A DNA stretch of 64,000 nt from Chitinophaga sp. LS1 (lineage in GTDB: Bacteria > Bacteroidota > Bacteroidia > Chitinophagales > Chitinophagaceae): the NCBI RefSeq assembly GCF_034274695.1, contig NZ_CP128362.1, positions 6,698,501 through 6,762,500 of the forward strand, given 5' to 3'. The notes beneath the pieces are model-generated. The model did no database searches, was not told where the DNA came from, and worked only from the letters and a program-made list of their open reading frames with translations. The position numbers and the translations under genes are program-made. This document shows, one piece after another, positions 1-64,000 of this stretch (its first letter is position 1; each line of letters opens with the position of its first letter).

Positions 1-109
1 AGGTCTGAAGCCGGGAGACAGGGTAGTGTACGAAGGGGTACGCAATCTTAGAGAGGGTATGCAGATCAATCCGACGGTGATTTCGCTGGATAGTATCAGG
101 GCATTGTAA
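1..109 (+). CDS. RND efflux periplasmic adaptor subunit, C-terminal end (partial)
   Basis: Only the last 35 codons lie in the window. They read in frame from base 2 to a TAA at 107-109, and contain GLKPGDRVVYEG and end in VISLDSIRAL. The GLKPGDRVV motif is typical of the membrane-proximal domain of HlyD/AcrA-type membrane fusion proteins, which bridge an inner-membrane RND pump and an outer-membrane channel. The RND permease gene starts about 200 bases downstream on the same strand, which fits an adaptor-permease-channel operon. The 3' end of this gene is repeated twice more downstream (see the repeat at 75-229). Assignment rests on a short stretch and on context. Confidence 0.75.
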   Translation, partial: GLKPGDRVVYEGVRNLREGMQINPTVISLDSIRAL

Positions 110-229
110 TGATCAGTGTATTGATCTATCTGTGCGGTGATTTCGCTGGATAGCATCAGGGCAGTGTAATGATCAGTGCAGTGATCTATCTGTGCGGTGA
201 TTTCGCTGGATAGTATCCGTGCCCTTTAA
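75..229 (+). repeat. Three-copy 60-bp tandem repeat of the adaptor gene's 3' end
   Basis: The block beginning CGGTGATTTCGCTGGATAG occurs at 75, 135 and 195, an exact 60-bp period. Each copy ends in an in-frame TAA (107-109, 167-169, 227-229). Copy one is the real end of the adaptor gene. The copies encode VISLDSIRAL, VISLDSIRAV and VISLDSIRAL. Between the first and third copies the last three sense codons differ at five bases, all of them synonymous. Confidence 0.9.
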
Positions 230-308
230 AGCAAATTATCAATCCGGTGGCATACATCTAAGTGGTGCGACCTGATAGATAAATCATTTTCATCTTTTAC
301 ATCATTTT

Positions 309-3300
309 ATGTTTGATACATTTATCAAGCGGCCCGTGCTGTCGCTAGTCATCTCGTTAATCATAGTCCTGCTGGGCCTACTGGCACTATTCTCTCTGCC
401 AGTCACCCAATTTCCCGACATCGTTCCTCCATCCGTTACCGTTACCGCCAAGTACACGGGTGCGAATGCCGAAGTATGTGCCAAAGCCGTGGCCACTCCA
501 TTGGAAAGAGCCATCAATGGTGTACCGGGTATGACCTACATGTCGTCTGTATCCAGCAATACCGGTGTCACACTGATCTCCGTTTCTTTCGCCGTTGGTA
601 CAGATCCGGACCAGGCCGCAGTAAACGTACAGAACCGTGTGGCCACCATCCTCGATGAATTACCTGAAGAGGTCATCAAAGCCGGTGTGAGTACGGAAAA
701 AGAAGTGAACAGTATGCTGCTTTACCTCAACATCATGAGTGAAGACAGCACCCTCAATGAAAAATTCATTTACAACTTTGCAGACATCAACGTATTGCAG
801 GAGTTAAAACGTATCGATGGCGTTGGCTTTGCGGAGATCATGGGCGCTAAGGAATACGCCATGCGCGTATGGCTGAAACCCGATCGTATGTTGGCTTACA
901 GCGTTAGTGCCGACGAAGTGGTGGAAGCCATCCGTAAACAAAACATCGAAGCAGCCCCCGGTAAAACAGGGGAAGCCGCTGACAATGATCCACAGGTATT
1001 ACAATACATCTTACGCTATACCGGAAAATTCTTTGAACCTGGGCAATATGAAAATATCATCATCCGCGCCAATGCCGACGGCTCTGTATTAAAGCTGAAA
1101 GAAGTGGCGGACGTGGAATTCGGCGCACTCAGTTATGGCATGGTATCCAAAACAGATGGTAAGCCTTCTGCATCTATCATGCTCAAACAACGCCCCGGTT
1201 CCAATGCACAGGATGTAATTGCGAATGTAAAAAGCCGTATGGCTGAACTGAAGGAAACCTCTTTTCCACCGGGCATGACGTACAACTTCAACTACGACGT
1301 ATCCCGTTTTCTGGATGCCTCTATCCATGAAGTATTACGTACACTGGTAGAAGCATTCATCTTAGTATTCATCGTGGTATTCCTCTTTATACAGGACTTC
1401 CGCTCTACCCTCATACCTGCACTGGCAGTGCCGGTAGCGTTGATCGGTACATTGGCATTTATGCAAATGATGGGTTTCTCTATCAACCTGCTCACCCTGT
1501 TTGCATTAGTGCTTGCCATTGGTATAGTGGTCGATAATGCCATTGTGGTGGTGGAAGCTGTGCATGTAAAAATGCATGATCAGCACATGGCTCCCATGCA
1601 AGCCACACTGGCGGCAATGCGGGAAATAAGCGGGGCACTGGTGGCGATTACATTGGTCATGTCTGCCGTATTTATCCCGGTGGCATTCCTCTCAGGCCCT
1701 GTGGGCGTGTTCTACAGACAGTTCTCCCTCACCATGGCAATTGCAATTGTGATTTCGGGTATCAATGCCGTAACCCTCACGCCTGCTCTGTGTGCGATTA
1801 TGCTCAAAAATCACCATGCAGCGGGCAAGCCCCGTACATGGCTACAAAAGTTCTTCGATAAATTTAACTATCGTTATAATAAGACAGAAAAGAAATACCA
1901 GCACCTGGTTGGATATATTGCAGGCAGGCGCATGATCACAATCGGGATGCTGGCATTCTTTTTCATTGCTACCTGGGGCGTGAGCGCGATTCTGCCCGGA
2001 GGCTTTATTCCTGCTGAAGACCAGGGGATGATCTATGTGAACGTCACGACGCCTGCAGGTGCCACTGTATCCAGAACGGAGGCTGTGCTGGATGAAGTAC
2101 AGAAAGTAGCAGCAAATCTGAAAGAAACAGAATCGGTATCTATACTGGCGGGGTATAGCCTGGTGAGTGAAGTAGCGGGTGCCAGCTATGGCATGGGTAT
2201 GGTGAACCTGAAACCATGGGAAGAAAGAAACCGGTCTGTGAAAGAGATCATTGCACAATTAGAGAAAGATACCCGCAACATTAATGATGCAAGTATTGAG
2301 TTCTTCCCACCTCCTACCGTACCGGGTTTTGGTAACTCGAGTGGTTTTGAACTGCGTGTGCTGGACAAGAGTGGTAGTGGAGACTTAAGACAAACAGCGG
2401 ATGTAACGACAGCATTCATCAACGCATTGAAAGAAAGAAAAGAAATCGGAAGTGCATTTACCAGCTTTGACCCTGACTTTCCACAATATATGATTCATGT
2501 GGACCAGGCCATGGCAGCGAAGAAGGGCGTGAGTATAGATAATGCCATGAGCACGTTGCAGACATTGCTGGGCAGTTATTATGCCTCTAACTTTATACGT
2601 TTCGGCCAGATGTATAAGGTGATGGTACAGGCATCGCCCCGCTATAGAACCAAGCCGGAAGATATCCTGCATTTGTATGTCAAGAATGATAAAGGCGAGA
2701 TGGTGCCTTATTCCAACTTTGTAAGCCTGGAAAGAGTGTATGGACCAGAGCAGCTCACACGTTATAATATGTATACAGCGGCGATGGTGAATGGAGATGC
2801 GGCGCCGGGATATAGTAGTGGTGATGCTATCAAAGCTATTGAAGAAGTGGCGAAGCAGAAACTGCCACGTGGATTTAGTTTTGAGTGGAGTGGGATGACG
2901 AGAGAACAGATCCTTTCAGGTAATCAGGCGGTGTACATTTTTGCGATTGTATTGTTGTTTGTGTATTTGTTGCTGGCAGCACAGTATGAGAGTTTCTTAT
3001 TGCCATTGCCGGTGATATTATCACTACCGGCGGGGATCTTCGGGGCTTTCCTTACGTTGAAACTGGCGGGATTGGAGAATAATATTTATGCGCAGGTGGC
3101 ATTGGTGATGCTGGTTGGTTTGTTGGGTAAGAATGCGATATTGATAGTGGAGTTTGCGATCCTGAAACATAAGCAGGGTGCTTCGATATTGGAGAGTGCG
3201 AAGGAAGGTGCGGTGTCTCGTTTGCGTCCGATTTTGATGACTTCGTTTGCCTTTATTGCAGGGTTGATCCCTCTGTGTGTTGCGAATGGTGCAGGTGCGA

Positions 3301-4982
3301 TGGGGAATAGGTCGATTGGTACAGCGGCAGCGGGGGGAATGTTGATAGGAACGGTATTCGGTGTGGTGGTGATTCCGGGGTTGTATGTGCTGTTTGCAGG
3401 GATAGCGGAGAAGAGGAGGAAGCCACATGTGGTGAAGGCGCATCATGTGGTGACGGTGTTGGTGTTAGGGGTGTTGATGAGTAGTTGTTATACGCCGAAG
3501 GCAGTGGAGTATCCTGAGGTGCCTGCGGTACCTGGGGAGCATGCGATGCCTGCGGGACATGAGGTGCCTGCGGAGCATGAGGTGCATGAGGTGCATGCGG
3601 TGCCTACGGGGCATGCGATACCTGCGGAGCATGAGGTGCCTGCGGGGCTTGTAACAAATGTATCAGCTAAAACAAAGGATACAACAGCTACTACCCCACT
3701 TACTTACCAACAGTTTTTTGCAGACCCATATCTCAGGCAATTACTGGATACTGCCTTACATAATAATACGGATATACAGTTAGCGCTGCAGCGGGTGGAA
3801 ATGACAAAGGCACAGTTGCTGGTAGCCAGCAAGGCATGGTTGCCGGCTGTGAATGCGGCTGTAGATGCAGGTGTAGAAAGATATGGTGATTATACCATGA
3901 ATGGCGTAGGTAACTATGATACCAACCTTTCACAGAATATAGACAATAATCAAAAGATACCGAATCCTACGCCGAATTACTTTATTGGGCTGAAGAGTGC
4001 GTGGGAAATAGATCTGTGGGGGAAGTTAAAGAATGGTAAGAAAGCAGCACAGCAGCGGATGCTGGCGAGTGAGCAGGGAAAACGACTGGTGACCACGCAG
4101 TTGATAGCAAATGTAGCGGGGATGTATTACCAGCTATTGGCACTGGATAATGAGCGAACTGTATTGCAACGCAACATTGCCTTGCAGCAATCAGCGCTGT
4201 CGACAGTACGTATTCAGCAGGAAGCGGGAAGAGCGACATTGCTGGCAGTGCAACAATTTCATGCGCAGTTGTTGAATACACAGAGTTTGATGATGGGGAT
4301 TCAGCAACAAACGACAAGGTTGGAGAATCAGTTGAATGCGTTGCTGGGTCGGTTTCCGCAGGCGATACCGAGAGATACTTCTTTGCTGACAGCCCCATTG
4401 CCTCCTTATGCGAGTGCAGGCATGCCGGCGACATTGTTATCTCATCGTCCGGATATTCAGCAGGCAGCGCTGGAATTGGGTGCAGCGAAAGCGGATGTGG
4501 CAGCGGCGAAGGCGGCGTTTTTACCATCGCTGAATATCAATCCCTATGTAGGATTTAATAGTTTCAGGGCGAATTTATTATTTAATACGGGGTCAGTGGC
4601 TTATGGGTTGTTAGGAGGTGTGACGGCGCCGATATTTAATAAGAAGCAGCTGGCGGCACAGTACCAGGTGAATTCGGCAACGGCATTAAGTGCGTTTTAT
4701 AATTACAGACAAAGAGTGATAGATGGGTACCAGGAAGTGATGACGGCGCTGAGCCAGTTGCATAATGGCCAGGAGGCATTCAGGCTGAAAGAAGCAGAAG
4801 TGACGATGTTGAAGGATGGGGTATCGACAGCGAATGACCTGTATATGACGGGGTATGCGAACTATCTGGAGGTGATTACAGCGCAAAAGAGTGTGTTGGA
4901 GGCAGAGTTGGCGCTGGCAAATAACAGGAAGGAGTTGTTTTTGGGAACGATTGAGTTGTATAGGGCGTTGGGAGGAATGTAA
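309..4982 (+). CDS. RND efflux permease (HAE-1/AcrB type) fused to a NodT/TolC-like outer-membrane factor
   Basis: Single 1557-codon frame. Residues 1-1040 are a complete RND permease beginning MFDTFIKRPVLSLVIS, with the proton-relay Asp409 in GIVVDNAIVVVE and the conserved Lys941 in LLGKNAILIVE. Residues 1043-1060 form a hydrophobic segment ending in a lipobox-like LMSSC (Cys1060), as in outer-membrane lipoprotein channels. Residues 1067-1113 are a His/Glu/Pro-rich repetitive linker, and about 1120-1557 is an OMF domain (YQQFFADPYLRQLLDTAL, repeated coiled-coil arms, SHRPDI). Pumps of this class expel drugs or solvents using the proton gradient. The adaptor gene lies just upstream. Separate permease and channel genes are the norm, so this is a gene fusion. 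An AGGAGG at 3414-3419 precedes an in-frame GTG at 3429, so separate initiation of the channel is possible. Confidence 0.9.
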   Translation: MFDTFIKRPVLSLVISLIIVLLGLLALFSLPVTQFPDIVPPSVTVTAKYTGANAEVCAKAVATPLERAINGVPGMTYMSSVSSNTGVTLISVSFAVGTDPDQAAVNVQNRVATILDELPEEVIKAGVSTEKEVNSMLLYLNIMSEDSTLNEKFIYNFADINVLQELKRIDGVGFAEIMGAKEYAMRVWLKPDRMLAYSVSADEVVEAIRKQNIEAAPGKTGEAADNDPQVLQYILRYTGKFFEPGQYENIIIRANADGSVLKLKEVADVEFGALSYGMVSKTDGKPSASIMLKQRPGSNAQDVIANVKSRMAELKETSFPPGMTYNFNYDVSRFLDASIHEVLRTLVEAFILVFIVVFLFIQDFRSTLIPALAVPVALIGTLAFMQMMGFSINLLTLFALVLAIGIVVDNAIVVVEAVHVKMHDQHMAPMQATLAAMREISGALVAITLVMSAVFIPVAFLSGPVGVFYRQFSLTMAIAIVISGINAVTLTPALCAIMLKNHHAAGKPRTWLQKFFDKFNYRYNKTEKKYQHLVGYIAGRRMITIGMLAFFFIATWGVSAILPGGFIPAEDQGMIYVNVTTPAGATVSRTEAVLDEVQKVAANLKETESVSILAGYSLVSEVAGASYGMGMVNLKPWEERNRSVKEIIAQLEKDTRNINDASIEFFPPPTVPGFGNSSGFELRVLDKSGSGDLRQTADVTTAFINALKERKEIGSAFTSFDPDFPQYMIHVDQAMAAKKGVSIDNAMSTLQTLLGSYYASNFIRFGQMYKVMVQASPRYRTKPEDILHLYVKNDKGEMVPYSNFVSLERVYGPEQLTRYNMYTAAMVNGDAAPGYSSGDAIKAIEEVAKQKLPRGFSFEWSGMTREQILSGNQAVYIFAIVLLFVYLLLAAQYESFLLPLPVILSLPAGIFGAFLTLKLAGLENNIYAQVALVMLVGLLGKNAILIVEFAILKHKQGASILESAKEGAVSRLRPILMTSFAFIAGLIPLCVANGAGAMGNRSIGTAAAGGMLIGTVFGVVVIPGLYVLFAGIAEKRRKPHVVKAHHVVTVLVLGVLMSSCYTPKAVEYPEVPAVPGEHAMPAGHEVPAEHEVHEVHAVPTGHAIPAEHEVPAGLVTNVSAKTKDTTATTPLTYQQFFADPYLRQLLDTALHNNTDIQLALQRVEMTKAQLLVASKAWLPAVNAAVDAGVERYGDYTMNGVGNYDTNLSQNIDNNQKIPNPTPNYFIGLKSAWEIDLWGKLKNGKKAAQQRMLASEQGKRLVTTQLIANVAGMYYQLLALDNERTVLQRNIALQQSALSTVRIQQEAGRATLLAVQQFHAQLLNTQSLMMGIQQQTTRLENQLNALLGRFPQAIPRDTSLLTAPLPPYASAGMPATLLSHRPDIQQAALELGAAKADVAAAKAAFLPSLNINPYVGFNSFRANLLFNTGSVAYGLLGGVTAPIFNKKQLAAQYQVNSATALSAFYNYRQRVIDGYQEVMTALSQLHNGQEAFRLKEAEVTMLKDGVSTANDLYMTGYANYLEVITAQKSVLEAELALANNRKELFLGTIELYRALGGM

Positions 4983-5168
4983 GGAGAAGAAAGGATTGCC
5001 CTGGGGAACGATTGAGTTGTATAAGGCTCACGAAGGAATGTAAGGAGAAGAAAGGAATTGCCTTGGGGAACGATTGAGTTGTATAAGGCTCACGAAGGAA
5101 TGTAAGGAGAAGAAAGGAATTGCCTTGGGGGACGATTGAGTTGTATAGGGCTCACGAAGGAATGTAAG
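4945..5168 (+). repeat. Four-copy 61/62-bp tandem repeat of the RND-OMF gene's 3' end
   Basis: The sequence GAACGATTGAGTTGTATA, which encodes the C-terminal TIELY of the fused pump, recurs at 4945, 5006, 5068 and 5130 (periods 61, 62, 62). Each copy ends GGAATGTAA, so the gene's stop codon is carried by every copy. Copies two to four are nearly identical. Because the period is not a multiple of three, the copies lie in different frames relative to the gene. Confidence 0.9.
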
Positions 5169-5280
5169 AACCAGATAACGAAATAAAGAATCATTATTTA
5201 TTACCTGACAGGTCGTTTAAAAACCAGGCTTGTCTTTTTAATGTAGCAGTAGTAGTATAAGTTAGAGGATTGATGAAGTG

Positions 5281-5322
5281 CAGCCCTCATTTGCAAATGC
5301 AAGTGGGGGCTGTTTATTTTTT
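5281..5322 (+). terminator. Rho-independent terminator after the efflux operon
   Basis: Imperfect stem CAGCCCTCATTTG / CAAGTGGGGGCTG with a short loop, followed by a T-rich run. It lies about 115 bases past the last tail repeat and before the histidine kinase gene. Confidence 0.7.
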
Positions 5323-5411
5323 TCCAACTCATTACATCATTTTAATATACATTTATACCAGCTGCGGCGCGATTTTTGAGGTAGTCCCCGTGGCCAGTAA
5401 TTTATGGAAGA

Positions 5412-6983
5412 ATGATATTAATCGTCGATGATAAGCCAGAAAATATTCTATCACTTAGAAAGACATTAGAATTACACGATCTGGAAGTGGATACTGCTTT
5501 ATCAGGAGAGGAAGCACTCAAGAAGATCCTTAAGAACAACTATGCACTCATCATTCTCGATGTACAGATGCCTAGTATGGATGGCTTTGAGGTAGCTGAA
5601 ACCATTTCCGGATATAGTAAAGCAAGGGACGTACCTATCCTGTTCCTGTCTGCTGTCAATAAGGATAAAAAATTCATTGCCAAGGGCTATGCTTCTGGAG
5701 GGTTGGATTACATAACCAAACCAGTAGACCCTGATATATTTCTGCTTAAAGTAAAGACTTTCATTAAATTATATGAACAGAACCGTCAGTTGCAGGCCAT
5801 GCATGAAAACCTTCGTCAGGAGGTAGAAGTGCGTAAACAGGCACAGGCGGCATTGAATGCAAAGGTACAGGAGCAGCATTCCATCCTTGAGTCCCTCCCC
5901 CAGGTAGCCTTTACCGCCAGGGGGGATGGAAATGTGGAATATGCGAACCGGCATTGGTTCTATTATTCCCCATCCCTGGATGATTTCCCCGCTACCTACG
6001 ACCAGGACCACCAGGAACAAAAGGTTTGGGAGAATGCGATCCTGGCAGGCCAACCTATTGAAAAGGAAGTGTACCTGCATAACCGGCTCACCCATCATTA
6101 CAGATGTCATTTACTCAGGGCCATTCCCATTGACGAAGATGGACGAATTGTAAAATGGGTAGGTACATTTACCGATATCGCCCATCAGAAACAAGCGAAT
6201 GAGATCCTGGAACAAAGGGTGGAGGAGCGTACCCATGAACTGCAGGAAATGAACCAGGCACTGGAAGCAAGTAACTATGAGTTACAGCAGTTTGCCAGTG
6301 TGGCTTCGCACGATTTGAAAGAGCCGCTCAGGAAGATCCAGTTATTTGGAACGATCCTCCGCGACAGGCATTTGGGTACCAACCCGGATGCCATCCAGTA
6401 TATGGAAAGGATTGTGAGTTCTTCTGAAAGGATGAGCAAATTGATAAGTGATCTATTAAAATACTCCAGGTTATCAGCAGACAATACTTTTGAGCCAGTC
6501 AATCTGAATGGGTTGATCAATGAGATCTTAGCAGACCTGGAATTGTCAGTTAGAGATGCCGATGCGGAGATCGTGGTAGAAGAATTACCAGAGTTGGAAG
6601 CAATACCAGGGCAGATCCGGCAGGCATTACAGAATATAATTAGTAATGCACTGAAATTCAGAAGGCCCGGGGTACGGGCATTGATCACCATCAAGTCGGA
6701 AATTGTAGGGGAGAAAGAATTAGAAAGTAGTGTGCAGGAAGCCGGGAATTTTTGCAGGATTGTGGTGAGTGATAATGGGATTGGATTTGATGAAAAGTAC
6801 TTACCAAAGATATTTACGCTGTTTCAGCGATTGCATAGTGCGGATGCGTATGAGGGTACTGGTATTGGGTTGAGTATCGCAAAGAAAGTGATTGAGAAGC
6901 ACCAGGGGATTATCAGTGCACAAAGTAAAGAGGATGAGGGAACGAGATTTATTATGGTGTTGCCGCTGAAACAATCGAATTAA
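5412..6983 (+). CDS. REC-PAS-histidine kinase (response regulator/sensor hybrid)
   Basis: 523 residues. An N-terminal receiver domain (about 1-120) has Asp6/Asp7, phosphoacceptor Asp50 in IILDVQMP and Lys103 in ITKPVD. A coiled coil (about 125-155) leads to a PAS-like domain (about 157-260), a second coiled coil, a HisKA domain with His300 in SHDLKEPLR, and a HATPase domain with NIISNALKF and DNGIGFD. There is no membrane segment, so it is cytoplasmic. Such kinases transfer phosphate to response regulators; the attached REC probably gates the kinase. The next genes, on the opposite strand, are cheB and cheR, and in this phylum CheB/CheR/REC-PAS-kinase sets often work as a non-motility signalling module (inference). 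Confidence 0.9.
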   Translation: MILIVDDKPENILSLRKTLELHDLEVDTALSGEEALKKILKNNYALIILDVQMPSMDGFEVAETISGYSKARDVPILFLSAVNKDKKFIAKGYASGGLDYITKPVDPDIFLLKVKTFIKLYEQNRQLQAMHENLRQEVEVRKQAQAALNAKVQEQHSILESLPQVAFTARGDGNVEYANRHWFYYSPSLDDFPATYDQDHQEQKVWENAILAGQPIEKEVYLHNRLTHHYRCHLLRAIPIDEDGRIVKWVGTFTDIAHQKQANEILEQRVEERTHELQEMNQALEASNYELQQFASVASHDLKEPLRKIQLFGTILRDRHLGTNPDAIQYMERIVSSSERMSKLISDLLKYSRLSADNTFEPVNLNGLINEILADLELSVRDADAEIVVEELPELEAIPGQIRQALQNIISNALKFRRPGVRALITIKSEIVGEKELESSVQEAGNFCRIVVSDNGIGFDEKYLPKIFTLFQRLHSADAYEGTGIGLSIAKKVIEKHQGIISAQSKEDEGTRFIMVLPLKQSN

Positions 6984-6988
6984 AAAAG

Positions 6989-7030
6989 AACGTTTTTCAA
7001 GCTGGCTGCAGGCCATGCAGCTCAAAAAAC
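6989..7030 (+). terminator. Inverted repeat after the histidine kinase
   Basis: CGTTTTTCAAGCTG and CAGCTCAAAAAACG form a 14-bp stem with two mismatches, starting just after the kinase stop codon. There is no long U-tract, so this may be a weak or factor-dependent terminator. Confidence 0.45.
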
Positions 7031-7215
7031 GGGACTAGAAAGTAAAATGAAGGCGCTGGGAATTGCGTAAAAGCCATTTCGTCTCCATCACACTTACCCG
7101 AGAGTGAGTCCCCTTTTAGCCTCGTTTTATTCGGGTACCTAATTGAGATAAGTAGTCCTTTATGCAATTCTGAAGAGGGTTATTTATTTTTGATAGATCC
7201 TGTTTTTTTCTGCAT

Positions 7216-7269
7216 TTAAAGAGCTGTTGTATTTAAAGTGCCGTTGCATTTAGAGACCCGTTGCATTTA
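7216..7269 (-). repeat. 17-bp tandem repeat of the cheB stop-codon region
   Basis: On the minus strand the cheB end TCTCTCTAA is followed by three 17-bp units: ATGCAACGGGTCTCTAA, ATGCAACGGCACTTTAA and ATACAACAGCTCTTTAA. TAA stop codons fall at 7267, 7250, 7233 and 7216, so the period is exactly 17. Each unit also begins ATG or ATA. Confidence 0.8.
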
Positions 7270-7833
7270 GAGAGACATTACCCACTCCACCATATCGCGC
7301 TGGCGCAACACCCTATCCACCTTCACCACTCCCATCGCATACTTAGGCATAAACGACACCTCTGCCTCCGCCGGATCCTGCACCGCCACTACCGCTCCCA
7401 TCGCCTTCGCCATCTGCAACCCCTCTCCTCCATCCGTATTCGCTCCTGATAATAATAAACAAGCTAACTGCTCCTTTATGACCTCCGCAGCTGAAATAAA
7501 TGTCACATCTATACTCGGCCTGCTATAATTTACCTTCTCAGAATAATCCAACGTAATCGTACCATCCGGCTCTATCAATAAATGGTAATCCGACGGCACT
7601 ACATACACCATTCCCGCTGTCAGCAAATCCTTCTCCTCCGCTTCCTTCACAGGCAAGATACTCCTTGCCGCCAGCAAATCAGACAATAACGAATCGTTAT
7701 CGCTCTTGCGGTGCAATACAATAATAATCGCCAGCTTACAAGCCGGATCTAACAACGGTAATAATTGTAACAATACCTCCAGACTACCTGCAGACCCTCC
7801 TATCACCAATGTTCGGGGAATCGAAACTGTCAT
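7267..7833 (-). CDS. cheB: CheB-type methylesterase domain protein
   Basis: 188 residues, only the catalytic domain of a chemotaxis methylesterase with no receiver domain. The catalytic triad is visible: Ser14 in IGGSAGS, His41 in VLHRKSD and Asp134 in ANTDGGEG. Such enzymes remove methyl esters from, or deamidate, glutamyl residues of receptors. The gene overlaps the end of cheR by 4 bases, so the two are translationally coupled. No chemoreceptor, CheA or flagellar gene is in the window, so the role is probably in a sensory relay with the REC-PAS-kinase encoded opposite (inference). Confidence 0.88.
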   Translation of the reverse strand: MTVSIPRTLVIGGSAGSLEVLLQLLPLLDPACKLAIIIVLHRKSDNDSLLSDLLAARSILPVKEAEEKDLLTAGMVYVVPSDYHLLIEPDGTITLDYSEKVNYSRPSIDVTFISAAEVIKEQLACLLLSGANTDGGEGLQMAKAMGAVVAVQDPAEAEVSFMPKYAMGVVKVDRVLRQRDMVEWVMSL

Positions 7834-8663
7834 GTAGCTATTTTTCTCCAGATTTTTTCTTTCTGTGCCAATGGTTTGAACAACGGCGCGACGGTTGTAA
7901 ACCGCAATGTTTCCTTCGCACCCAGCGCCATAAAGCCCAGCGGCTCAAGGCTCTCACTAAACAGGTGCAATACCTTGTCCTGCAATTCCTTGTTAAAATA
8001 AATCAACACATTGCGGCAGATTATCAGTTGAAATTCATTAAAAGAACGATCTGTCACTAAATTGTGCGCTGAAAAAACGATCTTCTCACTCAGACTCTCT
8101 GAAAATTTTGCGTACTCATAATTTGCTGCATAATACTGAGAAAAATCATGTTGTCCGCCAGACTGCTGATAATTCTGTGAATACTGCTGCATATAGGCTA
8201 AAGGGAAAATCCCCTTGCGGGCTTTCTCCAACACACTCTCGTTGATATCGGTCGCATAAATAACTGACTTGTGTAACAGGTTCATCTCCTTTAATAAGAT
8301 CGCCATGGAATACACCTCTTCACCAGTAGAACACCCTGCATGCCAGATCCTGATAAACGGATATGTGGCCAAAACCGGCAGCACCTGTTTGCGCAATGCC
8401 TGAAAAAACGCAGGATCCCGAAACATCTCCGTTACATTGACCGTGATCTGCTCCATCAGGTAGGTGAGGTAAGTACTGTCCATTCTCACTCTATAGCGAA
8501 ATTCAGCAAAACTTGGAAACCTGTCATTTGTATATACTCTTTGTAACCTCCGCTTGACAGAAGCGAAAGAATAATCCGTAAAGTCGTACCCATATTGTTC
8601 CAACAAGTCGTTCAACAATATATTTACTTCCTCATCCGTCAAATGGTGTACATTCTCCTTCAT
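7830..8663 (-). CDS. cheR: CheR-type protein-glutamate methyltransferase
   Basis: 277 residues. An N-terminal helical CheR_N domain (about 8-75) is followed by a SAM-dependent methyltransferase domain with the SAM-binding motif AGCSTGEE at 109-116, the CheR-specific NVTEMFRDP before it, and CRNVLIYF near the C-terminus. It transfers methyl groups from S-adenosylmethionine to glutamates in receptor proteins. It is the first gene of a two-gene unit with cheB (4-base overlap). Length and motifs are normal for the family. Confidence 0.92.
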   Translation of the reverse strand: MKENVHHLTDEEVNILLNDLLEQYGYDFTDYSFASVKRRLQRVYTNDRFPSFAEFRYRVRMDSTYLTYLMEQITVNVTEMFRDPAFFQALRKQVLPVLATYPFIRIWHAGCSTGEEVYSMAILLKEMNLLHKSVIYATDINESVLEKARKGIFPLAYMQQYSQNYQQSGGQHDFSQYYAANYEYAKFSESLSEKIVFSAHNLVTDRSFNEFQLIICRNVLIYFNKELQDKVLHLFSESLEPLGFMALGAKETLRFTTVAPLFKPLAQKEKIWRKIAT

Positions 8664-8896
8664 TATCGATTCATTATTCTTTTATTCCCGTGCGTAATTT
8701 CGTAAAGTTTTCCGGCATTTGTGTAGTGTCTGTCAGACAATGAATTTCCCGATGTGAGAAAGTTCTTCACCATATTCCGCCACAATCTATAATACATTCA
8801 CCTAAAAACATATATAAAATACTTATCAAAATCCAACTTACTGAGTATTCCGTAAGTATTTGGGAGAAGTATCTTTATAACCTAACTATTGCCAAC

Positions 8897-9706
8897 ATGA
8901 GTTTATCCTTAAACAGAGGAGCGCTAAGCGCTACCGTATTGTCAGCAGCATTAGCTATTTGCGCTTTTAAGCCTGCACCTTGCGACAACAATGGAGGTCT
9001 TCTCCATGCGATTTCTTCGCCGACTGACAAAACTGTTCTAACGTACAATGCAGACAAAAGTATTGCCAAACTGGTAACTACTCATGCAATGGGGGACGAT
9101 CAGTACACAGATGTGCGTATCCCGGTTTATCAATCCGGCAAACTTGTAAAAACGATGAGTACAGCCGATGAAAGTCAGGCTCCTACCCTGTTCTCTTCCT
9201 TCGGGTACGATAGCAAGGGCCGTATTGACAAGATCAGTTATTATGAAGAAAACCAGGTATCTGGCTACGATTCACTGGTGTATGACACCAAGGGGCAGTT
9301 GGCCGCGAGGTATTTCTTCGTGATGCAGGCCGGGAAACAAACATTTGAAAATCACTATTGTCAGTTGTACACCTGGGATCAGAAAGGCAACATTATCCAA
9401 CAGGAAAACATGGGTCGGGTTGCAAACAATGTTGCATTTGCATTGAGTTCTACAGTTGCATTCCAGTATGATGACAAGCTGAATTCACAGAAGAGCGTTC
9501 CGGGGTTTGGTTATATCACTGACCTGAATGCGGTAAATCTTTCTGCTAATAACATCGTCTCTGAGGTGATTACAACGGCGAATGGAGCGAATGCGATTTC
9601 TAAAAGTTACGCATATAATTACAATAGTAAGCAGTATCCTGCACAGATAACGGCTAAGAATAGTGGTACCAATGAGGAAGTGGTGACTGAATTGACATGG
9701 GAATAA
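8897..9706 (+). CDS. Secreted YD-repeat-like protein of unknown function
   Basis: 269 residues with an N-terminal signal sequence (about 1-25). The body has repeated short strands of the type FGYDSKGRIDKISYYEE, LVYDTKGQLAARYF and YTWDQKGNIIQQENM, resembling the YD-repeat beta structures of RHS-like and DUF4595-like proteins of Bacteroidota. No catalytic motif is seen. It stands alone between cheR (divergent) and the antiporter (convergent). Its 3' end is followed by about 380 bases of TAA-containing tandem repeats. Function unknown; a surface or periplasmic location is likely. Confidence 0.75.
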   Translation: MSLSLNRGALSATVLSAALAICAFKPAPCDNNGGLLHAISSPTDKTVLTYNADKSIAKLVTTHAMGDDQYTDVRIPVYQSGKLVKTMSTADESQAPTLFSSFGYDSKGRIDKISYYEENQVSGYDSLVYDTKGQLAARYFFVMQAGKQTFENHYCQLYTWDQKGNIIQQENMGRVANNVAFALSSTVAFQYDDKLNSQKSVPGFGYITDLNAVNLSANNIVSEVITTANGANAISKSYAYNYNSKQYPAQITAKNSGTNEEVVTELTWE

Positions 9707-10090
9707 TGGGAATGTTTTTCCAGTAAATTGTCAAGGTTTGCTGTAAAATGTGAATGGTTCTTTTGTAAACTGTAAATGTTTGCTGTAAACGGTCAATGGT
9801 TCCAGTAAACCGTGAAGGGTTCCTTTGTAAACTGTAAATGTTTGCGGTAATCGGTCAATGGTTCCAGTAAACCGTGAATGGTTCCTTTACAAACTGTCAA
9901 TGTTTGCTGTAAAATGTCAATGCTTCCAGTAAACCGTGAATGGTTCCTTTACAAACTGTCAATGTTTGCTGTAAACTGTTAATGCTTACAGTAAACCGTG
10001 AATGGTGCCTTTACAAACTGTCAATGTTTGCTGTAAACTGTTAATGCTTACAGTAAACCGTGAATGGTGCCTTTACAAACTGTCAATGTT
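9702..10090 (+). repeat. Array of 20-22-bp units (about 62-bp higher-order period) after the YD-like gene
   Basis: About eighteen units of the form GTAAACYGTSAATGSTTCC run from the stop codon of the upstream gene almost to the terminator at 10103. Three units of 20, 20 and 22 bp make a 62-bp higher-order repeat. The end of the gene (GGAATAATGGGAATG) aligns with the units so that its TAA matches the TAA in each unit. No spacers of unique sequence are present. This array fills the intergenic region of about 455 bases. Confidence 0.85.
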
Positions 10091-10102
10091 TCCAATATAA
10101 CG

Positions 10103-10135
10103 AAAGGGTGTCTCATTCATTTGAGACACCCTTTT
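10103..10135. terminator. Bidirectional terminator between convergent genes
   Basis: Stem AAAGGGTGTCTCA / TGAGACACCCTTT with a 6-base loop, T-rich on both sides. It separates the YD-like gene with its repeat array from the converging antiporter gene. Confidence 0.9.
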
Positions 10136-10162
10136 GTAATTAAAGCATTTATGAATGTTCCA

Positions 10163-12397
10163 TTAATCCTTTTTTGCATTTATCTCCTTCAACCATGCAT
10201 ACAATTTACCACCGCTTCCTGCAATCCACACAATATCTCCTGCCTGCAACACTGTGAGTGAAGCAGGATTCAACAATCGCTGTCCTTTTCGCTCTATCCC
10301 CAGCACAATTCCACTGGTCCGCTCCCTGATCCCTGCTTCCCGAATCGTCTTTCCTTCCAGCGCAGATCTTTCTGCCACCAAAAACTGCTTCAGTGCAATC
10401 GGATCTCCATCATTCACCGGTACAGCTATCGCAGCATTCGCCGGTTCAAGGTAATGATTGAACTTCTGCAATTGTTCGTCCGTGCCTATGGCCGTAACCA
10501 CATCCCCCGGAAACAATCTCGCATTTTTATCAGGTGCATACATCTTCATTCCACTTCTATTGATCAATGCGATATTGATTCCATAATTTTCCCTCAGTCG
10601 CAACTCCTCCAGTGTCTGACCCACTACCGGCGAAAGTGGTTTGATCTCAGACACAGCCAAATGCGCATCCCAGGGAGCCAACACCGACTTATTGATATTC
10701 CCCACTTTCGTATCTCTTGCATTGAAGTTGGTAAAGAACCGCTCTTCGATCGTGGTATAAAAATCTCCGATCTTATGGCGCAATACGAAAATCAATACAA
10801 TCATAATCGCCGTCACCGCCAATGCTACTGAGTAAGAGAAGAACCGGTCGATAAAGAACCCCACCAGGAACACCGCCACCACAATACGTGCAATACGCAA
10901 CAGCATCAGTGGGCCTCTATACTTTTTCTGTTCCCATATGCGATTCGATTCTGCACTGCTGATCCTTCTGAAACCCAGTGCCCACAAAAAAGGCATGAGC
11001 AGGAAGAGGGTAACGACTGCACTTGCAATACGCCCCCAGTTGTACTTACCCGACATTGGTAGCAGGTAATAGGAGGATAATAATATAATAGCCAGCAGGA
11101 CGACCGTACAAATTACGATGTTTGTAAAGTAACTCTTCAGCAATACCTTCCAGTCACTCACAACCGAGATGGTTTGTGCCGCGGCACTGTACCGGTTGAT
11201 GGCCGTCCTCCAGCGATGCGGCAACATATCTGACAGTTTTTCATAAACAGGGCCGGATAGTTTGATCATATATGGAGTCGTGAAGGTAGTCACTGCCGAT
11301 ACTGCCACAGCTACCGGGTATAGGAATTCACTTGTTACATTGAGCGTGAGACCGAGTTGGGCGATGATAAACGAGAACTCCCCGATCTGTGCAAGACTCA
11401 TCCCTGCCTGTACGGAGGTCTTCAAAGGCTGGCCGGATAAAAGTGCACCTAACCCGGTACTCAATGTCTTACCTATCAGTGTTACGACGGTGATGATGAG
11501 TACAGGTACGGCATATTTTACCAGCATAGAAGGGTCGATCAACATGCCTACAGAAACAAAGAAGACGGCACCGAACAATTCCTTTACAGGTTTTACAAGG
11601 TGTTCGATCTTTTCCGCCTGGGTCGTTTCGGCTAAGATAGAGCCCATGATGAAAGCGCCGAGTGCAGGAGAAAAACCTACCTGGGTAGCCAGCACCACCA
11701 TGAGCAGACATAAGCCAACGGACGTAACCAGCAGGGTTTCTTCGTTCATGATCTTCTTCGTCATGCGTAGCAGACTGGGTATAAAGAAGATCCCAGCCAC
11801 AAACCAGGCAATGAGGAAGAAAACGAGTTTAACTACGGAGATCAGCATTTCTCCGCCTTCGAACTGTCGGCTTACGGCAAGGGTCGATAATAACACCAGC
11901 AGTACGATGGCGACCAGGTCTTCAACGACGAGGATACCGAATACGAGGCCGGCGAATTTCAGGCCTTTCACGCCCAATTCTTCGAAGGCCCTTATAATAA
12001 TAGTAGTAGAAGATATAGATATGATACCCCCCAGGAAGATGCTGTCCATAGCGTTCCATCCCATTATCTGCCCCAGGAGGTAACCGAGGGCGAGCATGAA
12101 AATGACTTCTACGATGGCGGTAATGGAGGCGGCCCCACCTACTTTAATTAGTTTCTTAAAACTGAATTCGAGGCCGAGGCTGAAGAGTAAAAAGATAACA
12201 CCTATTTCAGACCATATATGGATATTTTTTTCATCGGAAACGGTTGGAACAAGCGAGACGTGTTGGCCTACCAGCAGGCCTGCTACAATGTACCCCAGTA
12301 CCAGCGGCTGACGTAGACGCTTGAATATGAGGGTGGTAACAGCTGCTGCTATCAGGATTAATGCCAGGTCTTTAATTAACGGTGCTAAATGAATCAT
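10163..12397 (-). CDS. CPA2-family cation:proton antiporter (KefB/NhaS-like) with C-terminal RCK_C domains
   Basis: 744 residues. Residues 1-390 are a twelve-helix Na+/H+ exchanger domain, beginning with two helices and LGYIVAGLLVG and including SLGLEFSF, GAFIMGSILAET and AQIGEFSFIIAQLG. After a second group of hydrophobic helices (about 420-570) come two TrkA_C/RCK_C-like regions (about 590-660 and 665-740; VVGQTLEELRLRENYG, FPGDVVTAIGT, LQAGDIVWIAG). It exchanges K+ or Na+ for H+ across the inner membrane, and the cytoplasmic RCK_C domains probably sense a ligand. The gene is monocistronic. A long antisense open frame at 11262-12083 is a shadow. Confidence 0.88.
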   Translation of the reverse strand: MIHLAPLIKDLALILIAAAVTTLIFKRLRQPLVLGYIVAGLLVGQHVSLVPTVSDEKNIHIWSEIGVIFLLFSLGLEFSFKKLIKVGGAASITAIVEVIFMLALGYLLGQIMGWNAMDSIFLGGIISISSTTIIIRAFEELGVKGLKFAGLVFGILVVEDLVAIVLLVLLSTLAVSRQFEGGEMLISVVKLVFFLIAWFVAGIFFIPSLLRMTKKIMNEETLLVTSVGLCLLMVVLATQVGFSPALGAFIMGSILAETTQAEKIEHLVKPVKELFGAVFFVSVGMLIDPSMLVKYAVPVLIITVVTLIGKTLSTGLGALLSGQPLKTSVQAGMSLAQIGEFSFIIAQLGLTLNVTSEFLYPVAVAVSAVTTFTTPYMIKLSGPVYEKLSDMLPHRWRTAINRYSAAAQTISVVSDWKVLLKSYFTNIVICTVVLLAIILLSSYYLLPMSGKYNWGRIASAVVTLFLLMPFLWALGFRRISSAESNRIWEQKKYRGPLMLLRIARIVVAVFLVGFFIDRFFSYSVALAVTAIMIVLIFVLRHKIGDFYTTIEERFFTNFNARDTKVGNINKSVLAPWDAHLAVSEIKPLSPVVGQTLEELRLRENYGINIALINRSGMKMYAPDKNARLFPGDVVTAIGTDEQLQKFNHYLEPANAAIAVPVNDGDPIALKQFLVAERSALEGKTIREAGIRERTSGIVLGIERKGQRLLNPASLTVLQAGDIVWIAGSGGKLYAWLKEINAKKD

Positions 12398-12444
12398 CTG
12401 GTCGTATTAGTAGTTAAAATTCCATTGCGAATAAAAATGAAGCG

Positions 12445-12487
12445 GCGAAAAATTGACTTGTACCTTCGGCAAAAGTCAATTTTTCGC
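12445..12487. other. Perfect 15-bp inverted repeat upstream of the antiporter
   Basis: GCGAAAAATTGACTT and AAGTCAATTTTTCGC flank a 13-base spacer. It lies about 48 bases upstream of the antiporter start and about 65 bases beyond the stop codon of the next gene, so it could be a terminator for that gene or a leader hairpin of the antiporter. Confidence 0.7.
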
Positions 12488-12551
12488 GGGGGTAGAATGG
12501 CCTGCGGCCGGCTAAAATCTAAATGCCGGTAAAGCCAGTAATACAAAACAA

Positions 12552-12920
12552 CTACCAGAAAATATGGTTAGGGAAAATAAGCGTTCTGACAATAGCATGT
12601 ATATCTACCAGGAGCCTTCCTGTAGACAACACCACGGCATACAATGGCAACCGCGGTATAAAATACGCACTGAAATGACCTGTAGCAGGCCTATAAACAC
12701 ACTTGTTAGGGGAACTAAAACAGTTGTTGAAATCAACAATGGTCTCCGGTAGATATCCGGTACCGTTACGCCATCCAGGTTTCGGATCGCTCTTTACTAC
12801 TTTGAGTACAGTGGTTACAGGTTTCCTATTCTCTACAGCTTCATACTTTTTCTTGCACACATGCGCACCCGCCTGGTAAAAAGAAAAGAATATGATGATA
12901 TATAGAAGAAGGTGACGCAT
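12552..12920 (-). CDS. Small secreted protein of unknown function
   Basis: 122 residues. Residues 1-19 look like a signal peptide (MRHLLLYIIIFFSFYQAGA), followed by a short mature part with four cysteines (VCKKKYE, NNCFSSPNKC, and so on) and a hydrophobic C-terminal third. No family was recognised. The gene lies directly downstream of marR on the same strand, 26 bases from its end. The signal-like N-terminus supports coding, but the C-terminal third looks less protein-like, so a truncated or frameshifted gene cannot be excluded. Confidence 0.45.
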   Translation of the reverse strand: MRHLLLYIIIFFSFYQAGAHVCKKKYEAVENRKPVTTVLKVVKSDPKPGWRNGTGYLPETIVDFNNCFSSPNKCVYRPATGHFSAYFIPRLPLYAVVLSTGRLLVDIHAIVRTLIFPNHIFW

Positions 12921-12946
12921 AAGTACGAAGATACGTTTTTCTGCCC

Positions 12947-13399
12947 CTATCTCCGCACCTTATCCAGCAAATCGCTCAGCTGCGCAGCTTCTTCGGCACT
13001 TAATCTTTCAGCAATGTCATTGTAAAAATTATCCATGGGCACATTGACTTCGTCCAGCAGTTTCAAACCTTTCGGTGTAATGTTGATGTCCATTTTACGC
13101 CTGTTGTGCGGGCACAATCTGCGTTGTACGTATTCCAGCTTTTCAAGTTTGTCGAGTAAGCGGGTCACGTCGCTCGCTTTGTCCAGCATGACTTCTTTGA
13201 TGCTACCGGCAGAAACAGGTTCCGGATGACGGCCGCGGATAATGCGTAGCGCATTGTAATGCTGGGGCAACAGCCCATAGGATTTCAGGTTGGCTCCGAG
13301 GGAATCTCTCAGCCAGTTACCCGTATAAAGGAGGTTCACCACCATTTTGTGATGATCGTCCTTAAACTTACGCTGATTAATTGCTTGTTCAATTCTCAT
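12947..13399 (-). CDS. MarR-family transcriptional regulator
   Basis: 150 residues with the winged-helix fold of MarR: helices around 20-60, the recognition region LLPQHYNALRIIRGRHPEPVS, and the wing in RLLDKLEKLEYVQRRLCPHNRR (about 90-115), ending in a dimerisation helix. MarR proteins repress nearby genes and let go on binding small phenolic ligands or on cysteine oxidation. It is divergent from the YeeE/YedE pair; a perfect palindrome TGTTGCAACA at 13423-13432 lies between them, upstream of both starts. Its own -7 box TATCTTTG ends 4 bases before the ATG. Confidence 0.88.
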   Translation of the reverse strand: MRIEQAINQRKFKDDHHKMVVNLLYTGNWLRDSLGANLKSYGLLPQHYNALRIIRGRHPEPVSAGSIKEVMLDKASDVTRLLDKLEKLEYVQRRLCPHNRRKMDINITPKGLKLLDEVNVPMDNFYNDIAERLSAEEAAQLSDLLDKVRR

Positions 13400-13403
13400 G
13401 TAT

Positions 13404-13411
13404 CAAAGATA
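13404..13411 (-). promoter_or_regulatory. Candidate -7 box TATCTTTG of marR
   Basis: Read on the minus strand, TATCTTTG matches the Bacteroidota consensus TAnnTTTG. It is followed by four bases and then the ATG of marR, implying a leaderless or near-leaderless transcript. Confidence 0.5.
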
Positions 13412-13416
13412 TGAAA

Positions 13417-13436
13417 TATGCGTGTTGCAACATATT
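13417..13436. promoter_or_regulatory. Candidate MarR operator
   Basis: The perfect 10-bp palindrome TGTTGCAACA (13423-13432), flanked by partly symmetric AT-rich bases, lies just upstream of the marR -7 box and between the two divergent transcription units. Binding here would autoregulate marR. Confidence 0.5.
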
Positions 13437-13492
13437 AGGAGTATTCCATTCTATTAACATTATGTGGATATTTATGGTTGATTATATTTGTA

Positions 13493-13500
13493 TATACATC
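13493..13500 (+). promoter_or_regulatory. Candidate -7 box TATATTTG for the YeeE/YedE pair
   Basis: Matches TAnnTTTG. It sits 17 bases before the ATG at 13517, so the mRNA leader would be about 10 bases. This supports 13517 rather than the earlier in-frame ATG at 13478, which is upstream of the box. Confidence 0.5.
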
Positions 13501-13516
13501 CTCCAACCATAAAATT

Positions 13517-14086
13517 ATGCTTTTAAAATTGATCTCATCGCCATGGCCATGGTACGTAGCGGGGCCTATTATCGGACTTACGGTACCCTTGCTGTTATTA
13601 TTGGGCAATCGCTCATTTGGCATCTCGTCTTCTCTCCGACATATTTGCGCCGCCTGTTTTCCGGCAAAAATTCCCTTTTTCACTTATGAGTGGAAGAATG
13701 AGATCTGGAATTTGTTCTTTGCTGCGGGTATAGTGATCGGGGGATTTGTGGCAGCTCACTGGCTGGCAGATCCCTCCCCTGTTCAGATCAGTCCAAAACT
13801 GGAAACCACTTTAGGTGAATTTGGCATCACCGACCACAACGATCTGTTACCCAGCCAGTTATTTAACTGGCCAGCTCTACTGACAATCAGGGGTTTTATC
13901 CTCATAATTGTAGGAGGATTCCTTGTTGGGTTTGGTACAAGGTATGCCGGCGGGTGTACTTCGGGGCATTCAATTATGGGATTGTCCACTTTGCAATGGC
14001 CATCTTTGGTCGCCACTTGTTGTTTTATGGCGGGTGGATTTATTATGTCAAATCTGGTGTTACCTTTTATACTAAACTTATCATGA
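13517..14086 (+). CDS. YeeE/YedE (TsuA-like) sulfur transport protein, first half
   Basis: 189 residues from the ATG at 13517, chosen because the candidate promoter lies between it and the alternative ATG at 13478. Hydrophobic membrane protein with the signature RYAGGCTSGHSIMGLS near the C-terminus, which is the conserved Cys/Gly loop of the YeeE/YedE family. E. coli YeeE takes up thiosulfate. The next gene overlaps by four bases (ATGA) and carries the second half, so the transporter is split over two polypeptides, as is common in Bacteroidota and Proteobacteria. It is divergent from marR. Confidence 0.85.
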   Translation: MLLKLISSPWPWYVAGPIIGLTVPLLLLLGNRSFGISSSLRHICAACFPAKIPFFTYEWKNEIWNLFFAAGIVIGGFVAAHWLADPSPVQISPKLETTLGEFGITDHNDLLPSQLFNWPALLTIRGFILIIVGGFLVGFGTRYAGGCTSGHSIMGLSTLQWPSLVATCCFMAGGFIMSNLVLPFILNLS

Positions 14087-14493
14087 AGAACATAAAATAT
14101 ACATTTGCCGGGATGCTTTTTGGCATTGTACTGGTGAAATCGCAGGTATTATCCTGGTTTAGGATTCAGGAAATGTTTCATTTACAGTCATTTCATATGT
14201 ATGGGGTGATTGGGTCGGCGGTAGTTACAGGTCTTCTTTCCGTAACTATCATTAAAAAGTTCAAAATCAGAACGTTCGGTGGTGAAGAGATAATCATTCC
14301 AAAGAAGCCTTTTTCGAAGGGGAATATCTATGGAGGGTTGTTATTTGGGTTTGGATGGGCATTGACGGGGGCATGTCCGGGGCCGTTATTTGCACAGGTA
14401 GGGGCAGGATTTACCGTGATGGCGGTGGCGCTGCTGAGTGCGATATTGGGTACTTGGGTGTATGGAGTGGTGAGTGATAAATTGCCACATTAG
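14083..14493 (+). CDS. YeeE/YedE-family protein, second half (DUF6691 type)
   Basis: 136 residues from the ATG that overlaps the preceding stop codon (ATGA at 14083-14086). Starts MKNIKYTFAGMLFGIVL and has four predicted membrane segments. The family motif FGFGWALTGACPGPLFAQ contains the conserved cysteine matching the CTSGH cysteine of the first half. Together the two halves form a channel-like transporter for thiosulfate or related sulfur compounds. The upstream open frame to 13954 overlaps the first half and is not needed. Confidence 0.85.
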   Translation: MKNIKYTFAGMLFGIVLVKSQVLSWFRIQEMFHLQSFHMYGVIGSAVVTGLLSVTIIKKFKIRTFGGEEIIIPKKPFSKGNIYGGLLFGFGWALTGACPGPLFAQVGAGFTVMAVALLSAILGTWVYGVVSDKLPH

Positions 14494-14747
14494 CTGTCAC
14501 GAAGTTAATATCGCAACAATTTTTAGGGTTAATATGTTAAAAACAATAGATTTAAACAGGTCTACCTATTTCACTCGGTAATACGGAGTTAAATGCCTAA
14601 ATATCAGTGAGTATTAGTTACCTAAAACGAGGGATTTTTTGTTAATTTTTGGTTAACAAACGTTAATTCATGACGTTTACCGGATAAATTATATCATTTA
14701 CCAAAATTGATTAGGCGGCACCAAGCTGTCGTATATCTTTGGTTTAG

Positions 14748-14811
14748 GTTTTTCATAGGATATGGTTAAAAAATTAAGGGCGGTATTCTTACCGCCCTTC
14801 TCTATTTTTGT
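14748..14811 (+). ncRNA. Candidate small RNA between promoter-like box and terminator
   Basis: A TATCTTTG box at 14734-14741 is followed after about 35 bases by a GC-rich terminator hairpin. No open frame lies between, so a transcript of about 60-65 bases would be made. It could also be an attenuated leader of the next gene. Weak evidence. Confidence 0.25.
14776..14811 (+). terminator. Rho-independent terminator
   Basis: Stem AAGGGCGGT / ACCGCCCTT with loop ATTCTT, followed by TCTCTATTTTTG. It lies about 150 bases before the SDR gene. Confidence 0.75.
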
Positions 14812-14892
14812 ACAGTCTTCATTTTCAGGGATTTTTACACTTTTCTTACAGTAAATAATTAATTTCTCTTTTTATCGCTTCAATAAATAACT

Positions 14893-14900
14893 TATTTTTG
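14893..14900 (+). promoter_or_regulatory. Candidate -7 box TATTTTTG for the SDR gene
   Basis: Matches TAnnTTTG, 57 bases before the ATG at 14958 and downstream of the terminator. Confidence 0.35.
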
Positions 14901-14957
14901 TATTTTGTTCTCAGCTGTTCCTGTATTCATTAAGCACAGCGGCTAACCAGTATAATT

Positions 14958-15731
14958 ATGAATTACGCACTCATTACAGGCGCAAGCAAGGGGATTGGAC
15001 GTTCCATAGCCATCGTATTGGCTAAAAAAAAGTATAACCTGATTCTTGTAGCAAGATCCACCAGTGAATTGCAGGTAGTAGCCTCGGAACTGATTACTAA
15101 GTACGGAGTACAGGTGGACTACCTGGGCATAGATCTCTCTGTTCCAACGGCAGCTGGTGAGTTGTTCGAATGGGTACAGAAAAACCAGTACAACATTTCT
15201 ATCCTGATCAACAATGCGGGGTATGCTGTATGGGGTGAATTTGACAAGACTTCATTAGAAGATCAGAACAAGATGTTGCAGGTAAACATGCAGACACCGA
15301 TGGCATTGTGTCATCATTTTCTGCCTATGCTGCTGCAACAACCTGCTGCTTACATTATGAATGTAGCGAGTACCGCTGCTTACCAGGCAGTACCAACACT
15401 CAGTACTTATGCGGCTACCAAGGCTTTCATGTTATTATTTACCCGAGGTCTCAGGGCAGATCTGAAAGGCACAAATGTATCAGTAACTGCATTATCACCC
15501 GGCCCGGTGAATACCAATTTTATCGACAGAGCCGGTATGCAGGCGATCAAAGCCACTGCAGAAAAGTATGGTATGATGCCGGATGAGGTAGCACGAATTG
15601 CCGTAAATGGTATGTTTGCAAAGAAATCTGAATTGATTCCAGGCGCACTGAATGCGGCCACAGCATTTGTCACCCGATTGGTTCCCAAGGGGATGGTTGA
15701 AAAAATTGCTGGTAATCTATATAAAAAATAA
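14958..15731 (+). CDS. Short-chain dehydrogenase/reductase
   Basis: 257 residues, classical SDR length. The Rossmann cofactor motif GASKGIGR is at 8-15, NNAG in ILINNAGYAVWG near 88, and the catalytic YAATK near 155 with an upstream serine (NVASTAAYQ). The C-terminal extension (KSELIPGALNAATAFVTRLVPKGMVEK) is like that of DltE/YbbO-type SDRs. It oxidises or reduces a carbonyl/alcohol with NAD(P); the substrate cannot be told. It appears monocistronic. Confidence 0.9.
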   Translation: MNYALITGASKGIGRSIAIVLAKKKYNLILVARSTSELQVVASELITKYGVQVDYLGIDLSVPTAAGELFEWVQKNQYNISILINNAGYAVWGEFDKTSLEDQNKMLQVNMQTPMALCHHFLPMLLQQPAAYIMNVASTAAYQAVPTLSTYAATKAFMLLFTRGLRADLKGTNVSVTALSPGPVNTNFIDRAGMQAIKATAEKYGMMPDEVARIAVNGMFAKKSELIPGALNAATAFVTRLVPKGMVEKIAGNLYKK

Positions 15732-16005
15732 GTAAATTCATCCCTTCAATCGCGGTGCAATTTATTATTTGGGTATAAGATAAAATACTATTACCTTTAC
15801 CCTACAAATTCAGTAGACTAAAGAATGCGTTACAGATTATTATCAATACAAGTACTACAGCTGACGTGCTTGTCGCAAAGTAAATGGTGTCCGTATTGTT
15901 GAAAACACATGACCTATTTATCCTGTACTGACGGGGTTTTTACAAAAAAAACTATTTTCAATAATTCGTGATCAATCACCAAATCATCTATAAATTTACC
16001 ACATC

Positions 16006-16812
16006 ATGTCTACGGCTTATACTACGTTTACACTAGGTGATACGCTAACCGAAGAACAAAAAGCATTTTTTGACGAGCATGGATACATACACTTTTCCAG
16101 GTTCTTTACTCCTGAGCAGGTTCAGGAGATTATCAAAGCATCTGAAGAAGTACAGCAGAAATGGATCGCCGAAAAAAGAGAAAAAGTAAATGGAGTTCCC
16201 ATCAAGTATGGTAAAGACTTGAATGGTGACCCAATTGTGCAGCGCTTTGCCTTCATCAACCAGCATGCACCTGTACTGTCCGAGGTATTGCAAGACAAAC
16301 GTTTCGATGCACTTTTAAGCCTGATTGGTCCTGGTGCCCGCCTTGGTATCAACGAGAAAGACGGGATGGTGTTTAACCACTACGTAAATGGTCCGGAAAG
16401 CAAGTTCACTAAAATGGGCTGGCATACAGACGGTCTGCGCGACATCTTCATGGGTGGTAAACTGAATCCAATGCTCAATGTAGGTTTACACCTGAGCACA
16501 TTAAAAGTTGAGAATGGTGGGCTGAGAATCATTCCAGGCACACACAAACAGAGCAGGCTGAGCATGCTGTTCAGGAAGAAATACTTCATTGACCACACGC
16601 CTGACAAGAATGAGATCGCTATCACGCCTACAGCCGGTGACGTAACTGTACATGATGGCCGCCTCTGGCACCGTGTGGCGCTGAGCTCTGTAATTGGTGA
16701 AGAAAGCCGCAGAAGAGTGATCTATGTACCTATCATTGCAGGGAAATATGCTCCCAAAAATGAAAACAGTCCGACCCAGTTCTACCAGCGCTTTGCTGGT
16801 ATCGTAAAATAA
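16006..16812 (+). CDS. Phytanoyl-CoA dioxygenase (PhyH) family protein
   Basis: 268 residues. Double-stranded beta-helix Fe(II)/2-oxoglutarate oxygenase: N-terminal FDEHGYIHFSRFFTPEQVQEI is typical of PhyH, the iron ligands His and Asp lie in MGWHTDGLRD, the third His in TVHDGRLWHRVALSS, and the 2-oxoglutarate-binding Arg follows in RRRVIYVP. It hydroxylates a small molecule using O2 and 2-oxoglutarate; the substrate is unknown. It stands alone, with a terminator about 90 bases downstream. Confidence 0.88.
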   Translation: MSTAYTTFTLGDTLTEEQKAFFDEHGYIHFSRFFTPEQVQEIIKASEEVQQKWIAEKREKVNGVPIKYGKDLNGDPIVQRFAFINQHAPVLSEVLQDKRFDALLSLIGPGARLGINEKDGMVFNHYVNGPESKFTKMGWHTDGLRDIFMGGKLNPMLNVGLHLSTLKVENGGLRIIPGTHKQSRLSMLFRKKYFIDHTPDKNEIAITPTAGDVTVHDGRLWHRVALSSVIGEESRRRVIYVPIIAGKYAPKNENSPTQFYQRFAGIVK

Positions 16813-16898
16813 GGGCCAGGACACAAGTAGGAATATGCGAACATTTTCTTCAAAGTTTTGAGGCAGGAATTCTATTATCTTTTCCTTATAATATATTT

Positions 16899-16932
16899 AA
16901 AAGCCTTTGGATGTCATGTCCAAAGGCTTTTT
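16899..16932 (+). terminator. Rho-independent terminator after the PhyH gene
   Basis: Stem AAAAGCCTTTGGA / TCCAAAGGCTTTT with a 7-base loop and a T-run. Confidence 0.9.
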
Positions 16933-16934
16933 TA

Positions 16935-17460
16935 ATGGGTACATCACCCGAACCTCCTGTGCCGGCAGCGACGATGATCACCTGGGTATTTGAAGGAGAT
17001 TCCTGTATACTGGTAGCGAAAATCGTGAATGGTAAACATTATTCCATCCTCTCTGATTATCCCGGCGTACCTTTTGCTGCATACGATGACGCTGGTGTAG
17101 CGGAATGGTCCTGTGAATTGGATATTTATGGAAAGGTTCGTAAGTTAGGCAATTGTTTGCTTCTGGTAATGGTGCGAAGTTAACACCGGCGCAACGTGCC
17201 AGGTTGATAAAATTGGGTGTACCACCTGAGAATATTTATAGTGGGGTGGCTTATAAAAAGAAGCCAATACCTAAGACGAAGGTGAAGTCCGGGTGAAGTC
17301 TGTGAGAAAGGCTTACAATCTGGAAAGCCACGCGGAGAGAGTGATTATCAGGAATGCGCAGGAGGGGACAAAGTTTACAAGATGGGGGATTTCGTGGGCG
17401 AAGTATCAGAAGAATGAGCCGTGTAGTAATTGTAAGCCGCATGTGGAGTGTGCATCGTAG
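16935..17460 (+). pseudogene. Broken Rhs gene: core fragment plus deaminase-like toxin tail
   Basis: Three reading-frame pieces. First (16935-17183), an RHS core fragment with NGKHYSILSDYPGVPFAAYD and WSCELDIYGKVRKLG, typical of the conserved core of Bacteroidota Rhs proteins; the expected continuation around the core end (FRYQGQYED-type motif) is deleted. Second, from about 17170, LTPAQRARLIKLGVPPENIYSG to a TGA near 17295. Third, shifted by a short partial duplication, a tail with HAERVII and NEPCSNC, the His-Ala-Glu and Pro-Cys-x-x-Cys zinc motifs of nucleic-acid deaminase toxins, ending CKPHVECAS at 17460. Full Rhs genes run to thousands of bases, so this is a remnant. Two genes likely to be immunity genes follow. 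Confidence 0.75.
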
Positions 17461-17531
17461 ATATCATGCATGAATTCTCAAAGAATGATCCCTGGCCTTA
17501 CTGTAAGCCGCATGTGGAGTGTGCATCATAA
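17395..17531 (+). repeat. 71-bp tandem duplication of the toxin gene's 3' end
   Basis: TGTAAGCCGCATGTGGAGTG occurs at 17431 and again 71 bases later, each followed by a short tail and a stop codon (TAG at 17458-17460, TAA at 17529-17531). The more diverged upstream part (AGAATGAGCC versus AGAATGATCC) also aligns. The last residues of the deaminase-like tail, CKPHVECAS, are thus encoded twice, each time with a stop. Confidence 0.85.
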
Positions 17532-17549
17532 AACAAGTAATCAATATAA

Positions 17550-18116
17550 ATGGCATTACCTTATTCAGCATACAAAAAGAAAATTCAACCTGAGCTGGCG
17601 AAACTATCACCTGAGCAATTACTCTTCGTCGGTGTATGGACTGCCGAGTACCTGGACAGGCAGTACGGCCCTTGTTTAGATGGCGATGGGCATGCCAGAG
17701 CACATGAAGTATTGCAGGATGCGATTGGATTTTTATGGAATGGCATAGACGATCCTTCAACTATAACAGAAGCAGATTTGAAGAAGCAATTAAGGCATGT
17801 GCGGTATATTGATATTGACGACCTGGATTTTGCCAAGCCAAAAGATTGTGGGATCCTGAAGTTGATGGAAGCAGTGGAAAGTACCCTCAGCTATGCAAAG
17901 GAAAAGAAACCGGATGCGATATTGACTACCGCCTGGTTCCCGATGGATGTACTGAATGCTGTAAAGGATAGTGAGTTTGTAATGAAAGAAACGCCACCGA
18001 AGTATAAACTGGATGATCCGTTTTTTGCGGAGGAGTTGGAATCGCAGACAAAACTGTTTGCGCACCTGCAGGAAGGAAAAAATCTCACAAGTAAAGACAA
18101 AACTATTTTCCGATGA
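17550..18116 (+). CDS. Putative immunity protein for the Rhs toxin (weak DUF416-like resemblance)
   Basis: 188 residues, soluble, acidic, mostly helical. It begins MALPYSAYKKKIQPELAKLSP and contains LLFVGVWTAEYLDRQYG, FLWNGIDDP and ILKLMEAVESTLSYA. Overall shape resembles DUF416/YjaG proteins, but I cannot confirm family membership. Two points suggest an immunity role: it sits directly after a toxin remnant, and it is followed with a 4-base overlap by a paralogue with the same layout. If the toxin is dead, the gene may persist as defence against neighbours' toxins (inference). Confidence 0.6.
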   Translation: MALPYSAYKKKIQPELAKLSPEQLLFVGVWTAEYLDRQYGPCLDGDGHARAHEVLQDAIGFLWNGIDDPSTITEADLKKQLRHVRYIDIDDLDFAKPKDCGILKLMEAVESTLSYAKEKKPDAILTTAWFPMDVLNAVKDSEFVMKETPPKYKLDDPFFAEELESQTKLFAHLQEGKNLTSKDKTIFR

Positions 18117-18685
18117 TGGAACAATTGACCTTTTCTTCTTTTGATAAAACACTCAAAGAAAACTTTACCAATCTCCCATTTGAACAATGCCTGTTTTTTG
18201 GTGTGTGGAATGCAGAGTACCTGTATCACAAATATGCCAATCACCTGCTGGAACTGGAAGATGAAGAAGGTTATGAAATCCTCACCGACGCCCTCGCCTA
18301 CCTGTGGGATGCTGTAGACAAAACAGCGAATATAGAAGAAGAGGAAGTAGACAACCAGATCCTGCGCCTGCATGATATTAGTTTAGACCAGCTGGACCAG
18401 GACGAAGCCAAAGGTATCGGCGTCGTGAAACTGATGGAATGCCTGGAAAGTGGGTTGGTATATATAGAAGAAAAGAACTACGAATTTATCGCAGCCTGTG
18501 CTTACTTCCCACTGGATGTAGCAGATGTGATCATGACAAATGAATTGGGACTGGATACCAATGATCCCAATAAACATATTCATCATCCGCTGATGCAGGT
18601 GGAGTTTGAAGCGGAACTGAAAATGATGGAATATTTACAGATCTATAGGGATGTAAGCAGTAAGGAAAAAAACTTATTCAGGTAG
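18113..18685 (+). CDS. Paralogue of the preceding putative immunity protein
   Basis: 190 residues (ATG at 18113 or 18116), overlapping the stop of its neighbour. The two share the pattern LPFEQCLFFGVWNAEYLYHKYA, ALAYLWDAVD, DQLDQDEAKGIGVVKLMECLESGLVY, ACAYFPLDVADVI and the ending KEKNLFR versus SKDKTIFR. The sequence identity is modest, so the duplication is old. Very acidic. Role as for the preceding gene: an immunity function is inferred from position only. Confidence 0.6.
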   Translation: MMEQLTFSSFDKTLKENFTNLPFEQCLFFGVWNAEYLYHKYANHLLELEDEEGYEILTDALAYLWDAVDKTANIEEEEVDNQILRLHDISLDQLDQDEAKGIGVVKLMECLESGLVYIEEKNYEFIAACAYFPLDVADVIMTNELGLDTNDPNKHIHHPLMQVEFEAELKMMEYLQIYRDVSSKEKNLFR

Positions 18686-18707
18686 CACCTGATTACCTGA
18701 GCCAGGA

Positions 18708-18745
18708 AACAGGTTGTATTATCAATACGATCCAGCCTGTTTTTT
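18708..18745 (+). terminator. Weak terminator between convergent genes
   Basis: AACAGG / CCTGTT stem with a long loop, followed by TTTTTTC; it overlaps the 3' end of the HxlR gene. Confidence 0.4.
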
Positions 18746-19120
18746 CTTCTCTTTTTCATCTTCATACCGCTTCCTGTTACCCAGGATGGTCTCCAAATGT
18801 TCCTGTCCCCAGTGCAGCAGATTATTAATAGGCGGAATCAGGCTCTTCCCCAGTTCTGTCAATTCGTATTCTACTCTTGGCGGTATTTCAGGATAAAACT
18901 CCCTCGAAATCAATCCATCTGCCTCCAAAGAGCGAAGCGTAACTGTGAGCATTTTCTGTGAAATATCTTCAATACTGGTGGCGATCTCGCTAAACCGCAT
19001 CTTTCCTTTGTGAGACAGCAGTTCTACTACCAGGATGGACCATTTATCACCGAACCGATCCAGCACATGTCTTATCGGACAAAAAGCCGGCTTAAATTTC
19101 TCAGAATTATTTTCAACCAT
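18722..19120 (-). CDS. HxlR-family transcriptional regulator
   Basis: 132 residues. Winged-helix HxlR domain with the signature CPIRHVLDRFGDKWSILVVELL (Cys at the N-terminus, possible redox sensor), MRFSEIATSIEDISQKMLTVTLRSLEADGLI as the recognition region, and PPRVEYELTELGKSL in the wing. HxlR proteins usually control adjacent oxidoreductase or stress genes. It is divergent from a small open frame and the YceI genes. A TTACC-N4-GGTAA palindrome lies about 25 bases upstream of its start. Confidence 0.9.
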   Translation of the reverse strand: MVENNSEKFKPAFCPIRHVLDRFGDKWSILVVELLSHKGKMRFSEIATSIEDISQKMLTVTLRSLEADGLISREFYPEIPPRVEYELTELGKSLIPPINNLLHWGQEHLETILGNRKRYEDEKEKKKQAGSY

Positions 19121-19144
19121 AACCCGCTGATTTTCAATATTAGT

Positions 19145-19158
19145 TACCGTTTGGTAAG
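19145..19158. promoter_or_regulatory. Candidate HxlR operator
   Basis: Inverted repeat TTACC-GTTT-GGTAA in the divergent region upstream of the HxlR gene. Position and symmetry fit an autoregulatory site. Confidence 0.45.
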
Positions 19159-19335
19159 TTGGTAGCTGGCAGGTGCCTTCTTTGTTAGAAGTTACACACC
19201 ATTTACCTTTGGCTCTCCAAAAGAGAGTGACTCTCTTTTCTATGTAAAAGTAGGATAAATTATCTAATAAATAGTAATAAGGATTTGTGGAATTAGTTCA
19301 AGATAGGCCACCACAAAGGATTTATATTAAAATAT

Positions 19336-19464
19336 ATGTTGAAACACATTTTGTTTAAAAAAGTATATATCTTCGGTCCCGAATCGCCTGGCACAAATAG
19401 TACTTTAAAAGCGGTCAAAAGGACTGCTCAGAAGCAGAAACAATTCTATCATTCGGTTTATTAG
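19336..19464 (+). CDS. Small open frame (42 codons) whose end seeds a repeat array
   Basis: ATG at 19336, TAG at 19462. It begins MLKHILFKKVYIFGPESPG and is basic. No family was recognised. The main reason to record it is that its last 20 codons (KRTAQKQKQFYHSVY plus stop) are repeated four more times immediately downstream with a 60-bp period, the same arrangement seen after accepted genes in this window. Coding status is uncertain. Confidence 0.3.
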   Translation: MLKHILFKKVYIFGPESPGTNSTLKAVKRTAQKQKQFYHSVY

Positions 19465-19712
19465 ATGAAAGGGGTCGTTAAAACACTGCTCAGGAACAAA
19501 CAGAACTATCATTCAGTTTAATAGATGATAGCGGTCGTTAAAACACTGCTCAGGAACAAACAGAACTATCATTCGGTTTAATAGATGATAGCGGTCGTTA
19601 AAACACTGCTCAGGAACAAACAGAACTATCATTCGGTTTAATAGATGATAGGGGTCGTTAAAACACTGCTCAGGAACAAACAGAACTATCATTCGGTTTA
19701 ATAGATGATAGC
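19413..19712 (+). repeat. Five-copy 60-bp tandem repeat with a micro-ORF in each later unit
   Basis: Units begin with GGTC at 19413, 19473, 19533, 19593 and 19653; the last four are nearly identical and the first is diverged. In one frame, units read ATG, seventeen more codons, TAA-TAG; the repeated peptide is MIAVVKTLLRNKQNYHSV (MKG at its start in the first one). Each unit also holds a CTATCAT / ATGATAG inverted repeat with a 12-base loop. The array fills much of the region between the HxlR and YceI genes; no unique spacers are present. Confidence 0.9.
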
Positions 19713-19795
19713 GGTCCTAAAAAGACCAATATTATGAACATAGAACAATAAATTTCATTTTTAAAATAAAAGCAATCCAAAAAACACCAGCTAAC

Positions 19796-20368
19796 ATGAA
19801 AAAAATCTCAATCGTTGCATCAGCACTGTTATTATCTGCAACTGCATTCGCTCAAAACACCTGGACTGTAGACAAAGCGCACAGCAGACTGGGTTACGGC
19901 GTTACCCACCTCGGTATCTCTGAAAGCGAAGGTAACTTCAAATCTTACGAAGCTAAGATCACTGCTACTAAAGCAGATTTTTCTGACGCGGTGATCGAAG
20001 TGACTGCAGACGTTAACAGCATCAACACTGACAACGAAATGCGCGACAAGCACGTGAAGAGCCCAGATTTCTTCGACGCTGAGAAATTCGGTACCCTGAC
20101 TTTTAAGAGCACTTCTATCAAGAAAGCAAGCGGTAAGACTTTCAAAGTAACCGGCGACCTGACCCTGCACGGTGTAACTAAACCAGTAACCCTGGATCTG
20201 ACCATCAATGGTACTACTACTAACCCAATGAGCAAAAAAGAAGAAGTAGGTATCAAAGTAACCGGTACTTTCAAACGTACTGATTTCGGTATTGGCGCTT
20301 CTATGCCAACTCAGATGCTGAGCGACGAAGTTGTACTGAAAGCTAACGGCGAATTCGTAAAAGAATAG
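19796..20368 (+). CDS. YceI-family periplasmic protein
   Basis: 190 residues with a signal peptide (about 1-19, ending TAFAQN). The mature part is a YceI lipocalin-like barrel: TWTVDKAHSRLGYGVTHLGI, EITADVNSINTDNEMRDKHVKSPDFFD, FKVTGDLTLHGVTKPVTL and the C-terminal FKRTDFGIG. YceI proteins bind isoprenoid-type lipids in the periplasm and are often induced by stress or base. A second YceI paralogue follows 8 bases later, so they form an operon. Confidence 0.92.
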   Translation: MKKISIVASALLLSATAFAQNTWTVDKAHSRLGYGVTHLGISESEGNFKSYEAKITATKADFSDAVIEVTADVNSINTDNEMRDKHVKSPDFFDAEKFGTLTFKSTSIKKASGKTFKVTGDLTLHGVTKPVTLDLTINGTTTNPMSKKEEVGIKVTGTFKRTDFGIGASMPTQMLSDEVVLKANGEFVKE

Positions 20369-20376
20369 GTTAAACA

Positions 20377-20916
20377 ATGGCAATGAAAAGATTAATCATA
20401 TTTTCAGGAACACTGCTGCTGGCGGCAGCAGTGTTTGCCTTTAATATCGTATCTCCCCTGTGGAAAATCACTGAAAAGTACAATGTTGCTTTTAGCAGCA
20501 ATGAAGTAGGTGGTATTTTCAAAAGCTTTAAAGGCACTATCAATTTTGACGAGGCGAATCTGGCAGTTTCTAACTTTGATGTAACTGTAGATGTGGCTTC
20601 TATCCAGACTGGTAATGCATTGCAGAACAAGCATGCAAAGAGCGATGAGTGGTTTGATGCAGCGAAGTTCCCTGTGATCCACTATGTATCAAAGAAAATC
20701 GTGAAAGCGGGTGCAGGTTACCAGGTAACCGGCGATCTGGAGATCCATGGTGTGAAAAAGGAATTTACCATTCCTTTCAATTTCGTGAGAAAAGGAAACG
20801 CAGCTACCTTTAATGGTACCTTTAATGTAAACAGAAATGATTTCCATATTGGTAAACCAGGTGGAGATGTTGCTGACGTCATTAAAGTAGAGCTGGCAGT
20901 GCCTGTTACGAAGTAA
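20377..20916 (+). CDS. YceI-family periplasmic protein (second copy)
   Basis: 179 residues with an N-terminal hydrophobic signal (MAMKRLIIFSGTLLLAAAVFAF). Same fold as its neighbour: WKITEKYNVAFSSNEVGGIFKSF, TVDVASIQTGNALQNKHAKSDEWFD, YQVTGDLEIHGVKKEFTIPF, FNVNRNDFHIG. Starts 8 bases after the first YceI gene and is followed 16 bases later by a small membrane protein gene, giving a three-gene unit that ends in a strong terminator. Function is lipid or isoprenoid binding by analogy. Confidence 0.9.
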   Translation: MAMKRLIIFSGTLLLAAAVFAFNIVSPLWKITEKYNVAFSSNEVGGIFKSFKGTINFDEANLAVSNFDVTVDVASIQTGNALQNKHAKSDEWFDAAKFPVIHYVSKKIVKAGAGYQVTGDLEIHGVKKEFTIPFNFVRKGNAATFNGTFNVNRNDFHIGKPGGDVADVIKVELAVPVTK

Positions 20917-20932
20917 TTTTTAAATTGAATTT

Positions 20933-21325
20933 ATGCTGAAGAAATTATTAATATTAGCGGTAGTTTCAGGTATACTGGCAGCAGTGGCGTGTTTGGTGTA
21001 TCAAAAGGTGTATACAGAGTCACTGGGTGACGGGTTTATGAATATCGTTTCCCTGCAAAAGATATTTGCTGCCTGCATAGGTGCGAATATAGTGGCAGCA
21101 ATTGGGTATTTTTTACTGAGCAAGGTGCTGAAAGGTCATACAGAAGCGGTGTTTAATATTTTATTTGCAGTGATAACAATTGCAACCATTGTGTATCCGA
21201 TCGGGTATAAACTACCTTTGGATGTTGAGATGCCGGAATTGTTTCCGGGATTGGCGATTCCAATGCACTTTTTCCCTGTGTTGGGATGGATGACGTTGAA
21301 GCCATTATTTGCTAAGAATATTTAA
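20933..21325 (+). CDS. Small four-helix membrane protein of unknown function
   Basis: 130 residues with four predicted membrane helices (about 3-22, 42-62, 74-92, 105-123). No family was recognised with confidence; the length and layout recall small DoxX-like or DUF6069-like proteins. It is the last gene of the YceI operon, so a role with lipid-binding YceI proteins in envelope stress is possible (inference). Its stop codon abuts the terminator stem. Confidence 0.75.
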   Translation: MLKKLLILAVVSGILAAVACLVYQKVYTESLGDGFMNIVSLQKIFAACIGANIVAAIGYFLLSKVLKGHTEAVFNILFAVITIATIVYPIGYKLPLDVEMPELFPGLAIPMHFFPVLGWMTLKPLFAKNI

Positions 21326-21366
21326 ATTAAATCCGCCCCCCGGAATTGGAGGGGCGGATTTAATTT
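21324..21366. terminator. Bidirectional terminator overlapping both stop codons
   Basis: Sixteen-base stem AAATTAAATCCGCCCC / GGGGCGGATTTAATTT with an 11-base loop. The stop codons of the small membrane protein (21323-21325) and of the acyl-CoA dehydrogenase (21365-21367) lie at the two feet of the stem. Confidence 0.92.
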
Positions 21367-22714
21367 ATACAAAGGCGCTGAAGCCGGTTATGGCTCTGCC
21401 TACTATTAATGAGTTGATTTCTTTTGTTCCTTCATAAGAATAGATAGCCTCCGCATCTGCTACAAAGCGGGCTACATTATATTCCAACAGTATACCGTTC
21501 CCTCCCATTACTTCTCTTGCCCTGCTCACAATATCTCTGGTACGAAGCGAACAGAATACCTTTGCGATAGATGCATGTTCATCATCCAGTAATCCCTGAT
21601 CCTGTAACTGAGATAATCTGAATGTCATGGTCTGCATGGCCGTGAGGTTCGAGAGCATTTCTACGAGATGATTTTGTATTAACTGGAAACTGGCGATTGG
21701 TTTGCCGAATTGTTTACGCTGACGGGTATAGGTCAGGGCATTTTCATAGGCTCCTCTGGCACAGCCTACGGCTAACCAGGCTACGCCTGCTCTTGTCATT
21801 TGCAGTACCCTGGCAGTATCTTTAAAGGAGTTTGCATGAGCGAGTCGATCGCTTTCGGCAACTTCGCAGTCCTGTAAGGTGATGATACCATTTTGTACAA
21901 TGCGGAGGGCCATTTTATCATGCATCTTCTCTACACTGAAACCGGGTGTACCTTTACGTAAGAGGAATCCTTTTACCTGGTTATCATCCACATCTCTTGC
22001 CCATATGACCAATACATCGGCAAAGGTGGCATTGCCAATCCATTTCTTCTGACCATTTAAGACCCACTTGTCTCCTACCCTTTTTGCCGTGGTGGTCAGG
22101 CCACCGGCGGCACCGGAACCGACTTCGGGTTCTGTGAGGCCAAAGGCGCCGATGATCTTTAATTGCTCCATACCGGGCAGCCATTCTTTCTTTTGTGCTT
22201 CGGAGCCGAGGGCATGAATGGATCCCATGGCCAAACCGTTCTGTACACCAAAGAAGGTGGCAATGGAGCAATCTACCCGTGCCATCTCCATCGCGATGAT
22301 TCCTTCCATTACGAAGGAGTATTCGCCCCTGAAGGTGCCACCGCAAATATTTAATGCTGCGAGTTTGGGTATAATCTCAAAGGGGAATTCAGCTTTGAAC
22401 CAGTATTCGTTTACGATAGGCTGAATTTCCGTTTCCATAAAATGGCGGACTTTCAGTTGTAGGGCACGTTCTTCTTCTGTGAGCATACCGGCAAGGTCGT
22501 AAAAGTCACCGTTTACGGGAGGAAGCTCTTTCTTATGGCCGCTACCGCTGGTGAGCATTTTCATTAATCCAGCTAGCTGCTGGTCATTCATTTTGCCTAC
22601 TGCGGCCATTACTTTTGGCAGGTCCACTTTTTCGGCGATGTGGCCGAGCTGTTGGAAATCAATGTTTTTGAGTAAGTGGAATGCCTGTCTGATGGTAGAA
22701 AATTTCACTGCCAT
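21365..22714 (-). CDS. Acyl-CoA dehydrogenase
   Basis: 449 residues. After a family-specific N-terminal helical extension (about 1-85) come the three acyl-CoA dehydrogenase domains: ITEEERALQLKVRHFMETEI-type start, the FAD/substrate motif FGLTEPEVGSGAAGGL near 190-210, KKWIGNATFADV, and RQKQFGKPIASFQLIQ. The catalytic Glu is in YEGTKEINSLIVGRAITG, the glutaryl-CoA dehydrogenase-like position. It oxidises an acyl-CoA to the enoyl-CoA with FAD. No beta-oxidation genes are adjacent. The extension is longer than in plain glutaryl-CoA dehydrogenases. Confidence 0.9.
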   Translation of the reverse strand: MAVKFSTIRQAFHLLKNIDFQQLGHIAEKVDLPKVMAAVGKMNDQQLAGLMKMLTSGSGHKKELPPVNGDFYDLAGMLTEEERALQLKVRHFMETEIQPIVNEYWFKAEFPFEIIPKLAALNICGGTFRGEYSFVMEGIIAMEMARVDCSIATFFGVQNGLAMGSIHALGSEAQKKEWLPGMEQLKIIGAFGLTEPEVGSGAAGGLTTTAKRVGDKWVLNGQKKWIGNATFADVLVIWARDVDDNQVKGFLLRKGTPGFSVEKMHDKMALRIVQNGIITLQDCEVAESDRLAHANSFKDTARVLQMTRAGVAWLAVGCARGAYENALTYTRQRKQFGKPIASFQLIQNHLVEMLSNLTAMQTMTFRLSQLQDQGLLDDEHASIAKVFCSLRTRDIVSRAREVMGGNGILLEYNVARFVADAEAIYSYEGTKEINSLIVGRAITGFSAFV

Positions 22715-22737
22715 ATGGGGAGGTTTTTTATAAATAT

Positions 22738-22778
22738 AAGAAAATCCTCAGCTAGCTTTTAAAAGCCGGCTGAGGATG
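22738..22778 (-). terminator. Terminator after the 86-residue gene
   Basis: ATCCTCAGC / GCTGAGGAT stem (22744-22777); on the minus strand it is followed by TTTTCTTATATTT. It lies just upstream of the acyl-CoA dehydrogenase start. Confidence 0.75.
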
Positions 22779-22801
22779 GGGCTATCTAAAAAACGGATAG
22801 C

Positions 22802-22900
22802 CTAAACAATTGAAAATAAGAATCTGAGTGAAATTTCGACAACCAGTTTGAACCCCTAACCGGGCAAGCTGATACATTAAACAATTGAAAACAACACCCT
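22802..22900 (-). repeat. 75-bp tandem duplication of the 3' end of the 86-residue gene
   Basis: On the minus strand TTTTCAATTGTTTAA (gene end, 22877) recurs as TTTTCAATTGTTTAG at 22802, a 75-bp period (25 codons, in frame). The bases before it also align over about 48 positions (both copies carry AACTGG). The copy reads LVVEISLRFLFSIV-stop against the gene's LAADVPARVLFSIV-stop. Confidence 0.75.
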
Positions 22901-23137
22901 CGCTGGCACGTCCGCCGCCAGTTGTATGTCCTTAATCTGTTCTTCTATCAATTTTTCAATTTTCTTTTTTCCAAACATACTGTAAGGAAATCGTAACGTG
23001 ATCTTGAATTTAATTGCAGGTTCATCGTCCTGCAACCTGTAACCAAAACGGATGTCTTTAATCTTTTCCTTCCCTATCAAATTGGTAAGGAGCTGAGCAA
23101 TCTCAGATGGATGCTTTAAAGTTGTGAGTTGTTGCAT
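22877..23137 (-). CDS. Conserved-looking 86-residue protein of unknown function
   Basis: Small, soluble, basic protein with alternating helix and strand (TTLKHPSEIAQLLTNLIGKEKIKDIRFGY, FKITLRFPYSMFGKKKIEKLI). No family was recognised. It is monocistronic, has its own terminator, and its 3' end is duplicated once downstream. The regular amphipathic pattern and absence of competing frames support coding. Confidence 0.65.
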   Translation of the reverse strand: MQQLTTLKHPSEIAQLLTNLIGKEKIKDIRFGYRLQDDEPAIKFKITLRFPYSMFGKKKIEKLIEEQIKDIQLAADVPARVLFSIV

Positions 23138-23261
23138 GTCTGGCTAAATTGGGGCGTAACCACGCCTGTTTTTTTCAATAAATACGACGTCTACATTTCA
23201 AAGGGTGGGGATTAGGACTGGGTCTAACGGAAACAATGTGTCAATTTAATCACAAAACCGG

Positions 23262-23269
23262 TACATTTG
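23262..23269 (+). promoter_or_regulatory. Candidate -7 box TACATTTG of the histidine kinase gene
   Basis: Matches TAnnTTTG, about 90 bases before the ATG at 23359. Confidence 0.45.
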
Positions 23270-23358
23270 TGGGGCGATGCACAACACCTACAAAATATAA
23301 TGAACGCAATTGAAAGTTGTATAATAACCTTATCAGGAATTTACCTCGTCAATTTTAG

Positions 23359-24693
23359 ATGAAAATATATTTATTCACCGCGATCGAACAGGCATTTAAA
23401 AAAGAATTTTATCAGCAGATCCGGTCTCAGAATATTCGGGTGACAGGCATTACAGCCAAGATTGTATTGTTTACCACGCTTGTTACCCACATTCTTACGC
23501 TGACGTTGCCGGCGAGTAGTTCCCTGCCTGCGGGACAACAGGTTCAACTGATTATTATACAGCGGTTCCTGCTTATAAGTTCAGCGGTGATTGCTTTGGC
23601 TATCTACCTGATCCGTACTAAACTGTCTTCATTAGAGCAAAACCGATACCATTTCCTGGTCATTCTCTTTGCCTTGTGTTTTATTGGGAGTTGTATGGGA
23701 CTGACTTTCGTATCGCAACACAATCCTAAGAACACAATGACCATGATGCTGATAGGTTTCCTGGTCATAGCCATGGTACAGGTATTTTCATTCAGACAAC
23801 TCATCACCATTTGCCTGGTTACGGGGGCAACCTTTTCCATCTTTTTCCACCTCTTCCAGGTGAACAAGGTGGCGCTGGTGGGGAACATGGTTATATTCTG
23901 GCTCATGATGTGTGCATTTCTTGTAGTTTCCAGACTGTTATATTCTTATCACGCCAATTATTTTATAAAGATAAAAACTATTGAACAGAAAAACGAGGAG
24001 ATTGCGGCTGCTAATAAACTGAAGACAGAAATTCTGGGGATTGTAGCGCATGACCTGCGTAGCCCTATTTCGGGCATTCGTTCTGTACTGCACCTGATGC
24101 AGGAGTACCCCTTTACCCCTGAGCAGGAGAATAAATACCTGGCCTGGATCAGCGAGGCCTGCACTACTGCGGACCAGATTATTGAGGAACTGCTCTCAGC
24201 GGCAAGGCAATCAGATGAAAACAAACTACAAACTAATTATATTTCCCTGAATGACTGGCTGGTGAATGTGCGTGACAACTGGCAACAACAAGTCAGGCAC
24301 CAACAGCGGGTATTGCTGGAGTTGCCTCAGGGAGAGATAAAAGCACATATTCATACCGGCAAACTACAGCGGGTGGTAGATAACCTGCTACACAATGCAA
24401 TGAAGTTTACACCTGATGGAGGGGATATAACCCTTGGCATGCGGCCGCATCGTGGAGGCGTGCGGATCTCTGTGGCAGATACAGGTATAGGTATCCCGGA
24501 GGAGATGCTACCTAATATCTTCGACCGGTTTACTTCAGCCAGGCGTAAGGGCCTTCATCATGAACCTTCCACCGGGCTGGGGTTGCATATCTGCAAGCAG
24601 CTGGTGCAGCAACACGGTGGTAATATCTACGTTTCATCACAAGAGAATAAAGGTACTATCTTTAATATCGACCTGCCTTTTACAGTGTTATAA
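23359..24693 (+). CDS. Membrane histidine kinase
   Basis: 444 residues. N-terminal membrane domain with about six helices (about 35-200), then a HisKA domain with the phosphoacceptor His in GIVAHDLRSPISGIRS (about 225-240), and a HATPase domain with DNLLHNAMKFTPDGG (N box), VADTGIGIPEEM (G1), FDRFTSAR (F box) and STGLGLHICKQLV (G2). The sensor part resembles 6TM/MASE-like input domains, so it senses a membrane-borne or redox signal (inference). No response regulator is adjacent, making it an orphan kinase. Confidence 0.92.
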   Translation: MKIYLFTAIEQAFKKEFYQQIRSQNIRVTGITAKIVLFTTLVTHILTLTLPASSSLPAGQQVQLIIIQRFLLISSAVIALAIYLIRTKLSSLEQNRYHFLVILFALCFIGSCMGLTFVSQHNPKNTMTMMLIGFLVIAMVQVFSFRQLITICLVTGATFSIFFHLFQVNKVALVGNMVIFWLMMCAFLVVSRLLYSYHANYFIKIKTIEQKNEEIAAANKLKTEILGIVAHDLRSPISGIRSVLHLMQEYPFTPEQENKYLAWISEACTTADQIIEELLSAARQSDENKLQTNYISLNDWLVNVRDNWQQQVRHQQRVLLELPQGEIKAHIHTGKLQRVVDNLLHNAMKFTPDGGDITLGMRPHRGGVRISVADTGIGIPEEMLPNIFDRFTSARRKGLHHEPSTGLGLHICKQLVQQHGGNIYVSSQENKGTIFNIDLPFTVL

Positions 24694-24714
24694 AGTGTTG
24701 TTGTTAACATAGAC

Positions 24715-24790
24715 CTTAGTTACCCCGTGGATAAGGTTCCGCCTTTAAACACTACACACTGCTGTAAGCTCATGGATAAGATGTGGCGCC
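24715..24790 (-). repeat. Possible 45-bp duplication of the end of the 87-residue gene
   Basis: CTTATCCA at the gene's 3' end recurs 45 bases downstream on the minus strand within a GGCG-rich context. Only about half of the surrounding positions match and the stop is not kept at the same place, so this is tentative. Confidence 0.35.
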
Positions 24791-25033
24791 ATTTCCACGG
24801 TCTTCCACATGTACCACCTCCAAAATGCGCGTTGCAATTGCATTAACCAGTTGCGGATCTGCTGCATAATCTGGATTTGGCTGTAAATCTCCGTTTACCT
24901 GCAGTAAATAATCGATGGAATGTTCGTCATCCAGCACTGCTTTGTAGTGCTCGATTCCTCTTGATTCATGAGGCATAACCACTACAATGTAGTTGCTACC
25001 TTTCAGGTCAAAGTCTAAGGTAAAATCTTTCAT
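24770..25033 (-). CDS. Small acidic protein of unknown function
   Basis: 87 residues, predicted soluble, acidic: it opens MKDFTLDFDLKGSNYIVVVMP and has the central strand-rich motif RGIEHYKAVLDDEHSIDYLLQVNGD. No family recognised. Monocistronic, converging with the histidine kinase gene. Moderate support from protein-like composition and a good start context. Confidence 0.6.
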   Translation of the reverse strand: MKDFTLDFDLKGSNYIVVVMPHESRGIEHYKAVLDDEHSIDYLLQVNGDLQPNPDYAADPQLVNAIATRILEVVHVEDRGNGATSYP

Positions 25034-25176
25034 ATGGCATCACTTTTAAAATGCAATACGCAAAATTGTCCATACAGCGTAATAGGTGATAGTTGTAGAT
25101 TGTCTGCTGTTTTTTTTTTGCGTAACCTAAATATAACAAAATTAAGGCCACGGAGTTGCAGAAAATCTATAAGTGA

Positions 25177-25722
25177 TTAGTCTTCTTTCCCTCCTTTTTC
25201 TCCTGTGAACCAATGTTCTTTTTGTTTAAAGAGCACATTAAAGGTGGTCAGTGAGCCGTATATGCGGGTAATGTATTGTTGCATATTAACTTTGTCTTCG
25301 TCGGAGAGCAGTTTGTGGCTATTTATTTGTTGCTCGAGTACACGGAGACGATCTCTTACCATCACGATTTTATGAAAAAATACTTCTATGGGTATTTCTT
25401 TTGGTTTCAACGAAGCATCCTTTGGTTGAAGAAGGAGATTGCCACCTTCCCACCTGTCGCCAAGCGGGATGATCTCGTTAGGTTCGCCCCAGAGACGGAG
25501 GATCTTTAATAAAGAAGTTTCGACGGCGGAGGTAGTTTCCACTTCGATAGATTGGTTTTCTATGTGGAGGATTTCGAAAAGCGGATCAGTTTTATCTACT
25601 TCGATGACACCCTGGTCCATAAAGGTAACTACGTATTGTGCGTATTTGACCCCGATAATGACACCCGGGCCGTGTTTAGCGTGTTGTACTCTCGAACCTT
25701 TGCCGGCGATTAATTCTTCCAT
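25177..25722 (-). CDS. Protein with N-terminal RNA-polymerase-binding/UvrD-tail-like SH3 segment; function unknown
   Basis: 181 residues. The N-terminus ELIAGKGSRVQHAKHGPGVIIGV followed by VVTFMDQGVIEV resembles the small SH3/Tudor-like segment at the C-terminus of UvrD/PcrA helicases or CarD-like proteins (FGxGxV type). The rest is helical (about 60-175) with charged repeats and no catalytic motif. Cytoplasmic. A protein of this form is common in Bacteroidota genomes but, as far as I know, has no assigned role; nucleic-acid or RNA polymerase contact is an inference from the N-terminus. Confidence 0.65.
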   Translation of the reverse strand: MEELIAGKGSRVQHAKHGPGVIIGVKYAQYVVTFMDQGVIEVDKTDPLFEILHIENQSIEVETTSAVETSLLKILRLWGEPNEIIPLGDRWEGGNLLLQPKDASLKPKEIPIEVFFHKIVMVRDRLRVLEQQINSHKLLSDEDKVNMQQYITRIYGSLTTFNVLFKQKEHWFTGEKGGKED

Positions 25723-25761
25723 GCTGTGTTGGTTTTTTACAAGGTATTGAAAAAGCGTAAG

Positions 25762-26781
25762 TTATCCCAATTCGACCATCGCCTTTATCACTCCCGTCTT
25801 TGGATCTAACCAGCTATTAAACTCATCTTTTACGGCTTCGAACGTTACCCTGTGTGTGATATAGGTTACCGGATCCACTTCCCCACTTTTCATATTCTTC
25901 ACCACATGCACAAAATCTTCTCTTGTAGCATTCCGGCTACTCATCAATGTCGCTTCTCTTTTATGAAATTCCGGATGGCTCACGCAGATCTCTCCTTTTT
26001 GTAAACCCACCAGTACATAGCGGGCGCCATGCGCCATATATTGAAAACCATTATTGATCGCTTTCTGGCTACCGGTAGCATCAATTACAACTGTAGGCAT
26101 ATCGCCGTTGGTAATTTCCTGCAATACGGTCATTACATCTTCGGTAGTTGGATTAATTGTATGAGCGACCTTTAATTTGTCTTTGCAGAATTGCAGGCGA
26201 CCTTCATTGATATCCATCGCAATGACATGGCCACCGGCAATGCGGGCAAATTCCATGATACCAAGGCCAATAGGACCTGCCCCGATCACCAGGACAAATT
26301 CACCGGGTGTAACACCGGCACGGCGTACGCCATGAGCACCAATGGCGAGGGGTTCCACGAGTGCAAGCGCTTCCATGCTGAGGCCATCGCCATGTATTAA
26401 TGAAGAAGAGGGAACGGAAAGGTATTCTGCCATACCACCATCGATGTGTACACCACAAACCTGGATACGGGTACAGCAGTTTGGCTTGCCGCTACGGCAG
26501 GCGATGCAGGTACCGCAATTAAAATAAGGGATAAAAGTAACGGCTTCGCCAATGGTAAAACCAGGGGCGTTGTCAGCAGCTACCAGTTCGCCGGCAAGTT
26601 CATGACCGAGTATACGTGGGTATACAAAGTAAGGTTGAGTTCCTTCAAAAGCGTGGAGGTCTGTGCCACAAATGCCGATACGTTTGATTTTTATAATCGA
26701 ATGGTTGGCCGTTAATGCGGGCATTTCTTTTTGACCATAATCAAATTGACCTGGCGTGGTACAAGTAAGTATTTTTATCAT
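25762..26781 (-). CDS. Zinc-dependent alcohol/polyol dehydrogenase (MDR family)
   Basis: 339 residues from the ATG at 26781 (MIKILTCTTPG); the earlier in-frame ATG at 26799 falls inside the terminator stem and is less likely. GroES-like N-terminal half with the catalytic zinc ligands in GICGTDLHAFEG and GHELAGELV and the four structural cysteines in FNCGTCIACRSGKPNCC. Rossmann motif VIGAGPIGLGIMEFA follows. Such enzymes oxidise sugar alcohols or secondary alcohols with NAD(P)+; L-galactonate or threonine dehydrogenase-like roles are both possible. Monocistronic. Confidence 0.9.
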   Translation of the reverse strand: MIKILTCTTPGQFDYGQKEMPALTANHSIIKIKRIGICGTDLHAFEGTQPYFVYPRILGHELAGELVAADNAPGFTIGEAVTFIPYFNCGTCIACRSGKPNCCTRIQVCGVHIDGGMAEYLSVPSSSLIHGDGLSMEALALVEPLAIGAHGVRRAGVTPGEFVLVIGAGPIGLGIMEFARIAGGHVIAMDINEGRLQFCKDKLKVAHTINPTTEDVMTVLQEITNGDMPTVVIDATGSQKAINNGFQYMAHGARYVLVGLQKGEICVSHPEFHKREATLMSSRNATREDFVHVVKNMKSGEVDPVTYITHRVTFEAVKDEFNSWLDPKTGVIKAMVELG

Positions 26782-26797
26782 GGTTGTAAAATAAAAC

Positions 26798-26838
26798 AAA
26801 AAATGTTGGTTTTACGTTCGGTAAAACCAACATTTTTT
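26798..26838. terminator. Strong bidirectional-looking terminator of the mla operon
   Basis: Perfect 18-bp stem AAAAAATGTTGGTTTTAC / GTAAAACCAACATTTTTT with a 5-base loop, 40 bases downstream of the mlaD-like stop codon on the minus strand. Confidence 0.9.
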
Positions 26839-26878
26839 GCAGGGGGCCCCTGGCCTGCTGACTGCCTGGTGAAAAGGG

Positions 26879-27691
26879 TTATCCTTCTTTAGGAATATTT
26901 ACAGTAGCGCTATCTGTATCTTTTTTCTTTGATTTCTTTTTATCATCTTTCTGATTCTTCTTATTATCCTCTTTTTGTTGTTTTTGGTTCGCCTCTTTCG
27001 CCGCTTTTTCCTTCTTCCTGAAATACCCTCTCAATAAGAAATTATGTTTCAATGCCTCCATGTTCTGACTAAATCCTTCTGATCCTTTATGCACCGCTCT
27101 CATTGTTTTCTTCGCCTCATTCACAGTACCTTCCAGGTCATTTGCCATACTATCACTATATAACAATCTGCCTATACTTCCCTTTCCCTGATTCACCTGT
27201 GTAGCAATTCCTGCCAACTGTCCGGTTATTACTTCTGCATTGTAAGCTACGCCGGAAAGCCTGTCCAGTACCTTATCAAACTGCATTGGATCCACTGCAT
27301 TGATGGTCTCCCCATCATTTACAGGTACATTAGATGCTGTGCCGGAACTAATTGCCACCAGCTTATCTCCCATCAATCCATCAGAACTGATACTCGCCAC
27401 CGCACCTTTTTTAATAAAAGGCTGTACTTTTTTCTGCACGATCAAAGTTACCCGGGCAGTAGAGTCGGACAAAATATCGATATTGTCTACAGTACCCACA
27501 TCGATACCTACAAACCGGATATTATTCCCCACCTGTAACCCACCTACGTTTTTGAACGTACCATATAAGGTGATCGTACTCCTGAACATATTTTTATTTC
27601 TGCCAATAAGGAAAATACCTACCAGCAACAACAGGATGGTGACCGATGTAAATATACCAACCTTCACTTTCTGAGATGTCTTGTCGCGCAT
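26879..27691 (-). CDS. MlaD-family (MCE) substrate-binding protein
   Basis: 270 residues. One N-terminal membrane helix (about 12-30, VGIFTSVTILLLLVGIFLIG), then an MCE domain: ITLYGTFKNVGGLQVGNNIRFVGIDVGTVDNI and VQPFIKKGAVASISSDGLMGDKLVAIS. The C-terminal part is helical and ends in a very Lys-rich tail (about 225-260). MlaD forms a periplasmic hexamer that passes phospholipids between membranes. It is last in a mlaE-mlaF-mlaD-like operon and sits 6 bases after the ATPase gene. The charged tail is typical of Bacteroidota forms. Confidence 0.9.
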   Translation of the reverse strand: MRDKTSQKVKVGIFTSVTILLLLVGIFLIGRNKNMFRSTITLYGTFKNVGGLQVGNNIRFVGIDVGTVDNIDILSDSTARVTLIVQKKVQPFIKKGAVASISSDGLMGDKLVAISSGTASNVPVNDGETINAVDPMQFDKVLDRLSGVAYNAEVITGQLAGIATQVNQGKGSIGRLLYSDSMANDLEGTVNEAKKTMRAVHKGSEGFSQNMEALKHNFLLRGYFRKKEKAAKEANQKQQKEDNKKNQKDDKKKSKKKDTDSATVNIPKEG

Positions 27692-27697
27692 ACAGTA

Positions 27698-28429
27698 TTA
27701 TTTGAAAAAGTTATTAATGAGATCATCCTCTGATTTCGCCAGCTCGTCGTACGTGCCTGTGGCTATATATTCTCCATCATTCATTACCACGATCCTATCT
27801 GCTGTAATTCTTGCACAAGGCATATCGTGGGTGATAATAATGGACGAAGTATCGTATTTTTCCTGCAGGGTTACGATCAGTTCACTGATCTCCCTTGCAG
27901 TAATAGGATCCAGTCCGGTAGTAGGTTCGTCATACAGCATAATTTGGGGCCGCAGAATCAATGTTCTGGCTAGTCCTACTCTTTTCCGCATACCTCCTGA
28001 CAGGTCAGATGGATATTTATCAATGGACTCTGTTAATCCTACACTGTCCAATGCTTCTTCTACTCTTTTCGTCAGTTCTGCCTTATCTTTTATTTGCAAA
28101 ACATGGGTGAGTGGAAATTCCAGGTTTTCTCTTACCGTCATAGAATCATACAAAGCACCACTCTGGAAAAGGAACCCAATCTTTGTTCTGATTTCTTTTA
28201 GTTCATCTTCATTTAAGGTCGGGATCTCTTTTCCCAACACTTCCAGTTTGCCTTCATCAGGTTCCAGCAACCCTGCAATACATTGAATGGTCACAGACTT
28301 ACCTTGGCCAGAACGGCCCAGTACTACTATATTCTCGCCTTTGTGTAGTTCGAGGTTAATGTCTTTCAGCACCTCATTTTCTCCAAATGATTTCTTCAGG
28401 TGCTCTATGCGAATCACAACTTCATCCAT
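27698..28429 (-). CDS. MlaF-type ABC transporter ATP-binding protein
   Basis: 243 residues. Walker A in VLGRSGQGKSVTIQCIAG, signature LSGGMRKRVGLARTL, Walker B IMLYDEPTTGLDP, H-loop IITHDM. GRSGQGKSV and GGMRKR are characteristic of MlaF/Ttg2A rather than general importers. It powers phospholipid transfer through the MlaE permease and MlaD. Placed 2 bases after mlaE and 6 bases before mlaD, all on the minus strand. Confidence 0.93.
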   Translation of the reverse strand: MDEVVIRIEHLKKSFGENEVLKDINLELHKGENIVVLGRSGQGKSVTIQCIAGLLEPDEGKLEVLGKEIPTLNEDELKEIRTKIGFLFQSGALYDSMTVRENLEFPLTHVLQIKDKAELTKRVEEALDSVGLTESIDKYPSDLSGGMRKRVGLARTLILRPQIMLYDEPTTGLDPITAREISELIVTLQEKYDTSSIIITHDMPCARITADRIVVMNDGEYIATGTYDELAKSEDDLINNFFK

Positions 28430-28431
28430 AA

Positions 28432-29259
28432 TTAATAATATAACAGGTTAGTGATCTGTACTGCAATCGCATCTAATAAAATAATCCAGAGAGAAGCAGT
28501 TACCACCGCTGAATTGGCGGCCAGACCTACGCTTTCAGTACCTCTGCTGGCGTGATATCCTTTGTAACAGCCTACAAATCCAATGGCAAATCCGAAAAAG
28601 AATGTCTTCACCACAGCCGGTATCACATCACTGAATTCCAGTGCGGCAAAGGCTTTGCGAAAGAAGAGCGTACCGCTTACATTTCCCTGGGTATTGACGC
28701 CCAGCCACCCGCCTACAAACGCCAGTGCATCGGCCATGACAGTGAGTAAAGGTACCATGAGCGTACATGCCAGAATACGGGTTACTACCAGGTATTGAAT
28801 GGGGTTCGCACTGGATACTTCCATGGCATCGATCTGCTCCGTCACTTTCATACTCCCCAGCTCTGCTCCTATACTGGAAGCGATCTTGCCTGTACAGATC
28901 AGGGCTATGATCATAGGTCCTATTTCGCGTACAATGGAGATGGCGACCATACCCGGTACAAAGCTCTCTGCACCAAATTGTTTCATGGTAGGCTGGGTTT
29001 GCAGGGTCAACACAAATCCGATAATAAAACCTGATACCGCCACCAGGGAAATAGATTTAACGCCTACTATATAACATTGATGGAGAAATTCATTCCATTC
29101 GAAGCCATTCCGAAAAATATTCCGGCCAAACTGGGTGGCAAAAGCGACCTGCTCTCCCACCGCGGCCATGTATCTATTTAAGGATGAAGTAATTGCACTT
29201 GCCATAATCGTTCGCATTAGTTCTGATGATGCTGCTACTATAATAAGATGTAATTTCAT
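28432..29259 (-). CDS. MlaE-type ABC transporter permease
   Basis: 275 residues from the first ATG; ATGs at 29217 and 29205 are also possible and would remove a short N-terminal segment. Permease with five or six helices and the MlaE signatures SLVAVSGFIIGFVLTLQTQP, EIGPMIIALICTGKIASSIGAELGSMKVTEQIDAMEV and FGFAIGFVGCYKGYHASRGTESVG. It forms the inner-membrane channel of the phospholipid transporter that maintains outer-membrane lipid asymmetry. First gene of the three-gene operon. Confidence 0.92.
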   Translation of the reverse strand: MKLHLIIVAASSELMRTIMASAITSSLNRYMAAVGEQVAFATQFGRNIFRNGFEWNEFLHQCYIVGVKSISLVAVSGFIIGFVLTLQTQPTMKQFGAESFVPGMVAISIVREIGPMIIALICTGKIASSIGAELGSMKVTEQIDAMEVSSANPIQYLVVTRILACTLMVPLLTVMADALAFVGGWLGVNTQGNVSGTLFFRKAFAALEFSDVIPAVVKTFFFGFAIGFVGCYKGYHASRGTESVGLAANSAVVTASLWIILLDAIAVQITNLLYY

Positions 29260-29381
29260 GCCACCCTTTTTTACCGGTTTTTAGTGATAAAAAGGCTGGT
29301 AAATGGGTATTATTTTACACAATTGTAGGGGGACGAGTGGGATGACCGCCGCAGAGCAGGGTGATCACTTCATTTTTTTAA

Positions 29382-29389
29382 TATTTTTG
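29382..29389 (+). promoter_or_regulatory. Candidate -7 box TATTTTTG of the TPM gene
   Basis: Matches TAnnTTTG and ends 8 bases before the ATG at 29398, so the leader would be very short. Confidence 0.45.
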
Positions 29390-29397
29390 GGACTATC

Positions 29398-31047
29398 ATG
29401 AGAAATAGAAAATGTCAGCTTTTTATTTTAATGCTCCTGTTACTGGTGCAGTGTACTTCTAAGAAGCACAATTATGCGGAGGAGATCCCTGATCCTATGA
29501 AGAAGGGAGGGTATGTGAGCAATCCGGATCACATCATTTCAGACAATACCACAGCGGCGCTGAACGATCTGCTTGGCAAACTGGATCAGGCAGGCAAGGC
29601 ACAGGTGGCGGTGGTGTTGCTGGAAAGTATTGGCAATCAGGCGGTGGAAGACGTATCACATCTTCTCTTTACTACCTGGAAACCCGGAAATAAGGAAACG
29701 AATAATGGACTGGTGGTACTGCTGGTAAAAGACCAGCATAAGATCCGCTTTGAAACCGGGTATGGACTGGAAGGCGATCTGCCGGATGTGATCTGTTTCC
29801 GGATACAACAGTCCGTGATGCTTCCTTATTTTAAGACGGATAATTATGATGAGGGGATGGAGAAAGGTTTGCAGGCAGTAGCGGAGATATTGACAAATCC
29901 GGAGGGCGCGGTGAATGTATCGGATAATGGCGATGGTCTGGCCGATACAGCGATTGAAGCCGCTGATGCGGGTGCGAATGCCGTAGTTGCACATGGAGGT
30001 GTGAATGTTGTAGCTGCAGATAGAGGTGTGAATGCCGCTGTTGCTGATACGGTTAGTGCTACAGCAAACGAACCTTCTCTGACAACTGATGCAACTGACG
30101 CCAATGTTGCCACAAACAGTGCAGCGGATGAATCGCAGCAAGACCCGAATTATTTACTGCAGGACAATGGTATTTCCCGTCCTGGTGTAGGCACCATCTT
30201 CTTCTATTTCTTTTACCTGATTTTCAGTTTCATCATATTTGGTATACTCAAAGGAGAAAAACACAAAGATGACCTGTACAGAACCACCTGGCTGGCCAGA
30301 AGCTTTGTGCTGTTAGTACCCGGTATAGTCATGCTGGTACTCTGTTATGCGCTGAATATACCTTATCATTTCTGGATCACCTTAGGTCTCTGCTATTTAA
30401 CCTGGACCATCTACCTTTCCTACAGGTATACCCTAACGAATGCCCGGGAAAAGAAACGGGAATTTACTGACAGGCATGCCCGTTATGAGGCACTGGATAT
30501 AGCACATAAGAACTTGTTGTTCACTGCGTTCGTATTCCCTATCCCCTTTCTCGCCTATTATCGCTGGCATGACCAGCGCATGAAAAAACTGCGTTACGAG
30601 CCGTATGACTGCGATGCCTGCACACAACCAATGACGCTGCTGAACAGAAATAAGAAAAAAGCATTCCTGAATCAGATCCAGGCTGCAGAAGAAAAAGTAG
30701 GATCGGTGATTTATGATGTATGGTATTGTAAGCACTGTGATACCCACAAAACCATCGGGTACGACAGTATTTATACCAAGGTAAAAACCTGCCCTAAATG
30801 TAATAATAAAACCTTTGAGGAGACACGTACGCAAACCGTCAAAAGAGCAACCGAATATTCAACTGGTCAAGGGATACAATTTTCTGAATGCAGGTACTGT
30901 AATTATGTTGAAAAAAAGACGTTTGTAATACCACGAAAATCGTCTTCCAGCTCCTCCACATCGTCCTCCGGGTCATCTTCCTCTTCATCCAGTGGAAGCT
31001 GGGGTGGTGGCTCATCTGGCGGCGGCGGATCCAGCAGCAGTTGGTAA
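29398..31047 (+). CDS. TPM-domain membrane lipoprotein (YgcG/Psb32-like)
   Basis: 549 residues. Lipoprotein signal peptide with Cys19 in LLLLVQCTS. TPM domain at about 35-165 (VSNPDHIISDNTTAALNDLL, NNGLVVLLVKDQHKIRFETGYGLEGDLPD). Then an Ala/Val/Gly-rich low-complexity stretch with repeats of the type GVNVVAADRGVNAAVAD (about 180-230), two or three membrane helices (about 262-345), a region with paired cysteines (YDCDACTQPM, WYCKHCD, TCPKCNNKT, CRYCNY) suggesting zinc ribbons, and a Ser/Gly tail. TPM proteins are envelope factors of uncertain function. The Gly/Ser-rich C-terminus with a final Trp is typical of YgcG proteins. Confidence 0.85.
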   Translation: MRNRKCQLFILMLLLLVQCTSKKHNYAEEIPDPMKKGGYVSNPDHIISDNTTAALNDLLGKLDQAGKAQVAVVLLESIGNQAVEDVSHLLFTTWKPGNKETNNGLVVLLVKDQHKIRFETGYGLEGDLPDVICFRIQQSVMLPYFKTDNYDEGMEKGLQAVAEILTNPEGAVNVSDNGDGLADTAIEAADAGANAVVAHGGVNVVAADRGVNAAVADTVSATANEPSLTTDATDANVATNSAADESQQDPNYLLQDNGISRPGVGTIFFYFFYLIFSFIIFGILKGEKHKDDLYRTTWLARSFVLLVPGIVMLVLCYALNIPYHFWITLGLCYLTWTIYLSYRYTLTNAREKKREFTDRHARYEALDIAHKNLLFTAFVFPIPFLAYYRWHDQRMKKLRYEPYDCDACTQPMTLLNRNKKKAFLNQIQAAEEKVGSVIYDVWYCKHCDTHKTIGYDSIYTKVKTCPKCNNKTFEETRTQTVKRATEYSTGQGIQFSECRYCNYVEKKTFVIPRKSSSSSSTSSSGSSSSSSSGSWGGGSSGGGGSSSSW

Positions 31048-31098
31048 AATTTGACCGATTACTGATTTTGGTCATTGATATATATCAGGATAAATAAA

Positions 31099-31106
31099 TA
31101 CTTTTG
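31099..31106 (+). promoter_or_regulatory. Candidate -7 box TACTTTTG of the desaturase gene
   Basis: Matches TAnnTTTG and is followed by exactly four bases and the ATG at 31111. It lies downstream of the alternative ATG at 31075, which argues for 31111 and suggests a leaderless message. Confidence 0.5.
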
Positions 31107-31110
31107 TACT

Positions 31111-32040
31111 ATGAATTCTGAAAAACAACTGAGGAAGGGCCCAACCTGGTGGCATCAAATTGACTTTTTAGGCATGCATTTATTGCCTCTTCTGGCATTT
31201 TTCACGCATGTAACTGCATTCGATTGGATTTTATGTGCATTTCTTTATGTAACCAGGATGTTCTTTGTAACCGGTGGTTACCATCGTTATTTTTCACATC
31301 GTACATTTAAAACTTCCCGTTGGTTTCAGTTTGTACTTGCGGGTGGTGCACAGAGTACTTTTCAGAAAGGCGTGTTATGGTGGGGTGCAAATCACAGAAT
31401 TCACCACAAACACAGTGATACACCAGAAGATCCGCATTCAGCAAATATTTATGGTTTCTGGTATGCACACATGGGCTGGATTATGGGGCCTGAGTACAAA
31501 CCAACCCGTTTTGACCTGATCAAAGATTTCAAACAACCTGAACTTTTCTGGCTGAATAAATACCACTGGGTACCAGGTCTGGTATTGATGACGGTTAGTT
31601 ACTTCCTGGGTAATAAAATAAATGGTACTGGTTGGTTCGACTGGCATGCAGGTCTGTCTACCCTGTGGATTGGTTTCTTCCTGAGTACAATCCTCGTATA
31701 CCACGCAACATTTACCATCAACTCCCTGATGCACAAAGTTGGTAAGCCAAGATATGAGACCGGTGATTACTCAAAGAATAGTGTAATCCTGGCACTGCTG
31801 ACCCTGGGTGAAGGCTGGCATAACAACCACCACTATTACCAGAGTGCTACCAAACAAGGTTTCTATTGGTGGGAAATTGATATTACTTATTACATCATCA
31901 GGACTTTAGGTGTGTTTGGTATTGTTTGGGATATCAGAGGGGTGCCTGAGAAAGTGAAAAATTCTAATTTTTTAAAGGAAAAAGGCAGGCAATTAGAGCC
32001 TAGTTTTCCAGCAAATGATTCAGTAGAAGTCAATAAATAA
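31111..32040 (+). CDS. Acyl-CoA desaturase (delta-9 type)
   Basis: 309 residues from the ATG at 31111 (MNSEKQLRKGPTWWHQ). The three di-iron histidine boxes of membrane fatty-acid desaturases are present: HRYFSHR, HRIHHKH and HNNHH, with four hydrophobic helices between them. The enzyme introduces a double bond into saturated acyl chains in the inner membrane, adjusting fluidity, and needs an electron donor. It follows the TPM gene by 64 bases but appears to have its own promoter and a terminator after it. Confidence 0.93.
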   Translation: MNSEKQLRKGPTWWHQIDFLGMHLLPLLAFFTHVTAFDWILCAFLYVTRMFFVTGGYHRYFSHRTFKTSRWFQFVLAGGAQSTFQKGVLWWGANHRIHHKHSDTPEDPHSANIYGFWYAHMGWIMGPEYKPTRFDLIKDFKQPELFWLNKYHWVPGLVLMTVSYFLGNKINGTGWFDWHAGLSTLWIGFFLSTILVYHATFTINSLMHKVGKPRYETGDYSKNSVILALLTLGEGWHNNHHYYQSATKQGFYWWEIDITYYIIRTLGVFGIVWDIRGVPEKVKNSNFLKEKGRQLEPSFPANDSVEVNK

Positions 32041-32061
32041 GAGATTAAATAATATAATAAG

Positions 32062-32093
32062 AACTCTCGTCTGACCAGGCGGGAGTTTTTTTA
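32062..32093 (+). terminator. Terminator after the desaturase
   Basis: Stem AACTCTCG / CGGGAGTT (one G-T pair) followed by a T-run. Confidence 0.85.
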
Positions 32094-32108
32094 TGCTTTT
32101 TCAAGAAC

Positions 32109-32161
32109 AAACATCTGATGTTTCAATAAAACATCCTACCTTTGTTAAACATCAGACGTTT
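32109..32161. promoter_or_regulatory. Promoter with two flanking operators for the GntR operon
   Basis: The palindrome AAACATCTGATGTTT (32109-32123) and the near-identical AAACATCAGACGTTT (32147-32161; one mismatch in symmetry) bracket a -7 box TACCTTTG at 32137-32144. A third half-like AAACATCC lies at 32129. Both sites fit a dimeric GntR/FadR repressor, so the operon is very probably autoregulated. Confidence 0.75.
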
Positions 32162-32168
32162 AAGAAAG

Positions 32169-32822
32169 ATGGCAAATACAATCAAACTGGCAGATAAGGT
32201 TATCTACCAATTGCAACAGGACATCTCGCTGGGGAAATATAAACCCGGTGAGTTAATTCCCCCGGAGCCCGTACTCATGGAGCTATTCAATGTAGGCAGG
32301 TCCACCATCAGGGAAGCGATCAAAACACTTTCCAACGCGGGGATCTTAAGGGTACAACAAGGGGCTGGCACCTTTGTATGCAATACGGAGAATAATGAAC
32401 CCCTGGATAAGCGTCTTCGTCGCGCTGCCAGGATGGAAGTAACCCAGGTGAGGTCGCTACTGGAAATCGAGATTGCCAGACTGGCTACCCAATTCAGGGA
32501 TGATCAGGACCTCGGCTGTATTACCGCCGCCCTGGACGACAGGTGGCAGGCCATTCAATCAGAAAATTACGAAGCCGCTGCTGACGCCGATATCCGATTT
32601 CATAAATCGATCGCCCATGCCTCTCACAACAGTGTGCTTGCTGACCTATACCAGACATTTACAGGGGTAATCCGGGAATCGTTTTCACAGCGGGAGAAAC
32701 CGCATGTGCAACAGTTCCAACAGACGCACCAGCTACATGCTGACCTGCTGAATGCTATCAAAAATCAGGATACCGCTGCCGCGACAAGGGTTGTGACCCA
32801 GATCCTGGAAACGAACTTCTAA
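32169..32822 (+). CDS. GntR-family (FadR subfamily) transcriptional regulator
   Basis: 217 residues from the ATG at 32169; a TTG at 32142 lies inside the -7 box and is rejected. N-terminal winged helix (about 1-75: IYQLQQDISLGKYKPGELIPPEPVLMELFNVGRSTIREAIKTL) and C-terminal helical FCD ligand-binding domain (about 90-215) with metal-binding histidines (RFHKSIAHASHN, THQLHADLL). Directly upstream of a TauE/SafE exporter and DUF1634 gene, 10 bases from the next start. It probably represses the operon and releases on binding an organic acid or sulfonate (inference). Confidence 0.9.
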   Translation: MANTIKLADKVIYQLQQDISLGKYKPGELIPPEPVLMELFNVGRSTIREAIKTLSNAGILRVQQGAGTFVCNTENNEPLDKRLRRAARMEVTQVRSLLEIEIARLATQFRDDQDLGCITAALDDRWQAIQSENYEAAADADIRFHKSIAHASHNSVLADLYQTFTGVIRESFSQREKPHVQQFQQTHQLHADLLNAIKNQDTAAATRVVTQILETNF

Positions 32823-32832
32823 ACTTATTGTC

Positions 32833-33669
32833 ATGTCAATACTATTATTTTCACTTATTCTGCTGGTCGGCGCATTTATGGCTGGCATGCTAGGTTCTCT
32901 TACCGGCCTTGGAGGAGGTGTTGTCCTCATTCCATTACTAACGATTGTATTTCATGTAGACATCCGCTATGCAATCGGTGCATCACTTGTAGCCTCTATC
33001 GCTAACTCATCGGGAGCTGCGGCGGCTTATATCAAGGAAGGTATCACGAACGTACGTATCGGTATGTTCCTCGAAATTGCCACGACAACCGGTGCTATAA
33101 TCGGGGCGTTATTAGCCATCTACACACCGACTTCCTTGGTAGCGATCCTCTTTGGTGTAGTACTGCTTTTCAGTGCAGCGATGACCATCCGTAAAAAGAA
33201 TGAACATAGTGATAATACCAGCAACAGCAAACTGGCACGCATTCTCAAACTAAACAACTCCTACCCTGTGAATGGTGAAATGGTGCCTTACAAGGTACGT
33301 GGTGTAGGAGGAGGTTATGCGCTCATGACCCTTGCAGGTATTGTATCAGGGCTGTTGGGTATCGGTTCCGGTGCTTTGAAAGTATTAGCGATGGACAATG
33401 TGATGCGTATTCCGTTTAAAGTATCTACCACTACCAGCAACTTCATGATCGGGGTCACTGCTGCAGCGAGTGCCGTGGTGTATTTGCAAAGAGGGTATAT
33501 CGATCCGGGAATTGCCATGCCGGTTGTATTGGGGGTACTGGCAGGTGCATTTGGTGGCTCCAAATTGCTGATGAAAATGGACGTAAAGAAACTGAGATTG
33601 CTCTTTAGCATAGTGATCAGCGCACTCGCCATACAGATGATCTATAATGGTTTAACAGGTAAATTGTAA
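32833..33669 (+). CDS. TauE/SafE-family anion permease
   Basis: 278 residues, about eight membrane helices. Family motifs: GMLGSLTGLGGGVVLIPLLTI in the first helix pair and GIVSGLLGIGSGALKVLAMD in the symmetric second half. The family includes sulfite, sulfoacetate and 3-sulfolactate exporters and related organic-anion transporters. Second gene of the GntR operon, followed after 1 base by a DUF1634 gene, the usual partner of this permease type. Substrate unknown. Confidence 0.92.
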   Translation: MSILLFSLILLVGAFMAGMLGSLTGLGGGVVLIPLLTIVFHVDIRYAIGASLVASIANSSGAAAAYIKEGITNVRIGMFLEIATTTGAIIGALLAIYTPTSLVAILFGVVLLFSAAMTIRKKNEHSDNTSNSKLARILKLNNSYPVNGEMVPYKVRGVGGGYALMTLAGIVSGLLGIGSGALKVLAMDNVMRIPFKVSTTTSNFMIGVTAAASAVVYLQRGYIDPGIAMPVVLGVLAGAFGGSKLLMKMDVKKLRLLFSIVISALAIQMIYNGLTGKL

Positions 33670-33670
33670 G

Positions 33671-34072
33671 ATGATGAAACAGTTATTTTCAAAAGAATTC
33701 TGGCAGGAAAGAGATATTGAGATGTTTATCGGAAAACAATTACGTTGGGGAGTGATCACATCCAGCATCATTGCATTCATTGGTGGTATTATCTATTTAT
33801 CCAGCCATGGTGGCGGTATGCCGGAGTATCATGTATTCAAAGGGGCGCCTGAGTATGTAAGACATTTACCGGGTATTTTTCATGGGGTAGCACGCGGCGA
33901 TGGAATGGCGATTATACAGTTGGGCGTTGTGGTATTGTTAGCGACACCGATCACCCGTATTGCATTTTCTGTCATCGCATTTGCGATGGAAAAAGATAAA
34001 CTTTATGTGATGATCACCTTGTTGGTTCTGAGCATTATTATATTCAGTATATTCAGCGGACTGGGAGGCTGA
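33671..34072 (+). CDS. DUF1634 membrane protein
   Basis: 133 residues (ATG at 33671 or 33674). Three membrane helices (about 25-45, 80-100, 110-130), with LRWGVITSSIIAFIGGIIYL near the N-terminus and LGVVVLLATPITRIAFSVIAF in the middle, the DUF1634 pattern. Genes of this family usually accompany TauE/SafE permeases and presumably encode an accessory subunit. The stop codon lies in the loop of a GC-rich hairpin. Confidence 0.88.
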   Translation: MMKQLFSKEFWQERDIEMFIGKQLRWGVITSSIIAFIGGIIYLSSHGGGMPEYHVFKGAPEYVRHLPGIFHGVARGDGMAIIQLGVVVLLATPITRIAFSVIAFAMEKDKLYVMITLLVLSIIIFSIFSGLGG

Positions 34073-34081
34073 CCCTCCCAG
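34061..34081 (+). terminator. GC-rich hairpin enclosing the DUF1634 stop codon
   Basis: CTGGGAGG / CCTCCCAG with a 5-base loop that includes the TGA (34070-34072). A weak T-stretch follows at 34091. Confidence 0.6.
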
Positions 34082-34093
34082 CCCTGCTGGCTT

Positions 34094-35851
34094 TTAGCTC
34101 TTTCTTTCATAATGTAGCAGCATGTTCATAGCATCACTGAATGACCCCGCTCTCACGATCTCTCCTGCGTTGATAAAGAAGATCTCGTCTGCATTTTCAA
34201 TCGTATTCAATCTATGCGCGATGATCACACGCGTAGTATGCGAAGGTAATTTCTGTAAGATCTCTTCCAGCAATTGTTCAGTGACTGTATCGATATTGGC
34301 AGTAGCTTCGTCCAATACTAATAATTCAGGTTCTCTGAGTACCGCACGCATAAAGGCGATCAGCTGTTTCTGCCCCAGGCTCAGACTATCACCACTACTC
34401 AGCACAGGCGTTTCTAATCCGCCATCAAAGCGGGTGAGTAAGGTATCTAAACCCGTAGTACGGATCACTTCCTGCAACTGGTCAAGGCTATAATTCCCGT
34501 ACTTTTTATTACCATAAATGATATTCTCATAAATATTGCCGGTGAATAAAAACGGTTCCTGCAGGATAAAGCCAATCTTCTGCGTACGTTCTTCATCCGT
34601 AAAGCTGCGGATATCTTTGCCATCCAGTAGCACCTCTCCTCCTGTGGGATCAAACAACCTTGCAATCAAAGATGCGGTGGTCGTTTTACCACCACCAGTA
34701 GGGCCTACCAAAGCATATGTTTTGCCGCGTTCCATTTCGAAACTGATATGATGGAGAATGTCTTTACCATCAGGATAATGAAAGTTCACATCTTTGAATG
34801 CGAGCAAGGGGGCGTTGCCATCCGTATTTGCAGCAGGAATTACATGCAGATCAGACTCCATGTTCAGGATGTGTGAAATCCTGTCCCAGCCTGCCATTGC
34901 CACCTGGAAGTTTGTATACAAAATGGCGAACTGGCGCATGGGGTTGTAGAAGTAAGTACAGTAGGACAGGTAACTGATGAGCAAACCAATGGTAAACTCA
35001 TGATGAGCGATCAGGTAAATACCATATGCCAATACGGCCAGTTGGGCGAGGTTGGCGCAAAGGCTGAATAAAGGCATGAAGAAGTTATTGACCAGACCTG
35101 CTGTCACCGCGGTTTTGTATTGTTCTTTGTTCGCAATATCAAAACGTTTGCGGAAATAATCCCTGCGATTAAAGGCGATGATCACTTTGAAATTGTTCAG
35201 GCTTTCCTGGATTTCAGCGCTCATGCCACCGGTGCTCTTCATGTTTTCCGCGTTCTTCTTTTTAACGATTGGGCCAGTGATCTTTGTTATGATCAGCAAT
35301 AAAATAGCAGGTGCAATGGCAGCGATACCCAGGGTAAAATGGATACTGAGCAGGAAGATAGAGGCCCCGATCATAGAAGCTAAACCACTGACAAATTGTA
35401 CCAGGGATTGTGCAAAGAACTGGTTCAGTTTGTCAGTATCATTATTGATACGGGAAATGAGATCGCCGGCTTTGTTCTGATTGAAAAATGCAATCGGCAA
35501 TGCCTGCAGGCGGCTGAACACATCATTACGTAGACGGTACAGGATATTCTGACCTACTTTTCCCATCAGGCTCGTCTGAAAGTAGCTGGCAGTGAGGGAA
35601 ATGAGGAATATACCGAAGAGGATCCCGGAAAATAACAGTACTCCGTTGAATTCTTTATGTGTGACATAAACGTCGATCGTATGCCCTATCAGGATAGGGA
35701 TGGACAGGTTCATGGAAGTACTGATCAGGATGGCAACGAGTGCCCCGAACAGTGTATTCCGGTCTGGCCGCAGATAAGGTAAGAAGTTCTTGAGCGCTTT
35801 ACCGGTCTTCGTTTCCTGACCGGCAGCCAGTTTATTCAGGTTGTAGCTCAT
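34094..35851 (-). CDS. ABC exporter half-transporter (heterodimer partner)
   Basis: 585 residues from the ATG at 35851 (MSYNLNKLAAGQET); an earlier ATG at 35890 would overlap the upstream gene by 59 bases. Type-1 exporter membrane domain with six helices (about 30-310), then an ATPase domain: Walker A VGPTGGGKTTT, signature LSLGQKQLIAFMRA (LSLGQ, non-canonical in place of LSGGQ), Walker B LLVLDEATANID, H-loop IIAHRL. It is coupled to the upstream ABC gene with a 20-base overlap, so the pair probably forms a heterodimeric drug or lipid exporter of the MdlAB/LmrCD type. Confidence 0.9.
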   Translation of the reverse strand: MSYNLNKLAAGQETKTGKALKNFLPYLRPDRNTLFGALVAILISTSMNLSIPILIGHTIDVYVTHKEFNGVLLFSGILFGIFLISLTASYFQTSLMGKVGQNILYRLRNDVFSRLQALPIAFFNQNKAGDLISRINNDTDKLNQFFAQSLVQFVSGLASMIGASIFLLSIHFTLGIAAIAPAILLLIITKITGPIVKKKNAENMKSTGGMSAEIQESLNNFKVIIAFNRRDYFRKRFDIANKEQYKTAVTAGLVNNFFMPLFSLCANLAQLAVLAYGIYLIAHHEFTIGLLISYLSYCTYFYNPMRQFAILYTNFQVAMAGWDRISHILNMESDLHVIPAANTDGNAPLLAFKDVNFHYPDGKDILHHISFEMERGKTYALVGPTGGGKTTTASLIARLFDPTGGEVLLDGKDIRSFTDEERTQKIGFILQEPFLFTGNIYENIIYGNKKYGNYSLDQLQEVIRTTGLDTLLTRFDGGLETPVLSSGDSLSLGQKQLIAFMRAVLREPELLVLDEATANIDTVTEQLLEEILQKLPSHTTRVIIAHRLNTIENADEIFFINAGEIVRAGSFSDAMNMLLHYERKS

Positions 35852-37589
35852 AGTTGCTGGTGCTGCGTTGAGAGTTATAGATCTGCACATATTCAGGACA
35901 GGATTGCATCAGTTCATTGTGAGTACCGATTGCAATGACCTCTCCTTCCATCAGCAGGATGATCTGATCAAAGTGCACAGCGGAGGCGATCTTTTGTGTC
36001 ACGGAGATCAGGGTCAGGTCAGGATAATTTTGTTGCACATTTTGCAGAATGCGCTGTTCCGTATTTGGGTCTACCCTGGCGGTGAAATCGTCCAGCAACA
36101 AGATCGTAGGATTGATGGCGAGGGCTCTTGCCAGCATCAGTCGTTGTTTCTGGCCACCGGAAAGGCTGGTACCGCGTTCAGAAACGATGGTTTCCATGCC
36201 TTCGGGGAGGGTAGTTATAAAGTCTTTGAGTTCAGCGGTGGAAATGGCTTTTTCCATCAGGGCATCGCTGACAGTTTCATTGAAAGCGATGTTTTCTTTT
36301 AAACTCATATTGAACAGGATACTATCCTGGAATACGAGACCTATTTGTTGTAATAGTCGTTCTTTATCGTAATCTTTCAGGTCAGTGCCATCGTAGGTCA
36401 CCTTTCCGCCATCGGGGTTCAGCAGGCCTACGAGTACATTGAGCAGTTGTGTTTTTCCGGCGGCAGTCGGGCCAATGATGGCGGTGCGCGTACCTGCTTT
36501 CACATTGAAAGAGATCTCTTTTAAAACGGGTTTGCCTGCCAGTGTGAGGTTTACATTTTCCATCGCGATATCGCCATCAATGGTACGCTGTATAGTGCCG
36601 GTATCGACAGTATCCGGAGCGTAGAGCACTTCGGCAATACGGGCATAGGAAGCGGCTGATTGGGCGATCAGGCCACTCATAAAGCCGATCACTACAATTG
36701 GGAAGATGAGGATGGACACATAGCTGTTATACGCCGCTAATTCACCCAGTGACATGGTGTTATTGATCACATAGTGGCCACCCAACAGGAGGATCGCCAG
36801 CAGGGACATATTTGCCATAAAGGAGATGACAGGTACCAGACCGGCGAAGAGGCGGACTACGGCCATGCCGAGCGTTTTGGATTCGCCGTTTGGAGAAATA
36901 AAGCGGTCGTATTCCTGTTGCTGAGCATTGAGAACGCGGATGAGGGCAGCGCCCATCACGCTTTCATTGATAATTTTATTGAGGCGGTCGATGACTTCCC
37001 TGCTTTTTTTGAAGATAGCGCGCACCTTGTTTAATACCATGTAAAAGGCGAGGCCGATGACAGGGATGATGGTGATGACGCAGAGGCCCAGTTTCCAGTT
37101 CATGACGAGTAGCAGGGTGCTGGCGCCGATGATGATAAAAAGGGAGGAAGATACGGACACAATTCCTTGCGACACGAACAGTTTTACTGTATCAATATCG
37201 GAGGTGAGGTTGGTCAATAGCTTGGAGGGGTTCGCGGCCTGGATGGCGGCGTACTGCTGGCGGGATATTTTATCGGCCAGTTTGGTGCGCTGTTCGCTGG
37301 CTACTTTCTCAGAGGTGTAGGTTTGGATAATGCTCTGGAGGTAGGTGAAAATAAAAATGAAGGCGGCAGCGAGCACAAATTCGGTGACCAGTCCGGACAT
37401 GTCCAGGTGGCCGTTTGTGTAGGCGTCGATACCTCTGGAGATGAGCCATGGCAGGACCAGGTTCAGGCCATTGCTGAGCAGGGCAAGTAAGATCAGGAGG
37501 GTGACCATACCTTTATAGGGCGTCAGGATGGAGGTGATACCAGGAAGGGCCGGTGCTTTGGAAGCAGGTGGGCTTGTTTTTTTCCTCAT
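35832..37589 (-). CDS. ABC exporter half-transporter
   Basis: 585 residues. Membrane domain with six helices (about 20-320), then ATPase domain with Walker A IGPTAAGKTQLL, canonical signature LSGGQKQRLMLARAL, Walker B ILLLDDFTARVD and SVTQKIASAVHFDQ in place of the usual H-loop (Gln instead of His; TQK instead of AHR). Walker B ends DD rather than DE. The missing catalytic Glu and His suggest a degenerate nucleotide site, as in heterodimeric exporters, with its partner supplying the catalytic residues. First gene of the two-gene operon. Confidence 0.9.
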   Translation of the reverse strand: MRKKTSPPASKAPALPGITSILTPYKGMVTLLILLALLSNGLNLVLPWLISRGIDAYTNGHLDMSGLVTEFVLAAAFIFIFTYLQSIIQTYTSEKVASEQRTKLADKISRQQYAAIQAANPSKLLTNLTSDIDTVKLFVSQGIVSVSSSLFIIIGASTLLLVMNWKLGLCVITIIPVIGLAFYMVLNKVRAIFKKSREVIDRLNKIINESVMGAALIRVLNAQQQEYDRFISPNGESKTLGMAVVRLFAGLVPVISFMANMSLLAILLLGGHYVINNTMSLGELAAYNSYVSILIFPIVVIGFMSGLIAQSAASYARIAEVLYAPDTVDTGTIQRTIDGDIAMENVNLTLAGKPVLKEISFNVKAGTRTAIIGPTAAGKTQLLNVLVGLLNPDGGKVTYDGTDLKDYDKERLLQQIGLVFQDSILFNMSLKENIAFNETVSDALMEKAISTAELKDFITTLPEGMETIVSERGTSLSGGQKQRLMLARALAINPTILLLDDFTARVDPNTEQRILQNVQQNYPDLTLISVTQKIASAVHFDQIILLMEGEVIAIGTHNELMQSCPEYVQIYNSQRSTSNYELQPE

Positions 37590-37696
37590 AAGTGATTGTA
37601 ATAGTAATAAGTTGCCATAACGGTGCGCCAGTGGCAGCGGCTAAATTACACCAAATTGATAGACGAAGGAGGGGTTGAGATATTTTATAATACTTG

Positions 37697-37891
37697 ATAA
37701 ATATTTGGGGATGGTTTTGGGAGGGGGTGTGGGGATGGTTTGAGAGGAGGTTTTTGGGGAGGTTGAGGAGGAGGTTTTTGGGGAGTGGTTTGAGAGGATG
37801 TTTTGGTGGGAGTGGTTTGAGGGGAGGTTTTGGAGGATGGTTTGAGAGGAGGTTTTGGTGGGAGTGGTTTGAGGAGGAGGTTTTTGGTGGT
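37697..37891. repeat. G-rich (plus strand) degenerate tandem repeat
   Basis: About 195 bases made of variants of GGTTTGAGAGGAGGTTTTGG with a period of about 26 bases. G-runs at 37706-37733 (four runs of three to five G) could form a G-quadruplex on the plus strand. The repeat lies between a terminator and the 5' region of the ABC exporter operon. An open frame on the minus strand (37641-37946) is low-complexity Pro/Thr/Ser and is not accepted as a gene. Confidence 0.8.
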
Positions 37892-37929
37892 AAAAAAATG
37901 CTCCGGGTGTTTTGCCCGGAGCTTTAATT
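37892..37929. terminator. Bidirectional terminator
   Basis: Stem GCTCCGGG / CCCGGAGC with A/T runs on both sides, next to the G-rich repeat. Confidence 0.8.
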
Positions 37930-38239
37930 TGACGCGTCCGCGTCACAGCTATTTTTGATGGAGCAACCCAGTTAGGCGATACTAACTGAAGGTTTCCATG
38001 AATATACTGTAGATTCCATGAATACCTCCTTTTCTTTGATGAGTTATGAAGTTAAGTAATTTTTACGTTTCAACAAAGCCCCACTTTTGTGTCATTTTAA
38101 TACAAAGAAGGCGCTTTTACTTTTGGTAAATTCGGTAAAAGCGTCTCTCTTTTAATCAATTACTAAAAACCTTTTAGTAATCAAATATTAAAAACTTTTC
38201 AGTAATCAATAATTAAAAAAAGGGGTTAGTAATCAATTA
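37930..38239. other. Intergenic region after the first SDR gene
   Basis: No gene seen. It holds an inverted repeat CGCTTTTAC / GTAAAAGCG (38112-38143) that may terminate the SDR transcript on the minus strand, a short direct repeat of TTCCATGAATA (near 37994 and 38020), and the AT-rich tail repeats at 38150-38242. Confidence 0.6.
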
Positions 38240-38242
38240 TTA
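38150..38242 (-). repeat. Degenerate 24-27-bp repeat at the end of the first SDR gene
   Basis: AGTAATCAA-like blocks occur at 38228, 38201, 38176 and about 38152 between A/T-runs. On the minus strand each block has the form ATTGATTACTRA, followed by a T-run, and the gene's own end (ATTAATACAACCTTTTAA) resembles one unit. The copies are diverged, so the relation to the gene end is likely but not certain. Confidence 0.6.
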
Positions 38243-39049
38243 AAAGGTTGTATTAATAGTGAGCTCCTTCCATTCACTGATCTCATCGAGAATGCTTTGC
38301 AACTTCTCTGGTACCAGCTCTGCAGCATCTTTACCAATTAAGAAATTCAATGGTGGATGATCACTCTTTGCCATTTCAATAATAGCTGCTACCCCTTTTT
38401 CAGGATCGCCGGGTTGCTTACCATCGAGGTCTGCATGCCATTGAATAGAATCCTTTACAGATTGGTATTTACTTTCTGTTACACTCAGATCAGCACCCAG
38501 GAAGTTGGTTCTGAAATAACCTGGTAATACAACGGTGGCTTTCACACCAAATTCTTTGATCTCTTCTCGCAGGCCTTCTGTCAATCCAACTACTGCGAAT
38601 TTAGTAGAGCAGTAGATCGCCCATCCTGGGAAACCTCCAAGCATACCGGCTACAGACGCGATATTGATAATATGGCCAGAGCGTTGCTCACGCAAATGCG
38701 GCATTACCTGTCTGATTACATTCAGTAAACCAAAGACGTTTATATTGAAATTTTCTCTGGCGTCTTTATCACTTACTTCTTCTAATGCACCTACTTGCCC
38801 GTATCCGGCATTGTTTACGACTACATCTATTTTACCAAATGTGCTGATCGTCTTTTCTATTGCGGCCTTTACACTTTCTTCTGAAGTAAGTGATACCGTG
38901 AGCGGCAGGAAATCATTTCCAGAAAATTCGCCTAAGGAAGCTGCATCACGTGAGGTGGCTGCTACGTTATAGCCTTTTGCTAATAACTGGGAGACTAAGA
39001 TGCGGCCAAAACCTTTGGAGGCACCTGTTACAAACCATACTTTATTCAT
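38240..39049 (-). CDS. Short-chain dehydrogenase/reductase
   Basis: 269 residues. Cofactor motif GASKGFGR near the N-terminus, NNAG in VVVNNAGYGQVG, catalytic Ser in NIASVAGMLG and YCSTK (Tyr-x-x-x-Lys), and the end extension GDPEKGVAAII typical of NADP-dependent oxidoreductases of the YusZ/retinol-dehydrogenase-like group. It lies 98 bases after a paralogous SDR gene on the same strand; the two share the GDPEK and LNFLIG/VYLLLG patterns. The substrate is unknown. The AraC gene upstream probably controls the pair. Confidence 0.88.
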   Translation of the reverse strand: MNKVWFVTGASKGFGRILVSQLLAKGYNVAATSRDAASLGEFSGNDFLPLTVSLTSEESVKAAIEKTISTFGKIDVVVNNAGYGQVGALEEVSDKDARENFNINVFGLLNVIRQVMPHLREQRSGHIINIASVAGMLGGFPGWAIYCSTKFAVVGLTEGLREEIKEFGVKATVVLPGYFRTNFLGADLSVTESKYQSVKDSIQWHADLDGKQPGDPEKGVAAIIEMAKSDHPPLNFLIGKDAAELVPEKLQSILDEISEWKELTINTTF

Positions 39050-39175
39050 ATAATAATAGGTTGATTGTGTTAAAGATTCGGGGATTGAAAGCGGATGTTA
39101 ATAATCGGTTGATTGTGTTAAGGATTCAGTGGCTTTGAAAGCTGCTGTCAATAATCAGTTGACTTCGTTAAGGAT
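39050..39175 (-). repeat. 50-bp tandem duplication of the second SDR gene's 3' end
   Basis: The gene end encoding LTAAFKATESLTKSTDY-stop is copied once 50 bases downstream on the minus strand as LTAAFKATESLTQSTDY-stop, with only a few base changes (stops at 39148-39150 and 39098-39100). A third, more diverged copy (CCGCTTTCAATCCCCGAATC) runs up to the start codon of the next SDR gene. The copies fill the whole 98-bp spacer between the two genes. Confidence 0.9.
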
Positions 39176-39981
39176 TCAGTGGCTTTGAAAGCTGCTGTCA
39201 ATTGTTCCATCTTATTCAGGCCCCGCTGATAAGCATCACTGCCTAATAAAAGGTACACTGGCGGTTCCGGCATATTTACCAATTGTATCATTGTTGCCGC
39301 AGCCTTTTCCGGATCACCAGCCTGTTCTCCATCCATGCCTGCATACTTTGCATGAGAATTCCTGATCGCAGTATAATCAGCAATTGGCGTATCTGTCATC
39401 ACTAATGACTCAGCAGTGAGGAAACTGGTGCGGAATGCACCTGGTGCTACAAGGGTAACATGTATGCCGAACTCTTTTACATCTTGTGCCAAAACATCTG
39501 TCAAACCTGTAATGGCATATTTAGTTGCTGCATAAACAGACCAACCGGTATTCGCTGTTATACCAGCAATAGAAGATATATTAATGATATGCCCGCTTCT
39601 TTTTTGACGCATGAAAGGCAATACATGCCTGATCACATTCAGCGTACCAAATACATTGATATCAAAGCTGGTGCGCGTCACCGCATCAGATAATTCTTCT
39701 ATACTGCCACCGATGCCATAACCGGCATTGTTTACAGCTACATCTATCTGTCCGAATTTGTCAACGGTAGATTGAATAGCGCTTGCTACGCTCCTATCAT
39801 CAGACAGATCTACCTCTAAAGGGAGGAAGTTACTATTATCATTGCCCACAGCTGCTGCTAAAGCCGCAGCATTGCGGGAGGTAGCTGCCACAGACTGGCC
39901 AGCCGCAAGTAATTGCTTTACCAAACTTAGGCCTAATCCTTTGGAAGCTCCTGTTACAAACCAGGTCTTTTTGTTGTCCAT
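39148..39981 (-). CDS. Short-chain dehydrogenase/reductase (paralogue)
   Basis: 277 residues from the ATG at 39981 (MDNKKTWFVTGASKGLG). A candidate -7 box TAATTTTG at 40003-40010 overlaps the alternative ATG at 40005, so 39981 is preferred. SDR motifs GASKGLGL, NNAG in VAVNNAGYGIGG, NISSIAGI and YAATK. Close paralogue of the next gene, and shares with it the C-terminal AGDPEKAAATMIQL pattern. NAD(P)-dependent oxidoreductase of unknown substrate. Confidence 0.88.
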   Translation of the reverse strand: MDNKKTWFVTGASKGLGLSLVKQLLAAGQSVAATSRNAAALAAAVGNDNSNFLPLEVDLSDDRSVASAIQSTVDKFGQIDVAVNNAGYGIGGSIEELSDAVTRTSFDINVFGTLNVIRHVLPFMRQKRSGHIINISSIAGITANTGWSVYAATKYAITGLTDVLAQDVKEFGIHVTLVAPGAFRTSFLTAESLVMTDTPIADYTAIRNSHAKYAGMDGEQAGDPEKAAATMIQLVNMPEPPVYLLLGSDAYQRGLNKMEQLTAAFKATESLTKSTDY

Positions 39982-40002
39982 ATCTTGCTCGTTTTGATAG
40001 GA

Positions 40003-40010
40003 CAAAATTA
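40003..40010 (-). promoter_or_regulatory. Candidate -7 box TAATTTTG of the SDR pair
   Basis: On the minus strand it matches TAnnTTTG and lies 21 bases before the ATG at 39981. Confidence 0.5.
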
Positions 40011-40148
40011 GATTATGCAGGGTTGCTGATTATTACAAGGTTCAAACCATTGGTTACAAAATTCAAACAACGAGGCATGAGGTGGTTAAAAGCATCAAAT
40101 AGTGCGGTAACGAGAAGACGTATTTATGGAATACTTTTTAAAGATATT

Positions 40149-40490
40149 CTATAAAACATGATATCAGGAGGATGTACTGCTAGCATACCTCTTAAAGATG
40201 TTTTATACAAACCGGGTAAGAAGAAAAGGTAAATTATATTTATATCTCTTAAAGGTGTTTTATACCACCCGATAAGAAGACAAAACTACGGTTATGTCTC
40301 TTAAAGCTGCTTTATACAACCCGATAAGAAGACAAAAACTACGGTTATGCCTCTTAAAGCTGCTTTATACAACTCCATAAGAAGACAAAACTACGGTTAT
40401 GCCTCTTAAAGCTGCTTTATACAACCCGATAAGAAGACAAAACTACGGTCATGCCTCTTAAAGCTGCTTTATACAACCCGATAAGAAGAA
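40149..40490 (-). repeat. Seven-copy 52-57-bp tandem repeat of the araC-type gene's 3' end
   Basis: On the minus strand the gene end TCTTATCGGGTTGTATAA (SYRVV-stop) recurs with TAA at 40469 (gene), 40417, 40365, 40312, 40260 and 40203, plus a degraded copy near 40149. Spacing is 52, 52, 53, 52, 57 and 54. Between the copies lies AGCAGCTTTAAGAGGCAT, which also repeats. Copies near the gene are almost identical and those farther away are diverged. The array occupies most of the 463-bp gap before the SDR gene. Confidence 0.92.
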
Positions 40491-41371
40491 GGCGTACTAC
40501 TTGTATGTTTTTTAAAGAAATTATTAAAGTGTGCCGGTTCCTCAAAGCCAAGACTATAACTAATCTCCGCAATGTTCCAGTTAGTATGTTTCAGCAGCGC
40601 TTTAGCTTCGCCCAGTAATCGTTCTGCAATATGATCAGTAGTCGTCTTGCCAGTAGTCTCCCGGATGGCCCTATTCAGGTGGTTTACATGGACCGCCAGT
40701 TTATCAGCAAAATCCCGGGCAGAGCGCAAAGTGAAGCGTTGGTGAGGTGTTTCTATTGGAAATTGTCTTTCCAACAGTTCGGTGAAGATCGCTGTAATGC
40801 GGGCATTTGCATCTGTATGCTGGTAAAGCATTTCTGATGGCTGCATTTTCAGGGCATAATGAATCATCTCTGTAACATAGTTGCGCAACAGGTCGTACTT
40901 ATATTTATAATCAGAGTTGATTTCTTCCAGCATCTTTTTAAAGATGGCGCTCACATGCTTATCCTGGGTTTTGTTTAGCATGTAGGCAGGTTTACTGCCC
41001 AGCGCAAACATAGGAAGTTCATTGATATTGGTACGTAATGATTCCGTGAAGAAGGATTCTTTGAAGATGCAAAAGTAGCCAGCCCTTTCATTCTGTAAGG
41101 ATTCGTAAGTATAAGGTACATTGGGATTGAAGAACATCAATGCGGTCCCGTCTGCTTCGATACTTTTATCTGCGTAATGATAGACGGTACGGCCCCTGAT
41201 CAGGCTGATTTTATAAAAATCCCTGCGGGCGTAGTGGATGGGTGTACCGCCTGGGCTTAAGGTATCTTCTATCCGGAATACATTAAAATGCCCGATATCC
41301 TGTTTCAGGTTATCAGGTAGCCAGTTAAATTTATGCTGGTAGAATTCTTCGAGTGTTTCCCTGTTTGCCAT
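40469..41371 (-). CDS. AraC-family transcriptional regulator
   Basis: 300 residues. N-terminal cupin-like ligand domain (about 20-160; GTPIHYARRDFYKISLIRGR) and C-terminal double helix-turn-helix (about 205-300) with HVNHLNRAIRETTGKTTTDHI and WNIAEISYSLGFEEPAHFNNFFKKHT, the second being the AraC signature. It activates or represses genes in response to a small ligand. It lies upstream of two SDR genes on the same strand and is the likely regulator of them. Its first bases overlap the disrupted ADP-ribosylglycohydrolase frame. Its 3' end carries a large tail repeat. Confidence 0.9.
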   Translation of the reverse strand: MANRETLEEFYQHKFNWLPDNLKQDIGHFNVFRIEDTLSPGGTPIHYARRDFYKISLIRGRTVYHYADKSIEADGTALMFFNPNVPYTYESLQNERAGYFCIFKESFFTESLRTNINELPMFALGSKPAYMLNKTQDKHVSAIFKKMLEEINSDYKYKYDLLRNYVTEMIHYALKMQPSEMLYQHTDANARITAIFTELLERQFPIETPHQRFTLRSARDFADKLAVHVNHLNRAIRETTGKTTTDHIAERLLGEAKALLKHTNWNIAEISYSLGFEEPAHFNNFFKKHTSSTPSSYRVV

Positions 41372-41783
41372 GGGGCGAAGTTACGAAATTCAAACAGATT
41401 CGATGATACTTTGCATTTAGGGGTATTCTGGTAAGGTTTGAAGCTTTGACAAAAGCGAAACCGGGAATACCGGCTTCCAGGTCTTTGAGAGCTTTTAATG
41501 TACTGGCGCCAAGGCCACTTAATCTTCCTTGTTTGTAATATAATAGAAAATGAGCCGCCAATACGGCGGGCTCAATTTTCCTGTACATCCCTAAAATCTC
41601 ACACGTTGCTAGTGTGAGTTGTGTATCGTCTGTCAACTTCCAACTTCGATCAGGTTCTGGCTTTTTGCCCCAGTACCAGGTTGTTTTGTCATCTTTTAAA
41701 TTGTCAAACTCCCAGGCACTCCCCCAGGCATCGCCGATGGCTCCTCCGATAATACAGGCTTTAAATCGATCTGCTATTTGCAT
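41331..41783 (-). pseudogene. Truncated ADP-ribosylglycohydrolase (DraG/ADPRH family)
   Basis: The first about 105 residues match the family: FKACIIGGAIGDAWGSAWEFD, the metal motif in LTDDTQLTLATCE, and GLGASTLKALKDLEAG. Then similarity stops near 41460 and the frame continues with unrelated residues to 41331, overlapping the start of the AraC gene. Complete enzymes are about 250-300 residues and need a second Asp-Asp motif that is absent here. Its ATG lies 3 bases after the stop codon of the last pnkp tail repeat, so it was probably the third gene of the RNA repair operon before losing its 3' half. Confidence 0.75.
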
Positions 41784-41786
41784 AGT

Positions 41787-42020
41787 TTATAATCTCGGAT
41801 CTACTGGTTCAATTTTCAGTGTCAATACACTAAATATATATTGATATTCTTTGCGCAACAGTCCTTATAACCTAAGATCTACTAATTCACTGTAAAAGGA
41901 CAATACTCCAAATACGTATTGCCCCTCATTGCTCAGTGGTCCTTACAATCTTGGATCTACTGGTTCACTCTCCAACGCCAACACCCCAAACACACATTGA
42001 TGCACTTTCGTCAACGGCGC
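41787..42020 (-). repeat. Three-copy 78-bp in-frame tandem repeat of the pnkp 3' end
   Basis: The gene ends FGVLALESEPVDPRL-stop (TAA at 41943-41945). Downstream come two diverged copies, each 78 bp (26 codons) and each closed by TAA (41865-41867 and 41787-41789). The copies read VFGVLSFYSELVDLRL and IFSVLTLKIEPVDPRL. The reading frame is kept, with no internal stop, and EPVDPRL is fully conserved in the last copy with synonymous third-base changes. Confidence 0.93.
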
Positions 42021-44486
42021 CTTCGCCACAAACCTTTCCAACGCTTCTACCCCAAGTGCAAACTCCTTCTGCGCTAATATACGCTTCGTACTCAACCCCC
42101 TTTCTTTCAATCGGGTCAGGTTCTTCTCCAACGTATACTCAGGACCATAAATAATTCGCAAATACTCCCTTCCTCTTACCTTGACTGCCGGCTGCACAAA
42201 GAACTTATCATTCATAGTGATGAAACTATATGGTTTTACAACCATCCCCTCTCCTCCATTATTCGTCATTCCTTCCCACCATTTGATCACCTCTGCCAAA
42301 CTGCTATCATCCCCCAATTCTACCACTCTATATTTAGTAGCAATGATAGGATTCCCCTCACCACCTGCAAACGCCGCCAACTGCTCCATATGCCACTCAT
42401 GGTCCTTGTCAAAATAGGTATTGCCTTCTGTCGCCAACAAATGGAATGGCGCCAGCTGGTAATCTTCCATACCATTTACTTCCCAGCAATATTGTCTATA
42501 GGCCGTAGCAAACTGATCGACCATCACCGCCCTCTCCCTATACTCTCTCAGCAAAGGCAATGCAGCAGGATTAGTAGCTGCTTTTTCCAAACTCGCTACT
42601 GCTCCTTCCATCGCATATCTGCCGGCAGCACCTGTCGCTCCATATTGATTACGAAGTAACTGCTGCGCCTTGAGGTTCCATGGCATGAGCTCACAATCCA
42701 GCACCATCCAGTCCGTATTGAAAGCTTCCCATCCACCACGCGCTGTGATCACATCAGCGATCTTTTTCAGAAAAGCCTGCTCTATGACCTCATCATCAAA
42801 AAATACACGACCAGTACGGGTATAGACAATCCCAATGCTATCCTCCTGTATACCAAAGCGTCGTTTTACCACTTCCGGCTCCTTACACACCACCACCACC
42901 GCACGCGATCCCATGTGTTTCTCTTCGCAAATGACCTTGTTTACCCCTTCACCTATAAAATACTTAAACGCCTCACCAGGATGTTCCAGATAATCAGGCA
43001 AAGGACTGGTGGCAGTTGGAGACATTGTAGGAGGCAGGTACACCAGCCACTTAGGATTCACTCCCCAACGGCTTATGATCTCCAACGCTGATGCGGCATT
43101 GCCTTCACGGATCCCGATCCTTTTCATCAATCGGGTGTCCACTAATTGTTTGCCAATGACATCACTGATATCAAGTACATTATCATGCTCCTGCTGTAAG
43201 CTCAACTCATTCATTGACTCCTGGATCGGCCTTGATGGCACCGCATATTCCTGCGCTGCAGGTACGCTCACCAATTCCCTTTCAGGATAACGCAAAGCCG
43301 TGAGACTTCCGCCGAATACACAACCCGAATCTATATCTATTGTATTGTTAAACCATTCAGGACGTATCACTGGTGTATGCCCATACACCACGGCTGCTTT
43401 ACCATTGTAATTAGCCGCCCAGTTATACCGCACAGGCAATCCAAATTCATCTGTTTCGCCGGTGGTCTCACCGTACAGACAAAATTCTCTCACTGCCCCG
43501 GAACCTCTGCCCTGCATGGTCTCCTTGAGACCCGCATGCGCTACCACCAGGTTACCATGATCGAGGACGTAGTGACTCACCAATCCATCCAGGAACACTT
43601 TTACTTTTTCTATCCATTCAGGATCGGCGCCTTCCAGCTGTGCCGCCGTACGTTCCAATCCATGCTGCAACTGTACATTTTTACCATTCAGGTATTTGAG
43701 CAGTTTGTTGTCGTGGTTACCCGGTACACAGAGTGCCCCCATTTCTGCTGTCGCCTGCATCACCAATTTCAATACTGCTGGTGAAGCAGGCCCTCTATCG
43801 ACCAGATCACCAAGGAATACGATCTTTCTACCATTGGTCGCTGTGATGCGATGAGCTTCTTTATCGACGCTGTGACCAAGGTTAGTGAGCAGTGTACACA
43901 GCTCGTCATAACAACCATGTACGTCACCGATAATATCGAAAGGCCCTTCCTCCTGCTTCAGGTCATTGTAGAGTGGTTCTCTTATTATTTCGGTAATGCT
44001 GTCTACCGATTCCGGGGTACGGAATTCAAAATGCCTCCTGAAACCTTCTTCCCTGATTTTGTGAACACCGCTTTTCAGGGCAGCCATCTGGCTCTTGATC
44101 ACACGGGGTGGCAGGTTTCTGTCAGTACGGGTTCTATTCCTGTCCTGACATACCCGGTCTGACATATTCAATATGATAGCAACGGGCAGTATGTGGTATT
44201 CTCTTGCCAGTGCCACCAGTTGCTTTCTGTATTGTGCATTTACATTGGTCGCATCTACGACCGTGAGCAGGCCTCTCTTCAGCCTTTTGGCAATGATGAA
44301 GTGCAACAGTTCAAATGCATCTTCGGATATATCGGGTGTATTTTCATCATTGCTGAGCATCAACCTGCAGGCGTCACTGCTGACGATCTCTGAAGGCCTG
44401 AACCATTTTTTTGCAAAAAAACTTTTCCCTGATCCTGATGCGCCTACTAATACTACCAGGGAGAGTTCCGGAAAATTTAATGTCAT
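41943..44486 (-). CDS. pnkp: Polynucleotide kinase-phosphatase (bacterial Pnkp, RNA repair)
   Basis: 847 residues, the normal size for bacterial Pnkp. N-terminal kinase with P-loop GASGSGKS at 15-22; central binuclear metallophosphatase with GDVHGCYDEL (about 187-196), GDLVDRG and GNHDNKL; C-terminal adenylyltransferase (ligase) domain with the nucleotidyl Lys523 in EEKHMGSR. The protein heals and partly seals RNA ends after cleavage by ribotoxins: it phosphorylates the 5'-OH end, removes 2',3'-cyclic phosphate, and ligates together with Hen1. It starts 6 bases after hen1, so the two form an operon. Its tail is triplicated downstream. Confidence 0.95.
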   Translation of the reverse strand: MTLNFPELSLVVLVGASGSGKSFFAKKWFRPSEIVSSDACRLMLSNDENTPDISEDAFELLHFIIAKRLKRGLLTVVDATNVNAQYRKQLVALAREYHILPVAIILNMSDRVCQDRNRTRTDRNLPPRVIKSQMAALKSGVHKIREEGFRRHFEFRTPESVDSITEIIREPLYNDLKQEEGPFDIIGDVHGCYDELCTLLTNLGHSVDKEAHRITATNGRKIVFLGDLVDRGPASPAVLKLVMQATAEMGALCVPGNHDNKLLKYLNGKNVQLQHGLERTAAQLEGADPEWIEKVKVFLDGLVSHYVLDHGNLVVAHAGLKETMQGRGSGAVREFCLYGETTGETDEFGLPVRYNWAANYNGKAAVVYGHTPVIRPEWFNNTIDIDSGCVFGGSLTALRYPERELVSVPAAQEYAVPSRPIQESMNELSLQQEHDNVLDISDVIGKQLVDTRLMKRIGIREGNAASALEIISRWGVNPKWLVYLPPTMSPTATSPLPDYLEHPGEAFKYFIGEGVNKVICEEKHMGSRAVVVVCKEPEVVKRRFGIQEDSIGIVYTRTGRVFFDDEVIEQAFLKKIADVITARGGWEAFNTDWMVLDCELMPWNLKAQQLLRNQYGATGAAGRYAMEGAVASLEKAATNPAALPLLREYRERAVMVDQFATAYRQYCWEVNGMEDYQLAPFHLLATEGNTYFDKDHEWHMEQLAAFAGGEGNPIIATKYRVVELGDDSSLAEVIKWWEGMTNNGGEGMVVKPYSFITMNDKFFVQPAVKVRGREYLRIIYGPEYTLEKNLTRLKERGLSTKRILAQKEFALGVEALERFVAKAPLTKVHQCVFGVLALESEPVDPRL

Positions 44487-44492
44487 AATTCG

Positions 44493-45851
44493 TTATTGTT
44501 TTGAGAATACAACCATCTGGCTGGGTGCGCCTACTGCTTCGATCTCCTCTCCCAGTGGCTTTATTTCATAAGTATATTTATATGCGTCACGGATGTGCTC
44601 ACACCATGCCTGGAATTCCTCGCGGGTCCATTCAAATCGGTGATCACTGTGTCGCTTCATTGTTTCATCTTCTGTAAAGGTGATGTTCCAATCCTTGTTG
44701 GGCGTGGTAAGCACGATGGTATCAGGTTGTATCTCATTGAATACATTCTTTTCCAATGCCAGCAGCCTATCTTCGTCCAGGTGTTCGATCACCTCTACCA
44801 GCGTCGCTACTTCGTAACCCTGTAAACGCCTGTCCCTGTAAGTGAGGGAGCCATGCAGCAGGTTAATACGTTTACGCTGTGTGTCGATCATCTTGTCCAG
44901 CTTGAGTCTTCTGGCAGCAACTTCAAGACTACGTGAAGATACGTCCATACCTGTGATGCGTTGCAGCTGTTTATTTTCCAGCAACAGTTTTATGAGACGA
45001 CCTTCCCCACAACCCAGATCTACGACAGATCTGACCTGTAGACGGGCGATTTCGTCGCTGACAGCTTTCAATCTTATATCATGTAGGGTTTGTTTGGATT
45101 CTTTTTCAACTACAGGAGTATCTTCCGATACGGTGATTGCTGCCAATGCTTCGTTGGAGAGTTTTTGCTGATAACGGAGGTAACGGCGAACAATCAGTTC
45201 TTTGGCAGGATGCTCTTCCAGCCAGCCTTTCCCTTTGTTCATGAGTTTTGTGATCTCTTCCTCATTTACCCAGTAGTGCTTTTCATTATCCATTACAGGA
45301 ATGAGCACGTATAAGTGGGAGAGCAATGCCTGCAGGGTAACGGTATTTTTCAGGGTGACTGTAAAATACCGGCTTTCGCCCCATTCGGGAAAATGCGGAT
45401 CCAGCGGGTGTTGGATAGCAGTCAGTTCATAGCCCAGCGGAAGGAAGAGTTGTTGCAATACTTCTTCGCCACCTTTTACTGAGAGGACGGAAAGTTGTAC
45501 TTCGAGTTGCAGGGGGATGCTCACCAGTTCTGGTTTTGCTTTACAATTTCCGTTCAATGCGGAGCTAAATCCCTTAGAGATGGCACTGGTCATGAAAGAA
45601 GAGGCAACATAGGGGCGGTCATTTACATATTGATCCAATGCAAAGGGGTTGCCATCACTGTTCCTGACTAGTCCGACGGGGTCCATATCCAGCAATATTG
45701 CGCAGGTACATCTTTCATCGCTAACTTCCGGGTAGAAGACGTGGGCTTTACCGTTTACTACCTCGACAGATTGTACTTTGCCGGGGTGCTTGTGTAACAG
45801 AAAACTCAGGTCAGTAGCGGGGTAGCGTGAGTTGGTGATAGTTAATAACAT
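44493..45851 (-). CDS. hen1: 3'-terminal RNA ribose 2'-O-methyltransferase Hen1
   Basis: 452 residues from the ATG at 45851 (MLLTITNSRYPATDLSFLL), which is the usual Hen1 start; the longer frame to 45947 is not needed. The N-terminal half is the ligase-activating domain that completes Pnkp. The C-terminal methyltransferase has the SAM motif VVDLGCGEGRL (about 276-286) and metal ligands in LVEVIEHLDE (Glu353, Glu356, His357) with a downstream His. Hen1 methylates the 2'-OH at the 3' end of the break, so the repaired RNA resists a second cut by the ribotoxin. Precedes pnkp by 6 bases. Confidence 0.95.
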   Translation of the reverse strand: MLLTITNSRYPATDLSFLLHKHPGKVQSVEVVNGKAHVFYPEVSDERCTCAILLDMDPVGLVRNSDGNPFALDQYVNDRPYVASSFMTSAISKGFSSALNGNCKAKPELVSIPLQLEVQLSVLSVKGGEEVLQQLFLPLGYELTAIQHPLDPHFPEWGESRYFTVTLKNTVTLQALLSHLYVLIPVMDNEKHYWVNEEEITKLMNKGKGWLEEHPAKELIVRRYLRYQQKLSNEALAAITVSEDTPVVEKESKQTLHDIRLKAVSDEIARLQVRSVVDLGCGEGRLIKLLLENKQLQRITGMDVSSRSLEVAARRLKLDKMIDTQRKRINLLHGSLTYRDRRLQGYEVATLVEVIEHLDEDRLLALEKNVFNEIQPDTIVLTTPNKDWNITFTEDETMKRHSDHRFEWTREEFQAWCEHIRDAYKYTYEIKPLGEEIEAVGAPSQMVVFSKQ

Positions 45852-45938
45852 ATTTGCAATATAAATTATGTTGGCAAATATCTGAAGGATGTGTGAAGGG
45901 TATTTGCGCAGGAGAGAAAAATTTGAAGGAGATAAAAA

Positions 45939-45983
45939 AGCGGGCATTTCAATGAATGCTTCACATTCATTGAAATGCCCGCT
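45939..45983. terminator. Strong terminator after the GH106 gene
   Basis: Perfect 20-bp stem starting AGCGGGCATTTCAATG with a 5-base loop. On the minus strand it is followed by TTTTTTATC. It lies 25 bases downstream of the GH106 stop and upstream of hen1. Confidence 0.92.
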
Positions 45984-46007
45984 GAATAATCCTGAATTAA
46001 CCTAAGT

Positions 46008-48689
46008 TTAGTTATAAGGCGTGATCGTCACCTTGCCTTCTAACCCGGAAGGCTGTATACTCCAATTAGAAGCATCAAAATCTTTATAATTAATATTGAC
46101 GAAATTAATTTCATGATATTGCCGCCATGGTATATGATGCCGATCCATATACCTGATATGATTAGCCATGAGGTTCGCCACTTCTATACGAATATCATTT
46201 TTTCCTGCACGCAGGTATTTGCCGATCCTAAGTGTAAATGGAATGCTCCACATGATACCCGCATCCTGTCCATTGATCCAGATATGCGCACTTTCATTCA
46301 CTTTGTCAAGTTGCAAAAGATATTCTCTGGAATTTTTTGCCGGTAACTGAAGACTTGTTGTGTATATCCCTATTCCGGAGAATGAAGTAACAGCAGTATC
46401 TGGTAATGTAGTCCAGTCCACTAAGCTATCCAATTTTACAGCAGGCGGAATGAACGGTCCGCCATCTTTGAATTCCAATTGCCATGGACCTAGCAGCGTA
46501 AGCGGTTTGCCAGCATTTTCAAGGTATCTCCATGCCGCATAGCTTCCCTTGGAGGCCCCACCTTCTGCCTTTAGGATAATTGATTCTCCCGATGCCAGTT
46601 GTAATTTCACATGAGTAGTACTATCTGTATTCTCTATCTGCGCAAGACCAGTATCACCATGCAATGGATCCAGCATAAAGACACGTGATACACGGCGATT
46701 GACAGGAATAGACCGGTCAATTTTATTAGCCGTATGATTCACGATATAATAATAAGTATCCTCCCCATCCTTCCTGCGAATGAATTTCAATCCTGCATCT
46801 GTAAGCGCTTCACGGCGAATTCCAATTGAATGTAAGGCCCCTTCTACATCAGCAGTAATAATGATATTCTTCCTGCCTGCTAATGACTTCAACAATAATT
46901 GAAATTCTTTTCTACGCGTACCCAGCTCATTCATACCCGGTACATCCTCTGGCAATGCCTGAAAGATCACAGGAGTTCCATGCTGCGCAAGCGCAATAAT
47001 CTTTTGCAATGTAGTCAGGGGCATCAAATGCGCCTTCGGAATTATCAATGCTTTGTAACCATTGGTTTTGGCTATCCAATTATCCGACACAAAATCCAGT
47101 GTATACCCTCTGCCATGCAAATTCATTACCTGTTTATAAAAATCCGTCGGATACAACCACTTATCTATATGATGTACTGACAATGGCATTTCCATCCCCT
47201 CCGCATCATTCCATATGTCATACACCGGCCAGTACACCAACAAATCATTATCCGGCTTGCCTGCCTGTAGTACTGACTGCACGCGGGTTATATACTCATT
47301 CAATCCGGGCAGATGCGACCACCAGCTATTAGCAGGTACAAAATTCACAGATGCATAAAACAACCACCCGGGAAAAGGCACCTTCTTCGGAGAATACGTA
47401 GTACCATGATAAAATACATGATTTACGCCCGCCAGAAAAGCCTGCTCCACTTCTGGTTTACATTGTGACAACGATGTTTTGAAATGCTCTGTCAACCATG
47501 TAAATGTCTCGCTTGAAATAAGCGGATGACCCGCTATATGACCCGCTGATGTAGCAAACTGCATCATTATCGGATCAGGACTTACATTTCTGATATCCGC
47601 ACTATCCCTCCGTAAACCCGGAATTGGAAAATAGGTAGAGCCAAATGTCTCACACTCCGGAATATCCACTGTTGCATATAAATCAATCAGATTACCCGGC
47701 GATCCATGGGCCTGGTTTTTAGTGATACGATGATAATCATGCGCCCACTGTGTCCATGGCTTTGTAAAATTATCCAACAGCAACTCCGCCATCGTTTCCC
47801 TGTAATCTGATTTGATCCGGGCAATGGTATCAGAGCTCCTATTATCTGTGAACTCACGAATAAAACGAGTTAAATCGTACCCCCTTCGACGCTTAAACTC
47901 TGGTAAAAATGAAGGCGTCCAGTCAGCCCCATATACCTCATAACTATCATTATAAAATGCCCGGATACCGGGGACCTCTTGTTGGAAAGCATTATCAAAA
48001 CGATGCAGGTATAATTGAACTGCCTCCCCCGATAAATGGTCAAGGGTATAACCCTCCCCCCCGGGCGCCGCACGTTTTACTTTCTGTTTCGTATGACTGC
48101 TGTACAATGCATAGACCGTGAGATTGCCTGCGGGATGCTCCCAATGGAGATGCCCATCCTGCACTTTGTCTATAATAGGAACAGGTGTAACTCCTTGATA
48201 AGCTACCAAGGCCTGCAAAGTACCGATACCCGTATCGATTTTTTCAGGAACCGTTGATAACACCCTCACCTCCATCTTCGCCGCTGCATGCGCCAAATCG
48301 ATCTGTGGCCCGCCAAAAGGCCAGCCAGTGCCAGTAGTGAGGTCTACTCCCATATGTAACCGGGTCGCCTGCGTAGTCGTTATTTTCAATAAATGTATCC
48401 ATTGCGGAGACAAAAAATCCACATACTTTGACTCAAACCCTTTCGCCCCATAGATAGGTGCGATTTCCACCCCACCAAAACCTACCTGATTATAAGTTGT
48501 CAATGCATTCGTCAGCCCCACACTATCTACAGCACTCCCCATCCACCACCAGCGGGTCCAGGGTTTGGTTTCCTTCTGAACAGAAGGCCATACAGGGTAA
48601 GTCCCCTTAAAATCCGGGTGTTGCGCAGTTGCCTTTAAGCCGCAAAGAAGCAGGCCAATGGTAGCCAGCCGGTAAATACGTGGATGCAT
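46008..48689 (-). CDS. Glycoside hydrolase, family 106-like (alpha-L-rhamnosidase)
   Basis: 893 residues from the ATG at 48689 (MHPRIYRLATIGLLLCGLKATAQ), which gives a clean signal peptide; the ATG at 48722 lies inside the sulfatase gene. Motifs of the family: WTRWWWMGSAVDSVGLTNAL near the N-terminus, GVEIAPIYGAKGFESKYVDFLSPQW, LTTGTGWPFGG, and SETFTWLTEHF and GVNHVFYHGTTYSPKKVPFPGWL in the centre, with a C-terminal beta-sandwich (about 800-890). Such enzymes release terminal rhamnose from pectin- or ulvan-like glycans. It forms an operon with the sulfatase gene, starting 8 bases past it, so the target may be a sulfated glycan. Confidence 0.85.
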   Translation of the reverse strand: MHPRIYRLATIGLLLCGLKATAQHPDFKGTYPVWPSVQKETKPWTRWWWMGSAVDSVGLTNALTTYNQVGFGGVEIAPIYGAKGFESKYVDFLSPQWIHLLKITTTQATRLHMGVDLTTGTGWPFGGPQIDLAHAAAKMEVRVLSTVPEKIDTGIGTLQALVAYQGVTPVPIIDKVQDGHLHWEHPAGNLTVYALYSSHTKQKVKRAAPGGEGYTLDHLSGEAVQLYLHRFDNAFQQEVPGIRAFYNDSYEVYGADWTPSFLPEFKRRRGYDLTRFIREFTDNRSSDTIARIKSDYRETMAELLLDNFTKPWTQWAHDYHRITKNQAHGSPGNLIDLYATVDIPECETFGSTYFPIPGLRRDSADIRNVSPDPIMMQFATSAGHIAGHPLISSETFTWLTEHFKTSLSQCKPEVEQAFLAGVNHVFYHGTTYSPKKVPFPGWLFYASVNFVPANSWWSHLPGLNEYITRVQSVLQAGKPDNDLLVYWPVYDIWNDAEGMEMPLSVHHIDKWLYPTDFYKQVMNLHGRGYTLDFVSDNWIAKTNGYKALIIPKAHLMPLTTLQKIIALAQHGTPVIFQALPEDVPGMNELGTRRKEFQLLLKSLAGRKNIIITADVEGALHSIGIRREALTDAGLKFIRRKDGEDTYYYIVNHTANKIDRSIPVNRRVSRVFMLDPLHGDTGLAQIENTDSTTHVKLQLASGESIILKAEGGASKGSYAAWRYLENAGKPLTLLGPWQLEFKDGGPFIPPAVKLDSLVDWTTLPDTAVTSFSGIGIYTTSLQLPAKNSREYLLQLDKVNESAHIWINGQDAGIMWSIPFTLRIGKYLRAGKNDIRIEVANLMANHIRYMDRHHIPWRQYHEINFVNINYKDFDASNWSIQPSGLEGKVTITPYN

Positions 48690-48696
48690 ATATAGT

Positions 48697-50115
48697 TTAT
48701 TTCTCGGTATCAGACCAGTCAAATTCCTTGTTTTCTGCCGGGGTTTTCGCCTTTGCCATGATAGCTTTCAGGCTCTTTACTTTTGCCGGGTTTTCGGCAG
48801 CAAGGTCTTTTGTCTCTCCAATATCGTCAACTATATTGTACAATTCAAATCTTTCCCCCTTTCCTTTATATTTAAACCGGATTAATTTCCAGTCCCCCTG
48901 CAATACGGCTTCCTGGATATACCCTTCGTTAAACTGCCAGTATAAATAATCATGCACTTTGTCCGGCTTTTTATCTTCCAGTGCCGAAGCGTAGTTCAGG
49001 CCATCTATACCATGCAGGGTCTTTGACTTTGTCAATGCGCTGAATGTAGGCAGGATATCCCAAAACGCCCATTCCTCATCACTCACCTTCCCGGCAGGAA
49101 TATGCCCCGGCGCACGCACCAGCAAAGGCACCCGGATCCCTCCTTCGTACAGATCACGCTTCAGCCCCTTCAACGGACCATTGCTGTTAAAGTACTCAGG
49201 ATCAGCACCTCCCTCTTTGTGAGGACCATTATCACTGGTAAAGAAGATGTAAGTATTGTCATCCAACCCTAATTGTTTGATAAGTGCCTGAATCTGACCC
49301 ACATTCTGATCCAGTTTGGTAACCATGGCTGCAAATGCAGCATGCGGATTTTGCTGACTACGATAAGTGCCCCCATTCTGTGCATACGGTGTTTCAGGCC
49401 CCAGTTTAGAGCTACCATCTGGGTTCAGCCATTGCTGCAGGTCCTTTTTGGGAGGATCCAGTTCGGCATGCGGCACTGTAATAGAAAGATATAAAAAGAA
49501 CGGTTTGTCCTTATTTTCATTGATAAATGAATAAGCATGCTCCATAATCTCATCGTGGGTATACACGGTGGTATCATGTTTTATCTTACTGATCTTACCG
49601 GCTTTCACCTGGTAGAGGTAGTTCGTATAATAATCATGTGCATGCCCCTGATTGAGGTAGCCATAAAATTCGTCGAAGCCTTTAATCTCTGGTGAACCCG
49701 TCGTTCCCATTTCGCCTAAGCCCCATTTTCCAAACATACCGGTGGCATAGCCATTTTGCTGCAACACCTGAGCCAGGGTGCTATCCTGCGGCCGTAATGG
49801 CAACCGGGTATTACCCCTAATATAGGAATGCCCCATATTCTTGCCCGTTAGTAAGGCACAACGACTGGGTGCACATACCGTATTGCCGGAATAAAAGCGG
49901 GTAAACCGAATTCCCTCTGTCCCCAGGTTATCAATATTAGGCGTGGGAATCGGGCTCCTGGGGTTAAAAGATGTGAGGTTCCCATAGCCCAGATCATCTG
50001 CCAGGATAAATATGATATTTGGTCGGTCCGAATGTTTCTTTTGCTGTGCCATGGCGGTTATGGAGGTGGTAAGCAACCACCCTGACAACAGAATCCTGTA
50101 AAAGCGACGTTGCAT
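48697..50115 (-). CDS. Arylsulfatase (S1 family)
   Basis: 472 residues with a signal peptide (about 1-24, ending ITAMAQ). N-terminal metal site RPNIIFILADDLGYGN, the modification site CAPSR with Cys81 (converted to formylglycine), the further metal residues in DNGPHKEGG, and a C-terminal subdomain with HGIDGLNYASALEDKKP. It removes sulfate esters from glycans in the periplasm. It needs an anaerobic or oxygen-dependent formylglycine-generating enzyme from elsewhere in the genome. First gene of the operon with the GH106 gene, which suggests concerted degradation of a sulfated rhamnose-containing polysaccharide. Confidence 0.93.
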   Translation of the reverse strand: MQRRFYRILLSGWLLTTSITAMAQQKKHSDRPNIIFILADDLGYGNLTSFNPRSPIPTPNIDNLGTEGIRFTRFYSGNTVCAPSRCALLTGKNMGHSYIRGNTRLPLRPQDSTLAQVLQQNGYATGMFGKWGLGEMGTTGSPEIKGFDEFYGYLNQGHAHDYYTNYLYQVKAGKISKIKHDTTVYTHDEIMEHAYSFINENKDKPFFLYLSITVPHAELDPPKKDLQQWLNPDGSSKLGPETPYAQNGGTYRSQQNPHAAFAAMVTKLDQNVGQIQALIKQLGLDDNTYIFFTSDNGPHKEGGADPEYFNSNGPLKGLKRDLYEGGIRVPLLVRAPGHIPAGKVSDEEWAFWDILPTFSALTKSKTLHGIDGLNYASALEDKKPDKVHDYLYWQFNEGYIQEAVLQGDWKLIRFKYKGKGERFELYNIVDDIGETKDLAAENPAKVKSLKAIMAKAKTPAENKEFDWSDTEK

Positions 50116-50242
50116 AGTTTCTTATTTTCTGGTGACTAATGTACAAAAACCTACTAAATCGATAGACTAATAATTTATGAGCGGTTACCCCCCAGAATTG
50201 TAAATAATTTGATTAGAAAGGTACCGTATCAGATACTTTTTT

Positions 50243-50250
50243 TATATTTG
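50243..50250 (+). promoter_or_regulatory. Candidate -7 box TATATTTG
   Basis: Matches TAnnTTTG, about 90 bases before the start of the 156-residue gene at 50340. Confidence 0.4.
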
Positions 50251-50339
50251 ATATATTTTCGTTTCAATTGTCTTAAATTCATATCGCCCTCAGTGTCAAG
50301 GTTTATAGAGGTTATGTGAATGATTTAAATCAATAGAAA

Positions 50340-50810
50340 ATGATGGTGAGATACTATGCAATATTTGGAGATGGAAGTTACAGTCCTTTACATTCACTGG
50401 AATCAATTTCCATACTCCCGGAATATTCCTACATACTGATGACAACGGATACACTGAAACCAAACGGCTATGTGGAATCTACGACTTATCAATTTGTAGA
50501 CAAAAAAGGAGATGTGGAATTACTTCGGATCAACAACTGGGAATTGCTGTACATCAGTCCATGGACGCATAGTTCCGACGGTCTACGCTACTGCCTGTAC
50601 AATCATATGACCAAAACTGCCCACGAGTTTTTTGGCGAAGAAACAGGCCTTCACTTTTTTAAACACGATCTGTTTCCAAAACTCAGAGAGCTATCCATTA
50701 TCTCCGATTACAATCAATACTTACTTAGTGAGAAAGTAGATCTGCTGGAGGTGGAGCTGACTGAGTTAAGGAGAAGACTGTATGAACTGGAAAAGGTGCT
50801 GCGGAAGTAA
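50340..50810 (+). CDS. 156-residue protein of unknown function
   Basis: Soluble protein (ATG at 50340 or 50343). It begins MMVRYYAIFGDGSYSPLHSLE, has two sections rich in aromatic residues and beta-type strands (ILPEYSYILMTTDTLKPNGYV, LRINNWELLYISPWTHSS), and ends in a heptad-rich helix (about 122-154: EKVDLLEVELTELRRRLYELEKVLR) that should form a coiled coil. No family recognised. It is isolated between the sulfatase gene (divergent) and the peptidase gene (convergent). Confidence 0.65.
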   Translation: MMVRYYAIFGDGSYSPLHSLESISILPEYSYILMTTDTLKPNGYVESTTYQFVDKKGDVELLRINNWELLYISPWTHSSDGLRYCLYNHMTKTAHEFFGEETGLHFFKHDLFPKLRELSIISDYNQYLLSEKVDLLEVELTELRRRLYELEKVLRK

Positions 50811-50827
50811 AGTTGATCCTTTCGGAA

Positions 50828-52363
50828 TCAAAAACTCATATCTGCCAGCAGATTCGTATCCGGATCCAACCAAATACCGGCAGGCTTTGTCACTGCTGGT
50901 ATTATGACGGTGGTAATCTTATCTTTCACTAATATTGTCTGCACAGGCTTTGATTTATCCAGCGTATATTCCAGCGGAAACTCAAACAAAGGTGTCTGCT
51001 GTTGAATCACTTCCAACTTTACCGCATGAGTATTTTCATTATAACTCATGTTCACCTGCAGCTTCGGTATAGCTGTCGTATATAACCATTGCGTAAAGAA
51101 GCCTTTCAGATCCTGCCCACTTATTTTCTCCATCTCCTTTCTGAAATCATCTGTACTTGCATTGCGCCCGTTATAGTCTTTAAAATACTGGCGAATACCT
51201 TTCCAGAAAAGCTCATCCCCCAACTTTCTTCTTAACATATGTAATACCCACCCTCCTCTTTCATAGCTATTCGCATTCAGCAACTGCATGTAATTACTAT
51301 GTACGGTCGTATCTACTACAGGTGTCTTTCTATTTTTTGTAAATTCAATGATCTTCGCCTTGTCTTCTTTCAAAGAAGCCCGAAGGGTATCCACCCCATA
51401 AGTATGCTCCATATATAACAGTGTCATATAAGTAGCAAAACCTTCGCTCAGCCATAAATGCCGCCAGTCTGTCTCTGTGATCGCATCGCCAAACCACTGA
51501 TGGGCAATTTCATGCGCGAGTAAAGATTCCAGGCCGGGATATTCCGGTGAATTCTCTGCGTAAAAGATTGCACCGGCATTTTCCATTCCTCCAAAGATCG
51601 TCTTCGATTGAATATTCGCCAGCTTTTCAAACTGGAAAGGACCTACCTGCTGAATGAAATAAGGCAAAATATTCGTGGCCCTTGCATATCCCTGATGACT
51701 GGAATCTTCATGGAAAACATAACTGTAAACAGGGATCTTCCCTACATCGCCGGAATGCGTCACTGAAAAATCTGCTGCTGCAATAGCCATTACTTTTATA
51801 GGTAGTGGCACCTTCTCATCATATACAGTTCTCTTTAACTGACCAGGTAGATTGGTTGCTGAAACCCGCACACCATTTGCTACCACGGTATAATGATCAG
51901 GCGCAGTAACAGTAAACGTCGCCGTAGCCTTATCAGATGGGTGATCTATACAAGGTAGCCACTGATGCGCTCTGTCAGGCCAATGATCTGTAAAGAATGT
52001 TCTATCTCCGTATTTATTTTTAGAAATGAACAGGCCATCTTTGGGAATACCGGTATACACTACTGTATACGCTCCTTTATCACCTGCTTTCGCATTCACT
52101 TTTATATAGAGGGCATTAAAACCCTGTTCGTACTGCAACAATTTATTATCCGCATGCACCCCACTCACATTCATTCCCGCCAGATCAATCCTGAGGCGGG
52201 TTGTATTTTGCAAATACTTTACTGCAATCGTCACCTTCCCTTCTATCTGATTCGTCGTATCATTCAGCGTCAGATCAATATCATAATGCTGTACGTCTAC
52301 CTGCTGAGCCTTCGCTCCTGTGAACCATAAGGTACACAGACAAAGAAAAAATCCATTCTTCAT
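50828..52363 (-). CDS. M1-family metallopeptidase (aminopeptidase N-like)
   Basis: 511 residues with a signal peptide (about 1-19). N-terminal beta-domain, then the exopeptidase motif GGMEN at 258-262 and the zinc motif HEIAHQW with His284 and His288, the third ligand Glu307 in WLSEGFATY, and the catalytic Glu285. Shorter than aminopeptidase N (about 870 residues), as in the minimal M1 enzymes of Bacteroidota that lack the C-terminal armadillo-like domain. It cleaves N-terminal amino acids from peptides in the periplasm. It is followed upstream on the same strand by YjbQ and lipoprotein genes. Confidence 0.92.
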   Translation of the reverse strand: MKNGFFLCLCTLWFTGAKAQQVDVQHYDIDLTLNDTTNQIEGKVTIAVKYLQNTTRLRIDLAGMNVSGVHADNKLLQYEQGFNALYIKVNAKAGDKGAYTVVYTGIPKDGLFISKNKYGDRTFFTDHWPDRAHQWLPCIDHPSDKATATFTVTAPDHYTVVANGVRVSATNLPGQLKRTVYDEKVPLPIKVMAIAAADFSVTHSGDVGKIPVYSYVFHEDSSHQGYARATNILPYFIQQVGPFQFEKLANIQSKTIFGGMENAGAIFYAENSPEYPGLESLLAHEIAHQWFGDAITETDWRHLWLSEGFATYMTLLYMEHTYGVDTLRASLKEDKAKIIEFTKNRKTPVVDTTVHSNYMQLLNANSYERGGWVLHMLRRKLGDELFWKGIRQYFKDYNGRNASTDDFRKEMEKISGQDLKGFFTQWLYTTAIPKLQVNMSYNENTHAVKLEVIQQQTPLFEFPLEYTLDKSKPVQTILVKDKITTVIIPAVTKPAGIWLDPDTNLLADMSF

Positions 52364-52373
52364 AATAGATAAT

Positions 52374-52796
52374 TTATTCTCCCCAAACTGTTATCACTAA
52401 ACTTCTCGCCCCGCCATAATCCCGGTGTTCACACAAGTAAATACCCTGCCATGTACCTAAATTAAACCGGCCATTGGTGACCGGTATCATCACCGAACTG
52501 CCCAACATCGCGGCTTTCAGGTGTGCTGGCATATCGTCCGGTCCTTCATCGTTGTGTTCGTAATCCGGGTCATTCTCAGGCACGACTTTATTAAAGTAAG
52601 TTTCGAAATCTATTCTTACCGTTGGGTCAGCATTTTCATTGATGGTCAATGAAGCAGAAGTATGCTGGATAAATACCTGGCACATGCCCGTCTTCAACTC
52701 CCTTAGTTGCGGAATAGCCTGCAATACTTCGGAAGTGATCAGATGAAATCCACGGGCTCTGGCGCGTAGTTGTATCGATGCCTGGTACATTTTCAT
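52374..52796 (-). CDS. YjbQ-family protein (UPF0047)
   Basis: 140 residues. Signatures QVFIQHTSASLTINENADPTVR and PDDMPAHLKAAMLGSS, with GTWQGIYLCEHRD near the end. It has the family's six conserved His/Asp/Glu residues likely to hold a metal. Escherichia coli YjbQ has weak thiamine-phosphate synthase activity, but its physiological role is unknown. It lies 10 bases upstream of the M1 peptidase gene on the same strand. Confidence 0.92.
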   Translation of the reverse strand: MKMYQASIQLRARARGFHLITSEVLQAIPQLRELKTGMCQVFIQHTSASLTINENADPTVRIDFETYFNKVVPENDPDYEHNDEGPDDMPAHLKAAMLGSSVMIPVTNGRFNLGTWQGIYLCEHRDYGGARSLVITVWGE

Positions 52797-52816
52797 GCAC
52801 CGAAATTAAGTTATTA

Positions 52817-53233
52817 CTACTTTACTTTTATATACTTCTCTATGATTTCATGATCTACACCTGCGCCCTCTACCTTTTCAATACCTTTCTGTATCAGGGT
52901 ATCGCCATGTAGACTCACCCTAAAAGTAAAGACGCCCCCCTCCCAGTCTTTGTTATTATAAAAGTCAAGGTGTTCTGTATACTGGTCACCACTCAGCGTA
53001 TACCGGCCTCCACCGGCATCGAAAGTACCGCCGTGGTTTAGGAAGGCAAAATGCGTGTCGTTGATTATCTTGATCATCTCCTGATCTTTGGTGTAGTCCG
53101 TTACAGTTGTATCGCCCTTGGCAATGGAGGCGTGAGATAAGAGTTTCCAGGTGCCATTTAACCAACCGGCGCTGGAATTTGATGCGGGCTGACAGGCAAA
53201 TAATAACGTGGAAAAAAGCAATAAATATTTCAT
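52817..53233 (-). CDS. Small lipoprotein of unknown function (lipocalin-like)
   Basis: 138 residues. Lipoprotein signal with Cys14 in STLLFACQP. The mature part has regular beta-strands (WLNGTWKLLS, HFAFLNHGGTFDAGGGRYTL, EGGVFTFRVSLHGDTLIQKG), as in lipocalin-like domains. GTWKL and FDAGGGRYTL are common in small Bacteroidota lipoproteins. No catalytic motif. It lies 20 bases upstream of the YjbQ gene on the same strand. Confidence 0.75.
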   Translation of the reverse strand: MKYLLLFSTLLFACQPASNSSAGWLNGTWKLLSHASIAKGDTTVTDYTKDQEMIKIINDTHFAFLNHGGTFDAGGGRYTLSGDQYTEHLDFYNNKDWEGGVFTFRVSLHGDTLIQKGIEKVEGAGVDHEIIEKYIKVK

Positions 53234-53244
53234 ACTACAATATA

Positions 53245-53289
53245 ATAAAAAGAGCCTGTATCAAGAAACACGATTACAAGCTCTTTTTA
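53245..53289. terminator. Terminator after the GH18 gene
   Basis: TAAAAAGAGC / GCTCTTTTTA stem with a long loop; T-run on the minus strand. Confidence 0.7.
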
Positions 53290-53294
53290 GAAAA

Positions 53295-54236
53295 TTACTG
53301 CTTCAAATGCCGGATGATATGCTGCGTATAACTCACATCTTTTGTAATATTTCCATTTGCATCTGTATGATGATAACTACATCCAAACACAAACTCCATC
53401 ATACCCGAACCCGGGAATGCAATCCTCAATGTATCGGCAATCTTCAACTCCTCTCCTGTAGGTGTAGCCTGGCCTGCAGTGATCGCACAACCCTGTCCAA
53501 CACCTATTAATACATTTTTTACATCTCCAATTGCCGCACCGTAAGACTTTACAATACTCCGTACCTGTTTCGCTGTATTCCAGTAAGACATCGTCATTAC
53601 ATAATCAATATACTTGTTTGTACGTTTGATCTGCGCAATGTTATAATTGTTATAATCCACTACTGACAAGATCCTGCCTGTCTTTGAATCAGGTCCCAGA
53701 TATTTACCCAAAGCAATTACGGCACTATCTATATTCTTCGTAGTCGCGCCATTATATTCCAGGTCCAGATCTACCCCATCCAGCTGCCATTTGTCCAGTG
53801 AGTCTTTTACGATCAGCGCCATTTTAGCCGCTTCTGTACCAGATAAATTGACCATATTGCCGGAGAAAGATGTACATACAATGCGGATACCCTTTTGCTG
53901 CAATGCATGTGCTTTCGTCAATACATCATTCCAATCGTTGTAACCAGATACTCCTCTGTGCTCAAATTCCCAGCTACCATCGGATGTTTTACCTATCCCA
54001 AGTGTAAATATATTCACCACATCCACGCTATCCGGAATAGCGTCCAAAGGCCCTACATCATTGCGGTCATAGCAGCAACCACCCCAGTATTCCACCATGA
54101 GCGGGCGGGCGGTCAAAGTATTAGGTGTATCGATATCCACCGGATTCGTAGTCGGCGTATGCTCCTTTTTACAATAGGCCATCAGGAAAATAAGGAAGAA
54201 CAACAGTCGTGGAAAATTAACAGAATTACGTTTCAT
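53295..54236 (-). CDS. Glycoside hydrolase family 18 protein
   Basis: 313 residues. N-terminal hydrophobic signal (about 1-22) with Cys22 in FLMAYCKKE, a poor lipobox because of Tyr at -1. TIM barrel with the GH18 motif GVDLDLEY (Asp-x-Asp-x-Glu, catalytic Glu last), preceded by GIRIVCTSFSGN and followed by YIDYVMTMSYWNT. Family members include chitinases and endo-beta-N-acetylglucosaminidases; the presence of an acetylglucosaminidase-type barrel (VEYWGGCCYDRND) favours an EndoS/EndoH-like role, but chitinase is not excluded. Monocistronic between terminators. Confidence 0.85.
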   Translation of the reverse strand: MKRNSVNFPRLLFFLIFLMAYCKKEHTPTTNPVDIDTPNTLTARPLMVEYWGGCCYDRNDVGPLDAIPDSVDVVNIFTLGIGKTSDGSWEFEHRGVSGYNDWNDVLTKAHALQQKGIRIVCTSFSGNMVNLSGTEAAKMALIVKDSLDKWQLDGVDLDLEYNGATTKNIDSAVIALGKYLGPDSKTGRILSVVDYNNYNIAQIKRTNKYIDYVMTMSYWNTAKQVRSIVKSYGAAIGDVKNVLIGVGQGCAITAGQATPTGEELKIADTLRIAFPGSGMMEFVFGCSYHHTDANGNITKDVSYTQHIIRHLKQ

Positions 54237-54261
54237 GGTACAGTACCTTTTTTGAATAAAT

Positions 54262-54308
54262 AAAAAAGAGCTAACGCCAGCTTTATGCTGGTATTAGCTC
54301 TTATGCTT
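54262..54308. terminator. Terminator between two minus-strand genes
   Basis: AAGAGCTAA / TTAGCTCTT stem with an inner GCCAGC / GCTGGT stem; it ends the transcript of the 54375-55298 gene. Confidence 0.85.
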
Positions 54309-54374
54309 TGGAAAAAGAATTGTAACCAATGAAAACGCAACGCGCAAAATATTTATGCGAAGCGATTCAAAAAA

Positions 54375-55298
54375 TTATTTTATAGGAATAGATTTTGTCT
54401 TTGTAACAATGTCATCTTCCGTGAGCTCACTATAATGTATAATCACATTCCCCGGTTTCTTCGGGTCTTTCTGAATCACCTTCACCCCCTGCTCCCACTG
54501 ATTACAATGGGTAGAGATCACAGGCACCGCATTTATCCACTGCCCGTTTTTCAATGTAAATACATGGTAGCCACTCCAGCAGCTGGTCCACCATTGCGGG
54601 TTAATGCCAATCTCATCCTTCCCGTCATTATTAAGGTCACCCAGTATATCAACGCCTCCATTCAGACAGTTGACTAACCTGATTTCCGGAATTGCTTTAT
54701 TTGAAAAACGGATATAAGAAGTACAACTATCATCCAGACAAGACATCTCCCGGGTAGTATCGATAGGCGCAGGCACCAGGTAAGCATATTCCTTTACACC
54801 GTCCCCATCCGCATCACAAAGTACGGCCCCTTTGGCCTTCCACTTTCTTTTCTCCACATTCGCATCTGTAGTAAGGTCGCTTTCGACGGTGATCTTCCAC
54901 ACATTGGCTATCTGATGAAATACGAGATAAGATGCATAGGTTTTAGTAGTACCATTGGTAGTAACCGCCTTGTCAAAACTACATTTCACATTGCCGTTAT
55001 CCAGGGTTTCTGTTTTAACGGGGCCGGCAATCTGCTGATCTAAACCAGGGTACTTTTTAAAGATGGAAAGTTTGCCGGCAATGCAATCCTGCTTTTTCAT
55101 TTTGGTGCCATAAAACAAAACTTCACTATCATAAAAAAAGGTGAGTGTTCCAATATCCTGTTTGTTGTTGGCTGTATTCCATTCAAGCACTAACGTAGCT
55201 GGATCTTTGGCCTGTTGGGCATTTGCGTAGTAATAAGACAGGCATAACAGGCAAAGGAGTAAACGAACGAAAAATTTCACTTGACTTAATTTATCCAT
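54375..55298 (-). CDS. Secreted protein: NTF2-like domain plus FG-GAP-like calcium repeats
   Basis: 307 residues with a signal peptide (about 1-28, ending ANAQ). Residues about 32-145 resemble an NTF2-like domain (TLVLEWNTANNKQDIGTLTFFYDSEVLFYGTKMKK). The second half has EF-hand-like Asp-rich loops CDADGDGVKEYAY and LGDLNNDGKDEIGINPQWW, as in FG-GAP/VCBS proteins that bind calcium. The function is unknown. Two cysteine pairs (MSCLDDSCTSY, WWTSCWSGY) suggest disulfides and a periplasmic or secreted location. Confidence 0.75.
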   Translation of the reverse strand: MDKLSQVKFFVRLLLCLLCLSYYYANAQQAKDPATLVLEWNTANNKQDIGTLTFFYDSEVLFYGTKMKKQDCIAGKLSIFKKYPGLDQQIAGPVKTETLDNGNVKCSFDKAVTTNGTTKTYASYLVFHQIANVWKITVESDLTTDANVEKRKWKAKGAVLCDADGDGVKEYAYLVPAPIDTTREMSCLDDSCTSYIRFSNKAIPEIRLVNCLNGGVDILGDLNNDGKDEIGINPQWWTSCWSGYHVFTLKNGQWINAVPVISTHCNQWEQGVKVIQKDPKKPGNVIIHYSELTEDDIVTKTKSIPIK

Positions 55299-55484
55299 GT
55301 AAAGTACAAATAAATTAAATAGGAAAAAATGTACTGCATTGAAATTTCAAACAATTAATGTACATTCACTTACCCTTGAAACCCGTGGCATCAGAATAAC
55401 CACCAATAGCGCTATCTGTGTTTTTTGAAGACCTATACAAAAGAGACCAGGACCAAAATTCAATAATTGTTAAACCAAAACTAC

Positions 55485-56981
55485 ATGAAGAAAAATCTAT
55501 TGCCATTTTCATTCCCCCTCTTGCTGTTACTGTTGCTGGCATCCTGCTCCAAAGACTCTCAGGAAGTCAAACTCGCCAAAGGGCTTGCCACCACCCCAAA
55601 ACAAGACAGAGGATTTTTGATTCTTACTGAGCAAAATGTCGATCAGAACGACATCTCAACAGCACTTTCTAATCTCGGCGTAAAGCGTTTTGTATTCAAA
55701 GAATCCAATAAGGAATTGGGGCTCATTCGTGTACAAACTCCTGATCCGTCCTTTCCTGAAAAAGCAAGGAAAGTAGCTGGTGTACAATCTGTATCAATTG
55801 ACCTGGTACAGAACTGGCGCCTGCCGGAGCGTAATTTCCGCTCTTCTATTCCTTACAGCACAAACGCCCCGTCTACTGTCAATGCTAAATCAAGTGCCAG
55901 TGCCCTTACAGACAGATACAGCTTTCTGCAATGGGGTCTACAGGCAGTACATGCCCCCGAAGCATGGGCCAAAGGTTACAAAGGCGCTGGTGTAAAGGTA
56001 GCCGTACTCGATGGCGGTTTCCTGCTCAACAACCCTGAAATCAAGCCTAACATTATTCTTACCCACAGTTTTGTGGAAGGTGAAGAAGTACAGTACCATG
56101 GCGAAGAAGGCTTTAGCCACGGTAGCCACGTAGCCGGTACCATCGCCGCCGTGAAAGATTCCAATGGCGTAGCCGGTGTAGCTCCGGAAGCTAAACTGAT
56201 ACTCGTAAAAGTATTGTCCGACGCTGGTTCAGGAGCCTTTTCCAGCTTCATCGACGGCATCTTCTATGCCACCAACCATGGTGCTAAGGTCATCAACATG
56301 AGCATTGGTGGTGAACTGCCCCTCAAGACTTTCGTAGATGACAACGGTACGCCCGACGATCCATCTGACGATTACGTAGTGGAATATGACCGCGATGTAA
56401 AAGAACTGATCACCGCTATCAACAGAGCCACCCTGTACGCTACCCTGAAGGGTACTACACTGATCGCTGCTGCTGGTAACGATGGGTACAACTACGATGT
56501 AGAAAAACGCTTTATCACCTACCCTGCAGCAGCATTAGGTGTACTGGCTATTTCCTCTACCGGGCCGCTGGGTTGGGGTATTAACCAGGATACGTCTCTC
56601 TACATCCCTTCTATCTTTACCAACTATGGTAAGAACTTTATTCACTATGCCGCTCCAGGCGGTAACTACACGCTGCCTCCAAATACCACCGTTGTGAACG
56701 TAGGAGGTATCATCAACTACGAATACATATTCGACTTTGTCTTCAATATCGGTTACTGGGATGAAGCTTCTGCCACTTATTACTATGGCTGGGCAGCTGG
56801 TACCAGTATGGCTTCGCCACATGCTGCGGCTGTAGCTGCGCTGATTTACAACAAGTATCCGTACGCCAATCCATTGCTGGTAGATCTGATCCTGAAAGCA
56901 TCGTCTACTGATTATGGTACTCCGGGTAAGGATAAGTACTTCGGTGATGGTGAAGTAAACGCCGCGAAGGCAGTCCGCTAA
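55485..56981 (+). CDS. S8-family serine protease (subtilase) lipoprotein
   Basis: 498 residues from the ATG at 55485 (MKKNLLPFSFPLL), which gives a lipoprotein signal with Cys21 in LLASCSKD. A prodomain (about 30-130) is followed by the catalytic domain with Asp176 in VAVLDGGF, His215 in HGSHVAGT, the oxyanion Asn in AAAGNDGYN and Ser441 in GTSMASPH. A loop of about 40 residues (STGPLGWGINQDTSLYIPS and on) sits between the Asn and Ser motifs. It is an anchored, export-active protease; the prodomain presumably inhibits it until processing. Followed by a terminator. Confidence 0.93.
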   Translation: MKKNLLPFSFPLLLLLLLASCSKDSQEVKLAKGLATTPKQDRGFLILTEQNVDQNDISTALSNLGVKRFVFKESNKELGLIRVQTPDPSFPEKARKVAGVQSVSIDLVQNWRLPERNFRSSIPYSTNAPSTVNAKSSASALTDRYSFLQWGLQAVHAPEAWAKGYKGAGVKVAVLDGGFLLNNPEIKPNIILTHSFVEGEEVQYHGEEGFSHGSHVAGTIAAVKDSNGVAGVAPEAKLILVKVLSDAGSGAFSSFIDGIFYATNHGAKVINMSIGGELPLKTFVDDNGTPDDPSDDYVVEYDRDVKELITAINRATLYATLKGTTLIAAAGNDGYNYDVEKRFITYPAAALGVLAISSTGPLGWGINQDTSLYIPSIFTNYGKNFIHYAAPGGNYTLPPNTTVVNVGGIINYEYIFDFVFNIGYWDEASATYYYGWAAGTSMASPHAAAVAALIYNKYPYANPLLVDLILKASSTDYGTPGKDKYFGDGEVNAAKAVR

Positions 56982-57013
56982 AGACTAACCATTTACATAT
57001 ATACGCCCAAATG

Positions 57014-57048
57014 AAAACGCTTTTGCCACTGGCAGAAGCGTTTTTTTC
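57014..57048 (+). terminator. Terminator after the subtilase gene
   Basis: AAACGCTTTTGCC / GGCAGAAGCGTTT stem (one mismatch) followed by TTTTTCTTTT. Confidence 0.9.
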
Positions 57049-57135
57049 TTTTAATATCAATATCAGGTAAAATATGCGCACTCAAACCGTGAAGATTCCG
57101 CATATTACAGCCTGAAATAAAAACAGGTCGAATAC

Positions 57136-58551
57136 ATGAAGAAAACAATCGTTGCTTGCTCCGTTTTATTTGCAGCTATGCTGTCTGTAAAACAAGCAAC
57201 AGCCCAGGAAACTGATGGCTTGCACCACATGTCCAAGGAGTATGTAGCTCCTACCGATCCGCTTGTGATCCGTAAACTGGATAAATGGCAGGACCAACGC
57301 TTTGGCTTATTTATGCACTGGGGTCCCTATACCCTTTGGGAAGAAGTAGAAAGCTGGAGCATTTGCCCTGATGACTGGGTAGTGAGAAAAGGCCCTTACT
57401 CCGCTGATTACAACGTATATCGCGAAGCTTATGAGAAATTACCGAATGAATTCAACCCGGTAGATTTTAACCCGCAAAAGTGGGCAGATGCCGCTAAGAA
57501 CGCCGGTATGCGCTATGTGGTATTTACCACCAAACACCACGATGGTTTCTGTATGTTCGATACCAAACAAACGGACTACAAGATCACCGCTCCGAATGTA
57601 CCTTTCTCAAAGAATCCAAAAGCGAATATCGCAAAGGAGATCTTCGATACTTTCCGCAAGGACAGTTTCATGATTGGTGCTTATTTTTCCAAACCGGACT
57701 GGCATAGCCAGGATTTCTGGTGGAAATACTACCCGGTAATGGGTCGTAACACGAACTATAATATCAAAATGTACCCTGAGAAATGGGCTGCATTTAAAGA
57801 ATATACTTACCGCCAGATCGAAGAACTGATGACCAACTACGGTAAGATCGACATTCTCTGGCTGGACGGCGGTTGGGTAAGACCAGGTGGCAAACAGGAA
57901 ATTGACATGCCTAAGATCGCTGCCATGGGTCGTAAAAATCAGCCAGGCCTGATCGTGGTAGACAGGGAAGTACCCGGTGAATTCGAGAACTACGCAACAC
58001 CTGAACAAACGCTTCCTGAAAAACCACTCCCTTACCCATGGGAAACCTGTATGTCTATGGGCGACAGCTGGACGTATACCCATACCGACCAGATGAAGTC
58101 TTCCCTGAAACTGGTGACCCTGCTGGTAAAGATCGTATCAAGAGGTGGTAACTTCCTGCTGAACATCGGCCCTAGCGCGAAAGGCGACTGGACACCACAG
58201 GCTTACGAAAGATTGGCCGACATCGGTGCCTGGATGAAGATCAACGGCGAAGGCATTCACGCTTCCCGTCCGGTAGCACCCTACTCTGATAACAATGTGT
58301 ACTATACACAAGCGAAAGACAGCTCTGCTACTTACGCCTTCTTCACGTCCGACAGCGATGTGGTGAAATTGCCTGAAACAGTGGCATTCGCGATCGAAGC
58401 ACCTGCTAAGATCAAACGTGTTTCCCTGCTGGGTACCAAAGCTAAACTTAGCTGGAAACTCAACAACGGCAAACTTGAAATTAAAATACCTAAGAATTTA
58501 CAACAACAAAGTGGCCTGAAATACGCCGCTGCGTTCAAAGTAGAAGCTTAA
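57136..58551 (+). CDS. Alpha-L-fucosidase (glycoside hydrolase family 29)
   Basis: 471 residues with a signal peptide (about 1-23, ending KQATAQ). GH29 barrel: RFGLFMHWGPYTLWEEVESWS, FTTKHHDGFCMF, DILWLDGGW (catalytic Asp in the last), and ETCMSMGDSWTY (candidate acid/base region); a C-terminal beta-sandwich (about 370-470). It removes fucose from glycans in the periplasm. It is near other glycan-directed genes (GH18, GH106, sulfatase) but not in their operon. Confidence 0.94.
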   Translation: MKKTIVACSVLFAAMLSVKQATAQETDGLHHMSKEYVAPTDPLVIRKLDKWQDQRFGLFMHWGPYTLWEEVESWSICPDDWVVRKGPYSADYNVYREAYEKLPNEFNPVDFNPQKWADAAKNAGMRYVVFTTKHHDGFCMFDTKQTDYKITAPNVPFSKNPKANIAKEIFDTFRKDSFMIGAYFSKPDWHSQDFWWKYYPVMGRNTNYNIKMYPEKWAAFKEYTYRQIEELMTNYGKIDILWLDGGWVRPGGKQEIDMPKIAAMGRKNQPGLIVVDREVPGEFENYATPEQTLPEKPLPYPWETCMSMGDSWTYTHTDQMKSSLKLVTLLVKIVSRGGNFLLNIGPSAKGDWTPQAYERLADIGAWMKINGEGIHASRPVAPYSDNNVYYTQAKDSSATYAFFTSDSDVVKLPETVAFAIEAPAKIKRVSLLGTKAKLSWKLNNGKLEIKIPKNLQQQSGLKYAAAFKVEA

Positions 58552-58580
58552 TAAAAGGGGGGATTCTTCAAAGAGAATTC

Positions 58581-58625
58581 AATCATTTTTCAAAAAAAGA
58601 GCTGGCCGCAAAGGATATTAATATA
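58581..58625 (-). terminator. Terminator overlapping the REC-protein stop codon
   Basis: AAGAGCTGGCCGCAAAGG / CCTTTGTGCCCGGCTCTT stem (few mismatches) with the TAA of the minus-strand gene (58618-58620) inside its loop-side arm. The U-run on the minus strand suits that gene. It also faces the end of the fucosidase gene, so it may act in both directions. Confidence 0.75.
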
Positions 58626-59052
58626 CACCTTTGTGCCCGGCTCTTCTCTTTTCCCAGAGCTGGTCCAGCATCTCCTGCCGTACCGTAGCGCTCATATACT
58701 TCTCTCCGTTTAGTACTGTTTTTACTGCATACTCCATCTCTTCTTTCTTCGCACTCTTACTCAGGTAACCATCTGCTCCCGCCAGTAGATTGTCAATCGC
58801 AAATGTCCTTTCATCGGCTGCTGTATACACCATGACCTTGATCTCAGGGCATTTCGCTTTGACTGGTCCCAATACTTCGGGGTGCAAATCGGTAATTAAC
58901 AGATCCACACACCGGGAATCCAATAGGGTCATGGCTGCATCGAGGGTATCGGCAGTTTCAATCCGGGTGGGCTGTGGCATCGTTGCTATGATCTGTTTGA
59001 GTCCATAACTGAATATAGATGGGTCTAAGGCTATCAAAATAGTTTTCATCAA
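58618..59052 (-). CDS. Single-domain response regulator (REC only)
   Basis: 144 residues. Receiver domain: ILIALDPSIFSYGLKQII, phosphoacceptor Asp in LLITDLHPE, conserved Thr in VMVYTAADE and Lys in YLSKSAKKEEMEYAVKTVLNGEKYMS. The latter segment is typical of NarL/FixJ regulators just before the DNA-binding domain, but the HTH is absent: the frame ends after a short basic helix (LWEKRRAGHKGVY). It is probably a stand-alone phosphoprotein, or a truncated NarL-type regulator. The phosphoacceptor acid cluster near the start is weak (LDPS rather than DD). Terminator overlaps its stop. Confidence 0.8.
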   Translation of the reverse strand: MMKTILIALDPSIFSYGLKQIIATMPQPTRIETADTLDAAMTLLDSRCVDLLITDLHPEVLGPVKAKCPEIKVMVYTAADERTFAIDNLLAGADGYLSKSAKKEEMEYAVKTVLNGEKYMSATVRQEMLDQLWEKRRAGHKGVY

Positions 59053-59164
59053 TAAAGACTATGATTACATCTAGTAAAATTATCATATTATAAATTCCAC
59101 ATTTGTAGTACTTATACTACAGACTTATAGAATATCTACTATGTGATGAAGATCAGTCCATTGG

Positions 59165-59172
59165 TACTTTTG
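59165..59172 (+). promoter_or_regulatory. Candidate -7 box TACTTTTG of the OmpA-family gene
   Basis: Matches TAnnTTTG, about 85 bases before the ATG at 59258. Confidence 0.4.
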
Positions 59173-59257
59173 CAATGCGATATGAGATGAAAGGTTATAG
59201 TTTAGCCTATGTGAAAACCGATCCTATGTGATCAATTTTTAACCGTTCTCCCTGTAT

Positions 59258-61267
59258 ATGGATAAAAAGATTGCGCTGTTCAGCATAATGCTGCTCTCTG
59301 CCACCCTTTCGAATGCACAATATGTTTTAAAAGAAGCGGATAAACAGGCATCCTTGTATAATTATTCTGCTGCGATTCCTTTATATAAGAAAGCATTCAG
59401 CAAAAAAGTAACTGTCAGAGCCATTCGTGGAGTTGCTGATAGTTATCAGTTACTGAATGACTATACAGCTGCTGAACCCTGGTATAATAAACTGGTCGCG
59501 CTTCCAGAACATACTGCCAACGATGAGCTGCATTATGCAAAAGTGTTGATCAATAATGCAAAATATGCTGATGCGAAAGTAGCACTTGAAGGCTACCTTG
59601 GTAAACAACCGAATGACCCGCTGGCGATCAGCATGAAACAAGGTTGTGACAGCGCCGTGAAGTGGAAAGTGAAACCGGTGAAAGGGGATTTCGAGAACCT
59701 GAAAGCCATGAATACACAGTGGTCCGATTGGGGTACTGGCTTCAGAAACGGTAGGTTTGTATTTGCATCAGATCGCCCATATGATTCTTTGCGTCATGAT
59801 CGCCTGTTTAATAATTCGAACATCAGCAGAAAGAAATACGGTTTTACCGGCCGTAGTTATCTGCACCTGTACGAAAGCGATGGGTTTGACAGTAGTACGA
59901 CCCGCCTGCTTTCCCGCAATGTAAATGGGGATTATCACAGTGCGAAAGCAACGTATACCGCTGATGGCAATACCATGTATTATGCGGTGACGAATCTCGT
60001 AAAAAAGAAAGGTCGTTTTGCAGAGCAGTTATATACCTTAAATGTAGAACTGAAAGCGTCTAAATGGAACAATACCAATGGTAACTGGGAAATAGACAGC
60101 TTTCCATATAATGAGATCTTTGATTATAGTGTAGGTGATCCTTTTATCAGTGCTGATGGACGAACGCTCTACTTTGTGGCTGATTTTGGTACACGTGGTT
60201 TAGGCGGTACGGATATTTACTACTGTACAAGAGGGAAAGACGGCAAGTGGGAGACGCCTTTAAACATGGGCCCATCCATCAATACAGCGGGTAGTGAGCG
60301 AACACCGTTCATGGATAGTACGGGTGTGTTTTACTTTGCAACTGATGGCAGACCGGGTGTAGGTGGATTGGATATTTTCTCTGCAAAGCAGGTAAATGGT
60401 ACCTGGGTGCCTGTAAATATGGGCTATCCCGTAAACAGTGCACAGGATGATTTCGGCCCTGCTTATAACACAGGCAAGACGATGTACTTCTCATCCAACA
60501 GACCGGGTGGGTATGGTAATGATGATATTTACCGCTTTACACCATGGAAGATCCTCGTGTTTAGCCTGGAAGGTAAGGCATTTGACAAAGCGACGAAAGC
60601 ACCACTCAGCAATGCTACTGTAGCACTCGCTAACAAGGCCACTGGCAATGTGTTGACGGCAGAGACAGATGATGACGGTCACTACAAATTTGTACTGGAT
60701 AGTTTGTCTGATTATGGTTTGAATGCAACGAGAGTGACTTATTATCCTGCTGAAAATAGTTTTGTGACTACAAATGGATTGACCGAATCACAGGTGGTAC
60801 ACCAGGATGTGTGGTTGCAGAAAATAGAGATCAAACAGGTGGCGGCGCCGGAAAAGAAACCGTTGATCATTGCGAAAGCAAATGTAAAGGGGCATAAAAT
60901 AGATCTGGGTACCCGTTTCAATCCTGCGAATGTATATTTTGATCTGGGTAAAGCGAATGTACGACCAGATGCGGGAAGAGAGTTGGACAAGCTGATTGCG
61001 TTGATGAAGGAGAATCCAAACTGGAAAGTGTCGATGGGTTTCCATACGGATAGCCGATCAGATGACAATTACAACATGAAATTATCACAGAAAAGAGCAG
61101 CTTCTGTATTAGCATATTTCGTATCCAAGGGCATTGCAAAAGAACGTATGACTGCAATTGGATATGGTGAAACGAGATTAATTAACCGTTGTGCAAACGG
61201 TGTGCATTGTTCGGAACAGGAACACCAGGCCAATAGAAGGACTGAATTTGAAGTGTTTGATAGATAG
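59258..61267 (+). CDS. PorE-like OmpA-family protein (TPR, beta-propeller, CarboxypepD_reg, OmpA)
   Basis: 669 residues with a signal peptide (about 1-20). Domain order: TPR repeats (about 25-140), a PD40/WD40-like propeller (about 150-420; FVFASDRPYDS, LYFVADFGTRGLGGTDIYYCTRG, YFATDGRPGVGGLDIFSA, YFSSNRPGGYGNDDIYRF), a carboxypeptidase regulatory-like domain (about 430-530), and a C-terminal OmpA domain with NVYFDLGKANVRPDAGRELD and LSQKRAASVLAYF. This is the layout of PorE, a peptidoglycan-anchored part of the type IX secretion/gliding machinery. No PorP/SprF-type partner gene is next to it. PorE identity is inferred from architecture. Confidence 0.88.
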   Translation: MDKKIALFSIMLLSATLSNAQYVLKEADKQASLYNYSAAIPLYKKAFSKKVTVRAIRGVADSYQLLNDYTAAEPWYNKLVALPEHTANDELHYAKVLINNAKYADAKVALEGYLGKQPNDPLAISMKQGCDSAVKWKVKPVKGDFENLKAMNTQWSDWGTGFRNGRFVFASDRPYDSLRHDRLFNNSNISRKKYGFTGRSYLHLYESDGFDSSTTRLLSRNVNGDYHSAKATYTADGNTMYYAVTNLVKKKGRFAEQLYTLNVELKASKWNNTNGNWEIDSFPYNEIFDYSVGDPFISADGRTLYFVADFGTRGLGGTDIYYCTRGKDGKWETPLNMGPSINTAGSERTPFMDSTGVFYFATDGRPGVGGLDIFSAKQVNGTWVPVNMGYPVNSAQDDFGPAYNTGKTMYFSSNRPGGYGNDDIYRFTPWKILVFSLEGKAFDKATKAPLSNATVALANKATGNVLTAETDDDGHYKFVLDSLSDYGLNATRVTYYPAENSFVTTNGLTESQVVHQDVWLQKIEIKQVAAPEKKPLIIAKANVKGHKIDLGTRFNPANVYFDLGKANVRPDAGRELDKLIALMKENPNWKVSMGFHTDSRSDDNYNMKLSQKRAASVLAYFVSKGIAKERMTAIGYGETRLINRCANGVHCSEQEHQANRRTEFEVFDR

Positions 61268-61287
61268 GCCCTGGTGTTTAGTAATAG

Positions 61288-61319
61288 GCGGTTCAATGAA
61301 ATCATTGAACCGCTTTTTT
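61288..61319 (+). terminator. Terminator after the OmpA-family gene
   Basis: Perfect stem GCGGTTCAATGA / TCATTGAACCGC with a 2-base loop and TTTTTTC. Confidence 0.92.
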
Positions 61320-61488
61320 CTTTGAAAGTGGTTCTCATTCCCCGTTGGTGAATTCCCTTTTTCATGAATGTTTTATTCTAGTTTCCCTGAATGGGTAGTA
61401 TAAGCAACATTGTATTGCGTCCTCATCTGGTATTGTTTCTCTAAATCTGGCATTGTTACCTTCAAAAAAGGCATGGCCCCATCTTTGT

Positions 61489-61707
61489 TTACTTATAAGA
61501 CAGGATAATTCTCAAACCCTGATTAATTTCTACTGCAGCAGCGCTTGCATCTGCATTTCCGGGAGTCGGTTCTTTCCTCCTGCTGGGCTGTAAAGCTACT
61601 GTTTGGTTAATTTGACTTTCCGGAAATACAGAGCAGGCGCTGCAGCTTTTAACCTTGTTCGATGATGAATTTGCCTGAGCAGCAGTTAAAGGTATTAGAA
61701 GCAGCAA
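61489..61707 (-). CDS. Possible small secreted peptide (TTG start), uncertain
   Basis: 72 residues starting from a TTG, since no ATG is available in frame (an in-frame stop lies four codons upstream). The N-terminus LLLLIPLTAAQANSS looks like a signal peptide, followed by CSACSVF and a neutral tail. Composition is protein-like but the start is poor, so it may be a remnant. It fills part of the 500-bp region between the OmpA-type gene and gpmA; nothing else was recognised there. Confidence 0.3.
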   Translation of the reverse strand: MLLLIPLTAAQANSSSNKVKSCSACSVFPESQINQTVALQPSRRKEPTPGNADASAAAVEINQGLRIILSYK

Positions 61708-61769
61708 AAGATAAACTTAGAGAGGTGTTCGGCCATAAAAAATAGCATCATTTTTGCGCACTTTTATGC

Positions 61770-62459
61770 ATGCAAAAATTAGTACTCCTACGCCACGGCG
61801 AAAGCCTCTGGAACCTGGAAAACAGGTTTACCGGATGGACAGATGTCGACTTATCCCAAACCGGTATTGAACAAGCCATACATGCAGGAAAATTACTCGC
61901 TGATAGTGGATTTCATTTTGACCTCGCATTTACCTCTGTGCTCAAAAGAGCAATTAAGACACTTCATCTGGCATTAGAATCGCTCAATCAGTTGTACATT
62001 CCTGAAGAGAAATCATGGCGTTTAAATGAGCGTTTCTATGGTGCTTTGCAAGGGTTAAATAAAGCTGAAACTGTGCAGCAATATGGTGAAGAACAGGTAC
62101 ACAAGTGGAGAAGAGATCCACACGAACACCCGCCAAAATTAGTGCAAACAGATGCCCGTTTTCCCGGAAATGACCCAAGGTATAAAGATCTGTTACCTAC
62201 TGAATTGCCCTTTACAGAAAATCTCAGTGAAACCATGGATCGGGTACTGCCCTATTGGACGAATACCATCATTCCAGCATTGAAACAGAAAAAGCAAGTG
62301 CTCATAGTGGCTCATGGCAATAGCTTAAGGGCACTGATACAGTATATCGATCACTTATCTGATGAGGAAGTGACGAATTTAGATATTCCTACAGGAACAC
62401 CGTGGGTGTATGAGTTGAATGATGACCTGAGCAGGATCAGGCATTACTATCTGAAGTAG
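61770..62459 (+). CDS. gpmA: 2,3-bisphosphoglycerate-dependent phosphoglycerate mutase
   Basis: 229 residues. Phosphohistidine motif LLRHGESLWN with His9, FTGWTDVDLSQTG, the acid Glu in RLNERFYGALQG, and the second His in VAHGNSLRALIQ. It interconverts 3- and 2-phosphoglycerate in glycolysis and gluconeogenesis. Length is normal for the cofactor-dependent type (about 230-250). Its 3' end overlaps the converging 62437-63057 gene by 23 bases. Confidence 0.95.
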   Translation: MQKLVLLRHGESLWNLENRFTGWTDVDLSQTGIEQAIHAGKLLADSGFHFDLAFTSVLKRAIKTLHLALESLNQLYIPEEKSWRLNERFYGALQGLNKAETVQQYGEEQVHKWRRDPHEHPPKLVQTDARFPGNDPRYKDLLPTELPFTENLSETMDRVLPYWTNTIIPALKQKKQVLIVAHGNSLRALIQYIDHLSDEEVTNLDIPTGTPWVYELNDDLSRIRHYYLK

Positions 62460-63057
62460 GATCATCTGCTTTTGATGCTACCCCGTTTTTAAACATGATT
62501 AATTCTAAGGACCTGAGTGGAGTCATTGTATAGCCAACTTTTTCAACCATAGATTGGTGAAGAGGCTCAAACTCAGGCAGGGAAGCTATTTCATTACTAA
62601 ACCTGTTATAATCCAGATAAGATTGATAATTATGAATTGTTTGTTGATTGGCGTTCTTTCCTGTTAAATATTGGTATACCCTGCTATCCCAGATAGCATA
62701 ACTGGAAGGATTGATAAAGTGTAATATTTTTGAAACTCCTACCAGTGAGTTATTAAAACAGGCGCTCAATTCTTCTAAATCTGCTTCCGATAATGATTTC
62801 CCGTCCTTCGCCCTGTTCAAAATATAGACAACTTCCTCCCATTTATCAGATTTAAAATTAAAGATTCGTGGCATCCATCCGTAGGTAAAATGAATTCCTA
62901 TTACCACATCATGTTTGGTAATTTCCTGTAGATCTGCAAAATATTTCAGGAATTCAGGATAAGCGATCAGATAAGATTTGTCTGTTGTAAAGACTACTTT
63001 TTTCTCATCCTCAATCAGTTTTTCAAGTGGAATTCTTTCTTTAATTATATCGTACAT
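62437..63057 (-). CDS. Protein of unknown function
   Basis: 206 residues, soluble, mainly helical: KERIPLEKLIEDEKKVVFTTDKSYLIAYPEF, a Trp-rich middle (FTYGWMPRIFNFKSDKWEEVVYIL), and LVGVSKILHFINPSSYAIWDSRVYQYLTGK, which resembles helical DUF proteins often found near restriction or repair genes. No catalytic motif seen. Overlaps the end of gpmA by 23 bases in convergent orientation and follows the partial gene at 63063 by 5 bases, so those two are co-transcribed. Confidence 0.7.
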   Translation of the reverse strand: MYDIIKERIPLEKLIEDEKKVVFTTDKSYLIAYPEFLKYFADLQEITKHDVVIGIHFTYGWMPRIFNFKSDKWEEVVYILNRAKDGKSLSEADLEELSACFNNSLVGVSKILHFINPSSYAIWDSRVYQYLTGKNANQQTIHNYQSYLDYNRFSNEIASLPEFEPLHQSMVEKVGYTMTPLRSLELIMFKNGVASKADDPTSDSNA

Positions 63058-63062
63058 AACCG

Positions 63063-64000
63063 TTATTTCGGCTTCTTCTTCGATGACTGCTGCTGCTTCT
63101 GCAACGTCTCTTCGTTCATCTCCTCCGTAGTTTTCGGATTCGTCAAATCCTTCTTCTTCATATCCAACGGTTGCCCCACCGGATACTTTCCTAACTGCAA
63201 CGCATCATGAAACACCTTATCTATATGCACCCACTTTCCTCCTTTCCACTTAAACCCTTCATAATCCAGATCCGGCACATACGTCGAAGGTTTCCCTTTC
63301 TGATTCGTCTCAGAGATCAAATGATCATACACGATCATATCCATCTCCGCGTTATAACTCAAACTAATCGTCGCCTCCTTCTTATACTCCAATATAAACC
63401 TGTTCTTCAGCGGCTTCGGCACCGTATCCTCCGCAAAACTAAAGAATGGTCCGCCAAACACAGGCTTGCCATCCTTAAATGACAACATCTCTATCATCTT
63501 CTTCTGACTCCTCAAATTATTCGCATCCCACCCAAACAAGGTGTAATAATCCGTATTAAAGAACCTGCGTTGCAATATCTTATAATACAAGCATCCATAC
63601 CAGTTCTTATTATCCGTAATGGTATCCGTATTCAATATATAATCAGACGCATCGAACAGCGGGAACAACTTCAGCTTCCCATCCTCTGTACGCATCTGTA
63701 TCGCCCCATAATGATGGAAAAAAGTATTCTCCCGCTCCACTCCCCATGTAAAAATGCGGAATGTGCTATCCTGCGGATATTGAATGGAAACCGTTGTAAT
63801 TGAATCAAAAGGGAAATAAAAAGAATTCGGGGTCTTCAGCGCCTGCACCAGTTTCGGGATGAAACGATCACTGGCATTCTGCCGGGAATCTTCATCCCTG
63901 CCACGTAAAATAAGGTCAGATAAGTATTTGAGGGAGTCCTGCTGCGCGTTCAACGATGCTGCGTCAGTCGCACTGATTCTTTGCCCCCGTACAGTAGCAG
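63063..64000 (-). CDS. Secreted protein of unknown function (5' end beyond window)
   Basis: At least 311 codons; the frame is open through the window edge. Residues encoded next to the edge (ATVRGQRISATDAASLNAQQDS) look like the end of a signal peptide and the start of the mature chain, so the true ATG is probably outside the window and the in-frame ATG at 63953 is internal. The body is strand-rich with repeated aromatic motifs (FFHHYGAIQMRTEDGKLKLFP, KNRFILEYKKEATISLSYNAEMDMIVYDHL) and a Lys/Gln-rich tail. No family recognised. Its stop lies 5 bases before the next gene. Confidence 0.7.
   Translation of the reverse strand, partial: ATVRGQRISATDAASLNAQQDSLKYLSDLILRGRDEDSRQNASDRFIPKLVQALKTPNSFYFPFDSITTVSIQYPQDSTFRIFTWGVERENTFFHHYGAIQMRTEDGKLKLFPLFDASDYILNTDTITDNKNWYGCLYYKILQRRFFNTDYYTLFGWDANNLRSQKKMIEMLSFKDGKPVFGGPFFSFAEDTVPKPLKNRFILEYKKEATISLSYNAEMDMIVYDHLISETNQKGKPSTYVPDLDYEGFKWKGGKWVHIDKVFHDALQLGKYPVGQPLDMKKKDLTNPKTTEEMNEETLQKQQQSSKKKPK

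Follow-up and report, generated by a model that had tools for sequence, protein, structure and literature searches.

A clade-specific burst of tandem repeats in Chitinophaga, found at gene ends probably for the most part because copying is harmless there

Why should the ends of unrelated genes, stop codons included, recur in tandem just downstream of those genes? The original prediction named twelve such cases in a 64,000-nt stretch of Chitinophaga DNA, the whole of which we call the window, and proposed that stop codons are what the repeated sites share. We examined the window with Tandem Repeats Finder (TRF), gene-end alignments and direct-repeat scans, using genes called with our own hexamer-based caller and no standard one. 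The repeats are listed here together with one array inside a gene, which is given for comparison.

75 to 217, plus strand: 60-nt array, 2.4 copies, covering the stop codon (107-109) of a gene running in over the left edge of the window, which the original prediction read as an efflux adaptor (TRF, gene-end match).
3513 to 3645, plus strand: in-frame 18-nt array within the RND-OMF gene, for comparison (TRF).
4929 to 5168, plus strand: 62-nt array, 3.9 copies, covering the stop codon of the RND-OMF fusion gene 309-4982 (TRF; Pfam ACR_tran and OEP).
7211 to 7274, minus strand: 17-nt array, 3.8 copies, overlapping the final 8 nt of the cheB-like gene 7267-7833 (TRF; Pfam CheB_methylest).
9723 to 10091, plus strand: 62-nt array, 6 copies, starting 17 nt past the stop codon of the YD-like gene 8897-9706 (TRF).
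17410 to 17530, plus strand: the Rhs toxin case, two copies (17410-17459 and 17481-17530) at a spacing of 71, 84% alike, at no called gene end (direct repeats).
19446 to 19723, no strand assigned: the small-open-frame case (19336), 60-nt array, 4.6 copies, at no called gene end (TRF).
37704 to 37890, no strand assigned: irregular, G-rich array of 12-13/52 nt; the nearest stop codon lies 350 nt away (TRF).
38153 to 38257, minus strand: 25-nt array, about 4 copies, overlapping the stop codon of the first SDR gene 38240-39049 (TRF; Pfam adh_short).
39052 to 39202, minus strand: 50-nt array, 3.1 copies, covering the stop codon of the second SDR gene 39148-39981 (TRF; gene-end match 44/48).
40188 to 40489, minus strand: 52-nt array, about 5.7 copies, covering the stop codon of the AraC-family gene 40469-41371 (TRF; Pfam HTH_18).
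41787 to 42015, minus strand: three 73-nt copies at a spacing of 78, 67-73% alike, at the PNKP gene 41943-44486 (direct repeats; gene-end match 55/74; Pfam PNKP_ligase).

Ten of the twelve named cases are real repeats, but only seven cover the stop codon of a called gene. The arrays at the cheB-like and first SDR genes were picked up by TRF only, their gene-end alignments falling below the listing score. The 75-nt repeat claimed for an 86-residue gene comes down to a single match of 16 in 17 nt (score 29, against a best of 22 in 100 shuffles), and the 45-nt repeat named for an 87-residue gene was not found (gene-end score 19, no direct repeat). Copy numbers as high as about eighteen are reached only if the 62-nt unit of the 369-nt array at 9723-10091 is split into three parts of about 20 nt, but TRF reads six units of 62; a hairpin with a T run comes next in the sequence. 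The array at 39052-39202 occupies the whole gap up to the next gene, and that at 19446-19723 lies within the divergent gap between genes 18722-19120 (minus) and 19796-20368 (plus), the small open frame there being a reading of the original prediction only. The first pnkp copy is the end of the PNKP gene itself. Neither TRF nor the direct-repeat scan found an array from 42000 to 64000, and Rfam gave no match within the window. The printed consensus units look mutually unrelated by eye; the araC array, the single one compared with its own genome, has one weak match elsewhere (76%).

The genome-wide count of gene-end copies that the original prediction had proposed was run on a sample of 80 20-kb stretches, together 1.6 Mb of the 8.67-Mb genome, in which 12,500 bases read N. 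Of 1050 gene 3' ends, 23 have their last 80 nt again in the 300 nt downstream, compared with 1 of 1013 5' ends, and gene ends aligned with the downstream region of another gene gave no match in 1050; the repeats are, as had been claimed, far beyond chance and much commoner at 3' than at 5' ends. The same 3'-end alignment yielded 0/201 and 0/282 in two congeners. The sample holds 60 long-unit arrays, of which 8 at stretch ends are unclassified and 52 are classified as 9 intragenic and 43 non-intragenic; among the 43, 16 are entirely intergenic and 3 span a start codon only. As in minisatellites or VNTR loci, the arrays consist of units of about 10 to more than 100 nt, repeated head to tail. Matches within arrays range from 75 to 100% and are below 95% in 33 of the 43, so that the units are not near-perfect in the manner of Borg repeats (see below). 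Hypermutation within the copies was considered; array age may account for their divergence.

We compared the genome (G000) with a strain of the same species (G074, a 380-contig draft), a sister species (G068) and two outgroups (G067 and G071). Whole units account for the differences between the two strains, to within 1 nt, in six of the seven fully readable non-intragenic window arrays, as is usual for VNTR loci and as the suggested strain comparison was meant to reveal: G074 is one unit shorter at 4929-5168, 9723-10091 and 19446-19723, two units shorter at the araC array, and one unit longer at 38153-38257 (+26 nt) and 39052-39202. The exception is the cheB array, whose extra 44 nt do not divide into full 17-nt units. 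Two further arrays hold N in G074, as runs at 75-217 and in part of 37704-37890. The intragenic array is 133 long in both strains, and 52 nt separate its anchors in G068. The sister species has a single copy at 4929-5168 and 19446-19723, more than one copy in another layout at 75-217, 3.7 copies at 9723-10091, 3.4 at 39052-39202, and the araC array. G067 is single-copy at 75-217, 4929-5168, 39052-39202 and the araC array, has no array of the same period at 9723-10091, and is missing that at 19446-19723; G071 is single-copy at the first two of these and likewise has no same-period array at 9723-10091. The pnkp gene end is visible in 18 of 35 congener loci, the rest being in opposite orientation or without the stop codon, and among those 18 strain G074 alone has a downstream copy. 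At the loci that we read, the single-copy sequence of the outgroups corresponds to the copy nearest the gene.

When TRF was run on relatives of 15 arrays, the same period was found at 0 of 12 places in G067, 0 of 11 in G071 and 3 of 10 in G068; the last is a low estimate, because four of the G068 pieces were picked since an array there had seemed missing or short, a reading taken from the ends of listed matches and not from alignments, and these counts do not tell array losses in the sister species from separate gains. The tested arrays are absent from the two outgroups and present in part in the sister species. Long-unit non-intragenic arrays number 51 in 1.6 Mb of the own genome, a figure that counts the 8 stretch-end arrays, and 0 in 310 kb of G007, 2 in 400 kb of G008 and 1 in 70 kb of G010, counts that like those for Bacteroidota drop edge arrays. 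Per 100 kb this is a density of about 3, where two congeners have 0 and 0.5. Eighty Bacteroidota loci gave 13 arrays; 6 of them belong to a single locus of Hymenobacter, and that locus also supplies 4 of the 5 3'-end and all 7 of the 5'-end matches of the Bacteroidota edge analysis. Two of the 60 search loci scanned (L083 and L113) belong to the own genome. Assemblies do fail at repeats, as the runs of N in two G074 arrays illustrate, but the same arrays with diverged copies occur in the separate assemblies G000, G074 and G068. These independent assemblies refute an assembly artefact, and with the empty control above they leave artefact or chance next to negligible as an explanation. The arrays are a clade-specific burst, real and recent, in one small branch of Chitinophaga, a soil bacterium.

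What placed these arrays at gene ends? Probably they are minisatellites of VNTR type, made by ordinary tandem duplication and unit slippage that are raised in this clade and filtered by selection. Local DNA would be duplicated in tandem (at the loci read, the array derives from the gene end beside it), and whole units would then be gained and lost, with replication slippage or misalignment of sister strands as the probable cause; the rate of duplication would have risen in this clade. Duplications would begin anywhere and persist only where they are harmless. A duplicate that covers a stop codon or follows closely after it would leave the protein intact, one within a gene would be kept only if in frame, and one that covers a start codon or promoter would alter expression and be lost, so that in a compact genome the surviving zone would run from about one unit before the stop codon to about 60 nt after it.

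Several observations bear on such a filter. The period is divisible by three in all 9 intragenic arrays and in 14 of 43 outside genes, which indicates that selection filters positions, and spans over a start codon alone are depleted (3 seen, 12.3 expected under random placement). Around the stop codon, between -60 and +60, array edges show an even distribution (KS p=0.46). Over all gaps, long ones included, a filter model expects about 38% of arrays near a stop codon and 37 of 43 were seen there; this apparent rejection of neutrality stems from long gaps and low-GC stretches, and the model was therefore rerun on gaps no longer than 400 nt within stretches whose GC is 0.42 or higher, a restriction chosen post hoc, for which reason both results are given. 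When no start codon and no 100 nt of promoter may be touched, the rerun model predicts 81% near and 50% over the stop codon, and 37 of 41 (p=0.09) and 22 of 41 were seen; weaker promoter protection underpredicts the near-stop share (0 nt, 65%, p=0.0002; 60 nt, 75%, p=0.012). In our own-genome sample 16 low-GC stretches with long gaps hold no arrays at all, which we put down to their being young DNA, one of the 16 (L033) having been checked. On uniform edges and a placement that the survival filter predicts, we reject the stop codon as the shared seeding site that had been proposed. Placement at gene ends is probably for the most part a matter of where copying is harmless and no sign of a process aimed at stop codons; filtering by selection, acting alone, can give neutral repeats the look of stop-codon seeding.

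The same data bear on a hotspot, by which transcription termination or transcription-replication collisions near the terminus would generate tandem duplications in this clade only. The 3' over 5' excess and the array-free low-GC stretches would suit it, as would the near-stop share, which is slightly higher than any filter model gives. So would a gradient that the filter model does not predict: arrays concentrate near the GC-skew maximum (Spearman p=0.004), with a density per 20 kb of 1.43 close to it, 0.11 at a distance of 2.5-3.5 Mb and 0.38 beyond, the presumed terminus being a rough GC-skew reading from samples. Against this, the filter with 100 nt of protection can reach the observed placement, the edges are uniform around the stop codon, arrays exist inside genes as well (9/9 in frame), and terminators are rare inside arrays. 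We regard the hotspot as unlikely. A related reading, in which the clade gained a duplication mutator that depends on transcribed gene ends near the terminus (termination-linked template switching) and copies 3' ends far more than other neutral DNA, is unlikely too; should new duplications prove to form at gene ends, they would represent a new type of mutation linked to transcription.

The original prediction had also suggested a process that copies mRNA 3' ends. With a reverse transcriptase writing them into DNA, this would explain why units derive from gene ends and contain stop codons, and the own genome has 19 RVT_1 matches. Terminators are, however, seldom part of the units: under a simple hairpin-plus-T rule, a terminator-like site falls inside the array in 4 of 42 gene-array pairs (39 distinct arrays), being copied along with the units in 1 and lying at the upstream array edge in 3, while 152 of 640 control genes have such a site within 60 nt of the stop codon. 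Nor do RVT_1 matches, which are matches and not genes, track the array-bearing genomes, there being 3 in array-bearing G074 (the draft), 11 in array-poor G007 and 12 in G067, which lacks the arrays at all 12 places. The 16 arrays wholly between genes and the 3 that span only a start codon also speak against it. On terminators and reverse-transcriptase matches we reject this mechanism as very improbable.

A selected role for repeated 3' ends or stop codons (mRNA stability, uncoupling) or for C-terminal variation had also been offered, and to these a guard against read-through can be added. Arrays persist and differ between strains, the pnkp copies retain an in-frame end with its stop codon, and 50 of 58 extra copies still have some stop codon at the stop's place, a count for which no expectation was computed; yet the gene's own triplet is found in 40 of 58, where 40.8 are expected, so there is no conservation of the identical stop. 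Unit lengths outside genes spread evenly over 0, 1 and 2 mod 3 (14/13/16), which disfavours C-terminal variation, and several arrays are missing from the sister species. Array genes lean toward TGA (10/25, versus 194/1162, p=0.004, post hoc), which hints that they are weakly constrained. A selected function is accordingly quite improbable.

As for how duplication of the ordinary kind might start, single-copy relatives show direct repeats of at most 3-6 nt at the lag that would be needed, against a control mean of about 4, divergence lowering the power of this scripted test, and the excess that microhomology seeding calls for is absent. An ATTGA pair (second SDR gene) and a GCGGTC pair (G068, 19446 locus) fit the unit length by eye, post hoc and uncounted by the script. 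Loss of MutS2 or RecJ was rejected as the cause, both being intact in 8 of 8 genomes examined. A clade with a several-fold burst of long-unit duplication, absent from close relatives at the places tested, offers a natural setting in which to ask what governs the rate of tandem duplication in bacteria.

The original prediction knew of no published description, and none for a bacterium is among the top literature matches listed. MIRU are a sequence family shared across many loci, unlike the units here, which by eye look private to their loci. In E. coli, tandem repeats behind tyrT carry the end of that tRNA gene; there too a gene 3' end forms part of the tandem unit, but at one locus and a tRNA gene, rather than at dozens of protein genes. 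Bacterial minisatellite or VNTR loci, in the passages of PMC2884548 that describe them, consist of head-to-tail units whose number varies by whole units between strains, and the Chitinophaga arrays resemble them in both respects, differing in their density and in their clear 3'-over-5' asymmetry. The rnc-fpg1 array of the M. tuberculosis complex, as its description in PMC2734929 has it, occupies a gap that is 6-54 nt in other mycobacteria, and is lineage-specific and strain-variable in length, as are the arrays described here. Finally, Borgs are archaeal extrachromosomal elements whose tandem repeats, according to the part of PMC9879509 that treats them, are locus-unique, local in origin, recent, and abundant in the elements while nearly absent in the host; the units are near-perfect and A-rich, about half of them lie in ORFs, where they are divisible by three (often not so between genes), and their number varies. 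With these repeats the Chitinophaga arrays share a local and recent origin, clade-specific abundance, ORF units divisible by three and a varying unit number, and they may likewise be unique to each locus; they are unlike them in lying on a bacterial chromosome, in their diverged copies and in the dominance of gene ends.

Tandem Repeats Finder (TRF) places 12 merged arrays (head-to-tail repeats), three of them intragenic, in the first 42 kb of the window, and neither TRF nor a direct-repeat scan finds any array between 42 and 64 kb. The original prediction held that the 3' ends of about a dozen unrelated genes, stop codon included, had been copied in tandem; by TRF, gene-end alignment and direct repeats, ten of the 12 named cases proved to be true repeats and two were weak or missing, and the stop codon of a called gene lies inside the repeat in seven of the 12. 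Pfam backs the gene identities RND plus OEP fusion, CheB, two short-chain dehydrogenases (SDRs), AraC-type regulator and PNKP. At the pnkp end (41787-42015), three copies that are spaced at 78 nt keep the reading frame to the stop despite an identity of only 67–73%, and occupy the gap up to the neighbouring gene. The window also holds dispersed short repeats of about 75–90 nt (7033-7117, 7119-7209 and 14732-14808) with many matches in G074 (a strain of the same species), G068 (the sister species) and G067 (an outgroup); their appearance suggests REP-type elements or another kind of small mobile repeat, and an Rfam search of the window gave no match.

The window corresponds to G000:C1:6698501-6762500 in a host genome that is a single contig of 8.67 Mb. 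For TRF we sampled 1.6 Mb of it as 80 stretches, each of 20 kb, with 1162 called genes. The predicted excess at gene ends is present across this sample: 23 of 1050 3' ends are copied within the 300 nt that follow, versus 1 of 1013 mirrored 5' ends, and the controls gave 3/930 (mid-gene), 0/1050 (another gene's downstream region) and 0/1050 (reverse complement), all at a score of at least 36. Fifty-two long-unit arrays (period ≥25, score ≥100) were classified. Nine are intragenic, all with periods divisible by 3; among the other 43, periods of 0, 1 and 2 mod 3 number 14, 13 and 16. These 43 span a stop only (19), a stop and a start (5), a start only (3) or neither (16), where random placement (300 draws) predicts 11.4 stop-only and 12.3 start-only arrays. 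For 37 of these 43 arrays the proximal edge falls between -70 and +60 of a stop (11.9 expected); the equivalent measure at starts gives 14 (11.9 expected). TGA stops are commoner among array-bearing gene entries of the sample and window (10/25 versus 194/1162 for all genes; Fisher p = 0.004, post hoc). Two 11-nt-period arrays in divergent gaps (L013 3741-4024, about 26 copies, and L014 5529-5634, about 10) differ in kind from the long-unit arrays.

Proximal edges are spread evenly from -60 to +60 around the stop (KS p = 0.46), and those within the gene are even along one unit length (p = 0.26). We modelled a survival filter that removes any unit lying inside a gene, covering a start or reaching into the P nt upstream of one, and lets all others stand; it was computed for gaps of at most 400 nt where the stretch had a GC content of 0.42 or more. 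The expected near-stop share is 65%, 75% and 81% for P = 0, 60 and 100, and the 37 of 41 arrays seen near stops, tested against these, give p = 0.0002, 0.012 and 0.09, respectively. With all gaps included the same filter predicts only about 38%, because long gaps and low-GC stretches hold almost no arrays (0 arrays in 16 low-GC stretches). The one low-GC stretch checked (L033, G000:C1:4600001-4620000) is a mosaic that shares about 6.6 kb with G074 in one piece, so youth is a fair explanation for the lack of arrays in low-GC DNA, with one of 16 stretches looked at. Pieces of L033 resemble many places in relatives, and it is probably mobile DNA. Gene-end placement is most likely, in the main, what selection leaves standing.

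More specialized explanations had also been offered. If mRNA 3' ends were copied, the copies should hold terminators, and the rarity of these in the arrays counts against such copying: a terminator-like hairpin lies inside the array in only 4 of 42 gene-array pairs (three at the upstream edge, one repeated with the units), while such a hairpin occurs no more than 60 nt from the stop in 152 of 640 control genes. Reverse-transcriptase matches across genomes likewise show no correspondence with array presence. A role for iterated stops is not borne out either, since a triplet identical to the gene's stop occurs in 40 of 58 readable extra copies versus 40.8 expected from neighbouring triplets; some stop is still in place in 50 of the 58. 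No seeding microhomology was detected in relatives of 15 arrays. Loss of MutS2 or RecJ was considered and rejected, as both are present in all eight genomes inspected.

A genus search yielded G074, G068 and two outgroups (G067 and G071). The copy-number change between strains that the original prediction suggested looking for is found in six window arrays, which differ from G074 by whole units to within 1 nt:

Array lengths in the window and in the same-species strain G074 (window start, gene or unit; own versus G074)
4929, RND-OMF gene, 62-nt unit; 240 versus 178 nt
9723, 62-nt unit; 369 versus 307 nt
19446, 60-nt unit; 278 versus 218 nt
38153, SDR gene; 105 versus 131 nt
39052, SDR gene; 151 versus 202 nt
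40188, araC-type gene; 302 versus 197 nt

For the 17-nt cheB array the difference, 44 nt, is not a multiple of the unit, and two window arrays contain N in G074. The sister species carries some of the window arrays, with just one copy at each of 4929 and 19446; the outgroup pieces that were read contain the gene's own last copy and lack the others. Judging from match ends for two more 9.5-kb queries, all nine of their arrays seem missing in G071, and in G067 where aligned, and roughly half are kept in G068. TRF at the same period on relatives of 15 arrays found 0 of 12 places in G067, 0 of 11 in G071 and 3 of 10 in G068, four of these ten pieces having been picked since match ends hinted that the array was missing or short. 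The unit differences in G074, partial presence in G068 and absence at the tested outgroup places indicate that most of the tested arrays arose in the lineage leading to this species and its sister and that their turnover continues.

Array density varies with how far a stretch lies from the GC-skew maximum (near 6.0 Mb, the presumed terminus): the 14 stretches within 0.75 Mb contain 20 arrays, the 18 at 2.5–3.5 Mb contain 2 and the 16 farther out contain 6 (Spearman p = 0.004). This gradient is not accounted for by the filter alone. Along the contig, 39 of 51 long-unit arrays lie in the 36 stretches at or after 4.65 Mb and 12 in the 44 before.

The 3' excess did not extend to the other genomes to which the gene-end test was applied. 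Two congeners gave 0/201 and 0/282 at 3' ends and 0/192 and 1/271 at 5' ends; 80 loci of other Bacteroidota gave 5/1374 and 7/1342, 11 of these 12 matches coming from a single Hymenobacter locus. Non-intragenic long-unit arrays number none in 310 kb of congener G007, one in 70 syntenic kb of G010 (6 nt behind a stop), two in 400 kb of G008 (107 and 91 nt from a stop) and zero in 58 search loci of other genomes. The 80 Bacteroidota loci (1.94 Mb) hold 13 arrays, six at one locus. In Hymenobacter translucens (L235, 18284-24188) six arrays of period 159/318 run across consecutive called genes, which seem to be clustered repetitive genes. The minisatellite burst is real and clade-specific.

As originally supposed, gene-end arrays across a bacterial chromosome were not found described among the top-ranked papers of a literature search that covered mostly open-access journals. 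The rnc-fpg1 array of M. tuberculosis (PMC2734929) offers a parallel at a single locus.
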